The notes beneath the pieces are model-generated. The model did no database searches, was not told the DNA's origin, and saw nothing but the letters and a program-made list of their open reading frames with translations. The position numbers were made by a program, and so were the translations under genes. From Lentinula raphanica (Eukaryota > Basidiomycota > Agaricomycetes > Agaricales > Omphalotaceae), in assembly GCA_027919835.1 (NCBI GenBank), contig JANVFP010000014.1:1054001-1118000 (forward strand): a DNA stretch of 64,000 nucleotides. The letters run 5' to 3'. This document shows positions 1 through 64,000 of this stretch, piece after piece (the stretch's first letter is position 1; each line of letters opens with the position of its first letter).

Positions 1-963
1 AATGGATAGATTAGGGGTCCCAATGCAGTCAGACAGTCATCCAATGCCTCCTGGATGTGGTCTGATGAGCAGGACCATGTCCACTGCACGTGGGAAGAGA
101 CTGGAAACCTCAGCGGCACCAGTTGTGTACCACTATATTGGTTGATAAAATGGATAGATTAGGGGTCCCAATGCAGTCAGATAGTCATCCAATGCCTCCT
201 GGATGTGGTCTGATGAGCAGGACCATGTCCACTGCACGTGGCAAGAGACTGGAAACCTCAACGGCACCAGCTGTGTACTACTATATTGGTTGATAAAATG
301 GATAGATTAGGGGTCCCAATGCAGTCAGACAGTCATCCAATGCTTCTTAGATGTGGTCTGATGAGCAGGACCATGTCTACTGCGCATGGCAAGAGACTGG
401 AAACCTCAGCGGCACCAGCTGTGTACCACGATATTGGTTAAGACAATGGATAGATTAGGGGTCCCAATGCAGTCAGATAGTCATCCAATGCTTCCTGGAT
501 GGGGTCTGATAAGCACATGTCTAGCGGCACCAGTTGTGTACCACTATATTGGTTGATAAAATGGATAGATTAGGGGTCCCAATGCAGTCAGATAGTCATC
601 CAATGCCTCCTGGATGTGGTCTGATGAGCAGGACCATGTCCACTGCACATGACAATAGACTGGAAACCTCAGCGGCAGCAGCTGTGTACTACTATATTGG
701 TTAAGACAATGGATAGATTAGGGGTCCCAATGCAGTCAGATAGTCATCCAATGCCTCCTGGATGTGGTCTGATGAGCAGGACCATGTCCACTGCACGTGG
801 CAAGAGACTGGAAACCTCAGCGGCACCAGCTGTGTACTACTATATTGGTTAAGACAATGGATAGATTAGGGGTCCCAATGCAGTCAGATAGTCATCCAAT
901 GCCTCCTGGATGTGGTCTGATGAGCAGGACCATGTCCACTGCACGTGGCAACAGACTGGAAAC
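1..963 (+). repeat. 148-bp satellite array, block 1
   Basis: Head-to-tail copies of a 148-bp unit containing landmarks such as GACTGGAAACCTCAGCGGCA, TATATTGGTTAAGACAATGG and TCATCCAATGCCTCCTGGAT. Copies differ by scattered substitutions. One copy near 500-540 has an internal deletion joining GATAAGCACATGT to CTAGCGGCACC. Open frames of 67 codons recur every 148 bp, but the unit length is not a multiple of three, so adjacent frames overlap; I do not regard them as genes. The block runs into the target duplication of the retrotransposon at 959-963. Confidence 0.95.
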
Positions 964-1485
964 TATCACAACTTAGAACTCACCTAGTTGTAGTTGCAAA
1001 GGTTGGGGATAGTGACAGAGTATGAGCACAAGTTGATCACAAGAGGATAAAAGATGTTCTTGAATCTGGGGGATCCCAGAGATACATGAGAGTATTTATA
1101 CTACTCTAGAGTGGAGCTACTATCTAATGATATCATAGTCCATGTCATAGTTGGAGCTACATGAAGTCATTTATGAAGTCACTATGATTCATGGTGAAGT
1201 CATCCATGAAGTCATCCTGTGGAGACTGTGGATGATTCATGGTGAAGTCATCTATGAAGTCATCTATGAAGTCATCCTGTGGATGCTTCACTTATTACAT
1301 CATAAGACAACCTGTTGTAATGTAGATATGGTGCAGAGCAAGCATGTCCCATCACTGGTTGTACAAATGAAAATATGTATGGCACAGAGATGATCAAATG
1401 ATAAACTACTACTGATAATATGATAAGATAGAGATAGGAGATAAGATAAGTGATTAAGGTAGAGAATAGAGAGAAATCTGTGACA
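964..1485 (-). repeat. 3' LTR of the chromovirus
   Basis: On the coding strand the LTR starts TGTCACAG and ends TTGTGATA, so the terminal inverted bases are TGTCACA and TGTGATA; the last two bases are TA rather than the usual CA. The interior holds a small direct-repeat patch (about 1163-1280) built on GAAGTCATC, giving several imperfect copies. The last ten codons of pol and its stop fall inside this LTR. Confidence 0.93.
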
Positions 1486-4400
1486 TTACCCCCTCTTCTG
1501 ATTCGAGCTCCGTTGAGAATATGTCCAGTTCCACACTTTCAATTGAATGATCAATCTGTTTTTTATATTCTCGAATTTTCTCTGGTGCATTTTTGAGATT
1601 TGCAGCAGGTTCCCAAGTATCATGATCTCGAGTAAAACCTTTCCATCTCACCAGATATTCCAATCTCTTTCTCTGAACTCGGTGTTGTAAAATTTTCTCC
1701 ACTACCCATTCTTCCTCTCCATCAACTATTATAGTTTCAGGAGTAGGAGCCTTTTGTCCTGGAATGGTAGATTCTGTATAGGTGGCAAGCTTGCTAGCAT
1801 GAAAAACAGGATGTATCCCACGGTATTTTGGAGGTAGTTTCAGTTCAAAGGTCACATCTGATAGTTTTCTGATGATTTTAAATGGACCTTCAAATCTTGG
1901 CTGGAGAGCTCGTTCTGTAGTTTGATAGTCTTTAAGATTCAATAGAACCTTGTCTCCAACTTTAAAAGGTATGTTTTGAACTCCTTTGTCATAATACCAT
2001 TTCATTCTTTCAGCTGCAAGCTTTAGAGCTGCTTTTGCTTGCTCTTGAGCTTCAAGTCTTTGTTGCATTATGTCATTAAAATCAATGGATCCCTGATTTT
2101 TAATGAGCATAGGACCTGCACGAGGATGTCGACCATATTCCAGGAAGAAGGGACTCTCCTTGGTACCTTCATGTGCTTGATTGCTGTATGCAAACTCTGC
2201 TGTGCTTAGAAGATCGGCCCAGTCATTGAGATTATAGTCAACATAGCACCGAAGGTATTGTTCCAAAATCTGGTTAACACGTTCTGTTTGTCCATCAGTT
2301 TGTGGATGATAGGCAGTTGACATAGTAGATTCAATTCCAAGTAGCCTGCACCATTCTTGAAAAACTTCAGCAGCAAACTGTGTTCCTCTATCAGATATTA
2401 TTTGCAATGGGAGTCCATGCAGTGGATATATCCTGTCATAGAGTAACTTTGCTAAGTCTTTGGCTGTGAAATTATTTGTGATTGCAAAGAAGTGTGCACG
2501 CTTAGTCAAGCGATCTACCACAACACATATGGCATTGTGCTTTCCAGATGGTGGTAATTGAGTAATAAGGTCTATGGAAATAATTTCCCAAGGTCCATTT
2601 GGTACTCGATTAGGTTGTAAGGGTCCAAAAGGCTGTTGTGAGCGATTTTTCATCCGCTGACAAGTATCACAGCCTGAGACATAATTTTTTACAAAGACTG
2701 ACATCCCTGGCCACCAATAGTTTTGAGAAACGAGTTCATAGGTTTTCCATCTACCAGGATGTCCTGCTGATGGTAAATCATGATGCATTTGAACTATGCA
2801 TCTTCGTAGATGATCATCTGTGCTCTTTGGAATATATATTTTACCACGGTAAAGTAGTAGACCATTTTCATAGTTCCACTCTTCTAGTGATTTCTTGAAT
2901 TCACGTGGTCCTGATGACAGAAGTGATTTGTAATCCTTCGTAACTTCATCAGTTAGCAAGGCTTCTTTGACCTCCCTTAGGATTTGTTCATCATTGATAG
3001 GCGATTCATGAGCAGCCTCAATAGCCTGAATGGCAAAAAATTCAGGTTTGAGTAAAATTTGATCTCGATTGTCGAGGTTTACCCCCTCCTCATGATCTGG
3101 CCTCCTGGACAGAGGGTCTTCAGCCTGCATTGTTTTCCCTGGCTTATGCCGTAGAGAATAATCAAAGCGAGTAAGATACAGAGCCCATCTCGCTTGTCTT
3201 CGTGTTAGCTTCTGGGCAGACCGGAAATAAGTCAAATTCTGATGATCTGACCATATTTCAAATTTTTCTGGATGACCTTCCAAGTAATGTCGATATTCTT
3301 CCAATGCTCGTATAATTGCAAGCAATTCCTTGTCATATATCTCATAGTTACGTTCATGAACACTGAGTGACTTGGAATAGAAGGCAACTGGATGCCACAG
3401 ATTGTCATCTGGGTCCAGTTGGTACAATACAGCTCCGACTGCAAAATCACTGGCATCTGTGCCTAGTCGGAAAGGATTAGTGTCATCTGGTATTCTTAAA
3501 ATGGGAGCAGTTGTGAAAGCCTTTTTCAGCGCTTCAAATGCTTCCTGTGCTATGTCATCCCAGAGCCAAGGTTGATCCTTTTTAGTAAGATTGGTGAGTG
3601 GCCTTGCAATCTTGGCAAAATCTTTAATAAATCTTCTGTAGAAATTTGCAAAGCCTAAGAATGCTTGAACATGTTTTACTTTTGTTGGTACAGGCCACTC
3701 AAGAACTCCAGCAAGCTTCTTTGGATCCATCTTCACATAACCCTTAGAAATAATCATTCCAAGGTAGTCTATACTGTCCTGCTCAAAAAAGCATTTTTCA
3801 GCTTTTGCATAGAGATCATTGTCTCGAAGTCTTTGCAGCACTTCTCGAACAATCTCCCTGTGTTCTTCTTTGTCATTGCCAAATATAAGAATATCATCCA
3901 AGTACACCATTACTTTTCCTTTACGTATCAAGTCTCCGAGAATATCATTCATCATTGCCTGAAAGGTAGCTGGTGCATTGGAGAATCCAAAATACATGAC
4001 TGTTGCCTCAAATAAACCCCGCTTTGTAATGAATGCTGTTTTCCATTCATCCCCTTCACGAATTCGAACATTGTTGTATCCCCAGCGTAAGTCAATCTTT
4101 GTAAAGATCGAAGCCTGGCTGAGAGAGTCTATTAAGTCTGATATTCGAGGGATTGGATAGCGATTCTTAACAGTAATATCATTGAGAGCACGATAATCCA
4201 TGACTGGCCGTAAGGAACCATCATGTTTCTTGACAAAGAAGAATGGAGCAGCAATAGGACTTTGAGATGGTCTAATATAGCCTTTCTTAAGTTCCTCATC
4301 AATCCATTCATCCAAAGAATTCCTTTCTTTTAAAGACAGTGGATAGATTTTTGATGGTTTGGGAAGAGTAGACCCTTCCTCAAAATCAATTGGATGGTCG

Positions 4401-5143
4401 TATGGTTTACGTTCTGGCATCCGCTCTGATCTTTTCTTTGAGAAGACGTCACCATAATCATATAACCATGGTGGTATAAGAGATTTCCACTTAGTGGTAT
4501 CCTCGTCTTCCTCAACAAATTCTTCTTCTAGATGTTTTTCATCAAACATAGCGGCAATAGTTGCTGCTTGTTTTTGCTCATCTGGATTGTGCATGTCAAT
4601 CCAGTTAATGTAAGGATTATCCATGTCCTCTTCTCCTAAATTGTCCAGTGAAGATTCCCATGGTAAATCTGGTTCGAGGTGAAGCTCATCAGCTCCAGCT
4701 TCATCAACTCGTATTTTACGGGCTCTAGATGCACATGTCTCTGAACACCTGGTGAACGCCCATTCCCCTGAATGCCAATCTATTTCTGGATTGTGTTTGT
4801 AGAGATAAGAGTATCCAATCATCATGTCCTTGTCACCTAGCTGAGTGACATATAGATACTGTATGGTTTTATGTGAACCAATTTGGACATATGCTCGAAC
4901 ATACTCTTTTATCTCTCCTGCAACATTTGGCGTTCCATCCGCATTCAAAACTTGATACGGTTGTGCTATCTTATTTGTTACCAGGTGGTTTCTTTCAACA
5001 TATCTTTTGTCGATGAAATTTGTTGTTGCTCCAGAGTCAACAAGAGCCTCGGCCTGCACTTTAAAACCGTATACCCAAAGTGTTACTGAAAGTCTAAAAG
5101 ATGATTTCTTGTTACGAGCAATATTATTTAAACAAGCTTCCAT
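1454..5143 (-). CDS. pol: Pol polyprotein: PR-RT-RNaseH-IN-chromodomain
   Basis: A 1229-residue intact frame from an ATG. Order of domains: aspartic protease with DSGAT at residues 36-40; reverse transcriptase about 265-445 with YLDD at 414-417; RNase H about 550-670 with D563, E606 and D633; integrase with an HHCC zinc region (H787/H788, H795, C825, C828) and catalytic D858, D918, E954 (35-residue D-E spacing); a GPF motif near 1085; and a C-terminal chromodomain about 1144-1195 (LVRWKGF, DTWEP). The chromodomain places it among the chromoviruses, which are known to favour heterochromatin. Protease-RT-IN order is that of Ty3/gypsy. All catalytic residues I looked for are present. The frame lies at -1 relative to gag and stays open back across the gag stop, so a Gag-Pol fusion by frameshifting is possible. 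The last codons lie in the 3' LTR. Confidence 0.95.
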   Translation of the reverse strand: MEACLNNIARNKKSSFRLSVTLWVYGFKVQAEALVDSGATTNFIDKRYVERNHLVTNKIAQPYQVLNADGTPNVAGEIKEYVRAYVQIGSHKTIQYLYVTQLGDKDMMIGYSYLYKHNPEIDWHSGEWAFTRCSETCASRARKIRVDEAGADELHLEPDLPWESSLDNLGEEDMDNPYINWIDMHNPDEQKQAATIAAMFDEKHLEEEFVEEDEDTTKWKSLIPPWLYDYGDVFSKKRSERMPERKPYDHPIDFEEGSTLPKPSKIYPLSLKERNSLDEWIDEELKKGYIRPSQSPIAAPFFFVKKHDGSLRPVMDYRALNDITVKNRYPIPRISDLIDSLSQASIFTKIDLRWGYNNVRIREGDEWKTAFITKRGLFEATVMYFGFSNAPATFQAMMNDILGDLIRKGKVMVYLDDILIFGNDKEEHREIVREVLQRLRDNDLYAKAEKCFFEQDSIDYLGMIISKGYVKMDPKKLAGVLEWPVPTKVKHVQAFLGFANFYRRFIKDFAKIARPLTNLTKKDQPWLWDDIAQEAFEALKKAFTTAPILRIPDDTNPFRLGTDASDFAVGAVLYQLDPDDNLWHPVAFYSKSLSVHERNYEIYDKELLAIIRALEEYRHYLEGHPEKFEIWSDHQNLTYFRSAQKLTRRQARWALYLTRFDYSLRHKPGKTMQAEDPLSRRPDHEEGVNLDNRDQILLKPEFFAIQAIEAAHESPINDEQILREVKEALLTDEVTKDYKSLLSSGPREFKKSLEEWNYENGLLLYRGKIYIPKSTDDHLRRCIVQMHHDLPSAGHPGRWKTYELVSQNYWWPGMSVFVKNYVSGCDTCQRMKNRSQQPFGPLQPNRVPNGPWEIISIDLITQLPPSGKHNAICVVVDRLTKRAHFFAITNNFTAKDLAKLLYDRIYPLHGLPLQIISDRGTQFAAEVFQEWCRLLGIESTMSTAYHPQTDGQTERVNQILEQYLRCYVDYNLNDWADLLSTAEFAYSNQAHEGTKESPFFLEYGRHPRAGPMLIKNQGSIDFNDIMQQRLEAQEQAKAALKLAAERMKWYYDKGVQNIPFKVGDKVLLNLKDYQTTERALQPRFEGPFKIIRKLSDVTFELKLPPKYRGIHPVFHASKLATYTESTIPGQKAPTPETIIVDGEEEWVVEKILQHRVQRKRLEYLVRWKGFTRDHDTWEPAANLKNAPEKIREYKKQIDHSIESVELDIFSTELESEEGVMSQISLYSLP
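1486..1499 (-). other. Polypurine tract
   Basis: Immediately next to the 3' LTR, the coding strand reads AGAAGAGGGGGTAA, a purine run in the place where gypsy elements prime plus-strand DNA synthesis. Position and composition are seen directly; the role is inferred from the family. Confidence 0.8.
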
Positions 5144-5220
5144 AACTACTTTATCTGATTTTTTATCAGTGCTGATATTGAGTACACTATTTCCTGACTG
5201 TAGATCGCAGACATTATCCT

Positions 5221-6687
5221 CTACAGTCCCTCTGGAAAATCCGCCTTGTATTGTTGACTTCTAGCCCATCGCGATGGCTTAGAAGGTCCTGCCTGCACTT
5301 CACCGACATGTGCAGTCGCTCCTTTTGCAGTGAGCTCAGGTAAACTAATATCAGGGGTGCTCGTGGAGTTGACATTGAGAGCATCAGCTGGGGGCGCTGG
5401 CTCTTGGCTGTCTATTTCATCAAATAATTCCATCAACCGCGCTTTGAATGATTTCTTATCACTCGGTGGTGGTTGTTTCCCTTTGTTTCCTTGACCAGAT
5501 GCAGATGCAGATGATGAAGAGTTTTTATTGAAATTTGGCCTTTTGCCTTCATTTCCAGGCTTATCCCAGCAATCCACTGTATTGTGAGTCTTTGATTTTG
5601 CCTTTAAGCCCTTTCCGGCACATATTTGGCAATATCGTTGTTTTTGCTCCTGGGAATTAACTTTTTCTGGGGTTTTGCCTTTACTCTTTTTTGCCGCATC
5701 TATCTCCATTGCATCTGGTTCATGACTGCCATTGCCTTTAGCATTATTGCCTGTGCCAAATATTACACTTTTAGTCTTTTCTGGATGTAATGCTTTATAT
5801 GATAAAAGAAGAAGTTCCAGATAATCTTCCCATTTAGTAGGAGTCTTTCCGGAAATTTCCAACACAACAAGTGCATTACGCAACTCTTGTGAAATAACGT
5901 CACGAAGCTTGTCGATGTGAATACTATCTTGGTAGTCCACAATACGTGCAAGAGTGCGATATTGTTCAGCATATTTGATAAAGTCCTTACTAGCCAGTGA
6001 CTTGTTTGTCCAAAGATGTGTGATTTCATTTTTAGCACCTTCTTTGTTATCACGGCGACCATAAATGGCATTGAGCTCATTGGCAAAGTTGTCCCAAGAT
6101 CCCAGATCGTTTCCCAAACGTGTGTCATCAAAGTACTTTCTCATATAGTTTGTGGCAGGAGAACGCAACCTAGTAAGAGCAGTCACAATTCTTTGATGAT
6201 CTGTCACAATGCCTAAAGATGAGCAGTACAATGCGACTTGATTCATCCAATCTTCTAAGGTCATCTTGTTGTCTGTTCCAGAGAAGGTTGGTGGGTCAGG
6301 TACTTTGGGACCTCTGAATGGGCCAGCTCCAGCATCAGCAGGAAGCTTATCAAGCTGTGCCTTATAAGCTCGTAAAAGTTCTGCCTGAGTTTCGACAATC
6401 TGTCGAAGGCTACGAACTTCATTTGTTAAGTTCTCTTGATTGGTGAAGGCTGTAGTAAAAGCCTGATTCATCCAATCAGCAAGTCCATTGACATTTCTGT
6501 TAATATATCCAATGGAAATGTTGGTAGTAGCCTCGTGAGCATTGCGAAGGAGTCGTCCAATCTGATTTTTCTGTTCATCAGTTTGAAATCCAATTGCTGC
6601 CATATCAATTCCTTGAGAGACAGCATCGGACCAAACTTGTCCATCATCGACTAATTCAACGACAGGGGTGAAAGGTGTGTAAGACAT
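5221..6687 (-). CDS. gag: Gag capsid/nucleocapsid protein
   Basis: A 488-residue frame starting at an ATG. Residues 130-300 have the helical retrotransposon-gag pattern (PPTFSGTDNKMTLEDWMNQ; later tryptophan-rich and YR-rich stretches). Near the C terminus a zinc knuckle spans C353-C373 with spacing C-x2-C-x11-H-x4-C, longer than the usual C-x2-C-x4-H-x4-C. The tail is rich in Lys, Ser and Pro and probably binds RNA. It should form the virus-like particle in which reverse transcription takes place. It ends 77 bp before the pol ATG; the pol frame is already open over the last dozen codons of gag. No stop or frameshift interrupts it. Confidence 0.9.
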   Translation of the reverse strand: MSYTPFTPVVELVDDGQVWSDAVSQGIDMAAIGFQTDEQKNQIGRLLRNAHEATTNISIGYINRNVNGLADWMNQAFTTAFTNQENLTNEVRSLRQIVETQAELLRAYKAQLDKLPADAGAGPFRGPKVPDPPTFSGTDNKMTLEDWMNQVALYCSSLGIVTDHQRIVTALTRLRSPATNYMRKYFDDTRLGNDLGSWDNFANELNAIYGRRDNKEGAKNEITHLWTNKSLASKDFIKYAEQYRTLARIVDYQDSIHIDKLRDVISQELRNALVVLEISGKTPTKWEDYLELLLLSYKALHPEKTKSVIFGTGNNAKGNGSHEPDAMEIDAAKKSKGKTPEKVNSQEQKQRYCQICAGKGLKAKSKTHNTVDCWDKPGNEGKRPNFNKNSSSSASASGQGNKGKQPPPSDKKSFKARLMELFDEIDSQEPAPPADALNVNSTSTPDISLPELTAKGATAHVGEVQAGPSKPSRWARSQQYKADFPEGL

Positions 6688-6785
6688 TTTTCTAGTTGTT
6701 TTGAAGTCAGATTATTTTTCAGACATAATATGAAAAAATGAATATATGAAAAAACACAAATTTTTTGCCAGATTACATAAGACTA

Positions 6786-7656
6786 TCATGCTTTGGCTGC
6801 ATCAGGAAGTACAATATTCAGGTCTAATAGCTCCTTGCAAATTTCAGGAAGCCTAGTATACAGACTCTGAAAATTGACTTTCCCAATTTTGGTACATATC
6901 CCTTTTATCTCTCTCCAATTTTTGTTACTCAATTGGTGTCCCCTCTTATCTAGATCCTGATATAAATCCTCTAAATCATTATACCATCCCCAAAGAGAAT
7001 TTCGATCCTGATTGGAAATTCTAAAAGCCTGTCCATTATATTCCTTGTACTCTTCCGAGTTTAACTCCCTGAAAACTGGCTCGAGACGAATTTTGGTAGC
7101 CTGCTTCAAACTCCTTGATACGCTTAAGGACAGCATCCTGTTTAGGATAAGTATCAAGAGGAGTGAGCTGAGAGGGTTCTTCAAGGCGTTGAGCAAGGGT
7201 CGGAATTCGTCGGAAGTGGAGATCAGAGGGAATAGGTGGAGGAGGAACATAGACAGGGTCAGGAAAGAATTTATGGATTGGAGAGGTATCATGATCCTGA
7301 GAAGGCAGATCATGGAGCCTATTCATCAGGCGCTCTCGCTCGATGTATTTAAGATGACGTTTACGGAGCTTAGCGAGGTATTTCTTGTGAGAGATCGAGA
7401 TTTGGAGGCGTTGAAGGAGAGTGAGTTTATGAGTACGCACAGGTGCGTAGACAGGGATTTTGGTATAGCAAGGACGTCCAACATGATCATACTTCTTCCG
7501 TTTATCCTTGGGAATGGTGATTCGTTCCCAAAGACCTGTCGATTTATCCATGGCCATGACAGACACATGGTTACGACGATTGGAAGGAGTATATTTCATG
7601 GGAAAAGTGGGAATAATTTTGCAAGGCATTGTCTGGCAGAAATGGCATAAGTACAT
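6786..7656 (-). CDS. Extra retroelement ORF upstream of gag, frameshifted
   Basis: Between the 5' LTR leader and gag lies an ATG-started frame of 206 codons (7656-7036). A second frame continues to 6786 with convincing protein character (many acidic, aromatic and Asn/Gln residues, ending at a TGA/TAG-type stop about 100 bp before the gag ATG). Near 7095-7105 a single extra G in a GCAGGCTACC context would move the reading from the first frame into the second and give one protein of about 290 residues. The N-terminal half is basic (KYLAKLRKRHLKY) with a proline patch. I do not recognise the product. It may be an extra 5' gene of this lineage, read by frameshift, or a gene with a fresh 1-bp mutation. 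A host gene fragment captured by the element is another possibility. Confidence 0.55.
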
Positions 7657-8141
7657 TGTCCCTTTTCAGCAGACAAGTACAAAGAAACAAAGGGAACCAG
7701 ATGCAGTGTGCAAGTCTTGATGATCTTGATGTCAAATGGATGGGGGGATCTCTACATGTCCTCATGTAGCAAATGAGAGTGTGTTACACACTCCCTGGTT
7801 CTTGCCCAAGAGCTGGCTTGCCGTCTACTCCAGTTCAAAAAGAACTAGATCATGGCCTACCCAAAGGTACCAGTCTTGTTGTAATGAAATACAGCAAGTC
7901 CCCTTACGCCTAGGGTCCGGCAAATCAAGAACAACTGTCCCTTTCAGCAACAGTGTTCAAAGTCCAGAAGGACCAAACAAGGTGGTGATGCCCCCACAGC
8001 CATGACAAGAAGTCAGACTGCACAACCTGCAAAAGGTCCCTGCCTGTTGCCCTTGACAGCAACAACAGGCAAGAAAGAAAAAGAAGTGTCTGTTGTCCTT
8101 GACAGCAACAACAGACACACAAGAAGCAAGATTCAAGAAAC
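7657..8141 (-). other. 5' leader of the chromovirus
   Basis: Untranslated stretch between the 5' LTR and the first reading frame. The bases just inside the LTR read GTTTCTTGAATCTTG on the coding strand. This is not an obvious tRNA primer site, which normally begins TGG. A short direct repeat built on CCTTGACAGCAACAACAG occurs twice at about 8052-8115. No convincing gene is seen here. Confidence 0.5.
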
Positions 8142-8663
8142 TATCACAACTTAGAACTCACCTAGTTGTAGTTGCAAAGGTTGGGGATAGTGACAGAGTA
8201 TGAGCACAAGTTGATCACAAGAGGATAAAAGATGTTCTTGAATCTGGGGGATCCCAGAGATACATGAGAGTATTTATACTACTCTAGAGTGGAGCTACTA
8301 TCTAATGATATCATAGTCCATGTCATAGTTGGAGCTACATGAAGTCATTTATGAAGTCACTATGATTCATGGTGAAGTCATCCATGAAGTCATCCTGTGG
8401 AGACTGTGGATGATTCATGGTGAAGTCATCTATGAAGTCATCTATGAAGTCATCCTGTGGATGCTTCACTTATTACATCATAAGACAACCTGTTGTAATG
8501 TAGATATGGTGCAGAGCAAGCATGTCCCATCACTGGTTGTACAAATGAAAATATGTATGGCACAGAGATGATCAAATGATAAACTACTACTGATAATATG
8601 ATAAGATAGAGATAGGAGATAAGATAAGTGATTAAGGTAGAGAATAGAGAGAAATCTGTGACA
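8142..8663 (-). repeat. 5' LTR of the chromovirus
   Basis: Same 522-bp sequence as 964-1485, displaced by 7178 bp; no difference found in the parts compared. Followed by the right copy of the GAAAC target duplication and then satellite. Confidence 0.93.
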
Positions 8664-11600
8664 GAAACCTCAGCGGCACCAGCTGTGTACTACTACATTG
8701 GTTAAGACAATGGATAGATTAGGGGTCCCAATGCAGTCAGATAGTCATCCAATGCCTCCTGGATGTGGTCTGATGAGCAGGACCATGTCCACTGCACGTG
8801 GCAACAGACTGGAAACCTCAGCGGCACCAGTTGTGTACTACTATATTGGTTGATAAAATGGATAGATTAGGGGGTCCCATCCTGTCAGATAGTCATCCAA
8901 TGCTTCCTGGATGTGGTCTGATGAGCAGGACCATGTCCACTGCACGTGGCAACAGACTGGAAACCTCAGCGGCACCAGCTGTGTACCACTATATTGGTTA
9001 AGACAATGGATAGATTAGGGGTCCCAATGCACTCAGATAGTCATCCAATGCCTCCTGAACGTGGTCGGATGAGCAGGACCATGTTCGCTGCATGTGGCAA
9101 GAGACTGGAAACCTCAGCGGGACCAGCTGTGTACCACGATATTGGTTAAGACAATGGATACATTAGGGGTCCCAATGCACTCAGATAGTTATCCAATGGT
9201 TCCTGGATGTGGTCTGATGAGCAGGACCATGTCCGCTGCATGTGGCAAGAGACTGGAAACCTCAGCGGCACCAGTTGTGTACTACAATATTGGTTGATAA
9301 AATGGATAGATTAGGGGGTCCCATGCTGTCAGATAGTCATCCAATGCTTCCTGGATGTGGTCTGATAAGCAGGACCATGTCCACTGCACGCGGCAAGAGA
9401 CTGGAAACCTCAGCGGCACCAGTTGTGTACTACTATATTGGTTGATAAAATGGATAGATTAGGGGTCTCAATGCAGTCAGATAGTCATCCAATGCCTCCT
9501 GGATGTGGTCTGATGAGCAGGACCATGTCCACTGCACGTGGCAAGAGACTGGAAACCTCAGCGGCACCAGTTGTGTACCACTATATTGGTTGATAAAATG
9601 GATAGATTAGGGGTCCCAATGCAGTCAGACAGTCATCCACTGCTTCCTGGATGGGGTCTAATGAGCAGGACCATGTCTACTGCGCATGGCAAGAGACTGG
9701 AAACCTCAGCGGCACCAGTTGGGTACCACGATATTGGTTAAGACAATGGATAGATTGGTTGATAAAATGGATAGATTAGGGGTCCCAATGCCGTCAGATA
9801 GTCATCCAATGCTTCCTGGATGTGGTCTGATAAGCAGGACCATGTCCACTGCACGTGGCAAGAGACTGGAAACCTCAACAGCACCAGCTGTGTACTACTA
9901 TATTGGTTGATAAAATGGATAGATTAGGGGTCCCAATGCAGTCAGACAGTCATCCAATGCTTCCTGGATGGGGTCTAATGAGCAGGACCATGTCTACTGC
10001 GCATGGCAAGAGACTGGAAACCTCAGCGGCACCAGTTGGGTACCACGATATTGGTTAAGACAATGGATAGATTAGGGGTCCCAATGCAGTCAGACAGTCA
10101 TCCAATGCCTCCTGGATGTAGTCTGATGAGCAGGACCATGTCCGCTGCACGCGGCAACAGACTGGAAACCTCAGCGGCACCAGCTGGGTACTACTATATT
10201 GGTTAATACAATAGATAGATTAGGGGCCCCCATGCTGTCAGATAGTCATCCAATGCTTCCTAGATGTGGTCTGATAAGCAGGACCATGTCCGCTGCACGC
10301 GGCAACAGACTGGAAACCTCAGCGGCACCAGTTGTGTATTACTATATTGGTTGATAAAATGGATAGATTAGGGGTCCCAATGCAGTCAGATAGTCATCCA
10401 ATGCTTCCTGGATGGGTTCTGATAAGCAGGACCATGTCCACTGCACGTGGCAAGAGACTGGAAACCTTAGCGGCACCAGTTGTGTACCACTATATTGGTC
10501 AAGACAATGGATAGATTAGGGGTCCCAATGCAGTCAGATAGTCATCCAATGCCTCCTGGATGTGGTCTGATGAGCAGGACCATGTCCACTGCACGTGGCA
10601 AGAGACTGGAAACCTCAGCGGCACCAGTTTTGTACTACTATATTGGTTGATAAAATGGATAGATTAGGGGGCTCCATGCCGTCAGATAGTCATCTAATGC
10701 TTCCTGGATGAGGTTAGATTAGGGGTCCCAATGCAGTCAGATAGTCATCCAATGCCTCCTGGATGTGGTCTGATGAGCAGGACCATGTCCACTGCACATG
10801 ACAATAGACTGGAAACCTCAGCGGCAGCAGCTGTGTACCACTATATTGGTTAAGACAATGGATAGATTAGGGGTCCCAATGCAGTCAGATAGTCATCCAA
10901 TGCCTCCTGGATGTGGTCTGATGAGCAGGACCATGTCCACTGCACGTGGCAAGAGACTGGAAACCTCAGCGGCACCAGCTGTGTACTACTATATTGGTTA
11001 AGACAATGGATAGATTAGGGGTCCCAATGCAGTCAGATAGTCATCCAATGCCTCCTGGATGTGGTCTGATGAGCAGGACCATGTCTGCTGCACGCGGCAA
11101 CAGACTGGAAACCTCAGCGGCACCAGCTGTGTACCACGATATTGGTTAAGACAATGGATACATTAGGGGTCCCAATGCACTCAGATAGTTATCCAATGGT
11201 TCCTGGATGTGGTCTGATGAGCAGGACCATGTCCGCTGCATGTGGCAAGAGACTGGAAACCTCAGCGGCACCAGTTGTGTACTACGATATTGGTTGATAA
11301 AATGGATAGATTAGGGGGTCCCATGCTGTCAAATAGTCATCCAATGCTTCCTGGATTTGGTCTGATAAGCAGGACCATGTCCACTGCACGCGGCAAGAGA
11401 CTGGAAACCTCAGCGGCACCAGTTGTGTACTACTATATTGGTTGATAAAATGGATAGATTAGGGGTCTCAATGCAGTCAGATAGTCATCCAATGCCTCCT
11501 GGATGTGGTCTGATGAGCAGGACCATGTCCACTGCACGTGGCAAGAGACTGGAAACCTCAGCGGCACCAGTTGTGTACCACTATATTGGTTGATAAAATG

Positions 11601-13343
11601 GATAGATTAGGGGTCCCAATACAGTCAGACAGTCATCCACTGCTTCCTGGATGGGGTCTAATGAGCAGGACCATGTCTACTGCGCATGGCAAGAGACTGG
11701 AAACCTCAGCGGCACCAGCTGTGTACTACTATATTGGTTGATAAAATGGATAGATTAGGGGTTCCAATGCAGTCAGATAGTCATCCAATGCTTCCTGGAT
11801 GTGGTCTGATGAGCAGGACCATGTCCACTGCGCGTGGCAAGAGACTGGAAACCTCAGCGGCACCAGCTGGGTACCACGATATTGGTTAAGACAATGGATA
11901 GATTGGTTGATAAAATGGATAGATTAGGGGTCCCAATGCCGTCAGATAGTCATCCAATGCTTCCTGGATGTGGTCTGATAAGCAGGACCATGTCCACTGC
12001 ACGTGGCAAGAGACTGGAAACCTCAACGGCACCAGCTGTGTACTACTATATTGGTTGATAAAATGGATAGATTAGGGGTCCCAATGCAGTCAGACAGTCA
12101 TCCAATGCTTCCTGGATGGGGTCTAATGAGCAGGACCATGTCTACTGCGCATGGCAAGAGACTGGAAACCTCAGCGGCACCAGTTGGGTACCACGATATT
12201 GGTTAAGACAATGGATAGATTAGGGGTCCCAATGCAGTCAGACAGTCATCCAATGCCTCCTGGATGTAGTCTGATGAGCAGGACCATGTCCGCTGCACGC
12301 GGCACCAGCTGGGTACTACTATATTGGTTAATACAATAGATAGATTAGGGGCCCCCATGCTGTCAGATAGTCATCCAATGCTTCCTAGATGTGGTCTGAT
12401 AAGCAGGACCATGTCCGCTGCACGCGGCAACAGACTGGAAACCTCAGCGGCACCAGTTGTGTATTACTATATTGGTTGATAAAATGGATAGATTAGGGGT
12501 CCCAATGCAGTCAGATAGTCATCCAATGCTTCCTGGATGGGGTCTGATAAGCAGGACCATGTCCACTGCACGTGGCAAGAGACTGGAAACCTTAGCGGCA
12601 CCAGTTGTGTACTACTATATTGGTTGATAAAATGGATAGATTAGGGGTCCCAATGCAGTCAGATAGTCATCCAATGCTTCCTGGATGTGGTCTAATGAGC
12701 AGGAACATGTCTACTGTGCGTGGCAAGAGACTGGAAACCTCAGCGGCACCAGCTGTGTATTGCTATATTGGTTAAGAAAATGGATAGATTAGGGGCCCCC
12801 ATGCTGTCAGATAGTCATCCAATGCTTCTTAAATGTGGTCTGATAAGCAGGACCATGTCCGCTGCACGCGGCAACAGACTGGAAACCTCAGCGGCACCAG
12901 CTGTGTACCACTATATTGGTCAAGACAATGGATAGATTAGGGGTCCCAATGCAGTCAGATAGTCATCCAATGCCTCCTGGATGTGGTCTGATGAGCAGGA
13001 CCATGTCCACTGCACGTGGCAAGAGACTGGAAACCTCAGCGGCACCAGTTGTGTACTACTATATTGGTTGATAAAATGGATAGATTAGGGGGCTCCATGC
13101 CGTCAGATAGTCATCTAATGCTTCCTGGATGAGGTCTGACAAGCAGGACCATGTCTACTGCCCGTGGCAAGAGACTGGAAACCTCAGCGGTACCAGCTGT
13201 GTGTTACTATATTGGTTAAGACAATGGATAGTTTAGGGGGCCCCATGCTGTCAGATAGTCATCCAATGCTTCCTGGATGTGGTACAATGAGCCGGACCAT
13301 GTCCGCTGCACGTGGCAAGAGACTGGAAACCTCAGCTGCACCA
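8664..13343 (+). repeat. 148-bp satellite array, block 2
   Basis: Continuous tandem 148-bp units. Higher-order structure is visible. The run of variants from about 9242 to 10300 reappears from about 11242 to 12450, first at an offset of 2000 bp and later at 2148 bp, so one unit was gained or lost. The duplicated runs share a rare unit lengthened by 21 bp, in which GATAGATTGGTTGATAAAATG inserts an extra start of the TAGATTAGGG segment (near 9750-9775 and 11900-11925; again near 18290). Confidence 0.95.
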
Positions 13344-13614
13344 CATCAGAAAAAATATTCTCATCTCTAGAGTCCCCAGAGATACCCCCAATTCCTAGGT
13401 AGTCTCAGAGCACCTAGAGTATCTGAGTTCTTTGAGGCTTCTAAATATTCGCTGGGTGCTTTCAGGTGCTTTCAGATGCTTTCAGATGCTTTCAGGATCT
13501 TTCAGGATCTCTAGGATATTTTTTGATCTTTAAAAGCTCACAAAAATCTCTGGGCAGCCTGGGAATTGGGGGGTATCTCTGGGGACTCTAGAGATGAAAA
13601 TATTTTTCCTGATG
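13344..13614. mobile_element. CATCAGG inverted-repeat element, copy 1
   Basis: A 271-bp non-coding element in the satellite. Ends: CATCAGAAAAAATATTCTCA and its near-inverse ending ATATTTTTCCTGATG. A second inverted pair lies inside (CCCCAGAGATACCCCC / GGGGGGTATCTCTGGGG). CA flanks both ends as a 2-bp duplication. The centre has short tandem repeats of GCTTTCAGAT type. There is no reading frame for an enzyme, so it is MITE-like and depends on a transposase elsewhere. Confidence 0.85.
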
Positions 13615-16600
13615 CAGCTGTGTACCACTATATTGTTAATACAATGGATAGATTAGGTGCCCCCATGCCGGTGTACGACTATATTGGTTAAGACAATGGC
13701 TAGTTTAGCGGCCCCCATGCCGTCAGATAGTCATCCAATGCTTTCTGAATGTAGTCTGATAAGCAGGACCATGTCCACTGCACATGACAATAGACTGGAA
13801 ACCTCAGCGGCAGCAGCTGTGTACCACGATATTGGTTAAGACAATGGATACATTAGGGGTCCCAATGCACTCAGATAGTTATCCAATGGTTCCTGGATGT
13901 GGTCTGGTGAGCCGGACCATGTCCACTGCACGTGGCAAGAGACTGGAAACCTCAGCGGGACCAGCTGTGTACCACGATATTGGTTAAGACAATGGATAGA
14001 TTAGGGGTCGCAATGCACTCAGATAGTCATCCAATGCCTCCTGAACGTGGTCGGATGAGCAGGACCATGGTCGCTGCATGTGGCAAGAGACTGGAAACCT
14101 CAGCGGGACCAGCTGTGTACCACGATATTGGTTAAGACAATGGATAGATTAGGGGTCCCAATGCAGTCAGACAGTCATCCAATGCCTCCTGGATGTGGTC
14201 TGATGAGCAGGACCATGTCCACTGCACGTGGCAAGAGACTGGAAACCTCAGCGACACCAGCTGTGTACCACGATATTGGTTAAGACAATGGATAGATTAG
14301 GGGTCCCAATGCAGTCAGATAGTCATCCAATGCCTCCTGGATGTGGTCTGATGAGCAGGACCATGTCCACTGCACGTGGCAACAGACTGGAAACCTCAGC
14401 GGCACCAGCTGTGTACTACTATATTGGTTAAGACAATGGATAGATTAGGGGTCCCAATGCAGTCAGATAGTCATCCAATGCTTCCTGGATGGGGTCTGAT
14501 AAGCACATGTCTAGCGGCACCAGTTGTGTACGACTATATTGGTTGATAAAATGGATAGATTAGGGGTCCCAATGCAGTCAGATAGTCATCCAATGCCTCC
14601 TGGATGTGGTCTGATGAGCAGGACCATGTCCACTGCACGTGGCAACAGACTGGAAACCTCAGCGGCACCAGCTGTGTACTACTATATTGGTTAAGACAAT
14701 GGATAGATTAGGGGTCCCAATGCAGTCAGATAGTCATCCAATGCTTCCTGGATGGGGTCTGATAAGCACATGTCTAGCGGCACCAGTTGTGTACGACTAT
14801 ATTGGTTGATAAAATGGATAGATTAGGGGTCCCAATGCAGTCAGACAGTCATCCAATGCTTCTTAGATGTGGTCTGATGAGCAGGACCATGTCCACTGCA
14901 CGTGGCAAGAGACTGGAAACCTCAACGGCACCAGCTGTGTACTACTATATTGGTTGATAAAATGGATAGATTAGGGGTCCCAATGCAGTCAGACAGTCAT
15001 CCAATGCTTCTTAGATGTGGTCTGATGAGCAGGACCATGTCTACTGCGCATGGCAAGAGACTGGAAACCTCAGCGACACCAGCTGTGTACCACGATATTG
15101 GTTAAGACAATGGATAGATTAGGGGTCCCAATGCAGTCAGATAGTCATCCAATGCTTCCTGGATGGGGTCTGATAAGCACATGTCTAGCGGCACCAGTTG
15201 TGTACGACTATATTGGTTGATAAAATGGATAGATTAGGGGTCCCAATGCAGTCAGACAGTCATCCAATGCTTCTTAGATGTGGTCTGATGAGCAGGACCA
15301 TGTCTACTGCGCATGGCAAGAGACTGGAAACCTCAGCGACACCAGCTGTGTACCACGATATTGGTTAAGACAATGGATAGATTAGGGGTCCCAATGCAGT
15401 CAGATAGTCATCCAATGCCTCCTGGATGTGGTCTGATGAGCAGGACCATGTCCACTGCACGTGGCAAGAGACTGGAAACCTCAACGGCACCAGCTGTGTA
15501 CTACTATATTGGTTGATAAAATGGATAGATTAGGGGTCCCAATGCAGTCAGACAGTCATCCAATGCTTCTTAGATGTGGTCTGATGAGCAGGACCATGTC
15601 TACTGCGCATGGCAAGAGACTGGAAACCTCAGCGACACCAGCTGTGTACCACGATATTGGTTAAGACAATGGATAGATTAGGGGTCCCAATGCAGTCAGA
15701 TAGTCATCCAATGCCTCCTGGATGTGGTCTGATGAGCAGGACCATGTCCACTGCACGTGGCAACAGACTGGAAACCTCAGCGGCACCAGCTGTGTACTAC
15801 TATATTGGTTAAGACAATGGATAGATTAGGGGTCCCAATGCAGTCAGATAGTCATCCAATGCTTCCTGGATGGGGTCTGATAAGCACATGTCTAGCGGCA
15901 CCAGTTGTGTACGACTATATTGGTTGATAAAATGGATAGATTAGGGGTCCCAATGCAGTCAGATAGTCATCCAATGCCTCCTGGATGTGGTCTGATGAGC
16001 AGGACCATGTCCACTGCACATGACAATAGACTGGAAACCTCAGCGGCAGCAGCTGTGTACCACTATATTGGTTAAGACAATGGATAGATTAGGGGTCCCA
16101 ATGCAGTCAGATAGTCATCCAATGCCTCCTGGATGTGGTCTGATGAGCAGGACCATGTCCACTGCACGTGGCAAGAGACTGGAAACCTCAGCAGCACCAG
16201 CTGTGTACTACTATATTGGTTAAGACAATGGATAGATTAGGGGTCCCAATGCAGTCAGATAGTCATCCAATGCCTCCTGGATGTGGTCTGATGAGCAGGA
16301 CCATGTCCACTGCACCCCTAATCTATCCATTGTCTTAACCAATATCGTGGTACACAGCTGGTCCCGCTGAGGTTTCCAGTCTCTTGCCACATGCAGCGAA
16401 CATGGTCCTGCTCATCCGACCACGTTCAGGAGGCATTGGATGACTATCTGAGTGCATTGGGACCCCTAATCTATCCATTGTCTTAACCAATATAGTGGTA
16501 CACAGCTGGTGCCGCTGAGGTTTCCAGTCTGTTGCCACGTGCAGTGGACATGGTCCTGCTCATCAGACCACATCCAGAAAGCATTGGATGACTATCTGAC

Positions 16601-19600
16601 AGGATGGGACCCCCTAATCTATCCATTTTATCAACCAATATAGTAGTACACAACTGGTGCCGCTGAGGTTTCCAGTCTGTTGCCATGTGCAGTGGACATG
16701 GTCCGGCTCATCAGACCACATCCAGGAGGCATTGGATGACTATCTGACTGCATTGGGACCCCTAATCTATCCATTGTCTTAACCAATATAGTAGTACACA
16801 GCTGGTGCCGCTGAGGTTTCCAATGCAGTCAGACAGTCATCCAATGCCTCCTGGATGTGGTCTGATGAGCAGGACCATGTCCGCTGCACGCGGCAACAGA
16901 CTGGAAACCTCAGCGGCACCAGCTGTGTACCACGATATTGGTTAAGACAATGGATACATTAGGGGTCCCAATGCACTCAGATAGTTATCCAATGGTTCCT
17001 GGATGTGGTCTGATGAGCAGGACCATGTCCGCTGCATGTGGCAAGAGACTGGAAACCTCAGCGGCACCAGTTGTGTACTACGATATTGGTTGATAAAATG
17101 GATAGATTAGGGGGTCCCATGCTGTCAGATAGTCATCCAATGCTTCCTGGATGTGGTCTGATGAGCAGGACCATGTCCACTGCGCGTGGCAAGAGACTGG
17201 AAACCTCAGCGGCACCAGCTGGGTACCACTATATTGGTTGATAAAATGGATAGATTAGGGGGTCCCATGCCGTCAGATAGTCATCCAATGCTTCCTGGAT
17301 GTGGTCTGATGAGCAGGACCATGTCCACTGCGCGTGGCAAGAGACTGGAAACCTCAGCGGCACCAGCTGGGTACCACTATATTGGTTGATAAAATGGATA
17401 GATTAGGGGTCCCAATGCAGTCAGATAGTCATCCAATGCTTCTTAGATGTGGTCTGATGAGCAGGACCATGTCTACTGCGCATGGCAAGAGACTGGAAAC
17501 CTCAGCGACACCAGCTGTGTACCACGATATTGGTTAAGACAATGGATAGATTAGGGGTCCCAATGCAGTCAGACAGTCATCCAATGCCGCCTGGATGTGG
17601 TCTGATGAGCAGGACCATGTCCGCTGCATGTGGCAAGAGACTGGAAACCTCAGCGGCACCAGTTGTGTACTACGATATTGGTTGATAAAATGGATAGATT
17701 AGGGGGTCCCATGCTGTCAGATAGTCATCCAATGCTTCCTGGATGTGGTCTGATAAGCAGGACCATGTCCGCTGCACGCGGCAAGAGACTGGAAACCTCA
17801 GCGGCACCAGTTGTGTACTACTATATTGGTTGATAAAATGGATAGATTAGGGGTCCCAATGCAGTCAGATAGTCATCCAATGCTTCCTGGATGTGGTCTA
17901 ATGAGCAGGAACATGTCCACTGCACGTGGCAAGAGACTGGAAACCTCAGCGGCACCAGTTGTGTACTACTATATTGGTTGATAAAATGGATAGATTAGGG
18001 GTCCCAATGCAGTCAGACAGTCATCCACTGCCTCCTGGATGTAGTCTGATGAGCAGGACCATGTCCGCTGCACGCGGCAACAGACTGGAAACCTCAGCGG
18101 CACCAGCTGGGTACTACTATATTGGTTGATAAAATGGATAGATTAGGGGTTCCAATGCAGTCAGATAGTCATCCAATGCTTCCTGGATGTGGTCTGATGA
18201 GCAGGACCATGTCCACTGCGCGTGGCAAGAGACTGGAAACCTCAGCGGCACCAGCTGGGTACCACGATATTGGTTAAGACAATGGATAGATTGGTTGATA
18301 AAATGGATAGATTAGGGGTCCCAATGCAGTCAGACAGTCATCCAATGCTTCCTGGATGGGGTCTAATGAGCAGGACCATGTCTACTGCGCATGGCAAGAG
18401 ACTGGAAACCTCAGCGGCACCAGTTGGGTACCACGATATTGGTTAAGACAATGGATAGATTAGGGGTCCCAATGCAGTCAGACAGTCATCCAATGCCTCC
18501 TGGATGTAGTCTGATGAGCAGGACCATGTCCGCTGCACGCGGCAACAGACTGGAAACCTCAGCGGCACCAGCTGGGTACTACTATATTGGTTAATACAAT
18601 AGATAGATTAGGGGCCCCCATGCTGTCAGATAGTCATCCAATGCTTCCTAGATGTGGTCTGATAAGCAGGACCATGTCCGCTGCACGCGGCAACAGACTG
18701 GAAACCTCAGCGGCACCCGCTGTGTACTACTATATTGATTGATAAAATGGATAGATTAGGGGTCCCAATGCAGTCAGATAGTCATCCAATGCTTCCTGGA
18801 TGTGGTCTAATGAGCAGGAACATGTCTACTGCGCGTGGCAAGAGACTGGAAACCTCAGCGGCACCAGCTGTGTATTGCTATATTGGTTAAGAAAATGGAT
18901 AGATTAGGGGCCCCCATGCTGTCAGATAGTCATCCAATGCTTCTTAAATGTGGTCTGATAAGCAGGACCATGTCCGCTGCACGCGGCAACAGACTGGAAA
19001 CCTCAGCGGCACCAGCTGTGTACTACTATATTGGTTGATAAAATGGATAGATTAGGGGTCCCAATGCAGTCAGATAGTCATCCAATCCTTCCTGGATGTG
19101 GTCTAATGAGCAGGAACATGTCCACTGCACGTGGCAAGAGACTGGAAACCTCAACGGCACCAGCTGTGTACTACTATATTGGTTGATAAAATGGATAGAT
19201 TAGGGGTCCCAATGCAGTCAGACAGTCATCCAATGCCTCCTGGATGTAGTCTGATGAGCAGGACCATGTCCGCTGCACGCGGCAACAGACTGGAAACCTC
19301 AGCGGCACCAGCTGGGTACTACTATATTGGTTAATACAATAGATAGATTAGGGGCCCCCATGCTGTCAGATAGTCATCCAATGCTTCCTAGATGTGGTCT
19401 GATAAGCAGGACCATGTCCGCTGCACGCGGCAACAGACTGGAAACCTCAGCGGCACCAGTTGTGTATTACTATATTGGTTGATAAAATGGATAGATTAGG
19501 GGTTCCAATGCAGTCAGATAGTCATCCAATGCTTCCTGGATGGGGTCTGATAAGCAGGACCATGTCCACTGCACGTGGCAAGAGACTGGAAACCTTAGCG

Positions 19601-19902
19601 GCACCAGTTGTGTACTACTATATTGGTTGATAAAATGGATAGATTAGGGGTCCCAATGCAGTCAGATAGTCATCCAATGCTTCCTGGATGTGGTCTAATG
19701 AGCAGGAACATGTCTACTGCGCGTGGCAAGAGACTGGAAACCTCAGCGGCACCAGCTGTGTATTGCTATATTGGTTAAGAAAATGGATAGATTAGGGGCC
19801 CCCATGCTGTCAGATAGTCATCCAATGCTTCCTGGATGTGGTACAATGAGCCGGACCATGTCCGCTGCACGTGGCAAGAGACTGGAAACCTCAGCTGCAC
19901 CA
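13615..19902 (+). repeat. 148-bp satellite array, block 3
   Basis: Tandem 148-bp units with several internal-deletion variants (GATAAGCACATGTCTAGC at about 14490, 14765, 15175 and 15885). Near 13650-13690 units are truncated and fused (GTGTACGACTATATTGG follows CCCCATGCCG). The stretch ending at 19902 is a diverged copy of the stretch ending at 13343, since both lead into the same CATCAGG insertion. Confidence 0.95.
16315..16821 (-). repeat. Inverted satellite segment
   Basis: About three and a half units run in the opposite direction to the rest of the array. The left breakpoint joins CCACTGCA to CCCCTAATCTATCC; the right joins GAGGTTTCCA to ATGCAGTCAG. The inverted segment carries the rare variants GAACGTGGTCGGATG and GTTCGCTGCATG found at 9055-9090. 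Its translated frame at 16335-16538 equals that at 8946-9149, so it is an inverted copy of the 8.7-9.2 kb region rather than an inversion in place. Confidence 0.9.
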
Positions 19903-20410
19903 CATCAGAAAAAATATTCTCATCTCTAGAGTCCCCAGAGATACCCCATCAGGAAAAATGTTTCAGGCCTAGGGCACTCAAAGATACCCCCCAATTCTTA
20001 TGCACTTTGAGGCTGCTCAAAGTGCCCAAAGCTCCTCAAAGATCCTCAAAGATCCCCAAAGATCCTCAAAGATCCTCAAAGACACCTCAAAGAACCTAGA
20101 GAATCTAGGCAACCAAAAGGTACTCTGAAAGCTCCTAAAATTTAGGGGGTATCTCTGGATGCCCTAGGCATGAAATACTTTTTCCTGATGCCCCCAATTC
20201 CTAGGTAGTCTCAGAGCACCTAGAGTATCTGAGTTCTTTAAGGCTTCTAAATATTCGCTGGGTGCTTTCAGGTGCTTTCAGATGCTTTCAGATGCTTTCA
20301 GGATCTCTAGGATATTTTTTGATCTTTAAAAGCTCACAAAAATCTCTGGGCAGCCTAGGAATTGGGGGGTATCTCTGGGGACTCTAGAGATGAAAATATT
20401 TTTCCTGATG
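19903..20410. mobile_element. CATCAGG element, copy 2, with nested insertion
   Basis: Same insertion point in the satellite unit and nearly the same sequence as 13344-13614, but split by another member of the family at 19947-20190. It marks a segmental duplication of the array that includes the element. Confidence 0.85.
19947..20190. mobile_element. CATCAGG element nested inside copy 2
   Basis: A 244-bp element with ends CATCAGGAAAAATG and CTTTTTCCTGATG. It is inserted in the C-run of GAGATACCCCC with a duplication of about 3 bp. The middle is a short tandem repeat of CAAAGATCCT type. It is absent from the sister copy at 13344. Confidence 0.85.
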
Positions 20411-21716
20411 CAGCTGTGTACCACTATATTGGTTAATACAATGGATAGATTAGGTGCCCCCATGCCGGTGTACGACTATATTGGTTAAGACAATGGCTAG
20501 TTTAGCGGCCCCCATGCCGTCAGATAGTCATCCAATGCTTTGAGCAGGACCATGTCCACTGCACATGACAATAGACTGGAAACCTCAGCGGCAGCAGCTG
20601 TGTACCACGATATTGGTTAAGACAATGGATACATTAGGGGTCCCAATGCACTCAGATAGTTATCCAATGGTTCCTGGATGTGGTCTGGTGAGCCGGACCA
20701 TGTCCACTGCACGTGGCAAGAGACTGGAAACCTCAGCGGGACCAGCTGTGTACCACGATATTGGTTAAGACAATGGATAGATTAGGGGTCGCAATGCACT
20801 CGCGGCAACAGACTGGAGCAGTTGTGTACTACTAGATTGGTTAAGACAATGGATAGATTGGGGGCCCCATGCCGTCAGATAGTCATCCAATGCTTCCTGG
20901 ATGTGATCTGATGAGCAGGACCACGTCCGCTGCATGTGGAAAGAGACTGGAAACCTCAACGGCACCAGTTGTGTATTACTATATTGGTTAATAAAATGGA
21001 TAGAGTAGGGGGCCCCATGCCATCAGATAGTCATCCAATGCTTCCTGGATGTGGTCCAATGAGCAGGACCATGTCCGCGGCACGCGGCAACAGACTGGAA
21101 ACCTCAGCTGCACCAGCTGTGTACCACTATATTGGTTAATACAATGGATAGATTAGGTGCCCCCATGCCGGTGTACCACGATATGGGTTAAGACAATGGA
21201 TAGATTAGAGGTCCCAATGCACTCAGATAGTCAGCCAATGCTTCCTAGATGTGGTCTGACAAGCAGGACGATGTCTGCTGCACGTGGCAAGAGACTGGAA
21301 ACCTCAGCGCCACCAGCTGTTTACCATGATATTGGTTAAGACAATGGATAGATTAGGCGTCTCAATGCAGTCAGATAGTCATCCAATGCCTCCTGGATGT
21401 GGTCTGATGAGCAGGACCATGTCCACTGCACGTGGCAACAGACTGGAAACCTCAGCGGCACCAGTTGTGTACTACTATATTGGTTGATAAAATGGATAGA
21501 TTAGGGGGTCCCATCCTGTCAGATAGTCATCCAATGCTTCCTGAATGTGGTCTGATGAGCAGGACCATGTCTACTGCACATGGGAAGAGACTGGAACCTC
21601 AGCCGCAGCAGCTGTGTACCACTATATTGGTTAAGACAAGGAATGGATGAGGGGGCCCAATGCACTCAGATAGTCATCCAATGCTTCCTGGATGTGGTCT
21701 GATAAGCAGGGCCATG
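20411..21716 (+). repeat. 148-bp satellite array, block 4
   Basis: Irregular units, several truncated (near 20430-20560 and 20800-20830). The opening part parallels 13615-13990, confirming the block duplication. Confidence 0.9.
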
Positions 21717-21941
21717 CATCAGCAAAACTGACCTGGTGCTTAGGCTGCCTAGAGATACCCCCCAAAACCTCAGCAGTTTAAAAACTTTGAATTTGCCTGA
21801 AAAAGCCTGAGCAAGCCTGAGTTTGCCTGGAAAAGCCTGGGCAAGCCTGAATTTGCCTCAGTTTTCTTTGGGTGCTTTGGGAGAGCCTAGGTTTTGGGGG
21901 GTATCTTTGGGTTACCTAGGCCAAGGGTACTTTTCCTGATG
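21717..21941. mobile_element. CATCAGC/CATCAGG element, second subfamily
   Basis: A 225-bp element beginning CATCAGCAAAACTGACC and ending GTACTTTTCCTGATG. It is flanked by TG/TG and inserted between CCATG and TGTCCACTG of a satellite unit. It has internal inverted pair AGAGATACCCCCCAAAACC / GGTTTTGGGGGGTATCT and a middle of GCCTGAGCAAGCCTGAG repeats. The same sequence is found in reverse orientation at 62494-62708. Confidence 0.85.
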
Positions 21942-22402
21942 TGTCCACTGCACATGGCAAGAGACTGGAAACCTTAGCGGCACCCACTGTGTACTACTAT
22001 ATTGGTTAAAACAATGGATAGATTAGTCATCCAATGCTTCCTGGATGCTGCACATGGCGATAGACTGGAAACCTCAGCAGCACCAGCTGTGTACTACTAT
22101 ATTGGTTAATACAAAAGATAGATTAGTCATCCAATGCTTCCTGGATGCTGCACATGCCAATAGACTGGAAACCTCAGCGGCACCAGCTGTGTACCACTAT
22201 ATTGGTTAAGGCAAGGCATAGATTAGGGGGCCCAGTGCACTCAAATAGTCATCCAATGCTTCCTGGCTGTGGTCTGATAAGCAGGACCATGTCTACTGCA
22301 CGTGGCAAGAGACTGGAAACCTCGGCGGCACCAGCTGTGTACCATAGTATTAGTTAAGACAATGGATAGATGAGGGGGCCCAATGCAGTCAGATAGTCAT
22401 CC
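21942..22402 (+). repeat. 148-bp satellite array, block 5
   Basis: Shortened units: GATTAGTCATCCAATGCTTC directly follows ATGGATA, so the GGGGTCCCAATGCAGTCAGA part is missing from two units. The block ends at the target duplication CATCC (22398-22402). Confidence 0.9.
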
Positions 22403-23921
22403 TGTTATGAAGCATAACATGTACTTCTAAGCGCCCACAAATTTCTCAAATATTCCCAGCATTTCCCCTGATTTTTCCTGATTTTCCTATTATTTTTCCA
22501 TATTTTTCCAGCCTTTATTCATCCCTAAATGGCCTATACGAGCATTTTCTATCAATGGCCGAGCCCTCGCTGAGCTAGCGCTTATTCGGTGTCTCGGCAT
22601 CCAAACATGGAAGTGCCGTGCTTTGCCTCTTCCCACGACTCACTTTTCTCTTCTCCCCCTTCTCTTCTCCACCACCACTCCTCCTCAACGCCATAGGACC
22701 GCGGAAACAATGCTAACGAACACAAGGCACGATGGAGGACACATAGAGACCACGAGGAACGACCTTTAAGGGCTGGAGACCGCGAGGACACGGTCTGCCA
22801 GCCATTACAATTACCTGTGCGTAATCCGTTCATCGAACGGATTACATCCATACTAACGAAGTGCCGCCATCCCGATAGGGTCATCGTCGCCTCGCGTCGA
22901 GGTATCGTGACTCCTCCATGCCCTTCCGGATCTCAACACCCTCAACAACCTCTCGGCCCCGTCTTTTCGTGTTCCTTCCGGTCCCGACGTGTCAACATCG
23001 TTTTCGCCTTTCCGTTTTTCCGTTGACCCTTCTTTAGCTCGTTTTCGTCATCCCCGGGACTATTACACCTCGCTTACCCCTTTCTGATTACAATACTCGC
23101 CCCGGTACATCATCGTGTGCCGTTTAACTCTTCCCAACCCCCACTCTCGTGTTTTCGGCCTGTACATGCATTGTGCGGCCTTCATTTACTCCAACCACGC
23201 CATCCTCAGTTCGTACACGCGTTACGTCGGCTTCCTCTCGGTCTGCTTGCACAATTCTCGCTTTCAAGATCTGCCCTACCTTGGCTCCCTCATCTCGGCT
23301 TCCCCTTAGCTCGTTCGAATCCCACACGCGTAACCTCGGCTCTGGTTTGTTTCTTTGGATGACAGGCGACTCAAGATGAGTCATGACGACTCCTCGCCTG
23401 TCGTCATTTCATAGTGTTTATTCATCTTCTTATCGTCATCTGTCAGGCCAGGTCGACGCGTATACCTACGTCGACCCGTGTCTTTGTCACTTTGACTCGT
23501 CGTCGAGTTATATCGACAACGTTTGACCATGTCCCGGCTTCGGGTCGTGTCATCATGATTATCATCGTGGTGACGCATCCCACAGCCGACATTCTTTTAT
23601 ATTACTTGCCTTTTATATACATTACTTACAGAAAACCTATATAAACCCTATGTATTTTGTAAACCAATCCCCAGATTGGTTATTTTTACAGGTTCTCAAT
23701 AAGATTCGGTTTTATCTCTCTCATCTCGGTCTGGATACTTGCCAGTGTAACAACATATTGTATTATCAACATTCAGGTTTCAGTAACCACTAACCACTTG
23801 GAGTCCAGATCCTCAGCGTAGACCTAGTAGCTTAGCAGCTTGTCTACAACGTTCTTCGGACAGAACGCTCGTAGCCTTCGTCTTTGGTGCCGTCGAGGGA
23901 TAGAGCAACGAGCACCTAACA
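22403..23921 (+). mobile_element. Solo LTR with CATCC duplication
   Basis: A 1519-bp solo LTR: it starts TGTTATGAAGCATAACATG, ends GAGCACCTAACA and is flanked by CATCC at 22398-22402 and 23922-23926. The interior is much richer in C and CpG than its surroundings, and the reading frames in it look like chance. A TATA-type promoter is at 23638-23645. No internal domain or second LTR is present, so recombination between LTRs probably removed the body. Related LTRs start at 34409 and 63355. Confidence 0.9.
23638..23645 (+). promoter_or_regulatory. Probable TATA box of the solo LTR
   Basis: TATATAAA about 280 bp before the LTR end. The related LTR at 34409-35971 has TATAAATA at the equivalent place (35707-35714). 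This is where the U3/R boundary would lie. Inferred from sequence only. Confidence 0.5.
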
Positions 23922-25098
23922 CATCCAATGCTTCCTGGATGTGGTCTGATAAGCAGGGCCATGTCCGCTGGACATGGCAAGAGACTGGAAACCTCAGCGG
24001 CACCCACTGTGTACTACTATATTGGTTAAAACAATGGATAGATTAGTCATCCAATGCTTCCTGGATGCTGCACATGGCAATAGACTGGAAACCTCAGCGG
24101 CACCCACTGTGTACTACTATATTGGTTAAAACAATGGATAGATTAGTCATCCAATGCTTCCTGGATGCTGCACATGGCAATAGACTGGAAACCTCAGCGG
24201 CACCAGCTGTGTACCACTATATTGGTTAAGGCAAGGCATAGATTAGGGGGCCCAGTGCACTCAAATAGTCATCCAATGCTTCCTGGCTGTGGTCTGATAA
24301 GCAGGACCATGTCTACTGCACGTGGCAAGAGACTGGAAACCTCAGCGGCACCCGCTGTGTACCATGGTATTAGTTAAGACAATGGATAGATTAGGGGTCC
24401 CAATGCACTCAGATAGTCATCCAATGCCTCCTGGATGTGGGCTGATGAGCAGGGCCATGTCCACTGCACATGGCAAGAGACTGGAAACCTCAGCGGCACC
24501 AGCTGTGTACCACTATATTGGTTAATACAATGGATAGATTAGGGGTCCGAATGCTCTCACATAATCATCCAATGCCTCCTGGATGTGGTCTGATAAGCAG
24601 GACCATGTCCACTGCACATGGCAAGAGACTGGAAACCTCAGCGGCACCAGCTGTGTACCACTATATTGGTTAATACAATGGATAGATTAGGGGTCCCAAT
24701 GCACTGAGATAGTCATCCAATGCTTCCTGGATGTGGTCTGATGAGCAGGACCACTTCCGCTGCATGTGGCAAGAGACTGGAAACCTCAGCGGCACCAGCT
24801 GTGTACCACTATATTGGTTAATACAATGGATAGATTCGGGGTCCCAATGCACTCAGATAGCCATCCAATGCTTCCTGGATGTGGTCTGATGAGCAGGACC
24901 ATGTCGACTGCACATGGCAAGAGACTGGAAACCTCAGCGGCACCAGCTGTGTATTAGCAAGTGTGTACCACTATATGGGTGAAGACAATGGATAGATTAG
25001 GGGCCCCCATGCCGTCAGATAGTCATCCACTGCTTCCTGGATGTAGTCTGATAAGCAGGACCATGTCCACTGCACATGGCAAGAGACTGGAAACCTCA
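23922..25098 (+). repeat. 148-bp satellite array, block 6
   Basis: Resumes exactly at the CATCC duplication. Two short units lacking the GGGGTCCC segment (24040-24180) mirror those at 22020-22160. It breaks off after CTGGAAACCTCAG at 25098. Confidence 0.92.
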
Positions 25099-25576
25099 GG
25101 AACAAGAGGCGTGCGAGAGGTGCCGTCAGCTCGAAAGAGTGGAGGCTTGCGTACCTCAGAAAGGCAAAAACACCGTCGCCTGCCAGCCGTGCCATGACAA
25201 TAAACAACAGTGCACCTTCACTGGATCCGTCGCCACAGCGCCCACTCGAAAGTCGAAACCTCGGAAGGCCAAGGTACCACTTCCTCATTGGCCGGAAACC
25301 AGCTCCTCTAGATTAACAAACCTGGAGATTGATATTCAGGCCCTAAAGGAAGGGTTTGTTGACATGGTCCAAGGTCAACACGAACTCACAGAGTTGGTTC
25401 AGGACTCCCAAGCTATGACGGACCAGCGCCTACAGGCACTCGAGAGGAGGTTTTCTAACCTCGAAGGAACTCTCGTGAACTTGATGAGGGTAGCACTGGG
25501 AGTAAAGGAAGGTGAAGGGGAGGATCAGGAGAAGGAAGCACCAAAGGGATCGGATTCGGAGGGAGACAAAGAGTAG
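25099..25576 (+). CDS. Cysteine-rich coiled-coil protein, 5'-truncated
   Basis: The frame is open from the satellite junction to a TAG at 25574-25576, about 158 residues of non-satellite origin. The start has six cysteines, C-x2-C-x8-C-x10-C-x2-C-x6-C (CERC ... CQPC ... C), reminiscent of fungal Zn2Cys6-type clusters but with different spacing. A basic PTRKSKPRKAK patch follows, then a heptad-patterned helix (about residues 80-135) likely to form a coiled coil, and an acidic tail. The natural start is missing: translation upstream reads satellite. Related cysteine-cluster proteins are common beside retroelements in mushroom genomes (general knowledge). I read it as a truncated retroelement-associated or host gene copy, not as a working gene. 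Confidence 0.45.
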
Positions 25577-25938
25577 GGACTTGTAAATAAACTTGTTGTA
25601 TATAAATTTCTTGGTTTTTCTTGAAGTCCAAATTGTATATACTAAAACTTGTTAATTGTGAAGTCCAAATGAAAGAAAAATATTAAAGTAACTATAATAA
25701 TGAAAACAGTGATGAGTCCGACGGAGATCCGTCGGAATTGACTTAGAAAAATTTAAGAAAAAAATATAAACGCTCAATTTACTATCATTGCGTTTATACT
25801 CAATCAGTATAAATACCAAGAGTGTTGAATAGAATACACCGAAGTGTAGTGTTAGTACAACAATGAAAACAGAAGTAAAATCAATGATATAAAATGAACA
25901 CATAGCTAAGTCAAAGGTCCGGGTTTGTCTGGATACCG
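25577..25938. other. AT-rich tail of the inserted fragment
   Basis: Non-coding sequence after the cysteine-rich frame, including TTGTATATAAATTTCTTGG and likely 3'-UTR-like AT-rich runs. The whole 25099-25938 insert lies between the two halves of one satellite unit (CCTCAG / CGGCACCAGC) without a clear target duplication. Confidence 0.4.
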
Positions 25939-25965
25939 GCACCAGCTGTGTATTACTATATTTCT
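25939..25965 (+). repeat. Satellite remnant
   Basis: A 27-bp remnant (CGGCACCAGCTGTGTATTAC onward) that continues the unit broken at 25098, and is itself broken by the next insert. Confidence 0.75.
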
Positions 25966-27616
25966 GGCCCGTTAACGAGGTATAAAGTCAGTTCTTAGTA
26001 TAATGCCTTATGACAGGTCACTTAGCACGAACACAAAGTACAACTTCACGGATTCGTCAATCAAATTGTGTCTTGTAAGCTCTTTTAGATCCGCAATACT
26101 GGTCAGCATCACAAAGTGACACAGATATACCAGCCGTAAGATCTGGACTCAGGGGTTTGTTTTGAGTGGCTTCCACTCGGATAAGGGTTTTAGGCTCGGA
26201 AAGCAACGGGGCGATTCCGCTCCCGGGTGAAGCAGTACTGATCACTATTCTCAGTAAAACCTCGAAGATCATGCAGATCACCAATCACTACGTGTCAACT
26301 TGAACAGAGCCACCAAAACTCTGCACGTTCACTTGGCACAACCTGAGACCAAGTCCTCTGTATCTCCGGAATGGAGTCTACCTTCAACTAGCAAGTGACA
26401 GGCACCAAGTCACGTATGGATGAAAAGGATTACCAGTTCAGAGAGATCTGGGCGCGAAACTTATTTCATTTGTGCGGATACAGGTCTTCATCAGGAAAAA
26501 TATTCTCATCTCTAGAGTCCCCAGAGATACCCCCCCATTCCTACGCTGCTCAGAGATTTTTGTGAGCTTTGAAAGATCAAAAAACATCCTAGAGATCCTG
26601 AAAGCATCAGAAAGCATCAGAAAGCACCAGAAAGTACCAGAAAGCACCCAGAGAATTTTTAGAAGCCTCAAAGAACTCAGATACTCTAGGCTCTCTGAGA
26701 CTACCTAGGAATTGGGGGGTATCTCTGGGGACTCTAGAGATGAGAATATTTTTCCTGATGTTTAAGTACACAATACCCGTATTTGTCCTTGATCTAGTAG
26801 ATCTAGCTATTTCTATGGACGGAGTCTGATAATATACACTTAAATAGTAAAATATGACTGAAACGATACAAACACGCAAGGAAATAGTAAGGAAAACTGA
26901 GAAAAAGATGAAACTTGTCCGTATTTCATCGTACTTTTGCCAGATCTAGAAGACCACGCAAATTCCAACCATGGTCTGTGCGGCCTCCACATGCTAGGGT
27001 GCCTAACTCATCAGAGTGGCTCCTGCCTGTGTTGCTCAAGTGTTTCCGCGGAATAGTAGTGGTCTTCCCAAGTTAATGAGATGGACTTGCATGAGTGCTG
27101 GTCAAAGCTGTACATAGCATACGCTATATCCCAGTTTAGAACTTGAACATATGTGTGTTTCCGCTGCGGGTTTCACCCGTACTGCCACGGAAATGCGAGA
27201 TCATCATGTTTCCGATGGTTTCCGCCACTTTGCGTAGGGTTTCCGCGTGGTAACTCATCCGGATAGGTTCTCATCATGTCTGATCTGCTAGATCAAGTGA
27301 AATTTCCGTCATCACAGCCAAGTACCAAACTCAGTTGTGCCGATCCAGCAGAGCTTGATACTAAGTCAATATTCCCTTGGTGTGCTCGTACCAGTAGTCA
27401 GCATTCTTGAAGGATCCCCGACCAAGGGTGCGAGAAATAGCTCTAAGTGGATATTCATGGCTGATCCTGCCAAAGGATCTGTATCCTAGCTTATACTGAT
27501 ACAAGTTTGACTGCTAGTTCGGGCTCACTACAGTCCTTATTGATACTATGCAATGGACTAAGTTGATCATTTTGATCATTGCATGCTTGCGCGGAAAAAC
27601 CGCGCAACACCGTGAT
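25966..27616. other. Unassigned insert in the satellite
   Basis: About 1.65 kb unrelated to the satellite, containing a CATCAGG element (26489-26760). No protein of recognisable family is encoded. Repeated GTTTCCGC motifs occur at 27040-27250, and a GCGCGG...CCGCGC hairpin lies near the right end (27586-27606). It may be part of another mobile element, but I cannot see matching ends. Confidence 0.4.
26489..26760. mobile_element. CATCAGG inverted-repeat element, copy 4
   Basis: A 272-bp element flanked by TT/TT. It is close to 13344-13614 but in the opposite orientation. Ends CATCAGGAAAAATATTCTCA and TATTTTTCCTGATG; internal CCCCAGAGATACCCCCCC / GGGGGGTATCTCTGGGG; centre of GAAAGCATCA repeats. 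Confidence 0.87.
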
Positions 27617-29179
27617 TGGAAACCTCAGTTGCAGCAGCTGTGTACCACTATATTGGTTAATACAATAGATAGATTAGGGGGCCCAAGGCACTCAGATAGT
27701 CATCCAATGCCTCCTGGATGTGATCTGATGAGCAGGACCATGTCCACTGCACGTGGCAAGAGACTGGAAACCTCAGCGGCACCAGCTGTGTACCACTATA
27801 TTGGGAAATACAATGGATAGGATTAGGGGTCCCTATGCCGTCAGATAGTCATCCCATGCTTCCTGGATGCGGTCTGATAAGCAGAACCCTGTCCACTGCA
27901 CGTGGAAAGAGACTGGAAACCTCAGCGGCACCAGCTGTGTACTACTGTATTGGGAAATACAATGGATAGACTAGGGGTCCCTATGCCGTCAGATAGTCAT
28001 CCAATGCTTCCTGGATGTGGACTGATAAGCTAGACCATGTCCACTGCATGTGACAAGTGACTGGAAACCTCAGCAGCAGCAGCTGTGTACCACTATATTG
28101 GTTAAGACAATGGATAGATTAGGGGGCCCAATGCACTCAGATAGTCATCCAATGCTTCCTGGATGTGGCCTGAGGAGCAGGACCATGTCCACTGCACGTG
28201 GCAAGAGACTGGAAACCTCAGCGGCACCAGCTGTGTACTACTATATTGGTTAAGACAAGGAATAGATTAGGGGGCCCAATGCACTCAGATAGTCATCCAA
28301 TGCTTCCTGGATGTGGCCTGATGAGCAGGACCACGTCACTGCACATGGCAAGAGACTGGAAACCTCAGCTGCATCAGCTGTGTGCTACTATATTGGTTAA
28401 TAACATGAATAGATTAGGAGGCCCAATGCTGTCAGATAGTCATCCAATGCTTCCTGGATGTCGTCTGACACACAGCAGTATTTTCTTTGCATGTGGTCAC
28501 TGACTGGAAACCTCAGTACCATTATATTGGTTGATAAAATGGGTAGATTAGGGATCCCAATGCAGTTAGATAGTCATTCAATGCTTCCTGGATGTGGTCA
28601 GATAGTCCTCCACTGCTTCCAGAATGTGGTCAGATAAGCAGGAGTATTTCCACTGCATGTGGCCCATGATTGGAAACCTCAGTTGCAGCAGCTGTGTATT
28701 AATATATTGGGAAATACAAGGGATGGACTAGGGGTCCCTATGCCATCAGATAGTTATCTAATGCTTCCTGGATGTGGTCTGACAAGTAGGACCATGCTCA
28801 CTGCACATGGCAAGAGACTAGAAACCTCAGTGGCACCAGCGGTGTATCACTATTTTGGGTAAGACATGGAATAGATTAGGGGCCCCAATGCATTCAGATA
28901 GTCAACCAATGCTTCCTGGATGTGGTTAAGCAGGGCCATGTCCACTGCACGTGGCAAGAGACTGGAAACCTCAGCGGCACCAGCTGTGTACTACTGTATT
29001 GGGAAATACAATGGGTAGACTAGGGGGCCCAATGCACTCAGATAGTCATCCAATGCCTCTTGGATGTGGTCTGATGAGCAGGACTATATCTACTGCGCAT
29101 GGCAAGAGACTGGAAACCTCAGCGGCACCAGCTGTGTACCACTATATTGGTTAATATAATGAATAGATTGAGGGGGCCC
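27617..29179 (+). repeat. 148-bp satellite array, block 7
   Basis: More diverged units. Around 28464-28745 a distinctive variant run (GACACACAGCAGTATTTTC, then TCCTCCACTGCTTCCAGAAT) occurs, which is found again at 58735-59020 on the other side of the big element. The block ends in GGGGCCC (29173-29179), the left copy of that element's target duplication. Confidence 0.92.
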
Positions 29180-29331
29180 CACTTCAGGCACTCCTAAATC
29201 CTACCGACTTAGGGGGAAATACCCAAATACCCATGCCTAATGGGGGGGAATACCGGGTATATACCCAGTGGGTATTACCAGCCCTGGTAATACCCACCCT
29301 TCAGTGCCAGGGGTCCTGGCGAGGTAATACC
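29180..29331 (+). repeat. Left terminal inverted repeat
   Basis: 152 bp matching the right end in reverse: CACTTCAGGCACTCCTAAAT, then AATACCCATGCCTAATGGGG, then CAGTGCCAGGGGTCCTGGCG and GAGGTAATACC. It contains about 29 bp extra (AGTGGGTATTACCAGCCCTG region), itself made of GGTATTACC/GGTAATACC palindromes. Confidence 0.9.
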
Positions 29332-29937
29332 ATTGTGGGTATTACCAGGTCTATATATTTACTGACTTATGCTACTACACAATCCAGATGCATATAGCAC
29401 ATGTTGTGCTATCCCTATTACTACTATTAGATGTTTTGGCACTGGGCAGATACTCTTGTTTCTTAGCTGCTGTCAAGATGAAATTCATAAATATTATAGA
29501 CTGATTCATAACTCCTGCTTATGCATTACACAACATCCTCACTCTATATACTAATGCTATCTTGTCCCTTGTTGTGATAGGAATATCAATTTACAACCTA
29601 TTGATACTCATATTCAAGAAGAATGCAACCTAACTGGCATTATGACCTGACCTATATAGTATTACCAGACAGTTATTATATCAATTGTCATACCTAGCTT
29701 GGTAATACCCTCATGGTAATACCACTCATCTCAGGTTGGTAATATCACTCATCCTAAGTTGGTATTACCTTCCATGGTAATACCACTTATCCTAAGTTGG
29801 TATTACCTCTGATGGTAATACCACTTATCCTAAGTTGGTATTACCTCTGATGGTAATACCACTCATTCTAAGTCAGTATTACTCCTTATGGTTACACCTT
29901 TCATACTGAGTTGGTATCATGTCTCTTCATAATACCA
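29332..29937. repeat. Left subterminal region with GGTAATACC repeats
   Basis: From 29332 to 29690 I see nothing. From about 29698 the 9-bp palindrome GGTAATACC/GGTATTACC recurs every 15-25 bp, in a larger unit of about 38 bp (CACTTATCCTAAGTTGGTAT and variants), up to the end of the transposase pseudogene. The right subterminal region at 57320-57600 repeats the same motif. Confidence 0.8.
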
Positions 29938-30857
29938 CTATACTATATCATCCTGCATATCACTATACATGTCAGTTACTGTCAAAGCATCAATATGTTC
30001 TATTAAACCTATGTCCAAGTCATCTTCATCCAACTCTGAGTCCTCATCAACCTCCTCTGACTCACAGATCTGATCAACCAGCTCTGCCTGAATCTCATGC
30101 TCAACTTCCCTTAGCTCATCTGGACCAGGTCCCTGAAAACATGGTATGAATTCCGGTGGAAGTTCATTCAATGCTTGAGTCCACAAGACTGACAACCGGA
30201 TGAGATTTATGCGCCGCCCCCAAAGCTGATATTGAAGATCAAGATCTGTCATAACTCTGTAAAAAATTGATTGGTAAAACTTTTGAAAGAGAATACCTTG
30301 TGTATTACTGATACCAGCTATGACAACCTTCCATTCTTCAGAAAACCACTCCTCCATCATGAGGACCTCATGCTTCAATCGAACCAGCTCTTCATCACAG
30401 CGATCTCACAGTAGTATACCTTGTATACCTACTCTGACCTGGTCATCTGACAACCAAAGTGGAGGATCAACTGAGTCATCATCACCTTCAAGCCCACAGT
30501 CATCCCAAATTGCATCATCAACATCCAGTGAGAAAAGTTCCTTCATGGGAATTGGACGAGGAGCTATAGCATGAGCAGGAGCTCTCTTCTTAGCAATCTG
30601 TTCAGCCATCTTTTCACAGAGCTTGTTATAGTTACGAGCAAGAGACTGAATGCCCCCATCACGCTGCTTGACAGTGTCTTCAGTTGTCTATGGAGTTTGC
30701 ATTGCGAAGCTAAGTGATTATATCAATGAAATGTAATAGATAAATCCAAGTTACTATCACTCACTATTCATTTGCCGTCGAAAGCTTCATTCAAGGCAGT
30801 CACGTTCAAACTTGCGGGCTTGTAAGCACTGTCGTAAACGGACTTTCAGAGCATGAG

Positions 30858-32002
30858 CATCAGCAAAAATGTTCTGTGCTCAGGGCTACCCAACATAGAT
30901 CTCAAAGAATTCCAGGTTGCCTGGGGTCTCTAGAGTCTTCAGTGTCTTTGGTGTCTCCTGAGACACCCCCCAAAACCTAAAGCCTTCAGAGTTCCTTAAA
31001 TGTCTTTCAAAATCTCTGAATTTCTTTGGATATCTTTGAAAATCTTTGAAAATCTTTAGAAATCTTTGAATATCTCTGAGAATCTCTGAGAGTCTTCCAG
31101 AGATATTTAGATATCTTTCAAAGATTTTCCAAAGCTCTTTCATGAGTTCAAATGATTCAAAAACTTATTCAATCACTTTTGCTTCATCATATGATACTCT
31201 ATCTATTGCTCTTATATTGACTATATCTACTAATACCCATATATTATGATATACTGTATTTGAACTTGATAACTATTAATTTCGGAACACATTCTGATTA
31301 TATGTATTATAATATATTATTACAACCATTATGTATGTGTAATGTTAATAAATATAATAGATAACAATGTATATAGTATATGTTATTATAGCTATATTCA
31401 GATTTTGACCTGGTGAAGTTCTTTTTGATTGTACACAGTCCACGGTGGCAGTTCATGTGACCACCTATATTATTGACAACTGTGAGTTATAATATTTTAA
31501 CTGATATCTACACTGTATTACTATACTATACTATCTTCTAGATATTAAGATGCAATAGTATCTTATTTCATATTCAATATCTCAAATTTCAAATTTTTGC
31601 AAACACTCAAAGTCTTCAGAGAAGCTCAAATATCTTTCAAAGATGTTCAAAGATATTCAAAGATATTCAAAGATCTTTCAAAGATATTCAGAGAACATGA
31701 AAAATCTCAAGAAATCTTTAGGATATTGGAAAAAACCTAGGCAGCTCAGAGTATCCAAGCTCTCTAGAGTATCTGAAGAGCTCAGGTTATTCCCAAAAAC
31801 CTGGACCATTTTGGGGATCTCTGAGTTACCTTTGAACAACTCAGAAACAATTCTAAAGAATTTCAAGGAAACCAAATTTTGAGCCCTTTTCCCAAAGAGT
31901 TCTGAAAGTCTAGATACTTTAAACTATTTGAAAGACTTTAGACTTTTGGGGGAATCTCTGGTGTCTTTGAAAGATCTCTGGTCAGGGGTATTTTTCCTGA
32001 TG
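30858..32002. mobile_element. Long CATCAGC/CATCAGG element in the KDZ gene
   Basis: 1145 bp: the left end is CATCAGCAAAAATG, the right end GGTATTTTTCCTGATG, flanked by GAG/GAG. Removing it with one GAG rejoins the transposase frame (residues ...TDRMNA then HALKVR...). The ends are rich in imperfect CTTTGAAAATCT-type repeats in both arms; the AT-rich middle (31140-31600) is unlike the short copies. No protein is encoded. Confidence 0.8.
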
Positions 32003-32290
32003 GAGCATTCATGCGATCAGTAACAAAAGGACTTGATGCTAGATGTTGATATTCCTTTTCTCCATCAACTCCTAGTGCCTTTTCTTTTGCTGCCAATGCT
32101 GATTGTGTATTAATGAGCTTTTCTTGAAGCAAAGGAAGTTCCAATTCAGCTTCGGCAATTTCGTATGGCTCTGATGATGGATTAGCAATGATATCTTCAA
32201 GATTTTTGATGCTTTTGCGTAAGGTATCACGAGCTTTCCTAATGTGAAGGGCAGCCTCAATGGCAATTTTGCCAGCAGTGCGAGATTGAC

Positions 32291-32714
32291 CTACAAAAAA
32301 TAAGTCAGAAGATTGAAGTTAAATTTAAATGACATTGGGTAATACCAGCCATGGGTATTACCAGGCATGGGTATTACCACTGAAGGTATTACCAGCTATG
32401 GGTAATACCAGCCATGGGTATTACCAGGCATGGGTATTACCAGGCATGGGTATTACCAGACATGGGTATTACCAGCCATGGGTATTACCACTGAAGGTAT
32501 TACCAGCTATGGGTAATACCAGCTATGGGTAATACCAGACATGGGTATTACCAGCTATGGGTAATACCAGACATGGGTAATACCAGACATGGGTATTACC
32601 AGCTATGGGTAATACCAGACATGGGTATTACCAGCTATGGGTAATACCAGACATGGTATTACCAGCCATGGGTAATACCAGCAAGTGATATTTCAAGGAG
32701 GAACAAGTACTCAC
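32291..32714 (-). repeat. KDZ intron filled by GGTAATACC minisatellite
   Basis: On the gene strand the intron has donor GTGAGTACTT (32714) and acceptor TTTTTTGTAG (32291), 424 nt against 50-90 nt for the other introns. Positions 32331-32690 hold about twenty copies of GGTAATACCAGCCATG and the inverse GGTATTACCAGACATG. It is the same palindrome as in the terminal and subterminal repeats. Confidence 0.85.
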
Positions 32715-34408
32715 AAGGAGATGGCATTATTGTATGTGCCTTTTGCTCTTCCCACTGCTCATGCAAGAATTCTGGGTCATAAGTAGACCACCGCACATTC
32801 ATGTCAGCTTCTTCACGCTTTGTTTGAGTTAGCCTCCATTTTTGTGCAATCCAGAGTCCAAACCCTCTTAGGCTTTCATTATCAGCATGCTGAATTTGAG
32901 AGTCCAGTGTATAGAGCCGAATGTAGTGCTGTAATACTGTTATGACTTATAACTGATATGAAAATTTAAACATCACTTACACCACAGACCCGCAAATAAG
33001 CTATGAGTTTACTGATTGAGTGCCAAAAGCGCTCACACCCTTCGCCATCAGATAGTCCAAAGCCTGCACATTTCCGAGGATGGTAAACACATTGACATCC
33101 CCAGCCATGACCAAACGCATGGAAGACAGAAATTGAAAAGCGTATGCAAGGCAGATTGTCCTTCATGAAACCCCATTTGATACAGCTACGTTCTAGTTGA
33201 CAGGCGATATCGTAGAGGAGGCCAATGGTGGAAGTGGGCGGGATATGATTGAATAGTTGGTCCAACAGGGCAAAGGCATAGTACTGCCATTCTCCGGGAG
33301 TGGTCATGTTGACAAGCCAAAGAACACGGTCATGTCGACATAACAGGCCCATGAGTGCCGTTGAGTCGAAGAACTGAGTGCTTGCCTTCTCACGATACCC
33401 ATCTGCTGCTGTGAAGCTGTCATTGCAGGCATCGAGAACTGACTTGGGAACCTGTAGGCCTTCTTCAACTTCATCATCGCCGGTACTCCTAGCAGTTTGG
33501 GTAGGACAAGGTCTTTGTTCTTTGACTATGTTTTTCCATTCGTCGACATGCTCCTGAGCCAGAAAAACACTCCGCGGGTGAACATGTTCTGGATCCCGTG
33601 GCTGCTTGTTATGTTTTTGATTGAAACAGGCGTCAAGACAGACAATAAAACTAGTACTGACGGCATGTCAGTGTGCTAGTTTTCTCCATCCATGGAGGAT
33701 AACTTACCCATCCGTGAAGTCAGAGCTTCCACCAAAACAAAATGGGCATCGAGCCCGAAGGTATTGAGATGGCCATGTCCTGCTTGTGTTCGGTTCTTCC
33801 TCGTCATGCTGAGCTCGCTTCGAAGGTCTAGCAAGTTCTGCTCCTGTCTCTGGAACTGGTGTAGACGGAGTACGAGCTGACATTGTAGACAGAGTAGGAG
33901 GTGAAGGCATAGATGGAGTAGGAGGTAAGGATGGGGTATCGGTTATCTGCTGGCGTTGTATTTCCAGATAGGAGTCAACGAAGTGGTTGGTTGAGTTCTG
34001 TAGAGCGTTATACCACTGTAGAGCCATTGTGAAACAACAACGAAGAGGGTCCTAGGTCAGGGTGAGCTATAACACATATCCTTGATGATAAACAGGAAGT
34101 TATACCTTTCCTTTCATCTGATAACCCTGCCCCTTGAGAAAATCTTCGATTGTACTGCTCACGCTGCTGTGGTTGGGAGAGATGCGAAGAAAAAGTCATG
34201 TCACAAAATCGAGAACCCGTATGTCAACAGCTAATGTAGGCTCCTTGGGTGCACTACCAAACAGCCCACGTTCAATGAGTTGGACCGGAGCAGGACGGCA
34301 TTCACAGATATCTATGCTGAGCTTCTGAAGTTCTGCAGTGCGAGATGTTAACACTTTGATTTTAGGCAAGGTATCTAACTCACTGTTGAACCGCAATACC
34401 ACTATATC

Positions 34409-35971
34409 TGTTATAAAGTATAACACCCCCCAGCCTTCACTAATTTTTCCTAATTTTTCCCTATTTTTTCTGAGCCTTTACGAGCTCCAGAACGATGATA
34501 ACCCCTATGAACTGCATGAATGCCGAACCGGCGCTAATTCGGCATCGGCATTTACCCTCGGCGTTTAATCTCTGATCTCTTGTTTTTTCTCACTTACCAC
34601 CACCTCTCCGTTCCCTTTTTCATCTACTCCTTTGTTTCCTCAAACGTTCAAGACCCACGGAGCTTTTAGAAGGATGAGGAAGGACTTGGGAACTACCTAG
34701 AGGAGTGGAGACTTCGGCTCAAAGTCTGCCACTCATAATCCTTCGTGCATAATCCGTTCGTTTGATTACACTTCCTCATTCATTCTCAACAGGTAGGGAG
34801 ACGCGTTGTCGGCGACCGTCTATTCCTCGTCTCCATGCCGGGCTCATAACGTTGCATCGGCGACTCTTTTCTATACAACTCACCCCAGATCTCAAGGCGC
34901 CCTGGAATGTCGAGTCAACGTTTTGACTCGACGAATACTGATCTTTCTTCACCCACGAAGACTCCGGAGCCCCGCCTGTAGCCTCTCTATCCTTTTCCGG
35001 ACTTATACGACAGTAGGAACTTGCAACCATCGTCAAACCCTGCCAAAGGACCACGACATCCTCCGGCGACTCCTCCAATGCATCATCAATGATCGTTCGA
35101 GTAAACCACCTTACGAAGAACCCCGGTGCGACAACTGGACACCACGAACAGCCGTTCGTGTTGCTTTCATTATGGAGGCCCCGCGAACGCCTCCTAAGTG
35201 CACCCAATGGGCAGCACCTCTTCCTGGATCCCTCTGTCTCTGTAGCACTTCTGCTTGGACCCTCCACCCTGACTACCCAGAATCGCTGTTGGACTCCTAC
35301 TAACTCCTTCCCCAACCAGAAACCCAGGAACCTGGCCCAAGGAATGATGCCAGTGACATTTCGCCAAGGCGGCCGGGTTTCCCTGTTTCCTCTGACTAAC
35401 ACTAACTCCCTCCTTTCTCCTTAGTTCCGGCCTTGGACGACACGAAGGCTCATTCCTCCTCCCTCCTTTGGACCTTCACCTCCTGATTAGTCGTGTATTG
35501 CTACATAACGGCCGGGTCAATTCGTCACCATGTCGACCCGTGTCTGTTTTGTTATGTTTGTTTGATGACGCCGGATGGTTCCAGTAACAATGCGTATGCG
35601 TCGCAGCACTGGAACGTGTCATCGTAATTACTTTACGGTGACGTGTTCCCTCGCCGACATTCCTTTACCTACAAACTTTCCTTATATATCTACGTACTCA
35701 GAAACCTATAAATACTACCTGTATCCTCTGTATCTGGCCCCCCAGATCAGATATTTTCAATCTATTTGCAGTTTCCTAGTCTTCCTTGTGCTCTAACTAA
35801 CCTTGTAACAACACTAAGCTTCAAAACCAGAACCTAAGTCTCCCCTAATAAATCCAAATACTCGGTGTAGAATAACTGCTTAGCAGTCCTTCATCGTATG
35901 TGTGGATTTTTGTGCTCGTAACCCTCGAATCTCGGTACACTTGAAGGCTAGAGCATAGCAAGTACCTAACA
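34409..35971 (+). mobile_element. Solo LTR inside the KDZ gene
   Basis: 1563-bp solo LTR: TGTTATAAAGTATAACACC at the start, GTACCTAACA at the end, flanked by ATATC (34404-34408, 35972-35976). Deleting it and one ATATC restores the transposase frame. It is diverged from the LTR at 22403 but shares end sequences, a CpG-rich middle, a TCGACCCGTGTCT stretch and a TATA box (35707-35714). Confidence 0.9.
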
Positions 35972-36468
35972 ATATCTAATTTTCTCTCCTTCGACCCATC
36001 ACACACACAAGCTCGCTGTTCCACCAGGATATCCTGACTGAGATTTCCGGATTCTCGCAGATACCTCATATATGGAGCTATCAGTGTCGGTATCACCTCG
36101 TTCTGCCAGCGCAGTGTCTGCGCCAGAGCTTTCTGTCGATGTGAGGACAGAACCGGAGGCTCGGAAAATGTGATGCTTGCTGTGGGGTCCTCAAGCCTTT
36201 GTTGTGTGTCAAGCCTTCATTGAGTGAGAGACTGGAGATCTACATGTGGTCGTTCCAAAAATCCAAACTGACCCACAGGTGGAGGTGAATTCCGTTGAGA
36301 GAGTACGACACCATTGGCACCATATAAGATGGGCCGAGCTGTCCGCTTAGACGGTGATTTGGAGAGTGGGTTGTGAGGGAATGCATGATATGCAGACTGT
36401 CCTGAAGACGAAGGACTCGAAGGCAAGTCTTGACCGAGGAAGCCTTTCAGTAAGTTCAACCGGGACAT

Positions 36469-36684
36469 TGACTCCAAGTGGTAGGTGACGGTCTAACTTC
36501 TAAGTCAAGTCTAGTTTAACGTCATTTCAGACGCCCATTTGTAAATCTGTCATACAAAATACAACTTCATTCACTCAGCACTGAGATGATTCTCAATGGG
36601 TAACGACACATAAGCTACATTGAGGTCTACCACTACGATACAAGTATGTGGACTGATACGCTACAAGAAAAGATAGTACAAATA
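36469..36684. other. Short gap between two minus-strand genes
   Basis: 216 bp between the end of the Spt5-like gene and the KDZ start. It must hold the KDZ promoter; no clear TATA box or other motif is seen. Confidence 0.3.
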
Positions 36685-39012
36685 TTATTTTGATTGTCCA
36701 GAAGTCTTGCTTTCATATTCGCGACGACGTTTTTCTATGGTAGCATTGTTCCCTGCACATCTATCTTCCTTGCCCTCCCATACTGGAACTAACCATGCAC
36801 GATCAACAGTCACAGGTGGCCTATCCAAGAGGACTTCCTGATCATACTGTTCGGCTCGTCCCTTGCGTCTAGTCGTACGCACCGGCTGAATTATCCATTT
36901 AGATGTACCCGGATCTTCTTTATTGTAGACCTGTCCGACACGCCGCCTCATTTGCCCACTCAACTCCGGTGGAAAGATGAGCACAAAGAGCAGGTTGCAT
37001 TTACCAGGTTTGGAGGGAACGAGTTTCAATTTATCATCTTTGAGATTGGGCAAAAGGGTGAAATCAGAGAGAAGTTCCTCGTGTGTTGTTTTTGAGCCTC
37101 CTTGACCAACATCGCGGTAATATACAAGATGGTTATGGATGCGGACGCGATATTCCTTCGTGGAATCTGACCGATATTGCCTGATCTTCAGGGACATCTC
37201 ACAATTGCCCAAGCCAATCTTGAGGTTTCGGTTCGTGATCCAATGACCGACAGGTTGCGGGAGAGGCAAGAATGATGATTCTTCTTCAGGTGTTGGCGTT
37301 GGCCGCCGTGATGGCACAGGAGTTCCACTGGCGTGAGTCGTCCACTGCTCTTCTTCCACTACCAGTTGAAGCCAACCAAGACGCTCATCTTCGGCAATCT
37401 CATGCGCTCGATTCATTTCTCTAAGTACCATCAGTGGCTGTTTACGACCTGGGAGCCGAAACATCTCCATCTCTTGAGGACCATAGATAGGAAGGTAGTC
37501 GTCACGGAATGTATAGTAGGGTATCGAGGGTTGCATTGTGGATGGGGTGTCCGAGGGTATTTCATACCAAGGACTGCTGTCATGCAAGAATTTATAGGTT
37601 CTGAACAGTGAGTCACACTATCAGCTATGTCAAGTATCGGAAATAAAGAGAACACTCACTGCAGTCTCTGGATGAGATCGTAATCCACCCATTCTTTGGG
37701 TATGGAGGCGTTAATGGTGGCGTATTGCACATAGATAGCCAGCCCACTCTTCATCGATCGATCCTCCTTGATATCCTTGACCCAACCATGGTATCCTTTG
37801 CTTCGATGCGCCCCAATCACTATAATCTCCACGTTGATCCATGGGTGTAGAAAACTGGTCTTGGAGCCCGCATAAATTTTTGTGGGAGTGCTAGATTCAC
37901 CGAACGAGAGCGATGAACGGTGCATCTCCGTAAGAGGAGTAGCCGAGGATGATGGTAAAACATTCCAGGCAGAGAATGATCCAGAGTTCAAACATCGCAG
38001 CGAGTTCACATGAATATCGACCCCCTGCAATCAAAAGCAATGAAGTCAAAGGCTTAACAAAAAGAAGATGAGAACTCACGGCTTCGAATTGACCTAGCAT
38101 CACTTGAGCTACCCCAGCCTTACTGTCCAGTTCCGTTACAGAACCAACCAGTCCATAAGCCGGCAAACGTTCCCAAGAGCTAGCCTGTTGAACAACTTTT
38201 CCTCGAGCAATTATTTCTACTGTATCTCCGACTTCGAAGATCTTGCGTATGTAGATTTTTGAAACACGCAGTGTTTCCGATACAGCTTCTCCATCTCATA
38301 CGCAGGAGGATATAACCTCGCAGTCACGATCCTCGACGGAATGAATGACGGCGTGCGATCCGGGTGAAAATCCATGATCAGAGAGTATTCGAGTGTCAGA
38401 TTGGCCGATATGAGGATTGACGAGAATGACAGATTCGCCGGCAAAGAACACCCAGTCAGAGGAAGGTGGCATGCGTAAATGGACAAAAGGCCACGATATA
38501 ACAGGGTGACCGCTTTGGTGAAAAAGCGAGTCTAGATTTGCTGGGAGTATATCGGCAAGAGTTAACGAGGCCCAAGAAATCTTCACCACTGCCAGAGAAC
38601 CAAAGAAATATTGCTTGAGGAATGTGCACCGTTGAGATAGCACTCCGTGAGTACAAGTCAACGGTGAACCACAGTCTTCGCGTATGCACCACCTGTAGTA
38701 AGGTTTGACGTCGTGATTATCGACCAATTGGTCAGCTAAGCTGAACGAAAAAAGTCTTGGGGGAGGTCTTGACTGCCGTTTATGTTTCTCGCCAACTTTT
38801 CGCAGAATGAGGAGGCGGGGCACCAACAGTACCCAACAAAAGAACCAATTTGGATTGGTTTCACCCTCAGGAAACTCAAGTTTGTAGACCAGGCCAACAT
38901 CGCCACTATAGAGCCGGTGTTTGGCGTTGACGCGCACCCAGGTTCCGGCTTGGACTATATCCTGTCGAGCCTGATAGCGGAGGAGGAGAAGATTGTGGTT
39001 CAAGGCTAAAGG
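36685..39012 (-). CDS. Spt5-like multi-KOW protein, N-terminus missing
   Basis: Four exons with clean GT-AG introns: 39012-38302, 38241-38080, 38024-37661/37660 and 37600-36685. Four KOW-like segments are seen: GTWVRVNAKHRLYSGDVGLV, then VGDTVEIIARGK ... GLVGSV, then HPWINVEI ... KGYHGWVKDI, then a C-terminal one (SGQMRRRVGQV). Spacing and order resemble the KOW array of Spt5, the elongation factor that clamps RNA polymerase II to DNA. The NGN domain that precedes the first KOW in Spt5 is absent, because upstream of 39013 the frame runs into the fold-back element with no ATG. It is a paralogue of 50530-52235. Similar Spt5-like genes occur as multicopy families in mushroom genomes (general knowledge). 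Role here unknown; possibly aiding transcription of the element. Confidence 0.7.
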
Positions 39013-42000
39013 CAGCTGTAGCTGTGAGAACTTCACGAAGTAGACTGAGAAGTCTCCATATATGCTTTGCAAAGTAACAGGAGTGGCTTTCCAAGCTTAA
39101 AAAACTCTTCCGGGCAGGCCAGTAGGGCTCCGGGGGGTACCCGGCTATTTATTATATTTATTAATATTTAATAGTTCTTTTATTATTTAATAGATATATT
39201 ATAATAAATCTACTTTGCAAAGCTGTGCTGCACTTCGCAAAGTGACTACGTTTATGGCAATTATGAAATCAGGTAAATTAGGGTTACATCATTATGTCAT
39301 CACCTTCCTTTTTTGGTTCTTGCCTTTTTGAACAAAAAATGTATAATATGACATCATTGATCTTCAAATGCTAAAAATCACAGGGAACCAAAAATAGCTG
39401 CAGTGATGTCCTGGTTACCTCAGGCACATCAAAATTGCCTAAAAAGGAAATTTGTCTAAAAATAGAACTTGATCTCATCAGGTAACAAAAAATCTGAAAA
39501 AATCATTAAAAATACTCAAAAAAATCAGGGTTGCTTTGTTGGCCCTGAAAATGCAAAATAAAAAAAATACGCGACAAGTTTCAAAAATTTTATTACTTCA
39601 AATGATACCACAACCATCAGGCATTATGTATAGATAATCTATATGCTATTTTTAGCACACCTAGTGCCCTCAAACACTCAGATAGCCTAAATCATTTAAT
39701 ATATTTACTATACTCAATGTTTATTACACTTAACACAGTTAACAAGAAAAAACCTTGTAACAGTAACATGTGTGTTATGCTTAATACATTTAACAATGAA
39801 GAAGCCTTGGAACAGTGTTCATGTATGTTATACTCAATACACTTAACACACTTAACAATGAAAAACCTTGAAAACAGTGTTCATGTGTGTTATACTTAAC
39901 ACACTTGACTCAATATACTGAATAATGAAAAGAAAAACCTGGAATGGTGCTCATGTGTATTATACTCAGTAACACACTTAACAATGAAAAAAACTCAGAT
40001 CAGTGTTACTGCATGTTATACTCAACAGACTTCATCAATGAATATAACACACTTAACAATCAAAACCTCGGAGTAGTGTTCTCACTCATTATACTTTTAC
40101 ACTCAACACACTTCATCAGTAAGTATAACACACCTTTAATGGGACATTGTTATACTATAACACACTGATAACAACGAGTTTTGGGCGCTTATGGGCGCTT
40201 ATTTGGTGTTTTTGAGTCGAAATTCATTAATACCACACTCAATAATTTTTGTGGTGGCTCTATATTGTGTCAGGATATTGTCTATATCATATTCCTCTAG
40301 TTACAATTTAGGGAACTCGAAAATTCAACTTGTGGAGGTAGCTATATTGCAATCTTTTGTGATATAACAGTGTTCAATTATATAAATGTCACTGCATATG
40401 TCCATGTAATGCAAGTCTACTGATGCTGGGACATGAGAAAAGCACTCCTACAGTCTACTGGCAGTGTCTGTACATGATTCAGATAGCTATCATAGAGGTT
40501 GGACTGTGTGATATACATATACATGTTTCATGTACACCATAGATGTCTACACTTACATGTAACAATAGATGTCATATTCAATGACCCTCATTACAGATCT
40601 CTTAGCTGTATCAGATGAGGTAGCATATAATAGGTTGTAGGATGACTCTTTTCATGACCCAGTAGCAGTTTAACTTCATAACATGGGTGTATGCATTGAC
40701 ATTTATATAAAACACTGTTATATCACAAAAGATCATAGTATAGCTAGCCCCCCAGGTTGAATTTCCAAGTTCTCCGAATTGTATCTAGAGAATTATGATA
40801 TAGACAACATCCTGACACAATATAGAGCCACCACAAAAATTATTGAGTGTGGTATTAATGAATTTCGACTCAAAAACACCAAATAAGCGCCCATAAGCGC
40901 CCAAAACTCGTTGTTATCAGTGTGTTATAGTATAACAATGTCCCATTAAAGGTGTGTTATACTTACTGATGAAGTGTGTTGAGTGTAAAAGTATAATGAG
41001 TGAGAACACTACTCCGAGGTTTTGATTGTTAAGTGTGTTATATTCATTGATGAAGTCTGTTGAGTATAACATGCAGTAACACTGATCTGAGTTTTTTTCA
41101 TTGTTAAGTGTGTTACTGAGTATAATACACATGAGCACCATTCCAGGTTTTTCTTTTCATTATTCAGTATATTGAGTCAAGTGTGTTAAGTATAACACAC
41201 ATGAACACTGTTTTCAAGGTTTTTCATTGTTAAGTGTGTTAAGTGTATTGAGTATAACATACATGAACACTGTTCCAAGGCTTCTTCATTGTTAAATGTA
41301 TTAAGCATAACACACATGTTACTGTTACAAGGTTTTTTCTTGTTAACTGTGTTAAGTGTAATAAACATTGAGTATAGTAAATATATTAAATGATTTAGGC
41401 TATCTGAGTGTTTGAGGGCACTAGGTGTGCTAAAAATAGCATATAGATTATCTATACATAATGCCTGATGGTTGTGGTATCATTTGAAGTAATAAAATTT
41501 TTGAAACTTGTTGCGTATTTTTTTTATTTTGCATTTTCAGGGCCAACAAAGCAACCCTGATTTTTTTGAGTATTTTTAATGATTTTTTCAGATTTTTTGT
41601 TACCTGATGAGATCAAGTTCTATTTTTAGACAAATTTCCTTTTTAGGCAATTTTGATGTGCCTGAGGTAACCAGGACATCACTGCAGCTATTTTTGGTTC
41701 CCTGTGATTTTTAGCATTTGAAGATCAATGATGTCATATTATACATTTTTTATTCAAAAAGGCAAGAACCAAAAAAGGAAGGTGATGACATAATGATGTA
41801 ACCCTAATTCACCTGATTTCATAATTGCCGTAAACATAGTCACTTTGCGAAGTGCAGCACAGCTTTGCAAAGTAGATTTATTATAATATATCTATTAAAT
41901 AATAAAAGAACTATTAAATATTAATAAATATAATAAATAGCCGGGTACCCCCCGGAGCCCTACTGGCCTGCCCGGAAGAGTTTTTTAAGCTTGGAAAGCC

Positions 42001-42072
42001 ACTCCTGTTACTTTGCAAAGCATATATGGAGACTTCTCAGTCTACTTCGTGAAGTTCTTACAGCTACAGCTG
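39013..42072. mobile_element. Fold-back element 1 (3.06-kb palindrome)
   Basis: Two arms of about 1.5 kb, inverted copies of each other centred near 40542. The translated frames at 39717-39899 and 39944-40168 reappear unchanged in reverse at 41368-41186 and 41141-40917. Ends are CAGCTGTAGCTGTRAGAACT. Near the ends are several CTTTGCAAAG / CTTCGCAAAG palindromes and CCGGGCAGGCCAG. Each arm has about ten loose 35-45 bp repeats containing AACACACTTAACAATGAAAA, then GGGCGCTTATGGGCGCTTAT. No enzyme is encoded and no target duplication is seen. Such a sequence can form a very long hairpin. Confidence 0.9.
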
Positions 42073-42846
42073 GACTACGAGCTACGTCTTCGAATGCATC
42101 AGCGACGCTTGGAGAGTCAGAAAGAGTTAGAGGCAGACGGAACCTCTACAGTCAATTCTTCTTGCGACGAACCTTCCTCTTCTCAGCCTCGCCTTCCATC
42201 TCGAGCAAGCACGCCCACGGAAACACTTTATTATGATCACTGGATGTTGGACCCTCACATCGCGCTGGCTGTTGGCGATCGTGATATATATGTGGCGTGT
42301 ACGGATGGAAAGGATCATCGCGTGGGCTTCTGTTTCAACGGGAGGGATGACTTAATGGTCGTTGAGTCGATGGATCACAAGGGAGGACGCAAACATAACC
42401 GTCAGGAGCAGATAGTTGATCTTCATACCATCTTGTCCCGCCCACAGTCATTCTCAGTAAAAGATCCATTCAAGGCTTCAGGTCTGTACGTCGTTTGTCA
42501 AGGGGAGCACATTGGGAAGCTGGCCCGTCGGGTGACACACCGGAGTCCAGGGCACTCTCTCAAGCACGACGAGGCTCTGTTTGTTCTACAGGAGGTGCAC
42601 TATCGAGAGGAACAGAAAGGGAATCGGCTCTCAACTGTTGAATATTTTGATGAGGTGGCTGAACCCCTGTTTGAGCTTGATCGCAACGCCCTTGTCTTGG
42701 TTCATGAATCAGCGGCGCTCAAATCAGTGGGCAATTGGAAGATAACTGCACTGCGCGAGAAACATGGAGGTAATACGAATGGGTTAGGAGCTTTTGACAA
42801 AATCGGTCGGCCAGGACAGGATATACTTGGGACTTTCGAACCTTGA
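42073..42846 (+). pseudogene. Spt5-like gene, C-terminal fragment
   Basis: 258 codons in one frame with a TGA at 42844-42846. Aligns with the C-terminal part of the gene at 50530-52235: HWMLDPHIALAVGDRDIYV against HWILDPRICKGLAGREIWV, then ASGLYVVCQGEHIGKLARR against ASGLYIICEGEHTGKLVRR, NALVLVHE against NALAMVHE, and GGNTNG near the end. The last KOW-like motif is intact. Everything N-terminal is missing; the frame enters from fold-back element 1 with no conventional start. It lies 314 bp upstream of the acidic-protein gene, as the fuller copy does at 52.2 kb. Confidence 0.75.
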
Positions 42847-43160
42847 ATGCAAATGCATTGTCGGTAATATTGCGTATAATCTTGTATTCTATGTAATTTC
42901 TGTCTTGTATTATTTTCATGTAGCCTTATCATTAAACACCAATTCAATGACCTACTTCTCATTCTGAATGAGAGATCAGTTCGACGCGTCCGAAACGACG
43001 TTAAACTATTCATGCGATTCAGCGACAATGTCACATGTCACAAGGACTCGTTGAGTGACTTTCAACCCTTGAAGCTTCCAACTCTCTGTCGGTGTAAGTG
43101 AATCTCAGAATTAGGGCAAAACTGTTGTGTTAACTTTATTCAAACAGGAAGAAACATAGA
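42847..43160. other. Intergenic region of module A
   Basis: 314 bp between the Spt5-like fragment and the acidic-protein start. It shares a GTTAAACTAT patch with the corresponding 340-bp gap of module B (52236-52575). It should contain the terminator of the first gene and promoter of the second; neither is clear. Confidence 0.35.
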
Positions 43161-46100
43161 ATGGAGACAAGATCAAAGAGGCAAAGCCAAACAACGCGCT
43201 CTGAGGTCATCTCAGACTTCACTTCGTTATCCAAAGCTGAACAAGCCAAGGGGAAAGCAAAGCCCCGGCGAAAACGCGGTAAAAAGGCGCAGGAAGAGCA
43301 AGGAGGAAGTAGTGATATAGAGTTTGGTGAGGTGACGAAGATTGGGACTCCTCAGGCAGACGTGGTAAGTTGGAGGTTATATCAGTCCTTCGATTTGACT
43401 GAAAATGGACAGGAAAAGGATACGGAGGAGCACTCGAATTCCGAGGACGTGAATGCTGGAGATCGCCCGGAGCTTGGACGAGGAAAAGGAGCCAAAACTC
43501 GTCAGGGAAGGAGGAATGTTATGGGTGTTAAGGTAGGTTTCTTTGAAGCATGATTAAATGTGAAAACTTCAATATTCGCACAACAGCAACCTAAAGGGCT
43601 CCAAAAACCACAGCTCGAAGATAGCGTAGATCAGGGACGACAAAAAGGAGTCAAGACTCGTCAGGCAAGAGGTAATAGGGCGGGTGCTAAGGTAAGTTTT
43701 TTTCTGTCACATCATTGATTCTGGAAACTTTAATATTGATACCACAGCAAAAGGGGCCGACAAAACCACAGACTGAAGATAGTGCTTCTCGGCCGCCAAC
43801 AGCTACCCCACACGAGGATACTTTGTCTGAGTACGCGCTGATCCTGTTCGAATTTTCTTGCACATAACTGATTTTTCTCTAGCAGTGAAAAGAAAGGCTG
43901 GGAAATTGTGCTGCAGTTCTTCTCGAACGACGACATGAAGCTTCCCGCTGCTGAGGCTGCTCTTCGAAACCTCTACGGCGAAAGTTATGATCACACAATC
44001 TGGCATGACACCCTACGAGAGATCAATGACTTCGAAGGAGAACCAACTGATTGGTGGGAGATTTACAAGAAACTTCAGAAGAAACTCGGGACGTATATTC
44101 CAGAGATCGACGACTGGCCACTCACTCGGAAGGTGCCCGATCAGTCAGTCGAGGAAATGGGGATGAAGACCAAGGACGACGATCATACTGAGGGAGGTGG
44201 AGAGGAGCATCCTGCCGAAGAGAAAGGACAACAGTCCGACTCGGAATCTGAGGATAGATACTATCAGTGGGATTTGGATCACTTCGAGGAAGCGAAGAGT
44301 GTCGATCCAGTCGCGGCGCGTCGTATCAGAGATCAGTATGCGGAATCCTTAATCAACGCTGCAAAAGAATTCGCTGGGGATGCGTGGCAAGACCACATGG
44401 CGGATCATCCAAAGTTACGACATGTGGTTCAAACAAGCAGGAAGTCGGCTTGGGACGAAATGCACCGCATCGCTCATTCTGGATGGCGGAGGATCTGTGA
44501 TAGCAAAAATTCTGTGCCAACAAGTCCCGTAAAACCACTCGTTGACTATCAGTCCTCCCTTGTCATGGATCCGGACTCCGAACGTGCCCCAGGAGATAGT
44601 GAAGAAGGAAGTGAGGCGGCGGCCGTTGAGGAAGAGGAGGAAGCAAAGGAAGAGGAGGAGGGAGCCAACGATGATGATGAAGAGACAGACGAGGAGGAGA
44701 GACAGAGACAGCAACAGAGGCAGAAGCAGCACCTGTAGCTGTAAAATCTACGCAAAGTAGTTCGATAAGTATCCACCAGGGCTTTGCGAAGTACACCGAT
44801 ACTCTCTCCAAGGGTCAAATTTTACCTCCGGGCAGGCCAGAAATGCTCCGGGGGCTGCTATTTTTTATTATATATATATATTATTGGTATTATTTAATTA
44901 AAAAAACAGGAAAAAAATAATATATAGCTTCGCAAAGTGGTGTGAAAGATATCACAAATGATGGGAACAGATGAAATGATGTGATGGGATCTGCGTCAAT
45001 CATTTCCTTTTTGGGAAAAGGATATTTATATTGAAACCAGGGGTTACAGGGTACTACTGTATATATATGGGTGTCTAAAAATAGCAAATATCATATACAA
45101 TCCAAAAATGACCAAAACAGGGTACAGGCTATTCTAGGCACATCAAAATTGCCCAAAAAGGAAATTGGTCTAAAAATAGAACTTGATCTCATCAGGTAGC
45201 AAAAAATCTGAAAAAAATCATAAAAATAGTGAAAAAAATCAGGGTTGCCTTGATGGCCCTGGAAATGCAAAATAAAAAAAAATACGCGACAAGTGTAAAA
45301 AATTTTATCACTCCAAATCATACTAGATCCTCTATACATTGGGGGTATATGATGTACATGCTATTTTTAGCACCCCCAGTACTCTTAGGCACCTAGAATA
45401 GCTTATATCATTCAATATATTCAGCACACTCAATGCTTGTTATACTTAATACACTTAACAATGAGAGATTTTAGAACAGTATTTATGTGTGTTATACTTA
45501 ACACACATAACAATGAACAGTGTTCATGTGTGTTATGCTTAACATACTTATCAATGAAAAACCTTGGATCAGTGTTGATGTGTATTATGCTTAACATACT
45601 TAACAATGAAAAACTTCAGAACAGTGTTGATGTGTATTATACTTAACACAATTAACAATGAGAAACATCGGAACAATGTGCATATGTGTTATACTTAACA
45701 CACTCAACAATGACAAAGTTAAAACAGTGTTCATGTGTGTTATACTGATACACTCAACAATGCAAAAACTTGGAACAATGTTACTGCATGTTATACTCAA
45801 CATACTGAACTCATTACACTTATAACACTTAACATACTTCATCAGTAACTATAACACACCATCAATAGAACATTGTTATACTATAACACACATATAACAA
45901 CGAGTTTTGGGCGCTTATGGGCGCTTATTTTGAGTTTTTGAGTCGAAATTCATTCATACCACACTCAATAATTTTTGTGTGGGGTTTATACTGTGTAAAG
46001 ATGTTGTTTATATCATACTACACTAGATACAATTCGGAGAACCCAAAATTACGGCCTGTGGGACTGGCTATATCATGATCTTTTATTATTCAACAGTGTT

Positions 46101-49100
46101 TTATGTAAATGACAATGCATATGTCCATGTAATGCAAGGATATTGATGCTGGTTCATGAGGGAATCACTCCTACAGTCTACTAAAAGTGTCTGGACATGG
46201 TTCAGATACTCAGTATGACTATTGGACTCTGTGATATACATGTATCTATTTCATGTACACAAGGGATGGCTACAGTTCCATGTAACAATATATGTTATGT
46301 TCAATGATCCAGATTACAGATCTCTTAGCTGTATTACATACAGTGAGCATAGAATAGATTGTAGGATGACTCTTTTCATCACCCAGTGGCAATTTGACTT
46401 CATAACATGGGTGTATGCATTGTGATTTACACAAAGCACTGTTAAATCACAGAAGATCACAATATAGCCAGTCCCACAGGTTGTAATTTTGGGTTCTCCG
46501 AATTGTATCTAGTGTCGTATGATATAAACAACATCTTTACACAGTATAAACCCCACACAAAAATTATTGAGTGTGGTATGAATGAATTTCGACTCAAAAA
46601 CTCAAAATAAGCGCCCATAAGCGCCCAAAACTCGTTGTTATATGTGTGTTATAGTATAACAATGTTCTATTGATGGTGTGTTATAGTTACTGATGAAGTA
46701 TGTTAAGTGTTATAAGTGTAATGAGTTCAGTATGTTGAGTATAACATGCAGTAACATTGTTCCAAGTTTTTGCATTGTTGAGTGTATCAGTATAACACAC
46801 ATGAACACTGTTTTAACTTTGTCATTGTTGAGTGTGTTAAGTATAACACATATGCACATTGTTCCGATGTTTCTCATTGTTAATTGTGTTAAGTATAATA
46901 CACATCAACACTGTTCTGAAGTTTTTCATTGTTAAGTATGTTAAGCATAATACACATCAACACTGATCCAAGGTTTTTCATTGATAAGTATGTTAAGCAT
47001 AACACACATAAATACTGTTCTAAAATCTCTCATTGTTAAGTGTATTAAGTATAACAAGCATTGAGTGTGCTGAATATATTGAATGATATAAGCTATTCTA
47101 GGTGCCTAAGAGTACTGGGGGTGCTAAAAATAGCATGTACATCATATACCCCCAATGTATAGAGGATCTAGTATGATTTGGAGTGATAAAATTTTTTACA
47201 CTTGTCGCGTATTTTTTTTTATTTTGCATTTCCAGGGCCATCAAGGCAACCCTGATTTTTTTCACTATTTTTATGATTTTTTTCAGATTTTTTGCTACCT
47301 GATGAGATCAAGTTCTATTTTTAGACCAATTTCCTTTTTGGGCAATTTTGATGTGCCTAGAATAGCCTGTACCCTGTTTTGGTCATTTTTGGATTGTATA
47401 TGATATTTGCTATTTTTAGACACCCATATATATACAGTAGTACCCTGTAACCCCTGGTTTCAATATAAATATCCTTTTCCCAAAAAGGAAATGATTGACG
47501 CAGATCCCATCACATCATTTCATCTGTTCCCATCATTTGTGATATCTTTCACACCACTTTGCGAAGCTATATATTATTTTTTTTCCTGTTTTTTTAATTA
47601 AATAATACCAATAATATATATATATAATAAAAAATAGCAGCCCCCGGAGCATTTCTGGCCTGCCCGGAGGTAAAATTTGACCCTTGGAGAGAGTATCGGT
47701 GTACTTCGCAAAGCTCTGGTGGATACTTATCGGACTACTTTGCGTAGATTTTACAGCCTCAGCTGGGAAAGGTGAAGCGAAGGCGCGAGCGTAAGTTTCT
47801 CATTGGTTGTAACTATTGTTCATGTCTGAAAGTACTTTAGAAACGAAGCAAGATTTTACGAGGTTTGTTGGAAAACAATACAGGAAAACACTCAGGTCTC
47901 GGCTCTCAAAGGAGGAAATGAAGGATAAAAGAAATTACGCGCGCGCTATGAAGAAGGAGATGGACTGGGCCAAGAACCGACTCAATAAGTTTATAGGGGG
48001 TGCTAAGGATTCTGGTAAAATCACTGTTAACATCAAAAGCATGATTCAGCCTGCTCTGATCTTGGTACGTTGCATCCCAAAATCAATTTTTACGGTCTCA
48101 TTGATGGTTTGGTAGGGTGAGCGGCTTTATGAGACGGCAGGGATTCACTTGATTGGTTGGGTCATTAGCACGGAGCGAGACCGCATGGGCCGCAGCTTGA
48201 GTGCTTTCTTTGCAGGAGATGAGATAGGGAAAGCAGCGAAGCAGCGTTTCGGATCGAAGATGGATACTCAGCTTCACGATCTCGAAATGATGTTCCGACA
48301 GGTGGAAATGGATGAACGTAGTTCCAATAGGGAGCTATCAGAGCTGATGACCGAGACCCTTAGAAAGGGAAGTGAACAGAGGAAGGATCGAGAGCTACGG
48401 GTCTTAGGGGCAATTTTTAAATATGATATCAGTGAGTTTCACCGGTACAGATTCATGTCTATACTCATATGTGTTGGCAGAACAACTCTTGGGAGAGCCA
48501 GTGAAGATTTCTCTGAATAACTTTTCCACCAAAGCTTGGAAACATCATATTCGTATCAAGAACTGGCCAGTAGGGGCTGCGTTTCCTAAGGTTGGGGAGG
48601 AGACAAAGGAAGGCAACGAGAAAAAGAGCTTGAAGTCTCTCCCCACACATCATATCCGGATGGCTTTCGAGCCGCGGATGGCCCACCTCCAGCGAGAGTA
48701 TGATGCGCTTTTGAACCAAGTCCCTCCCAATGCCCCGGAAATCCAAGCGGTTATGTATGAGTTGGAATATTGGACTGAAGGTATGGTGCACTTGTATAAG
48801 AAATATATTTGGTATTCTAATATCCACACTTGATTAGATGAGGTAGAACTTCGAACAGAGGAGCAAGGAAATGTTCCTCTGGTGATAGATGTGAATGGGA
48901 AGACTATAGTGAAGGTGTCAGATGTAGATGATTGGGTTGAGAGTGTAGGTGATAGTAGAAAGGATTTGCACCAAGGTAAAAAAAGGGGTAAGGTTGCTCT
49001 CTATGAAGATGATGAGGATGAAGATGAAGCTAGGATTAGGCGAGGAAAGAAAAGAAGGGATGAAGCTGGAGATGGTTTTATTGCTCATCTGGCAGGTTCT

Positions 49101-49256
49101 TCATCTCCGCCACTTGCAGGCCCTTCACGCCTTGCAGATTTAGGAAAGAGGAAGAGAAGTCTGAAAGATGACAGATCTCAGACTCAATCCTCATTGAAGA
49201 GAAGAAAATTGATGAAGTTCCGTAAAGCCATAGCCACCAGTAGAAGGAATATGTAG
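43161..49256 (+). pseudogene. Acidic multi-exon protein A, split by a fold-back element
   Basis: Exons read from the sequence: 43161-43364, 43413-43532, 43587-43691, 43748-43830, 43883-44729, [fold-back 2], 47766-47790, 47841-48064, 48116-48431, 48481-48780, 48838-49256; every intron is 48-57 nt and GT-AG. Omitting 44730-47765, the exons total 2643 nt, an exact multiple of three, giving 880 residues. With the element in place, translation stops at a TAG in its first bases. Parts: basic N-terminus; about 44000-44500 helical region; Glu/Asp-rich stretch (44590-44700); conserved domain with GRSLSAFFAGDEIGKAAKQR and ELEYWTE; basic C-terminus. It is a paralogue of 52576-55867. No known family recognised. 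The charge pattern suggests a nuclear, chromatin-associated protein, which is an inference. Confidence 0.75.
44730..47765. mobile_element. Fold-back element 2 (3.04-kb palindrome)
   Basis: Same organisation as element 1 but clearly diverged: ends CACCTGTAGCTGTAAAATC / inverse of CAGCTGAGGCTGTAAAATC, subterminal TTGCGAAGT and CGCAAAGTAG palindromes, CCGGGCAGGCCAG, AACACACTTAACAATGA-type repeats, and near the centre GGGCGCTTATGGGCGCTTAT. Arms are near-identical inverted copies (frames at 45600-45842 and 46693-46935 translate alike, as do 45091-45339 and 47155-47403). It is inserted in the acidic gene with no target duplication. Confidence 0.9.
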
Positions 49257-50529
49257 GGTGTTGTAGATTTTAGTTAAAATTGCTAAAACTTCTGCTCAGA
49301 TATCTGTGTTCAACATAGTATGGTGCATAAGTGTACCTCAAAAAATTCCTACTTTATTGCCATCAGGAAATTCCTACCTCACAGCTGTAAGGGAATTCCT
49401 AGTGTAAGAAATTCCTACCTGGCCAAATTTTTCCCTGAGGAAATTCCCAGCAGGGAAATCCCCACTATAAGAAATTCCTACCAGGGGAATTCCTACCCGG
49501 GAAATTCCTAGTATAAGAAATTCCTATCAGGGAAATTCCTAGCCAGGTGTCTACCTACCTAACTTGGTATATTTGGGGGTTGCCTGAAGAATTCCTAGTA
49601 TAAGAAATTCCTATCAGGGAAATTCCTACTACAAGAATTTCCTATCAGGGAAATTCCTAGTATAAGAAATTCCTATCAGGGGAAATTCCTACTACAAGAA
49701 TTTCCTATCAGGGAAATTCCTAGTATAAGAGATTCCTATCAGGGGAAATTCCTACTACAAGAATTTCCTATCAGGGAAATTCCTAGTATAAGAAATTCCT
49801 ATCAGGGGAAATTCCTAAGCAGGGAAATCCCCACTATAAGAAATTCCTAGTATAAGAAATTCCTATCCGGGGAAATTCCTATTACAAGAATTTCCTATCA
49901 GGGAAATTCCTAGTATAAGAAATTACTATCAGGGGAAATTCCTGTTACATATCAGGGAAATTCCTAATTATAAGAAATTCCTATTAAAGAAAATCCAGGA
50001 TTCAGTATAAGAAATTCCTATCAGGGGAAATTCCTAGTATAAGAAATTCTTACCAGGGTAAATTCTTAGTATAAGAAATTCTTACCAAAGGAAATTCCTG
50101 TTATCAGAAATTCCTATAACAAGGGAAATTCCTGCCCAAGGGAATTCCTACCTAAGGAAGTTCCTACCCAAGGAAATTCGCACCTAGGAAAATTCCCTGA
50201 GGTTTGAGCCTATTTAGGTAAGGAATTATTCCCTTTGCTTGGTACAAGGAATCCCCTATTTGTTTGACTACTGATAGGGATTTTCCTACCCCAAAAATGC
50301 CTGAGGATTTTAGCCAACTTAGGTAAGGAATTTCACACCTGGTTTAGTACTAGGAATTTCCTACTTGTTGGACTACTTGGGAATTTCCCCATAAGTGTGG
50401 AGTAAGAAATTCCTAGTCTAAAGGAATTTCCTGGGATCAGAATTTTCTGGGAATTTGGACCTACTTAGGTCAGGAATAAGCCAGGTGTCTACCTACCTAA
50501 CTTGGTATATTTGGGGGGTTGCCTGAAGT
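49257..50529. repeat. GGAAATTCC-type minisatellite between modules
   Basis: About 49340-50470 is made of imperfect repeats such as AAGAAATTCCTATCAGGGGA and AAATTCCTAGTATAAG, around the palindrome GGAATTTCC/GGAAATTCC. A 45-bp sequence containing CCAGGTGTCTACCTACCTAA and GGTATATTTGGGGG occurs at about 49543-49583 and again at 50483-50528. The second copy ends TTGCCTGAAGTG, the same right end as the 29-kb element. Module B starts directly after it. No gene. Confidence 0.8.
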
Positions 50530-52235
50530 GTGGAGGGTGACGAGGGTGTAATTCAAAGAGATGGGACACTGGAGTGCGAGGTTTTATTCTCGCGCAGTCA
50601 GGCCAATGTATCTGTTCTGAAACGTCACTTGCGGAAGAAATGGAGATTGGCTCAAACTGTCGAGCTATCTCCTCACACGCCAGAGGTTGTGCTACGTACA
50701 CGAGAGCAGTTGGGTTACTCTGGAGTCTCGACACTTCATGAAGACCATTTCATGCCGGCAGGCCAAACTGGGATCATTACCAAGGTCAGATTGGATGAAG
50801 TCGATGTATGGATAACAGAAATCAACTCCATCTGCACTGTTCATCCAAACTGTGTTCGAGAAGTGGTCGAATCTTCATTTACTCCCGGTCTAGAATCTTG
50901 CTTTCAACCCCGGTTGTCTAACGTGGGTGCTACGATAGCTCTGAAACCTCATCTTCTGGCTATTCAGAAGGTTGGAAATCTCGATCAGAAGGCTGACTTG
51001 GCCAACATCGCACACTCCTTTGTATCTCGTGAAGTGAATCGTTTCAACCTGCGAGGCGGTGAATATCGAGCTCGAAATCGTAGCCCAGAAGTAACTTCCA
51101 TGCTTACTTCCATTGATCAAATGACCTCTTTCGTCAACCCTACCATTCACTCCACCCTTTTGGGTTATGTAGCAACTGAAGGCGCGGTTCCTCATACAGA
51201 GTACACTGGGCGGATCCCTTGGTTGCATGTAGAAGTCAAACCAATCTCAGGGGAGCGAAAAGGATATCTTGGCAGGGTATTTGATGTCAAGTCTGAATGG
51301 AAGAATACCAAGAGTGGTCTCCTTGTCCTGATCCGATTCCAAAATCCTTCTTTGATTGGCAATCTTGACGAGTGGTATGACTATGATCAACTCCGAAGGG
51401 CAGATAACGGCGGGTTCATTCATGAATCCACCTTCACGAAGCAGATCAGCTCATACTTCAACTTTCGGATGGGTTACATACCTCGGCATCGAGAAGATGA
51501 GCTCCCGGTCACAGATCTTTCCACTCAATCAGCAGATATGGATGGCATCACTGGACAGCTGTTGACTACAGTGTTCCGGCATGGGATCCCAGCTCTCGTA
51601 CACCAAATCCGTATGCTTCGTCTTCGTCTTCGTCTTCGACCATGTCTACTCCGCCTGCGAAGCATTGGATCTTGGATCCTCGAATTTGCAAAGGTCTTGC
51701 AGGGAGGGAGATCTGGGTCAATGTTCGATCTGAGAAGGATCCTGTTCGGGTTTCTTTGCATGTTGGGTCTAGTGGTGAAATCGAGATATCTTGTCAGGAC
51801 AATCATGTAGGAGGCTCCAAAGTCAATGTCGCTCAACGTTCGGTGGATTACAGGGCCATTCTATCCAATCCTCGATGCAGTAAAGTCACGAAGGGTCATT
51901 CAGCAAGTGGTCTTTACATCATATGTGAAGGTGAACATACAGGAAAGCTTGTCCGACGGGCGAATTACTTTGCTGAAGGAAATCTCTGGGTGCTACAAGT
52001 AATGCGCTCCGTATTCCATCCGGACCGGAGAAAGCAATTCTCAGTAGAGGTTGAGAGTGATGACCGAGTGCTGAAGAGGATCCCAGGCAATGCTCTCGCC
52101 ATGGTTCACGAGGCACGATCGGACTCTGATGCTGCAAACAAACTCATGTGCATTATTCGTAAAGCTGCAGGTGGCAACACCAATGGTTATGATGTAGATG
52201 GACATGGACGCATAGTTAAGATAGGCCACGCATAG
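50530..52235 (+). pseudogene. Spt5-like multi-KOW protein B, 5'-truncated
   Basis: The first frame is open from the TTGCCTGAAGTG junction to about 51550 with no ATG near its start; a second frame carries the protein to a TAG at 52233-52235. The switch lies between about 51430 and 51600, through an unassigned intron (possible acceptor ACTGGACAG near 51558) or a frameshift. KOW-like segments: GQTGIITKVRLDEVDVW, PWLHVEVKPISGERKGYLGR, ASGLYIICEGEHTGKLVRR. The middle aligns with exon 3 of the minus-strand gene (PWLHVEV/HPWINVEI, EWYDYDQL/EWVDYDLI), the end with 42073-42846. The NGN region and first KOW are missing, apparently cut off by the sequence to the left. The next gene, 340 bp downstream, has the same orientation. 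Confidence 0.65.
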
Positions 52236-52575
52236 ATATATCTATAGTTTTTATATACCAGATTATATGAAAATGTATTTTTTGAACACACTAATTCTCA
52301 ATTCTGCTGGTTTCAAAGTAATGTTCGTGCGCAATCACGTTAAACTATGAGAATTGTTGAGAGCTTGAAAGTTTGATCGTGCGCAATCACATTAAACTAG
52401 ATCTTGGCATGCCGTTGATGCCGCGTGCACAAACTCAGTGGCGTCCGGCTAGTGCTTTATTCGTGGCAACGAGCAAGAGTTGATTATTGAGGTAAGATTC
52501 TCTTTGTGGTCATTGAGGTAAGGTTCTCTTTGTGGTCTATAATATTATCTACATTTCTGAATTTTCGATGAAAGA
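52236..52575. other. Intergenic region of module B
   Basis: 340 bp with a direct repeat: GTGCGCAATCACGTTAAACT near 52328 and GTGCGCAATCACATTAAACT near 52379, and a second small repeat around TTGAGGTAAGRTTCTCTTTG at about 52487-52535. These may be control elements of the acidic gene; this is inference. Confidence 0.4.
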
Positions 52576-55500
52576 ATGCCACCTCGAACTCGAGCAGCAC
52601 TGGGAACTAGGAAAACGCGCTCCAACAATGTCCCAGATACTGAGCAAACCTCGCTGTCATCAATGGTTCAGCCAGCCAAAAGAAATAAGAGGATAGCTGA
52701 CACATCAGAGGGGAAGGGGAAGGGGAAGGGGAAAGGAAGGGGAGTGCAGCAAGAGAAGGGAAAGGCAAAAGGGAAGAAAAAGGGGGAAGAGCCCAGTGAC
52801 GGTGAAATAGAAACGGTAAGCTCAATCTGAAACTTACAATAGCCTGGACCTGATTCATGTCTCTGATAACACAGGAAAAGAGTAGCGAAGATGAAAGTCC
52901 TCAAGCTGTGAAGTCCACTACTGGTCCTCCCAAAAACTCTGCTACTGCTGTCGAAGCTTCTGACTTGGAAGTCGAAGATAGCGCATCACGGTCTCCCTCG
53001 CAGCTTCCACTTCCCACTCCTTCAGCAAAGAAACCACAGGCTCTTGCCCGCCAAGATATTTCATCTACCATGGTTCCTCCTCCTCCTACACCTGTATCTT
53101 CCCGCAATACCAATCTGGAGGCATTCAGAGTTCTTCAAGCATTCATGGCCAACGAATATACATATCCTTCTGCCGAGCTCGCAATCCAACACATCTTCGG
53201 TGATGCATACCGTGCCTCCCAGTGGGAGCCGTGGCTCTCTCGTATAACCAGTATAGAGCCCGATGATGAAGCGTCATTCCAGTCTGTCAGCGGGGAACTT
53301 GATGCTGAAATATCTCACCTCGAGCAGGAGAAAGTCAACCATGAGGCTAACGAGGATGAAGCGCAGTCGGGCAGCCCTGGTGCAGTCAACAATACAAAAG
53401 ATGCTTCACTTGCTTCACTTCCTGAGGATGATCAAGTTGAGAGTCTCTGCGCAGATGCGATGCTATGTGATCCCGACCAAGCGTGCCAGGTACTGGGAGG
53501 CTTTCGTGACTATTTGCAGGATGCTGTCACGAAGAACTGTGGGCAGAACATCGATTTCAAAAAATTCAATGTCTGGAAGTTAGCGAAGGCATATGCCCCA
53601 TCCGACTATCAACTTGCTCGCCAGTCTGCACTTGTTGAGTGGCAGGAAATTGTCAATGAGAATATGGCTGCATGCTTGAAAGGCAAGGACGAGGATGGTG
53701 ATAGCAAGGGTGGTAAGAGCAAAGGTGGAGAGAGTGGAGGCAGAGAGAGCGACGACGAGAGCGACGATGAGGATGAGGACGACGAAGACGACGAGGACGA
53801 CGATGAGGACGACGACGAGGACGACGAGGACGACGATGACAACGCCAACGACAACAGATATAAGCGGAAACGCCATGACAACAAACGCCGCAACATCAAA
53901 GCAAAGGCTAAGTCGGGTGCAGCACCTCCTCTCGCTCAAGTGAAAGCCGTGACTTTGTTTTCTCAGTTCAATGAGGAGGAGGAGTTTGAAGACAAAGAAG
54001 AAGATGACGAGGAGGAAGATGAGGAAGAAAAAGCTCTTGCTGTGCCAAAAAGTCATGTTCGGGGCTTGACAAAGGAAGTTCGAGCAGAGCTTGATCAGTG
54101 GCATGTCGAGTATAAGGAGGGTATCAAGAAAATCGCAGTCAACGCAGGGATCGATATGCATGCCTGCTTCACGTACTTGAACCAACAACTCCATCCTCCA
54201 CGCGCCATCAATCGTTTCAATGCCTTCAAAGCGCATTATGCTGAATATGGTACCATTAAGAAAAGCTCAACGCGTGAGTTTCTTTTGCATCGATAGTCAC
54301 CGTATCTGATTGTCCTGTTATTAGAATCACTCTCGGATTATAACAAATTGCTACGAGAAGAATATTGGAAAACGTTGGAGTCCCGTCTGTCTGTCGGTGA
54401 ACTTCAGGATCCGAAAGCAAGGAGCCGGGCGATGAAACCTGAAGTGGACTGGTACAGAGAACAGGTCAAGAACTATATAGAGACTGCGAAAGAATCGGGA
54501 AAAATCAAGGGGACTGTGAAGGCTATGATACGTCCTGTGTTAACATTGGTCAGTTCATTATTCTTGTCGGTTCAACGTTGATTTGCTAACACTTGTTTTA
54601 CAGGCTGAGAAGCTTTACGAGACTTCGGGCTACCATATGTTGGGATGGTTGATCAACACCAGTGGTGATAAGTTTGGACGCAGTGTCAGTGCATTTTTCG
54701 CTGGTGATCATATTGCGAAAGCTGCAAAGGAACGGTTTGGTTCCAAGATGGAGTCACAAGTGGCGGACATGGAGACGATGTTCAAGATGCTCGAACTGGA
54801 GAATCGACATGTTGATGCTGCGGTAGCAAAGCTTCATAGTGAATGCACTGCGGGGCCCAAGGAGAGTAGAAGGGATGTGGAGCGGTGTCTTACGAACACG
54901 TTTTTTCAACATGACATTGGTATGTTGCTTGTTATTCTAGTGTATACATTTCTGACTGAGCACATTCAGATCAATTTTTGGGCAAGGAGAGCAATATCAA
55001 ACTCAATACTTTCATCGACGCCGCAATGAAGCAACACATACGTCTCCTGAACTGGCCCATTGCTTTTTTTCCCAAAGCCAACATTGATACCTATAAGCAG
55101 ATTTCCGCAAAAGATGTCAAGACTATTTTCATTCCTCGAAAGGCACATTTTGATCACTTATATGCGATTCAAACTAAGGCTGTCGATCCAGACGAGGATA
55201 TCGAACTGAATACTACATATGGATTTGAGTACTGGACAGCAGGTCTGTATCTTTTTTATTGATGCTCCGACACTTCTCAACATTGTGCATAGGGGAACAA
55301 GCTCTACGTGTCGAAGACCAGGGTGCTGTACCTTTGGTTGTTGATATCAACAATAATGTGGTGGTGACAGTTGATGGGGCCAAGGCATGGAAACTTGAAG
55401 CAGCTGCGAGGAAATTACAAAGGAAGAATGCCTCCAAAGCTCCTGATATGACTCTGAATGCTGTACATCTTCCGGCTCCTCCTGCACATACTCCGGCTCC

Positions 55501-55867
55501 TCCTGTACCTGCTCCGGCTCCTCCTGTACCTGCTCCGGCTCCTCCTCCTGCACATACTCCGGCTCCTCCTGTACCTGCTCCGGCTCCTACTCGCATTCAG
55601 GTCCCTGTACATGCACCTGCAGCTGAAACTCATGCACATGTGCATGACCGTGCAGTTACAGCTCCTGCTGCAGCTCCAGGTCGACGCCCTTTGCCTCGTC
55701 CTTTGCCTCGCACAAATGCAGTTGCAGGTCCTTCTAAATTGGGAATGGATCATAACATGAAGCGTGGACGCGAGGAAGAACTACCTAGTGATCGACTATT
55801 GAAGAAGGCAAAAGGTAAAGGTAAACAAAAGGCATTGACAATTGATCTTGAAGAGTTTCGCATCTAA
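52576..55867 (+). CDS. Acidic multi-exon protein B, intact
   Basis: Six exons: 52576-52815, 52875-54273, 54325-54548, 54604-54919, 54970-55242, 55293-55867. All introns are GT-AG and 50-59 nt; the exons add to 3027 nt, one frame, 1008 residues. Regions: basic N-terminus with a GKGKGKGK run (likely nuclear localisation); an N-terminal helical region; a long Asp/Glu stretch (about 53740-53850) and a second one (53970-54035); a conserved domain (GRSVSAFFAGDHIAKAAKER, FEYWTA) shared with gene A; a Pro-Ala repeat (PAPPVPAPAPP type, 55470-55590); and a basic tail. I do not recognise the family and assign no enzyme activity. Acidic and basic blocks suggest a chromatin or histone-binding role, or a partner of the Spt5-like protein encoded just upstream. 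Confidence 0.8.
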
Positions 55868-57320
55868 GTCAGCTTGTTATTCATATCAGTAGATTTGAAA
55901 TATATCTTTGTTAAACTAGTTGTTAAAAACAGGAGTGATTTCATATAAGGTTAGATGAGGGGACATCCCAGATGAGGGATATCCCAGGTTGGGGATATCC
56001 CAGATGAGGGATATCCCAGGTTGGGGATATCCCAGATGAGGGATATCCCAGGTTGGGGATATCCCAGATGGGGGACATCCCAAGTGAGGGATATCCCAGA
56101 TGGGGGACATCCCAAGTGAGGGATATCCCAGATGGGGGACATCCCAAGTGAGGGATATCCCAGATGGGGGACATCCCAAGTGAGGGATATCCCAGATGGG
56201 GGACATCCCAAGTGAGGGATATCCCAGATGGGGGACATCCCAAGTGAGGGATATCCCAGATGGGGGACATCCCAAGTGAGGGATATCCCAGATGGGGGAC
56301 ATCCCAAGTGGGGACATCCCAGGTGCAAGGGACATCCCAGATGAGGGACATCCCAGGTGCAAGGGACATCCCAGATGAGGGACATCCCAGTTTAGGAAAT
56401 ATAAAATATATCTTTGTTATTTAAAGTGATTCCATGTGAAGTTTGAAAGCAAGAGGGACATTCTAATGATATGAGATATGGAACAGGAACTATCCAAAAA
56501 TATATCTTTGTTATTTAAAGTGATTCCATGTGAAGTTTGAAAGCAAGAGGGACATTCTAATGATATGAGATATGGAACTATCCATGATATGTCATATATG
56601 TAGGTGTGACTCTGAGGGACATCCCAGATGAGGGACATCCCAAGTGAGGGATATCCCAGATGGGGGACATCCCAGGTTGGGGACTTCCCAGATGAGGGAC
56701 ATCCCAAGTGAGGGATATCCCAGGTTGGGGACATCCCAAGTGAGGGATATCCCAGGTTGGGGACATCCCAAGTGAGGGATATCCCAGATGGGGGACATCC
56801 CAGGTTGGGGACATCCCAGGTTGGGGGATATCCCAGATGGGGACATCCCAGGTTGGGGACATCCCAGATTGGGGATATCCCAGATGGGGACATCCCAGGT
56901 TGGGGACATCCCAGGTTGGGGGATATCCCAGATGGGACATCCCAAGTGAGGGATATCCTAGGTGCAAGGGACATCCCAGGTCGGGGACATCCCAGGTGCA
57001 AGGGATATCCCAGGTTGGGAACATCCCAGGCTGGGGACATCCCAGAGGGACATCCCAGGTTGGGGATATCCAGATGAGGGACATCCCAGGTGCAAGGGAT
57101 ATCCCAGGTTGGGGACATCCCAGGCTGGGGGACATCCCATAGAGACATCCCAGGTGCAAGGGACATCCCATAGGGACATCCCATGTGTGAGGGACATCCC
57201 ATAGGGACATCCCATGTGGCTTGGGACATCCCATTGGGGAATTCCCTGGGATTTTCAGCATGTTAGATTGGGGAATTACAAGTCTTGTCCTAGCTAATAT
57301 GATATTTTTTTGTGGTTGCC
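55868..57320. repeat. GGGATATCCC minisatellites
   Basis: Two arrays, 55958-56395 and about 56610-57235, of the palindromes GGGATATCCC and GGGACATCCC separated by CAGATGAG, CAGGTTGG or CAAGTGAG. The first includes a regular 28-30 bp unit (GGGATATCCCAGATGGGGGA, then CATCCCAAGTGA). Between them, an 80-bp stretch containing ATATATCTTTGTTATTTAAA occurs twice (56400-56484, 56501-56578). Reading frames across these arrays are low-complexity by-products of the repeat. Confidence 0.9.
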
Positions 57321-57600
57321 TAAAGTGGGTAATACCAGTAAGGGTAATACCAGTCAAGGTAATACCATAGTAAGGTAATACCAGCCAGTGGTAATACCAT
57401 AGTAAGGTAATACCAGTCAGTGGTAATACCACTGAGGGTAATACCACTGAGGGTAATACCAGTGAGGGTATTACCAGTGAGGGGTATTACCAGTGAAGGT
57501 AATACCAGTGTGAGTAACACCAGTGAGGGGTATTACCAGAGAACATAATATCAGTAAGGATATAGCCCATTAAAGTAATACCAATACCAAGTGAAAGTAA
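57321..57600. repeat. Right subterminal GGTAATACC array
   Basis: About fifteen copies of GGTAATACC or GGTATTACC with spacers such as AGTCAGT and AGTGAGG; the same palindrome as in the left subterminal region and the KDZ intron. Just before it, GGTTGCCTAAAGTG resembles a decayed CACTTCAGGC end. Confidence 0.85.
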
Positions 57601-58417
57601 AAGTAATACTTATTGATGGTTATACTTAGTAAGAGATTGTAAACCCAATTGAAGGTGATATGCATTGATAGTAATATCATGACCGGGTAAGGGTATTCCC
57701 AAGCAAGGAGTATAGCATGCATGCATGCCAAGCTAATACCAGTGTTGTCCATGCTTGTAGTGTTTTCATGCTTGTAGTGTTAACCATGACTGTAATATAT
57801 GCAACAGAAGAAGTAATACAATTCTCTCAATGCTTGTCCTGGCGAAATCTTATCTGCTACTAGTAAATATGCACTAACTGATGAGCTGACTGACAAATAT
57901 CTTACTGACAAATATCAATTACTAAACCAGGCTAGTGAATATGTATACTGCAATAAATGGAGGTAAGTGGAGCCAATGTAGAATGGTTAAGATAATGGTT
58001 AAGATTACACTACACCACATTGAGTGATATATGTTATGGAAGTTTTTTGAGACAGTTCGTATTAATCAATGCCATATGCCGCAGAATATACCTAATGAAA
58101 AGTTGCCTTAATAGTAAGACCAGCTTTATGGACCAAAGAGAAAGAGGGTGGGTGTGTTTTGTAATGTACATAGGGTATGCTTATAATAACACAAAAATAT
58201 ACATTATGTATCTTGAAATGGAGAGCATATGTAAGCATGAACAGTATGAGTGTTGTATCAATGCTAAAATTCAAAGCAACAGTAGGATAATATTAAATAA
58301 CACTGATGTGTAAGAAATGTGGTTAATTCATGAAGAATAAAGCAGTAGTAGCATAATAGTAACACTGGTGTGTAAGGAATGTGGTCATTTGATAAAGAAT
58401 ATGTAGCATAGGAGGAT
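57601..58417. other. AT-rich stretch with no recognised feature
   Basis: About 0.8 kb between the right subterminal array and the right terminal repeat. A 97-codon frame at 58020-58313 has no protein-like features that I can support. A GTGTAAGRAATGTGGT phrase occurs twice near 58310 and 58370. Confidence 0.4.
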
Positions 58418-58544
58418 GGTATTACCTCGCCAGGACCCCTGGCACTGAGGGGTGGGTATATACCCGGTATTCCCCCCCATTAGGCATGGGTATTTTGTGG
58501 GTATTTCCCCCCTAAGTTGGTAGGATTTAGGGGTGCCTGAAGTG
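58418..58544 (-). repeat. Right terminal inverted repeat
   Basis: 127 bp: reversed, it begins CACTTCAGGCACCCCTAAAT and follows the left repeat through AATACCCATGCCTAATGGGG to GAGGTAATACC, lacking the 29-bp GGTATTACC insertion of the left copy. Confidence 0.9.
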
Positions 58545-59391
58545 GGGGCCCAATGCACTCAAATAGTCATCCAATGCTTCCTGGATGTGGCCTGATGAGC
58601 AGGACTATGTCTACTGCGCGTGGCAAGAGACTGAAAACCTCAGCTGCACCAGCTGTGTGCTACTATATTGGTTAATGTCATGAATAGATTAGGGGGCCCA
58701 ATGCTGTCAGATAGTCATCCAATGCTTCCTGGATGTTGTCTGACACACAGCAGTATTTTCTTTGCATGTGGTCACTGACTGGAAACCTCAGTACCATTAT
58801 ATTGGTTGATAAAATGGGTAGATTAGGGATCCCAATGCAGTTAGATAGTCATTCAATGCTTCCTGGATGTGGTCAGATAGTCCTCCACTGCTTCCAGAAT
58901 GTGGTTGGATAAGTAGGAGTATTTCCACTGCACGTGGCCCGTGATTGGAAACCTCAGTTGCAGCAGCTGTGTACTAATATATTGGGAAATACAATGGATG
59001 GACTAGGGGTCCCTATGCCATCAGATAGTTATCTAATGCTTCCTGGATGTGGTCTGACAAGTAGGACCATGTCCACTGCACATGGCAAGAGACTAGAAAC
59101 CTCAGCGGCACCAGCTGTGTACTACTATGTTGGTTAATATAATGAATAGATTGGGGGGGCCCAATGCACTCAAATAGTCATCCAATGCTTCCTGGATGTG
59201 GCCTGATGAGCAGGACCATGTCTACTGCACATGGCAAGAGATTGGAACCCTCAGCGGCAACAGCTGTGTACCACTATATTGGTTAATACAATGAATAGAT
59301 TAGGGGGCCCAATGCACTCGGATAGTCATCCAATGCTTCCTGAATGTGGCCTGATAAGCAGGACCATGTCCACTGAACGTGGCAAGAGACT
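58545..59391 (+). repeat. 148-bp satellite array, block 8
   Basis: Starts with the right GGGGCCC duplication and completes the unit broken at 29179. Contains the same rare variant run as 28464-28745. Confidence 0.92.
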
Positions 59392-59673
59392 CATCAGGAA
59401 AAATATTTTCATCTCTAGAGTCCCCAGAGATACCCCCCAATTCCTAGGCTGCTCAGAGATTTTTGTAAACTTTGAAAGATCAAAAAACATCCTAGAGATC
59501 CTGAAAGATCCTGAGAGCATCTGAAAGCACCAGAAAGCACTAGAAAGCACCGGAAAGTACCCAGAGAATTTTTAGAAGCTTCAAAGAACTCAGATACTCT
59601 AGGCTCTCTGAGACTACCTAGGAATTGGGGGGCATCTCTGGAGACTCTAGAGATGAGAATATTTTTCCTGATG
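59392..59673. mobile_element. CATCAGG inverted-repeat element, copy 6
   Basis: 282 bp, flanked by CT/CT, splitting GAGACT-CTGGAAACC of a satellite unit. Near-identical to 26489-26760 and in the same orientation. Confidence 0.88.
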
Positions 59674-59999
59674 CTGGAAACCTCAGCGGCAGCTGTTGTG
59701 TACTATTATATTGCAAAATACAATGGCTAGACTAGTGATCCCTTTGCCATCAGATAGTCATACAATGCTTTCTGGATGTGGTCTGATATGCAGCAGTATT
59801 TCCATTGCACGTGGCGAGTGACTGGAAACCTCAGCGGCAGCAGCTGTGTACCACTATATTGGGAAATACAATGGATAGACTAGGGGTCCCTATGCTGTCA
59901 GATAGTTATCCAATACTTCCTGGATGTGGTCTGATATGCAGCAGTATTTCCATTCCATGTGGTCAGTGACTGGGAACCTCAGTTGCAGCAGCTGTGTAC
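59674..59999 (+). repeat. 148-bp satellite array, block 9
   Basis: Diverged final units (GGCAGCTGTTGTGTACTATT, GATATGCAGCAGTATTTCC). It ends at the LTR start after AGCTGTGTAC. Confidence 0.88.
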
Positions 60000-60649
60000 T
60001 GTCCCAAAGGAGTTAGCACAAAGGGGTGACACGAACACAAGCACAAGCACAACCCTATACAGGGTAAGGGTGAGATTGATCTCAGCGCCAGTGAGGGCAC
60101 GAAGGGCCAATCACTAGGGCTCAGAAGACAAAGACAAGCTAGTTCACAATGACCAAGTCAGTAATATTGGGTGTGAGTAGGATACAAATATGACCCTAGT
60201 TCCCAATGACCAAGAGGTCAAGATAGGGAACCAGGAGTCTAGCTACAGTGGTATGTATACTGAGTGAAACAATAAGTACCCAAAATAGTAGAGATGAACA
60301 GTGTGAGTGAAGAAGATTGGAAAATACAATAACATGAGAATGAAAAAGGTGTAGTGTGAGCAAATGAGAATTGTTGGAAAGATAAGGACTCGGAGTAGTG
60401 ACACTAGCACGAGAGACAGATATGAAGAACAATAACACAAGGACCATAATGCAAGAATGGAAGGAGGAATGGTGACAGAACACAAGAGGAGAATGATAAA
60501 GCATGAGAAGAGAATTGATAATGAAGCAGGAGGTGTGATTGCTAATTGTAGTGAGTCATGAAGAACGATCAGGTGGTAGCAAGGACATATGATGCAAAAA
60601 GGAGTGCATGTGATAAGGAAAAATAACACACATGTCAGATGTCATGACA
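60000..60649 (-). repeat. 3' LTR of a decayed chromovirus
   Basis: 650 bp; on the coding strand it starts TGTCATGACATCTGAC and ends CTCCTTTGGGACA. A purine run (GTAGGAGGGGGGTAA) follows at 60650-60664, the normal place for a polypurine tract. Its inner edge abuts pol sequence. Confidence 0.75.
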
Positions 60650-61522
60650 TTACCCCCCTCCTACAGTTGATGTCCCAGCGACTTCATCTGTAAGGTTTTC
60701 ATAGGGTTGCCACGGAAGTGAGTTGAAGATGGAGGCTGCAATTTTCCGTGGTGCATTTGGGTGAATCTTGTAAAAATCTTCAATTTCTTCATCTGCCGAG
60801 TCCTGTATGTTCTCCTTGTTTATCCATTCATCATGACCTTCATCATATCCTTTCCATCGGACCAAGAATTGAAGCTTCTTCCATTGACCGTAGAAGCAAC
60901 TGTCAAGAACCTTCTCTACCTCATAGAACTCTTCTCCTTCTATAATTTCCAGTTCCGGTAGTGGTGTTAGTGTCCTATTCACATCATTGCCCTTCCAGGG
61001 TGACAGCTGGTTCACATGTATGTTATCATGGATTTCATCCACGATGGGAGATTGAGTTGGTATGTTAGTGGGCCTGTCTTTTCTACCACCTTGAATGGTC
61101 CAAGCTGTCTGCTTCTGAGCTTCTGGTTCTTTTGTCAAATCTTTAATTTGTTGAGGGAAAGCCAGACTGGTTAGCCTACATCAAATGTCGGTGTTTCCCC
61201 TCGGACTTCTTCTCTGATCGCTCTTTGCTCATATGTAAACCTGCTTCGGCATCCTCTCTTGCACATTTTAGCAATTCCAATTGTTTATCAATTGATGGGA
61301 ATTTGTTCCAGATTCCCATTGGAATGTTGAATTTGGGTGTATAGCCATAGAGTGTTTCGAAAGGTGAATGTGAATGAGCAGAGTGGATTAAAGAATTAAT
61401 GACAAATTCAGCAGTAGAGAGGAGATTGTCCCAATCATCTTGTTGTCAACTTACATACATTTGGATGTATCACTCTATCTCCTGATTTGCACGTTCTGTT
61501 TGCCCATTAGTTTCTGGGTGAT
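60650..61522 (-). pseudogene. Pol remnant: integrase end and chromodomain
   Basis: Minus-strand remains of a gypsy pol. About 61510-61190 read as the end of the integrase core and beyond (ETNGQTERANQ, then DDWDNLLSTAEFVINSL and FETLYGYTPKFN), with stop codons and frame changes. 61138-60650 is an open stretch of 162 codons ending in a chromodomain (FLVRWKGYDEGHDEWI). The protease, RT, RNase H, gag and 5' LTR are absent. It belongs to a different chromovirus lineage from the one at 964-8663, judged by its different chromodomain and LTR. Confidence 0.85.
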
Positions 61523-62493
61523 TGTCAGGAATCAGACAAATTCACCTTAATTCCAGAACAAATCATACACATTCCACTCGAAATTCCAACACTTTCTGGG
61601 GCTTCAAGATTATCTGATAATCATGGCTTACTTTCAAGCAAATCCCTTGATAACAATTACAAGAAAACATGAAAATATTGAAAATAACTCTCAAGCATAT
61701 GCCTGCCTAAACTCCAGCTTAAAATGTGCTATTTCCAGCATATTTTCCCACACTATAGGGGACTCAGCACCTCATATGCCCATATACCAAAGGATATATC
61801 CTTGGCCATGGGGGGGTGTTTGGCTAAGGATGGATCCTTGAACTTCCATGAGTTCTCTACAGCGGAATAATTATGCAATAAATTGTACAATTTTTCTATA
61901 CAAGTTATACACTGTTATATACAGTTGAAAGCTCTTACAGTGGAGTCTTACCAATGTGAGATTCCCTGCCTCATCATTGAATCAATATATGGGCGCTGTG
62001 AGAATGCCGGCCCACCACGATCGCCATCATAATAACCCCGACTACCCCGTCTTGGCTGCCCGCAGCCCTGCCTTCTCCCACCATCCCGCCCTCTCATCCT
62101 TTCTCCATCTCTCCTGTCTCTGTGCCTTGCTAAGCACTCTCAGTATGGTCTCAGTCAGGCTCACAACTATGTTTCTACTATACTCCTTGCTGAGTACCCA
62201 GTGCAGTGACAGTGTTTTGCACAATCATTAGTGTCAGTCGAGGCTTACCTGTGACTTCATTGTGGTTGTGTCCCCTCCACCTATAGTTATATATCATCTT
62301 TGCCTTTGTCAATATGGGTATCACCCTTGTCATCAAGTCGACAAAATCACCACCAGTGGTGTATGAGGATCTGGATTTGTATCTGTTCAAAATGGTGACT
62401 ACTACACAGTACACCTCAGTATGTATGTTCATTGAGGTCATTACCATCATTTAGAGTTGTCGCTATCATCACCGCCGGCATTGTTAATTTGTT
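61523..62493. other. Unassigned sequence, possible LTR start
   Basis: The pol remnant stops abruptly at TGTCAGGAATCAGACAAATT, which looks like the beginning of another LTR, but I cannot find its end or a duplication. The rest (to 62493) has short frames only and no recognised protein. Confidence 0.35.
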
Positions 62494-62708
62494 CATCAGG
62501 AAAAGTACCCTTGGCCTAGGTAACCCAGAGATACCCCCCAAAACCTAGGCTCTCCCAAAGCTCCCAAAGAAATCTGAGGCAAACTCAGGCTTGCCCAGGC
62601 TTTTCCAGGCAAACTCAGGCTTTTTCAGGCAAATTCAAAGTTTTTCAACTGCTGAGGTTTTGGGGGGTATCTCTAGGCAGCCTAGGCACCAGGTCAGTTT
62701 TGCTGATG
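62494..62708. mobile_element. CATCAGG element, second subfamily, reversed
   Basis: 215 bp, flanked by TT/TT. It starts CATCAGGAAAAGTACCC and ends CAGTTTTGCTGATG. Interior matches 21717-21941 in reverse, including GAGATACCCCCCAAAACC. Confidence 0.85.
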
Positions 62709-63354
62709 TTGTATGGTGACTTGTGTTGTTTAACATTGGCAATGATTTTATGACTTGTCAAACTTATGTGTACTGACTCTCGGACTCAAAGCATGGAGTT
62801 TGTGTTCAGTCAATGCCAATGGGCACTAGTTCCGAGGTGTAGTAAGTATTGAATATGTTGGCAAATCACAGTGCATCCCCCTTGAATAGTGTATGGATGG
62901 AACAGCTCTTCTTCCCATTCGTAGTCTGCTACCTCTTATCTGATCAGACTTTGAAATCTACTCTTCCTGCCAAATGCTTATACTCAGTGTTTCTCATCAG
63001 CTTTGGAGCTATATGCAATGACTGATCAACGCTCAAGACACTGATGTTGACTAAGTATGAGCTGTATGACCAGTGACCACTGCCTGACGAGGTACATCCT
63101 ATGAAGCGCTATCATGGGTATAGTGGTAGATTCGGACTCTGGGGTCACTGTTCACCAATGAAGCCTCACAGTTGATTAGTGCATGAAATGTTTTGTCTAA
63201 TACCAATGAGTTGTCATTGTGAGTCGTGAAGGACACCAACCACAACAACTTGAAGATGTCATAAAGATCCTTCCTAAATACTAATCATACATATGATGAC
63301 TGGGAACAACATGGACAGCAGACACTAACAGCAACAAGAACTTGAAGACCTTGG
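62709..63354. other. No feature recognised
   Basis: About 650 bp of ordinary composition between an inverted-repeat element and an LTR start. No protein, repeat or RNA signature found on either strand. Confidence 0.4.
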
Positions 63355-63827
63355 TGTTATGAAGCATAACATGTACTTCTAAGCCACCACAAATTGCTCA
63401 AATATTCCCAGCATATCCCTTGATTTTTCCTGATTTTCCTATTATTTTTCCATATTTTTCCATCATTTATTCGGGCAAGTTAAACAACCTCTGCAATCCT
63501 TTTCTATCGACGGCCGAGTCTACGCCGAGGTGGCGCTTATTCAGCATCTCGGCATCCAAACGTGGAAGCGCCGTGCTTTAGTTTATTCTCACGACTTGTT
63601 CCTCTCATCTCTCCCATCTCTTCGACCACCACACCCCTTCTCGACGCCAGAGGACCTCAGAAACCACACCAACGACCGCAAGATACGATGGAGGACACGT
63701 AGAGACGACGAGGCGAGGGATCTAGAGGGTTGGAGGCTGCGGTGACGCGGCCTGCCAACTACAACTATATTTCGTGCATAATCCGTTGTCTAAACGGATT
63801 ACATCCTGACTAATGAAGTACTGTCAT
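63355..63827 (+). mobile_element. LTR start, interrupted
   Basis: Begins TGTTATGAAGCATAACATG like the solo LTR at 22403 and follows it closely for about 470 bp (including CTCGGCATCCAAACGTGGAA). It then departs at the insertion of a CACTTCAGG element at 63828. Whether it is a solo LTR or part of a full element lies outside the window. Confidence 0.8.
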
Positions 63828-63989
63828 CACTTCAGGCACCCACCCAACATGACCCACTTGGGATGGATAAAACCATCCCATAAATACCCCCTAAGGGGTA
63901 CCTAGCCATGGGCCAGACCAATCTGGGCAACCCAAGTTGGGTAGCCCAACAAACTGGGTAACCCATGGATGGGTAGCCCACAGGTTGGA
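63828..63989. mobile_element. Left end of a second CACTTCAGG element
   Basis: Starts CACTTCAGGCACCCACCC inside the LTR. Interior differs from the 29-kb element but again has a short palindrome repeated: TGGGTAGCCCA, TGGGTAACCCA. The other end is beyond the window. Confidence 0.6.
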
Positions 63990-64000
63990 CATCAGGAAAA
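63990..64000. mobile_element. Start of another CATCAGG element
   Basis: CATCAGGAAAA at the window edge matches the left ends of the family. Confidence 0.55.

Follow-up and report, generated by a model that had tools for sequence, protein, structure and literature searches.

A 29-kb KDZ insertion in Lentinula raphanica is probably a nested, partly deleted stack of transposons with three-gene relatives

The closest described systems are KDZ transposons of Laccaria and Cryptococcus. In the sections of the Laccaria report used here, Kyakuja-1_LB and Kyakuja-2_LB, of the KDZ superfamily, have 7-bp target duplications and 5′-CA..TG-3′ termini, and the Kyakuja families are described without terminal inverted repeats and with TET/JBP (PMC12730594). 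The terms "KOW" and "Spt5" are absent from the main text of that paper. For Cryptococcus, the corresponding sections give KDZ1, KDZ2, and KDZ3 a length of ~9-11 kb, inverted repeats of 139-241 bp, a KDZ and CxC1 transposase, and duplications of 8 bp (KDZ1) or 4-8 bp (KDZ2 and KDZ3) (PMC12810828); the term "KOW" is absent from the text. Outside transposons, excerpts of a plant study describe KTF1 as an SPT5-like factor (PMC10229537).

We analyzed a 64,000-nt stretch of L. raphanica DNA (the window; contig JANVFP010000014.1, positions 1,054,001 to 1,118,000), in which 29,365 bp (29180-58544; C14:1083180-1112544 in contig coordinates) are bounded by the ends of an outer KDZ transposon. This transposon inserted into a 148-bp satellite unit, duplicating GGGGCCC. 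The 7-bp duplication is perfect and lies directly outside both ends, and the termini are CA..TG, with CACTTCAGGCAC beginning at 29180 and GTGCCTGAAGTG stopping at 58544. The terminal repeats aligned at 77% identity over 158 columns, with inner arms of 43 nt (100%) and 44 nt (98%). Joining the flanks without the element restored the 148-bp unit. With satellite units of the same window standing in for an unoccupied site, the left 28.8 kb of the window held 116 HSPs to the joined flank, and 82 of them spanned the junction at nearly full length (best ~92%). As a control, the occupied left junction gave 112 HSPs, none reaching beyond base 76 of 148 (the border is base 74). Thus, the matching terminal repeats, the flanking GGGGCCC copies, and the interrupted satellite unit noted in a sequence-only reading of this DNA were all borne out.

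We estimate a probability of about 80% that the insertion is a nested, partly deleted stack of Kyakuja-like KDZ elements with three-gene relatives. Its parts are an outer element (29180-39012 plus 57328-58544), two sister elements (X and Y), two palindromes, and a probable solo LTR (Table 1). The sequence-only reading had included neither the 3-kb palindromes nor the probable LTR, nor that the pieces come from three different KDZ elements.

Table 1. Features of the insertion, in window coordinates
Feature	Position	Strand	Basis or detail
Target duplication GGGGCCC, left copy	29173..29179		7 bp
Left terminal inverted repeat, outer element	29180..29333	+	repeat alignment
Left part of outer KDZ element (KDZ gene and KOW 3′ part)	29180..39012	-	92-98% identical to C25:447037-462253 (C25a) outside two later insertions
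Outer KDZ transposase gene, in pieces, two insertions inside	29938..36492	-	Pfam KDZ/CxC1; gene order read from C25a
Later insertion, GAGCAT at both flanks	30861..32002	.	missing from C25a
KDZ core exon, 233 aa	32966..33667	-	Pfam KDZ E=1.3e-55
CxC1-like exon of outer KDZ gene	34196..34477	-	Pfam CxC1
Later insertion TG..CA between ATATC copies, probably solo LTR	34409..35971	.	alignment with relatives
Outer element's truncated KOW (Spt5-like) gene	36685..39012	-	sequence runs on past 39012 in C25a, C7a, C25b, C16
Palindromic element 1	39013..42072	.	arms 1,362 nt, 98%; outer KOW gene to its left, X KOW gene to its right
Sister element X, right part, terminus GGTTGCCTGAAGTG	42073..50529	+	comparison with relatives
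X's KOW gene, 3′ part	42073..42846	+	93% to C1:1613590, 87% to C20:320587
X's acidic-protein gene, divided by palindrome 2	43872..49256	+	comparison with relatives
Palindromic element 2	44730..47765	.	self-alignment and comparison with relatives
X's subterminal minisatellite, GGAAATTCC units	49408..50377	.	
Sister element Y, right part, terminus GGTTGCCTAAAGTG	50530..57327	+	terminus identical to element C14:578137-594261
Y's KOW (Spt5-like) gene, 3′ part, two overlapping frames	50530..52235	+	upstream unbroken in C24, 95% over 1,087 columns
Y's acidic-protein gene	52561..55867	+	
Y's subterminal minisatellite, GGGATATCCC/GGGACATCCC units	55959..57239	.	
Outer element's right end, GGTAATACC minisatellite	57328..58544	.	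96% to C25a over 1,144 columns
Right terminal inverted repeat, outer element	58416..58544	-	repeat alignment
Target duplication GGGGCCC, right copy	58545..58551		7 bp

The predicted KDZ transposase is present, as the 233-aa exon scored 188.9 bits with Pfam KDZ (cut-off 26.6). The CxC1-like exon scored 26.6 bits against a cut-off of 26.9 (E=7e-6; CxC2, E=7e-4) and is itself disrupted by the insertion that is probably a solo LTR. Since insertions interrupt the outer transposase gene, any movement of the window copy would depend on transposase supplied by another copy.

In the genome, these ends occur as 14 inverted pairs, including the window pair, all with termini CACTTCAGG..CCTGAAGTG (5′-CA..TG-3′). 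A perfect 7-bp duplication bounds 11 pairs and is absent from three; seven of the 11, the window's among them, enclose a KDZ transposase. Because both ends flank KDZ genes at six other duplication-bounded sites, the earlier proposal of a KDZ-type element with true ends survived, in agreement with the KDZ domain, inverted repeats, and perfect duplication in the window. Less rearranged relatives with these ends are 14.5-17.8 kb long, and the inverted repeats of one (C7a) align over 274 columns at 97%. On the 7-bp duplications and CA..TG ends, we file the window element as KDZ and Kyakuja-like. As it has inverted repeats, unlike the two Laccaria families (a trait that may not define Kyakuja), we go no further than "Kyakuja-like".

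Six other duplication-bounded elements (C25a, C7a, C25b, C16, C14:86554-101089, and C14:578137-594261) carry all three genes, KDZ, KOW, and acidic. Five share this order and the orientations, while in one the KOW gene is inverted; a further element, C1a, has KDZ and acidic genes without KOW. Across the genome there are 33 KDZ hits; within 20 kb, an acidic homologue accompanies 26 of them, and a KOW hit is lacking for 19. The cargo had been described as Spt5-like KOW and acidic proteins: both are present, but with six other elements carrying them they are not unusual cargo. Their distribution argues that they are a regular gene set of this KDZ family and were not captured. Our literature search on KOW or Spt5 with KDZ found no report of such a companion. 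TET/JBP cargo, not seen in the sequence-only reading either, was dismissed, as none of 28 genome matches (five above cut-off) fell within the 29-kb insertion.

Pfam KOW6_SPT5 matched the Y KOW protein below cut-off (E=0.0015; 18.9 versus 27 bits), and none of the three Spt5-NGN matches in the genome coincided with a companion. A KOW profile (A3), which also took in one KOW relative without KDZ, aligned with residues 190-331 (NGN-KOW1) of host Spt5 (C42:206727) with a score of 82.2, compared to 29.1 for the reversed control and 22.3 for the best of 30 shuffles. The KOW companion and host Spt5 also share the motifs PGTW..KG.Y.GD and RPPxRLFxF. As the companions fall below the Spt5-NGN cut-off, we call them Spt5-like rather than Spt5. 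In PDB sequence searches, two KOW queries had no match, others matched SPT5 weakly (E=0.25 and E=0.2), and the KOW relative without KDZ matched SPT5 at E=0.0034. The acidic protein had no Pfam match above any cut-off and matched NAP1 at E=0.66 in PDB. The 2014 PNAS paper that defined KDZ reportedly describes an HMG-domain companion of these elements; the acidic protein does not fit that description, as HMG searches of it gave nothing up to E=10. AlphaFold models were of low confidence (mean pLDDT 29.5 for KOW protein P0011 and 32.8 for acidic protein P0022). Searches with the companion proteins recovered 16, 12, and 24 proteins, all from Lentinula, among the 7,989-7,994 candidates sharing most words.

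Tentatively, the Spt5-like protein, possibly together with its acidic companion, may assist RNA polymerase II in transcribing the element where the DNA is silenced and rich in repeats, which would parallel the role proposed for TET/JBP oxygenases in other KDZ elements. The larger proposal is more doubtful: a Lentinula KDZ lineage would possess, in its own Spt5 paralogue and acidic partner, a dedicated elongation or anti-silencing module as a transcription-based TET/JBP counterpart, with the palindrome family sharing its machinery and driving nested-copy collapse. With the same anatomy, the companions might serve transposition directly rather than transcription, for instance as proteins that hold or package the long subterminal repeats. 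They travel within elements, long minisatellites lie just inside the termini, and some DNA transposons require a second DNA-binding protein. We nevertheless find this slightly less likely than the transcription role, as what is recognizably conserved in the KOW protein is NGN-KOW1, through which Spt5 contacts the polymerase.

It is improbable that the KOW and acidic genes are passengers with no transposon role, descended from an old host gene family that was trapped in repeat clusters and held near KDZ by nesting and duplication. Such a history would fit the lack of any KDZ hit within 20 kb for 34 of 49 KOW and 13 of 36 acidic hits, as well as a separate KOW family with many copies without nearby KDZ. 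The one such locus examined, 10 kb on C8, gave only a weak integrase-core match (E=0.043). Against passengers stand the six three-gene elements, five of them alike in order and orientations, and the long open frames kept in some copies (933, 934, 928, and 655 aa).

Junctions inside the insertion point to the nested stack. Internal element termini lie at 50529 (X) and 57327 (Y), and the left ends of both are missing from the window copy. The KOW and acidic copies of X and Y belong to two further subfamilies, each with terminal sequences of its own. The palindromes, ~3 kb each with CA..TG ends and without a recognized transposase, consist almost entirely of their arms (~1.36-1.46 kb). Of nine palindrome pairs, four have a 7-bp duplication and five do not; a further insertion, in C25b, has a 7-bp duplication and an empty site in C7a. 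The two flanks of palindrome 1 are each contiguous in relatives, but in different genes, while the left flank of palindrome 2 had no counterpart within the 281 bp of relative sequence compared. Palindrome 1 bridges the KOW genes of the outer element and X, which makes it likely that sequence between two palindromes was deleted. A core related to the palindromes also sits in small CACTTCAGG-ended elements.

From the junctions, we infer that Y inserted into the right subterminal minisatellite of the outer element and X into the KOW gene of Y. Palindromes, with 7-bp duplications, would have entered the outer and X KOW genes. Deletion between them would have removed the 5′ end of the outer KOW gene and the outer acidic gene, and would have cost Y and X their left halves; a single palindrome, its two flanks no longer matching, would be what remained. 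In the sequence-only proposal, a single large KDZ element captured Spt5-like and acidic genes from the host and moves as a 29-kb unit. This is consistent with the intact ends and duplication and with the satellite unit being restored, and an assembled stack could in principle be mobilized together, but we rejected it as highly improbable once the internal termini of the two other subfamilies and the shorter three-gene relatives emerged, the arrangement having no second copy among the 14 end pairs.

If the Spt5-like companion is functional, mushroom transposons would have co-opted a core elongation factor of RNA polymerase II. How elements evade silencing when they lack demethylases could then be tested directly, and the three-gene relatives provide a defined system for doing so. 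Read as a nested stack, the locus shows palindromic elements rearranging transposons into an apparent giant cargo carrier, and warns against calling giant cargo elements from a single copy.

The palindromes resemble foldback or MITE-type elements, a known non-autonomous class, in their CA..TG ends, 7-bp duplications, and absence of a recognized transposase, but differ in being palindromic over nearly their whole length and in the related core inside CACTTCAGG-ended elements. The KOW companion is alignable with host Spt5 over the NGN-KOW1 block; unlike host Spt5, it is carried within transposons and is too diverged for Pfam Spt5-NGN. With Cryptococcus KDZ1-3, the window family shares a KDZ transposase and inverted repeats (the CxC1-like exon in the window scores just under the CxC1 cut-off), but its duplications are 7 bp, and the sections cited name no companion genes for the Cryptococcus elements (PMC12810828). 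With Kyakuja of Laccaria, as described in the sections cited, the window element shares a KDZ transposase, 7-bp duplications, and CA..TG termini; in contrast to Kyakuja, the window element is without TET/JBP, and its family has inverted repeats and carries Spt5-like and acidic genes (PMC12730594).

The element (29,365 bp, 29180-58544; window, C14:1054001-1118000) begins with CACTTCAGGCAC and finishes with GTGCCTGAAGTG, and both ends abut a 7-bp duplication, the GGGGCCC that the sequence-only reading had placed outside them. We reconstructed the empty site by fusing 74 bp from each flank and aligned this 148-bp query to the leftmost 28.8 kb of the window. Among 116 HSPs (best, ~92%), 82 spanned the junction nearly full length, while alignments of the occupied left junction, the control, stopped by base 76 of 148 (border at base 74). 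Thus, as had been read, the element interrupts one unit of a satellite. This 148-bp satellite forms long arrays at 1-29179 and 58545-60000, with higher-order periods of 263, 296, 411, and 444 bp. Its right flank holds a chromodomain fragment (60650-61180; Pfam Chromo E=1.6e-10), probably a retrotransposon remnant. A Ty3-type retrotransposon occupies 1161-8652 (gag and pol frames, 1454-6711), bracketed by tandem-repeat sets at 1161-1474 and 8339-8652. Since these sets match in scores and consensus, the element is probably a young insertion with two near-identical LTRs.

A genome search with the 153-bp left end (49 candidates, 40 scored) gave at least 42 matches: 14 pairs in inverted orientation, 12 ends with no partner, and 2 short matches to part of the query. 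Inspection of the flanks of all 14 pairs, including C14:86554-101089, revealed identical 7-bp direct repeats at 11 (the chance of a given 7-bp match is ~1 in 16,000) and none at C27, C44, and C7:1244415. KDZ matches lay inside 7 of these 11 duplication-bounded pairs; both ends thus surround KDZ genes at six places besides the window. Strong-tier KDZ matches were absent from the other four (C17, C1b, C22, and C42; 1.4-4.0 kb). This anatomy supports a mechanism in which the elements would transpose via their inverted ends, with 7-bp staggered insertion.

Coordinates of features in the window and of related loci
Feature	Position	Detail
7-bp duplication	29173-29179 and 58545-58551	GGGGCCC
KDZ-containing pair, window element	29180-58544	duplication-bounded
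KDZ-containing pair, C25a	C25:447037-462253	duplication-bounded
KDZ-containing pair	C16:441653-465190	duplication-bounded
KDZ-containing pair, C1a	C1:167679-176354	duplication-bounded
KDZ-containing pair, C25b	C25:117083-134846	duplication-bounded
KDZ-containing pair, C7a	C7:1030533-1045083	duplication-bounded
KDZ-containing pair	C14:86554-101089	duplication-bounded
Later insertion	30861-32002	GAGCAT on both sides
Later insertion	34409-35971	TG..CA termini, ATATC flanks; disrupts CxC1-like exon
Palindrome 1	39013-42072	arms 1,362 nt, 98% complementary
Palindrome 2	44730-47765	inside X acidic gene
Small elements with palindrome-related stretches	C17:475864-479483, C1:422871-426439, C42:232179-236132, C22:988421-989858	
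KOW matches without KDZ nearby	L047 (C8:1136001-1146000), C1, C4, C18, C30, C31, C39, C40, C61, C65	
KOW/acidic protein pairs		P0002/P0018, P0003/P0028, P0006/P0019, P0009/P0017, P0013/P0026

The idea of a single 29-kb element with cargo was not supported. The window copy is a stack of elements, in which the outer element is followed by the right-hand remnants of two sister elements, X and Y, that have termini of their own. The window and C25a, a relative with the same ends, share 29180-30860, 32003-34409, 35969-39012, and 57327-58455 at 92-98%; the gaps at 30861-32002 and 34409-35971 are later insertions, the second probably a solo LTR. Subfamily X (42073-50529) has a KOW part that shares 93% identity with C1:1613590 and 87% with C20:320587. 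Its terminus, GGTTGCCTGAAGTG at 50529, is matched by the CACTTCAGG end at C1:1596879 (74% over 744 columns). Y starts mid-gene in KOW sequence at 50530; the C24 counterpart of this stretch (95% over 1,087 columns) is unbroken upstream and differs slightly right at the junction. Y and the element ending at C14:594261 both terminate in GGTTGCCTAAAGTG; in Y this lies at 57327, and the outer-element minisatellite follows directly. Neither X nor Y retains its left part.

To the left of palindrome 1 lies the KOW gene of the outer element and to its right that of X; the former is uninterrupted in C25a, C7a, C25b, and C16, the latter in C1. This position between two different genes is expected if two palindromes recombined with loss of the DNA between them; if C25a and the C14 element are a guide, ~25 kb would have been lost. 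The right flank of palindrome 2 is 74% identical to C1 over 108 columns, and its left flank has no match in the 281 bp compared. The palindromes form a repeat family (ends 88-100% identical among the best 40 of 235 candidates). Perfect 7-bp duplications (GTAGAGT, GGAGCCC, ATAGATG, and GCTGGCT) occurred at four of the nine pairs with inspected flanks and were not found at the other five. A related 3,104-bp palindrome, with duplicated GCTGCTT, is present in C25b and absent from C7a. The CA..TG ends and 7-bp duplications suggest that the same kind of transposase may mobilise the palindromes. Small elements with CACTTCAGG ends and 7-bp duplications also contain palindrome-related stretches.

When the KOW and acidic parts of C7a served as queries, both genes were located inside C25a, C7a, C25b, C16, and C14:86554-101089. 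In window orientation, the order in C25a, C7a, and C25b is KDZ (-), KOW (-), acidic (+). Stop codons interrupt the C25a KOW match, the C16 and C14 acidic matches, and the C16 KDZ match. C1a has KDZ and acidic genes without KOW, a deletion relative to C25b. A sixth three-gene element, C14:578137-594261, has different ends (CATTCCAGG..CCTAAAGTG), the 7-bp duplication ATTTATC, and the order KDZ (-), KOW (+), acidic (+). In most aligned stretches, C25b and C25a share 70-78% identity, but 2,072 columns in the KOW gene reach 94%; on these identities, that part looks as if exchanged between their subfamilies.

Genome-wide, we compared 33 of 93 KDZ rows (identity ≥50%; 58 weaker and 2 overlapping rows left out), 49 KOW matches (after manual merging of rows from one locus), and 36 acidic matches (all 14 rows of one search and 22 of 37 from a second, with 15 secondary rows merged). 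Acidic matches lay within 20 kb of 26 of the 33 KDZ matches and KOW matches within 20 kb of 14; conversely, KDZ matches lay within 20 kb of 23 of the 36 acidic matches and 15 of the 49 KOW matches. The 20-kb zones around KDZ matches make up no more than 2.4% of the genome, and the matches are not independent, as some loci are apparent duplicates (C3/C60, C10/C64) and some KDZ matches are fragments of a single locus. Five KOW/acidic protein pairs from Lentinula species have equal-sized contigs or neighbouring locus numbers. Spt5-like KOW genes also form a second, multicopy family that has no KDZ match within 20 kb; a weak integrase-core match lies nearby in the one 10-kb locus inspected, and the family may belong to another transposon type.

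Pfam was nearly silent on both companions. Profile A3 (11 KOW proteins, one from a KDZ-free locus) aligned with NGN and KOW1 of the host canonical Spt5 (C42:206727; Spt5-NGN E=7.5e-23) over residues 190-331, scoring 82.2; the narrower A1 scored 54.8 (both pairwise scores, not database E-values). Reversed, host Spt5 scored 29.1; the highest score among 30 shuffles of its first 600 residues was 22.3. The outer-family KOW protein and host Spt5 also share a stretch around RPPPRLFSF, and the UniRef names of P0006, P0007, and P0008 start "Chromatin elongation factor." Two diverged Spt5-NGN matches besides the canonical Spt5 exceeded the cut-off (C25:426330 and C44:21308). The acidic protein resembled nothing known in the domain and sequence searches run, and structure models of both companions were unusable.

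Spt5 NGN-KOW proteins bind RNA polymerase II, and we infer that the KOW companion could do so to the transposon's benefit. Because its recognisable conserved part is the polymerase-contacting part, we consider a putative role in the transcription of silenced repeats more likely than one in cutting and joining.

In the parts of the literature searched, we found no Spt5 or KOW companion of KDZ elements; the KDZ-defining 2014 paper may mention one. On C33 (C33:174761 and C33:165964), a TET/JBP match over the cut-off lies ~9 kb from a KDZ match, a pair that may mark a TET-bearing KDZ element elsewhere in this genome. From the portions of the published accounts consulted, Marasmius has KDZ and Plavaka elements (PMC8290104), CxC2 clusters precede intact KDZ elements in Pleurotus (PMC7641404), and Cryptococcus KDZ1-KDZ3 have 139-241-bp inverted repeats with 4-8-bp duplications (PMC12810828). 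Kyakuja, as described there, carries TET/JBP genes (Kojima 2025, PMC12730594); it shares 7-bp duplications and CA..TG termini with the Lentinula elements, but differs in having no inverted repeats.
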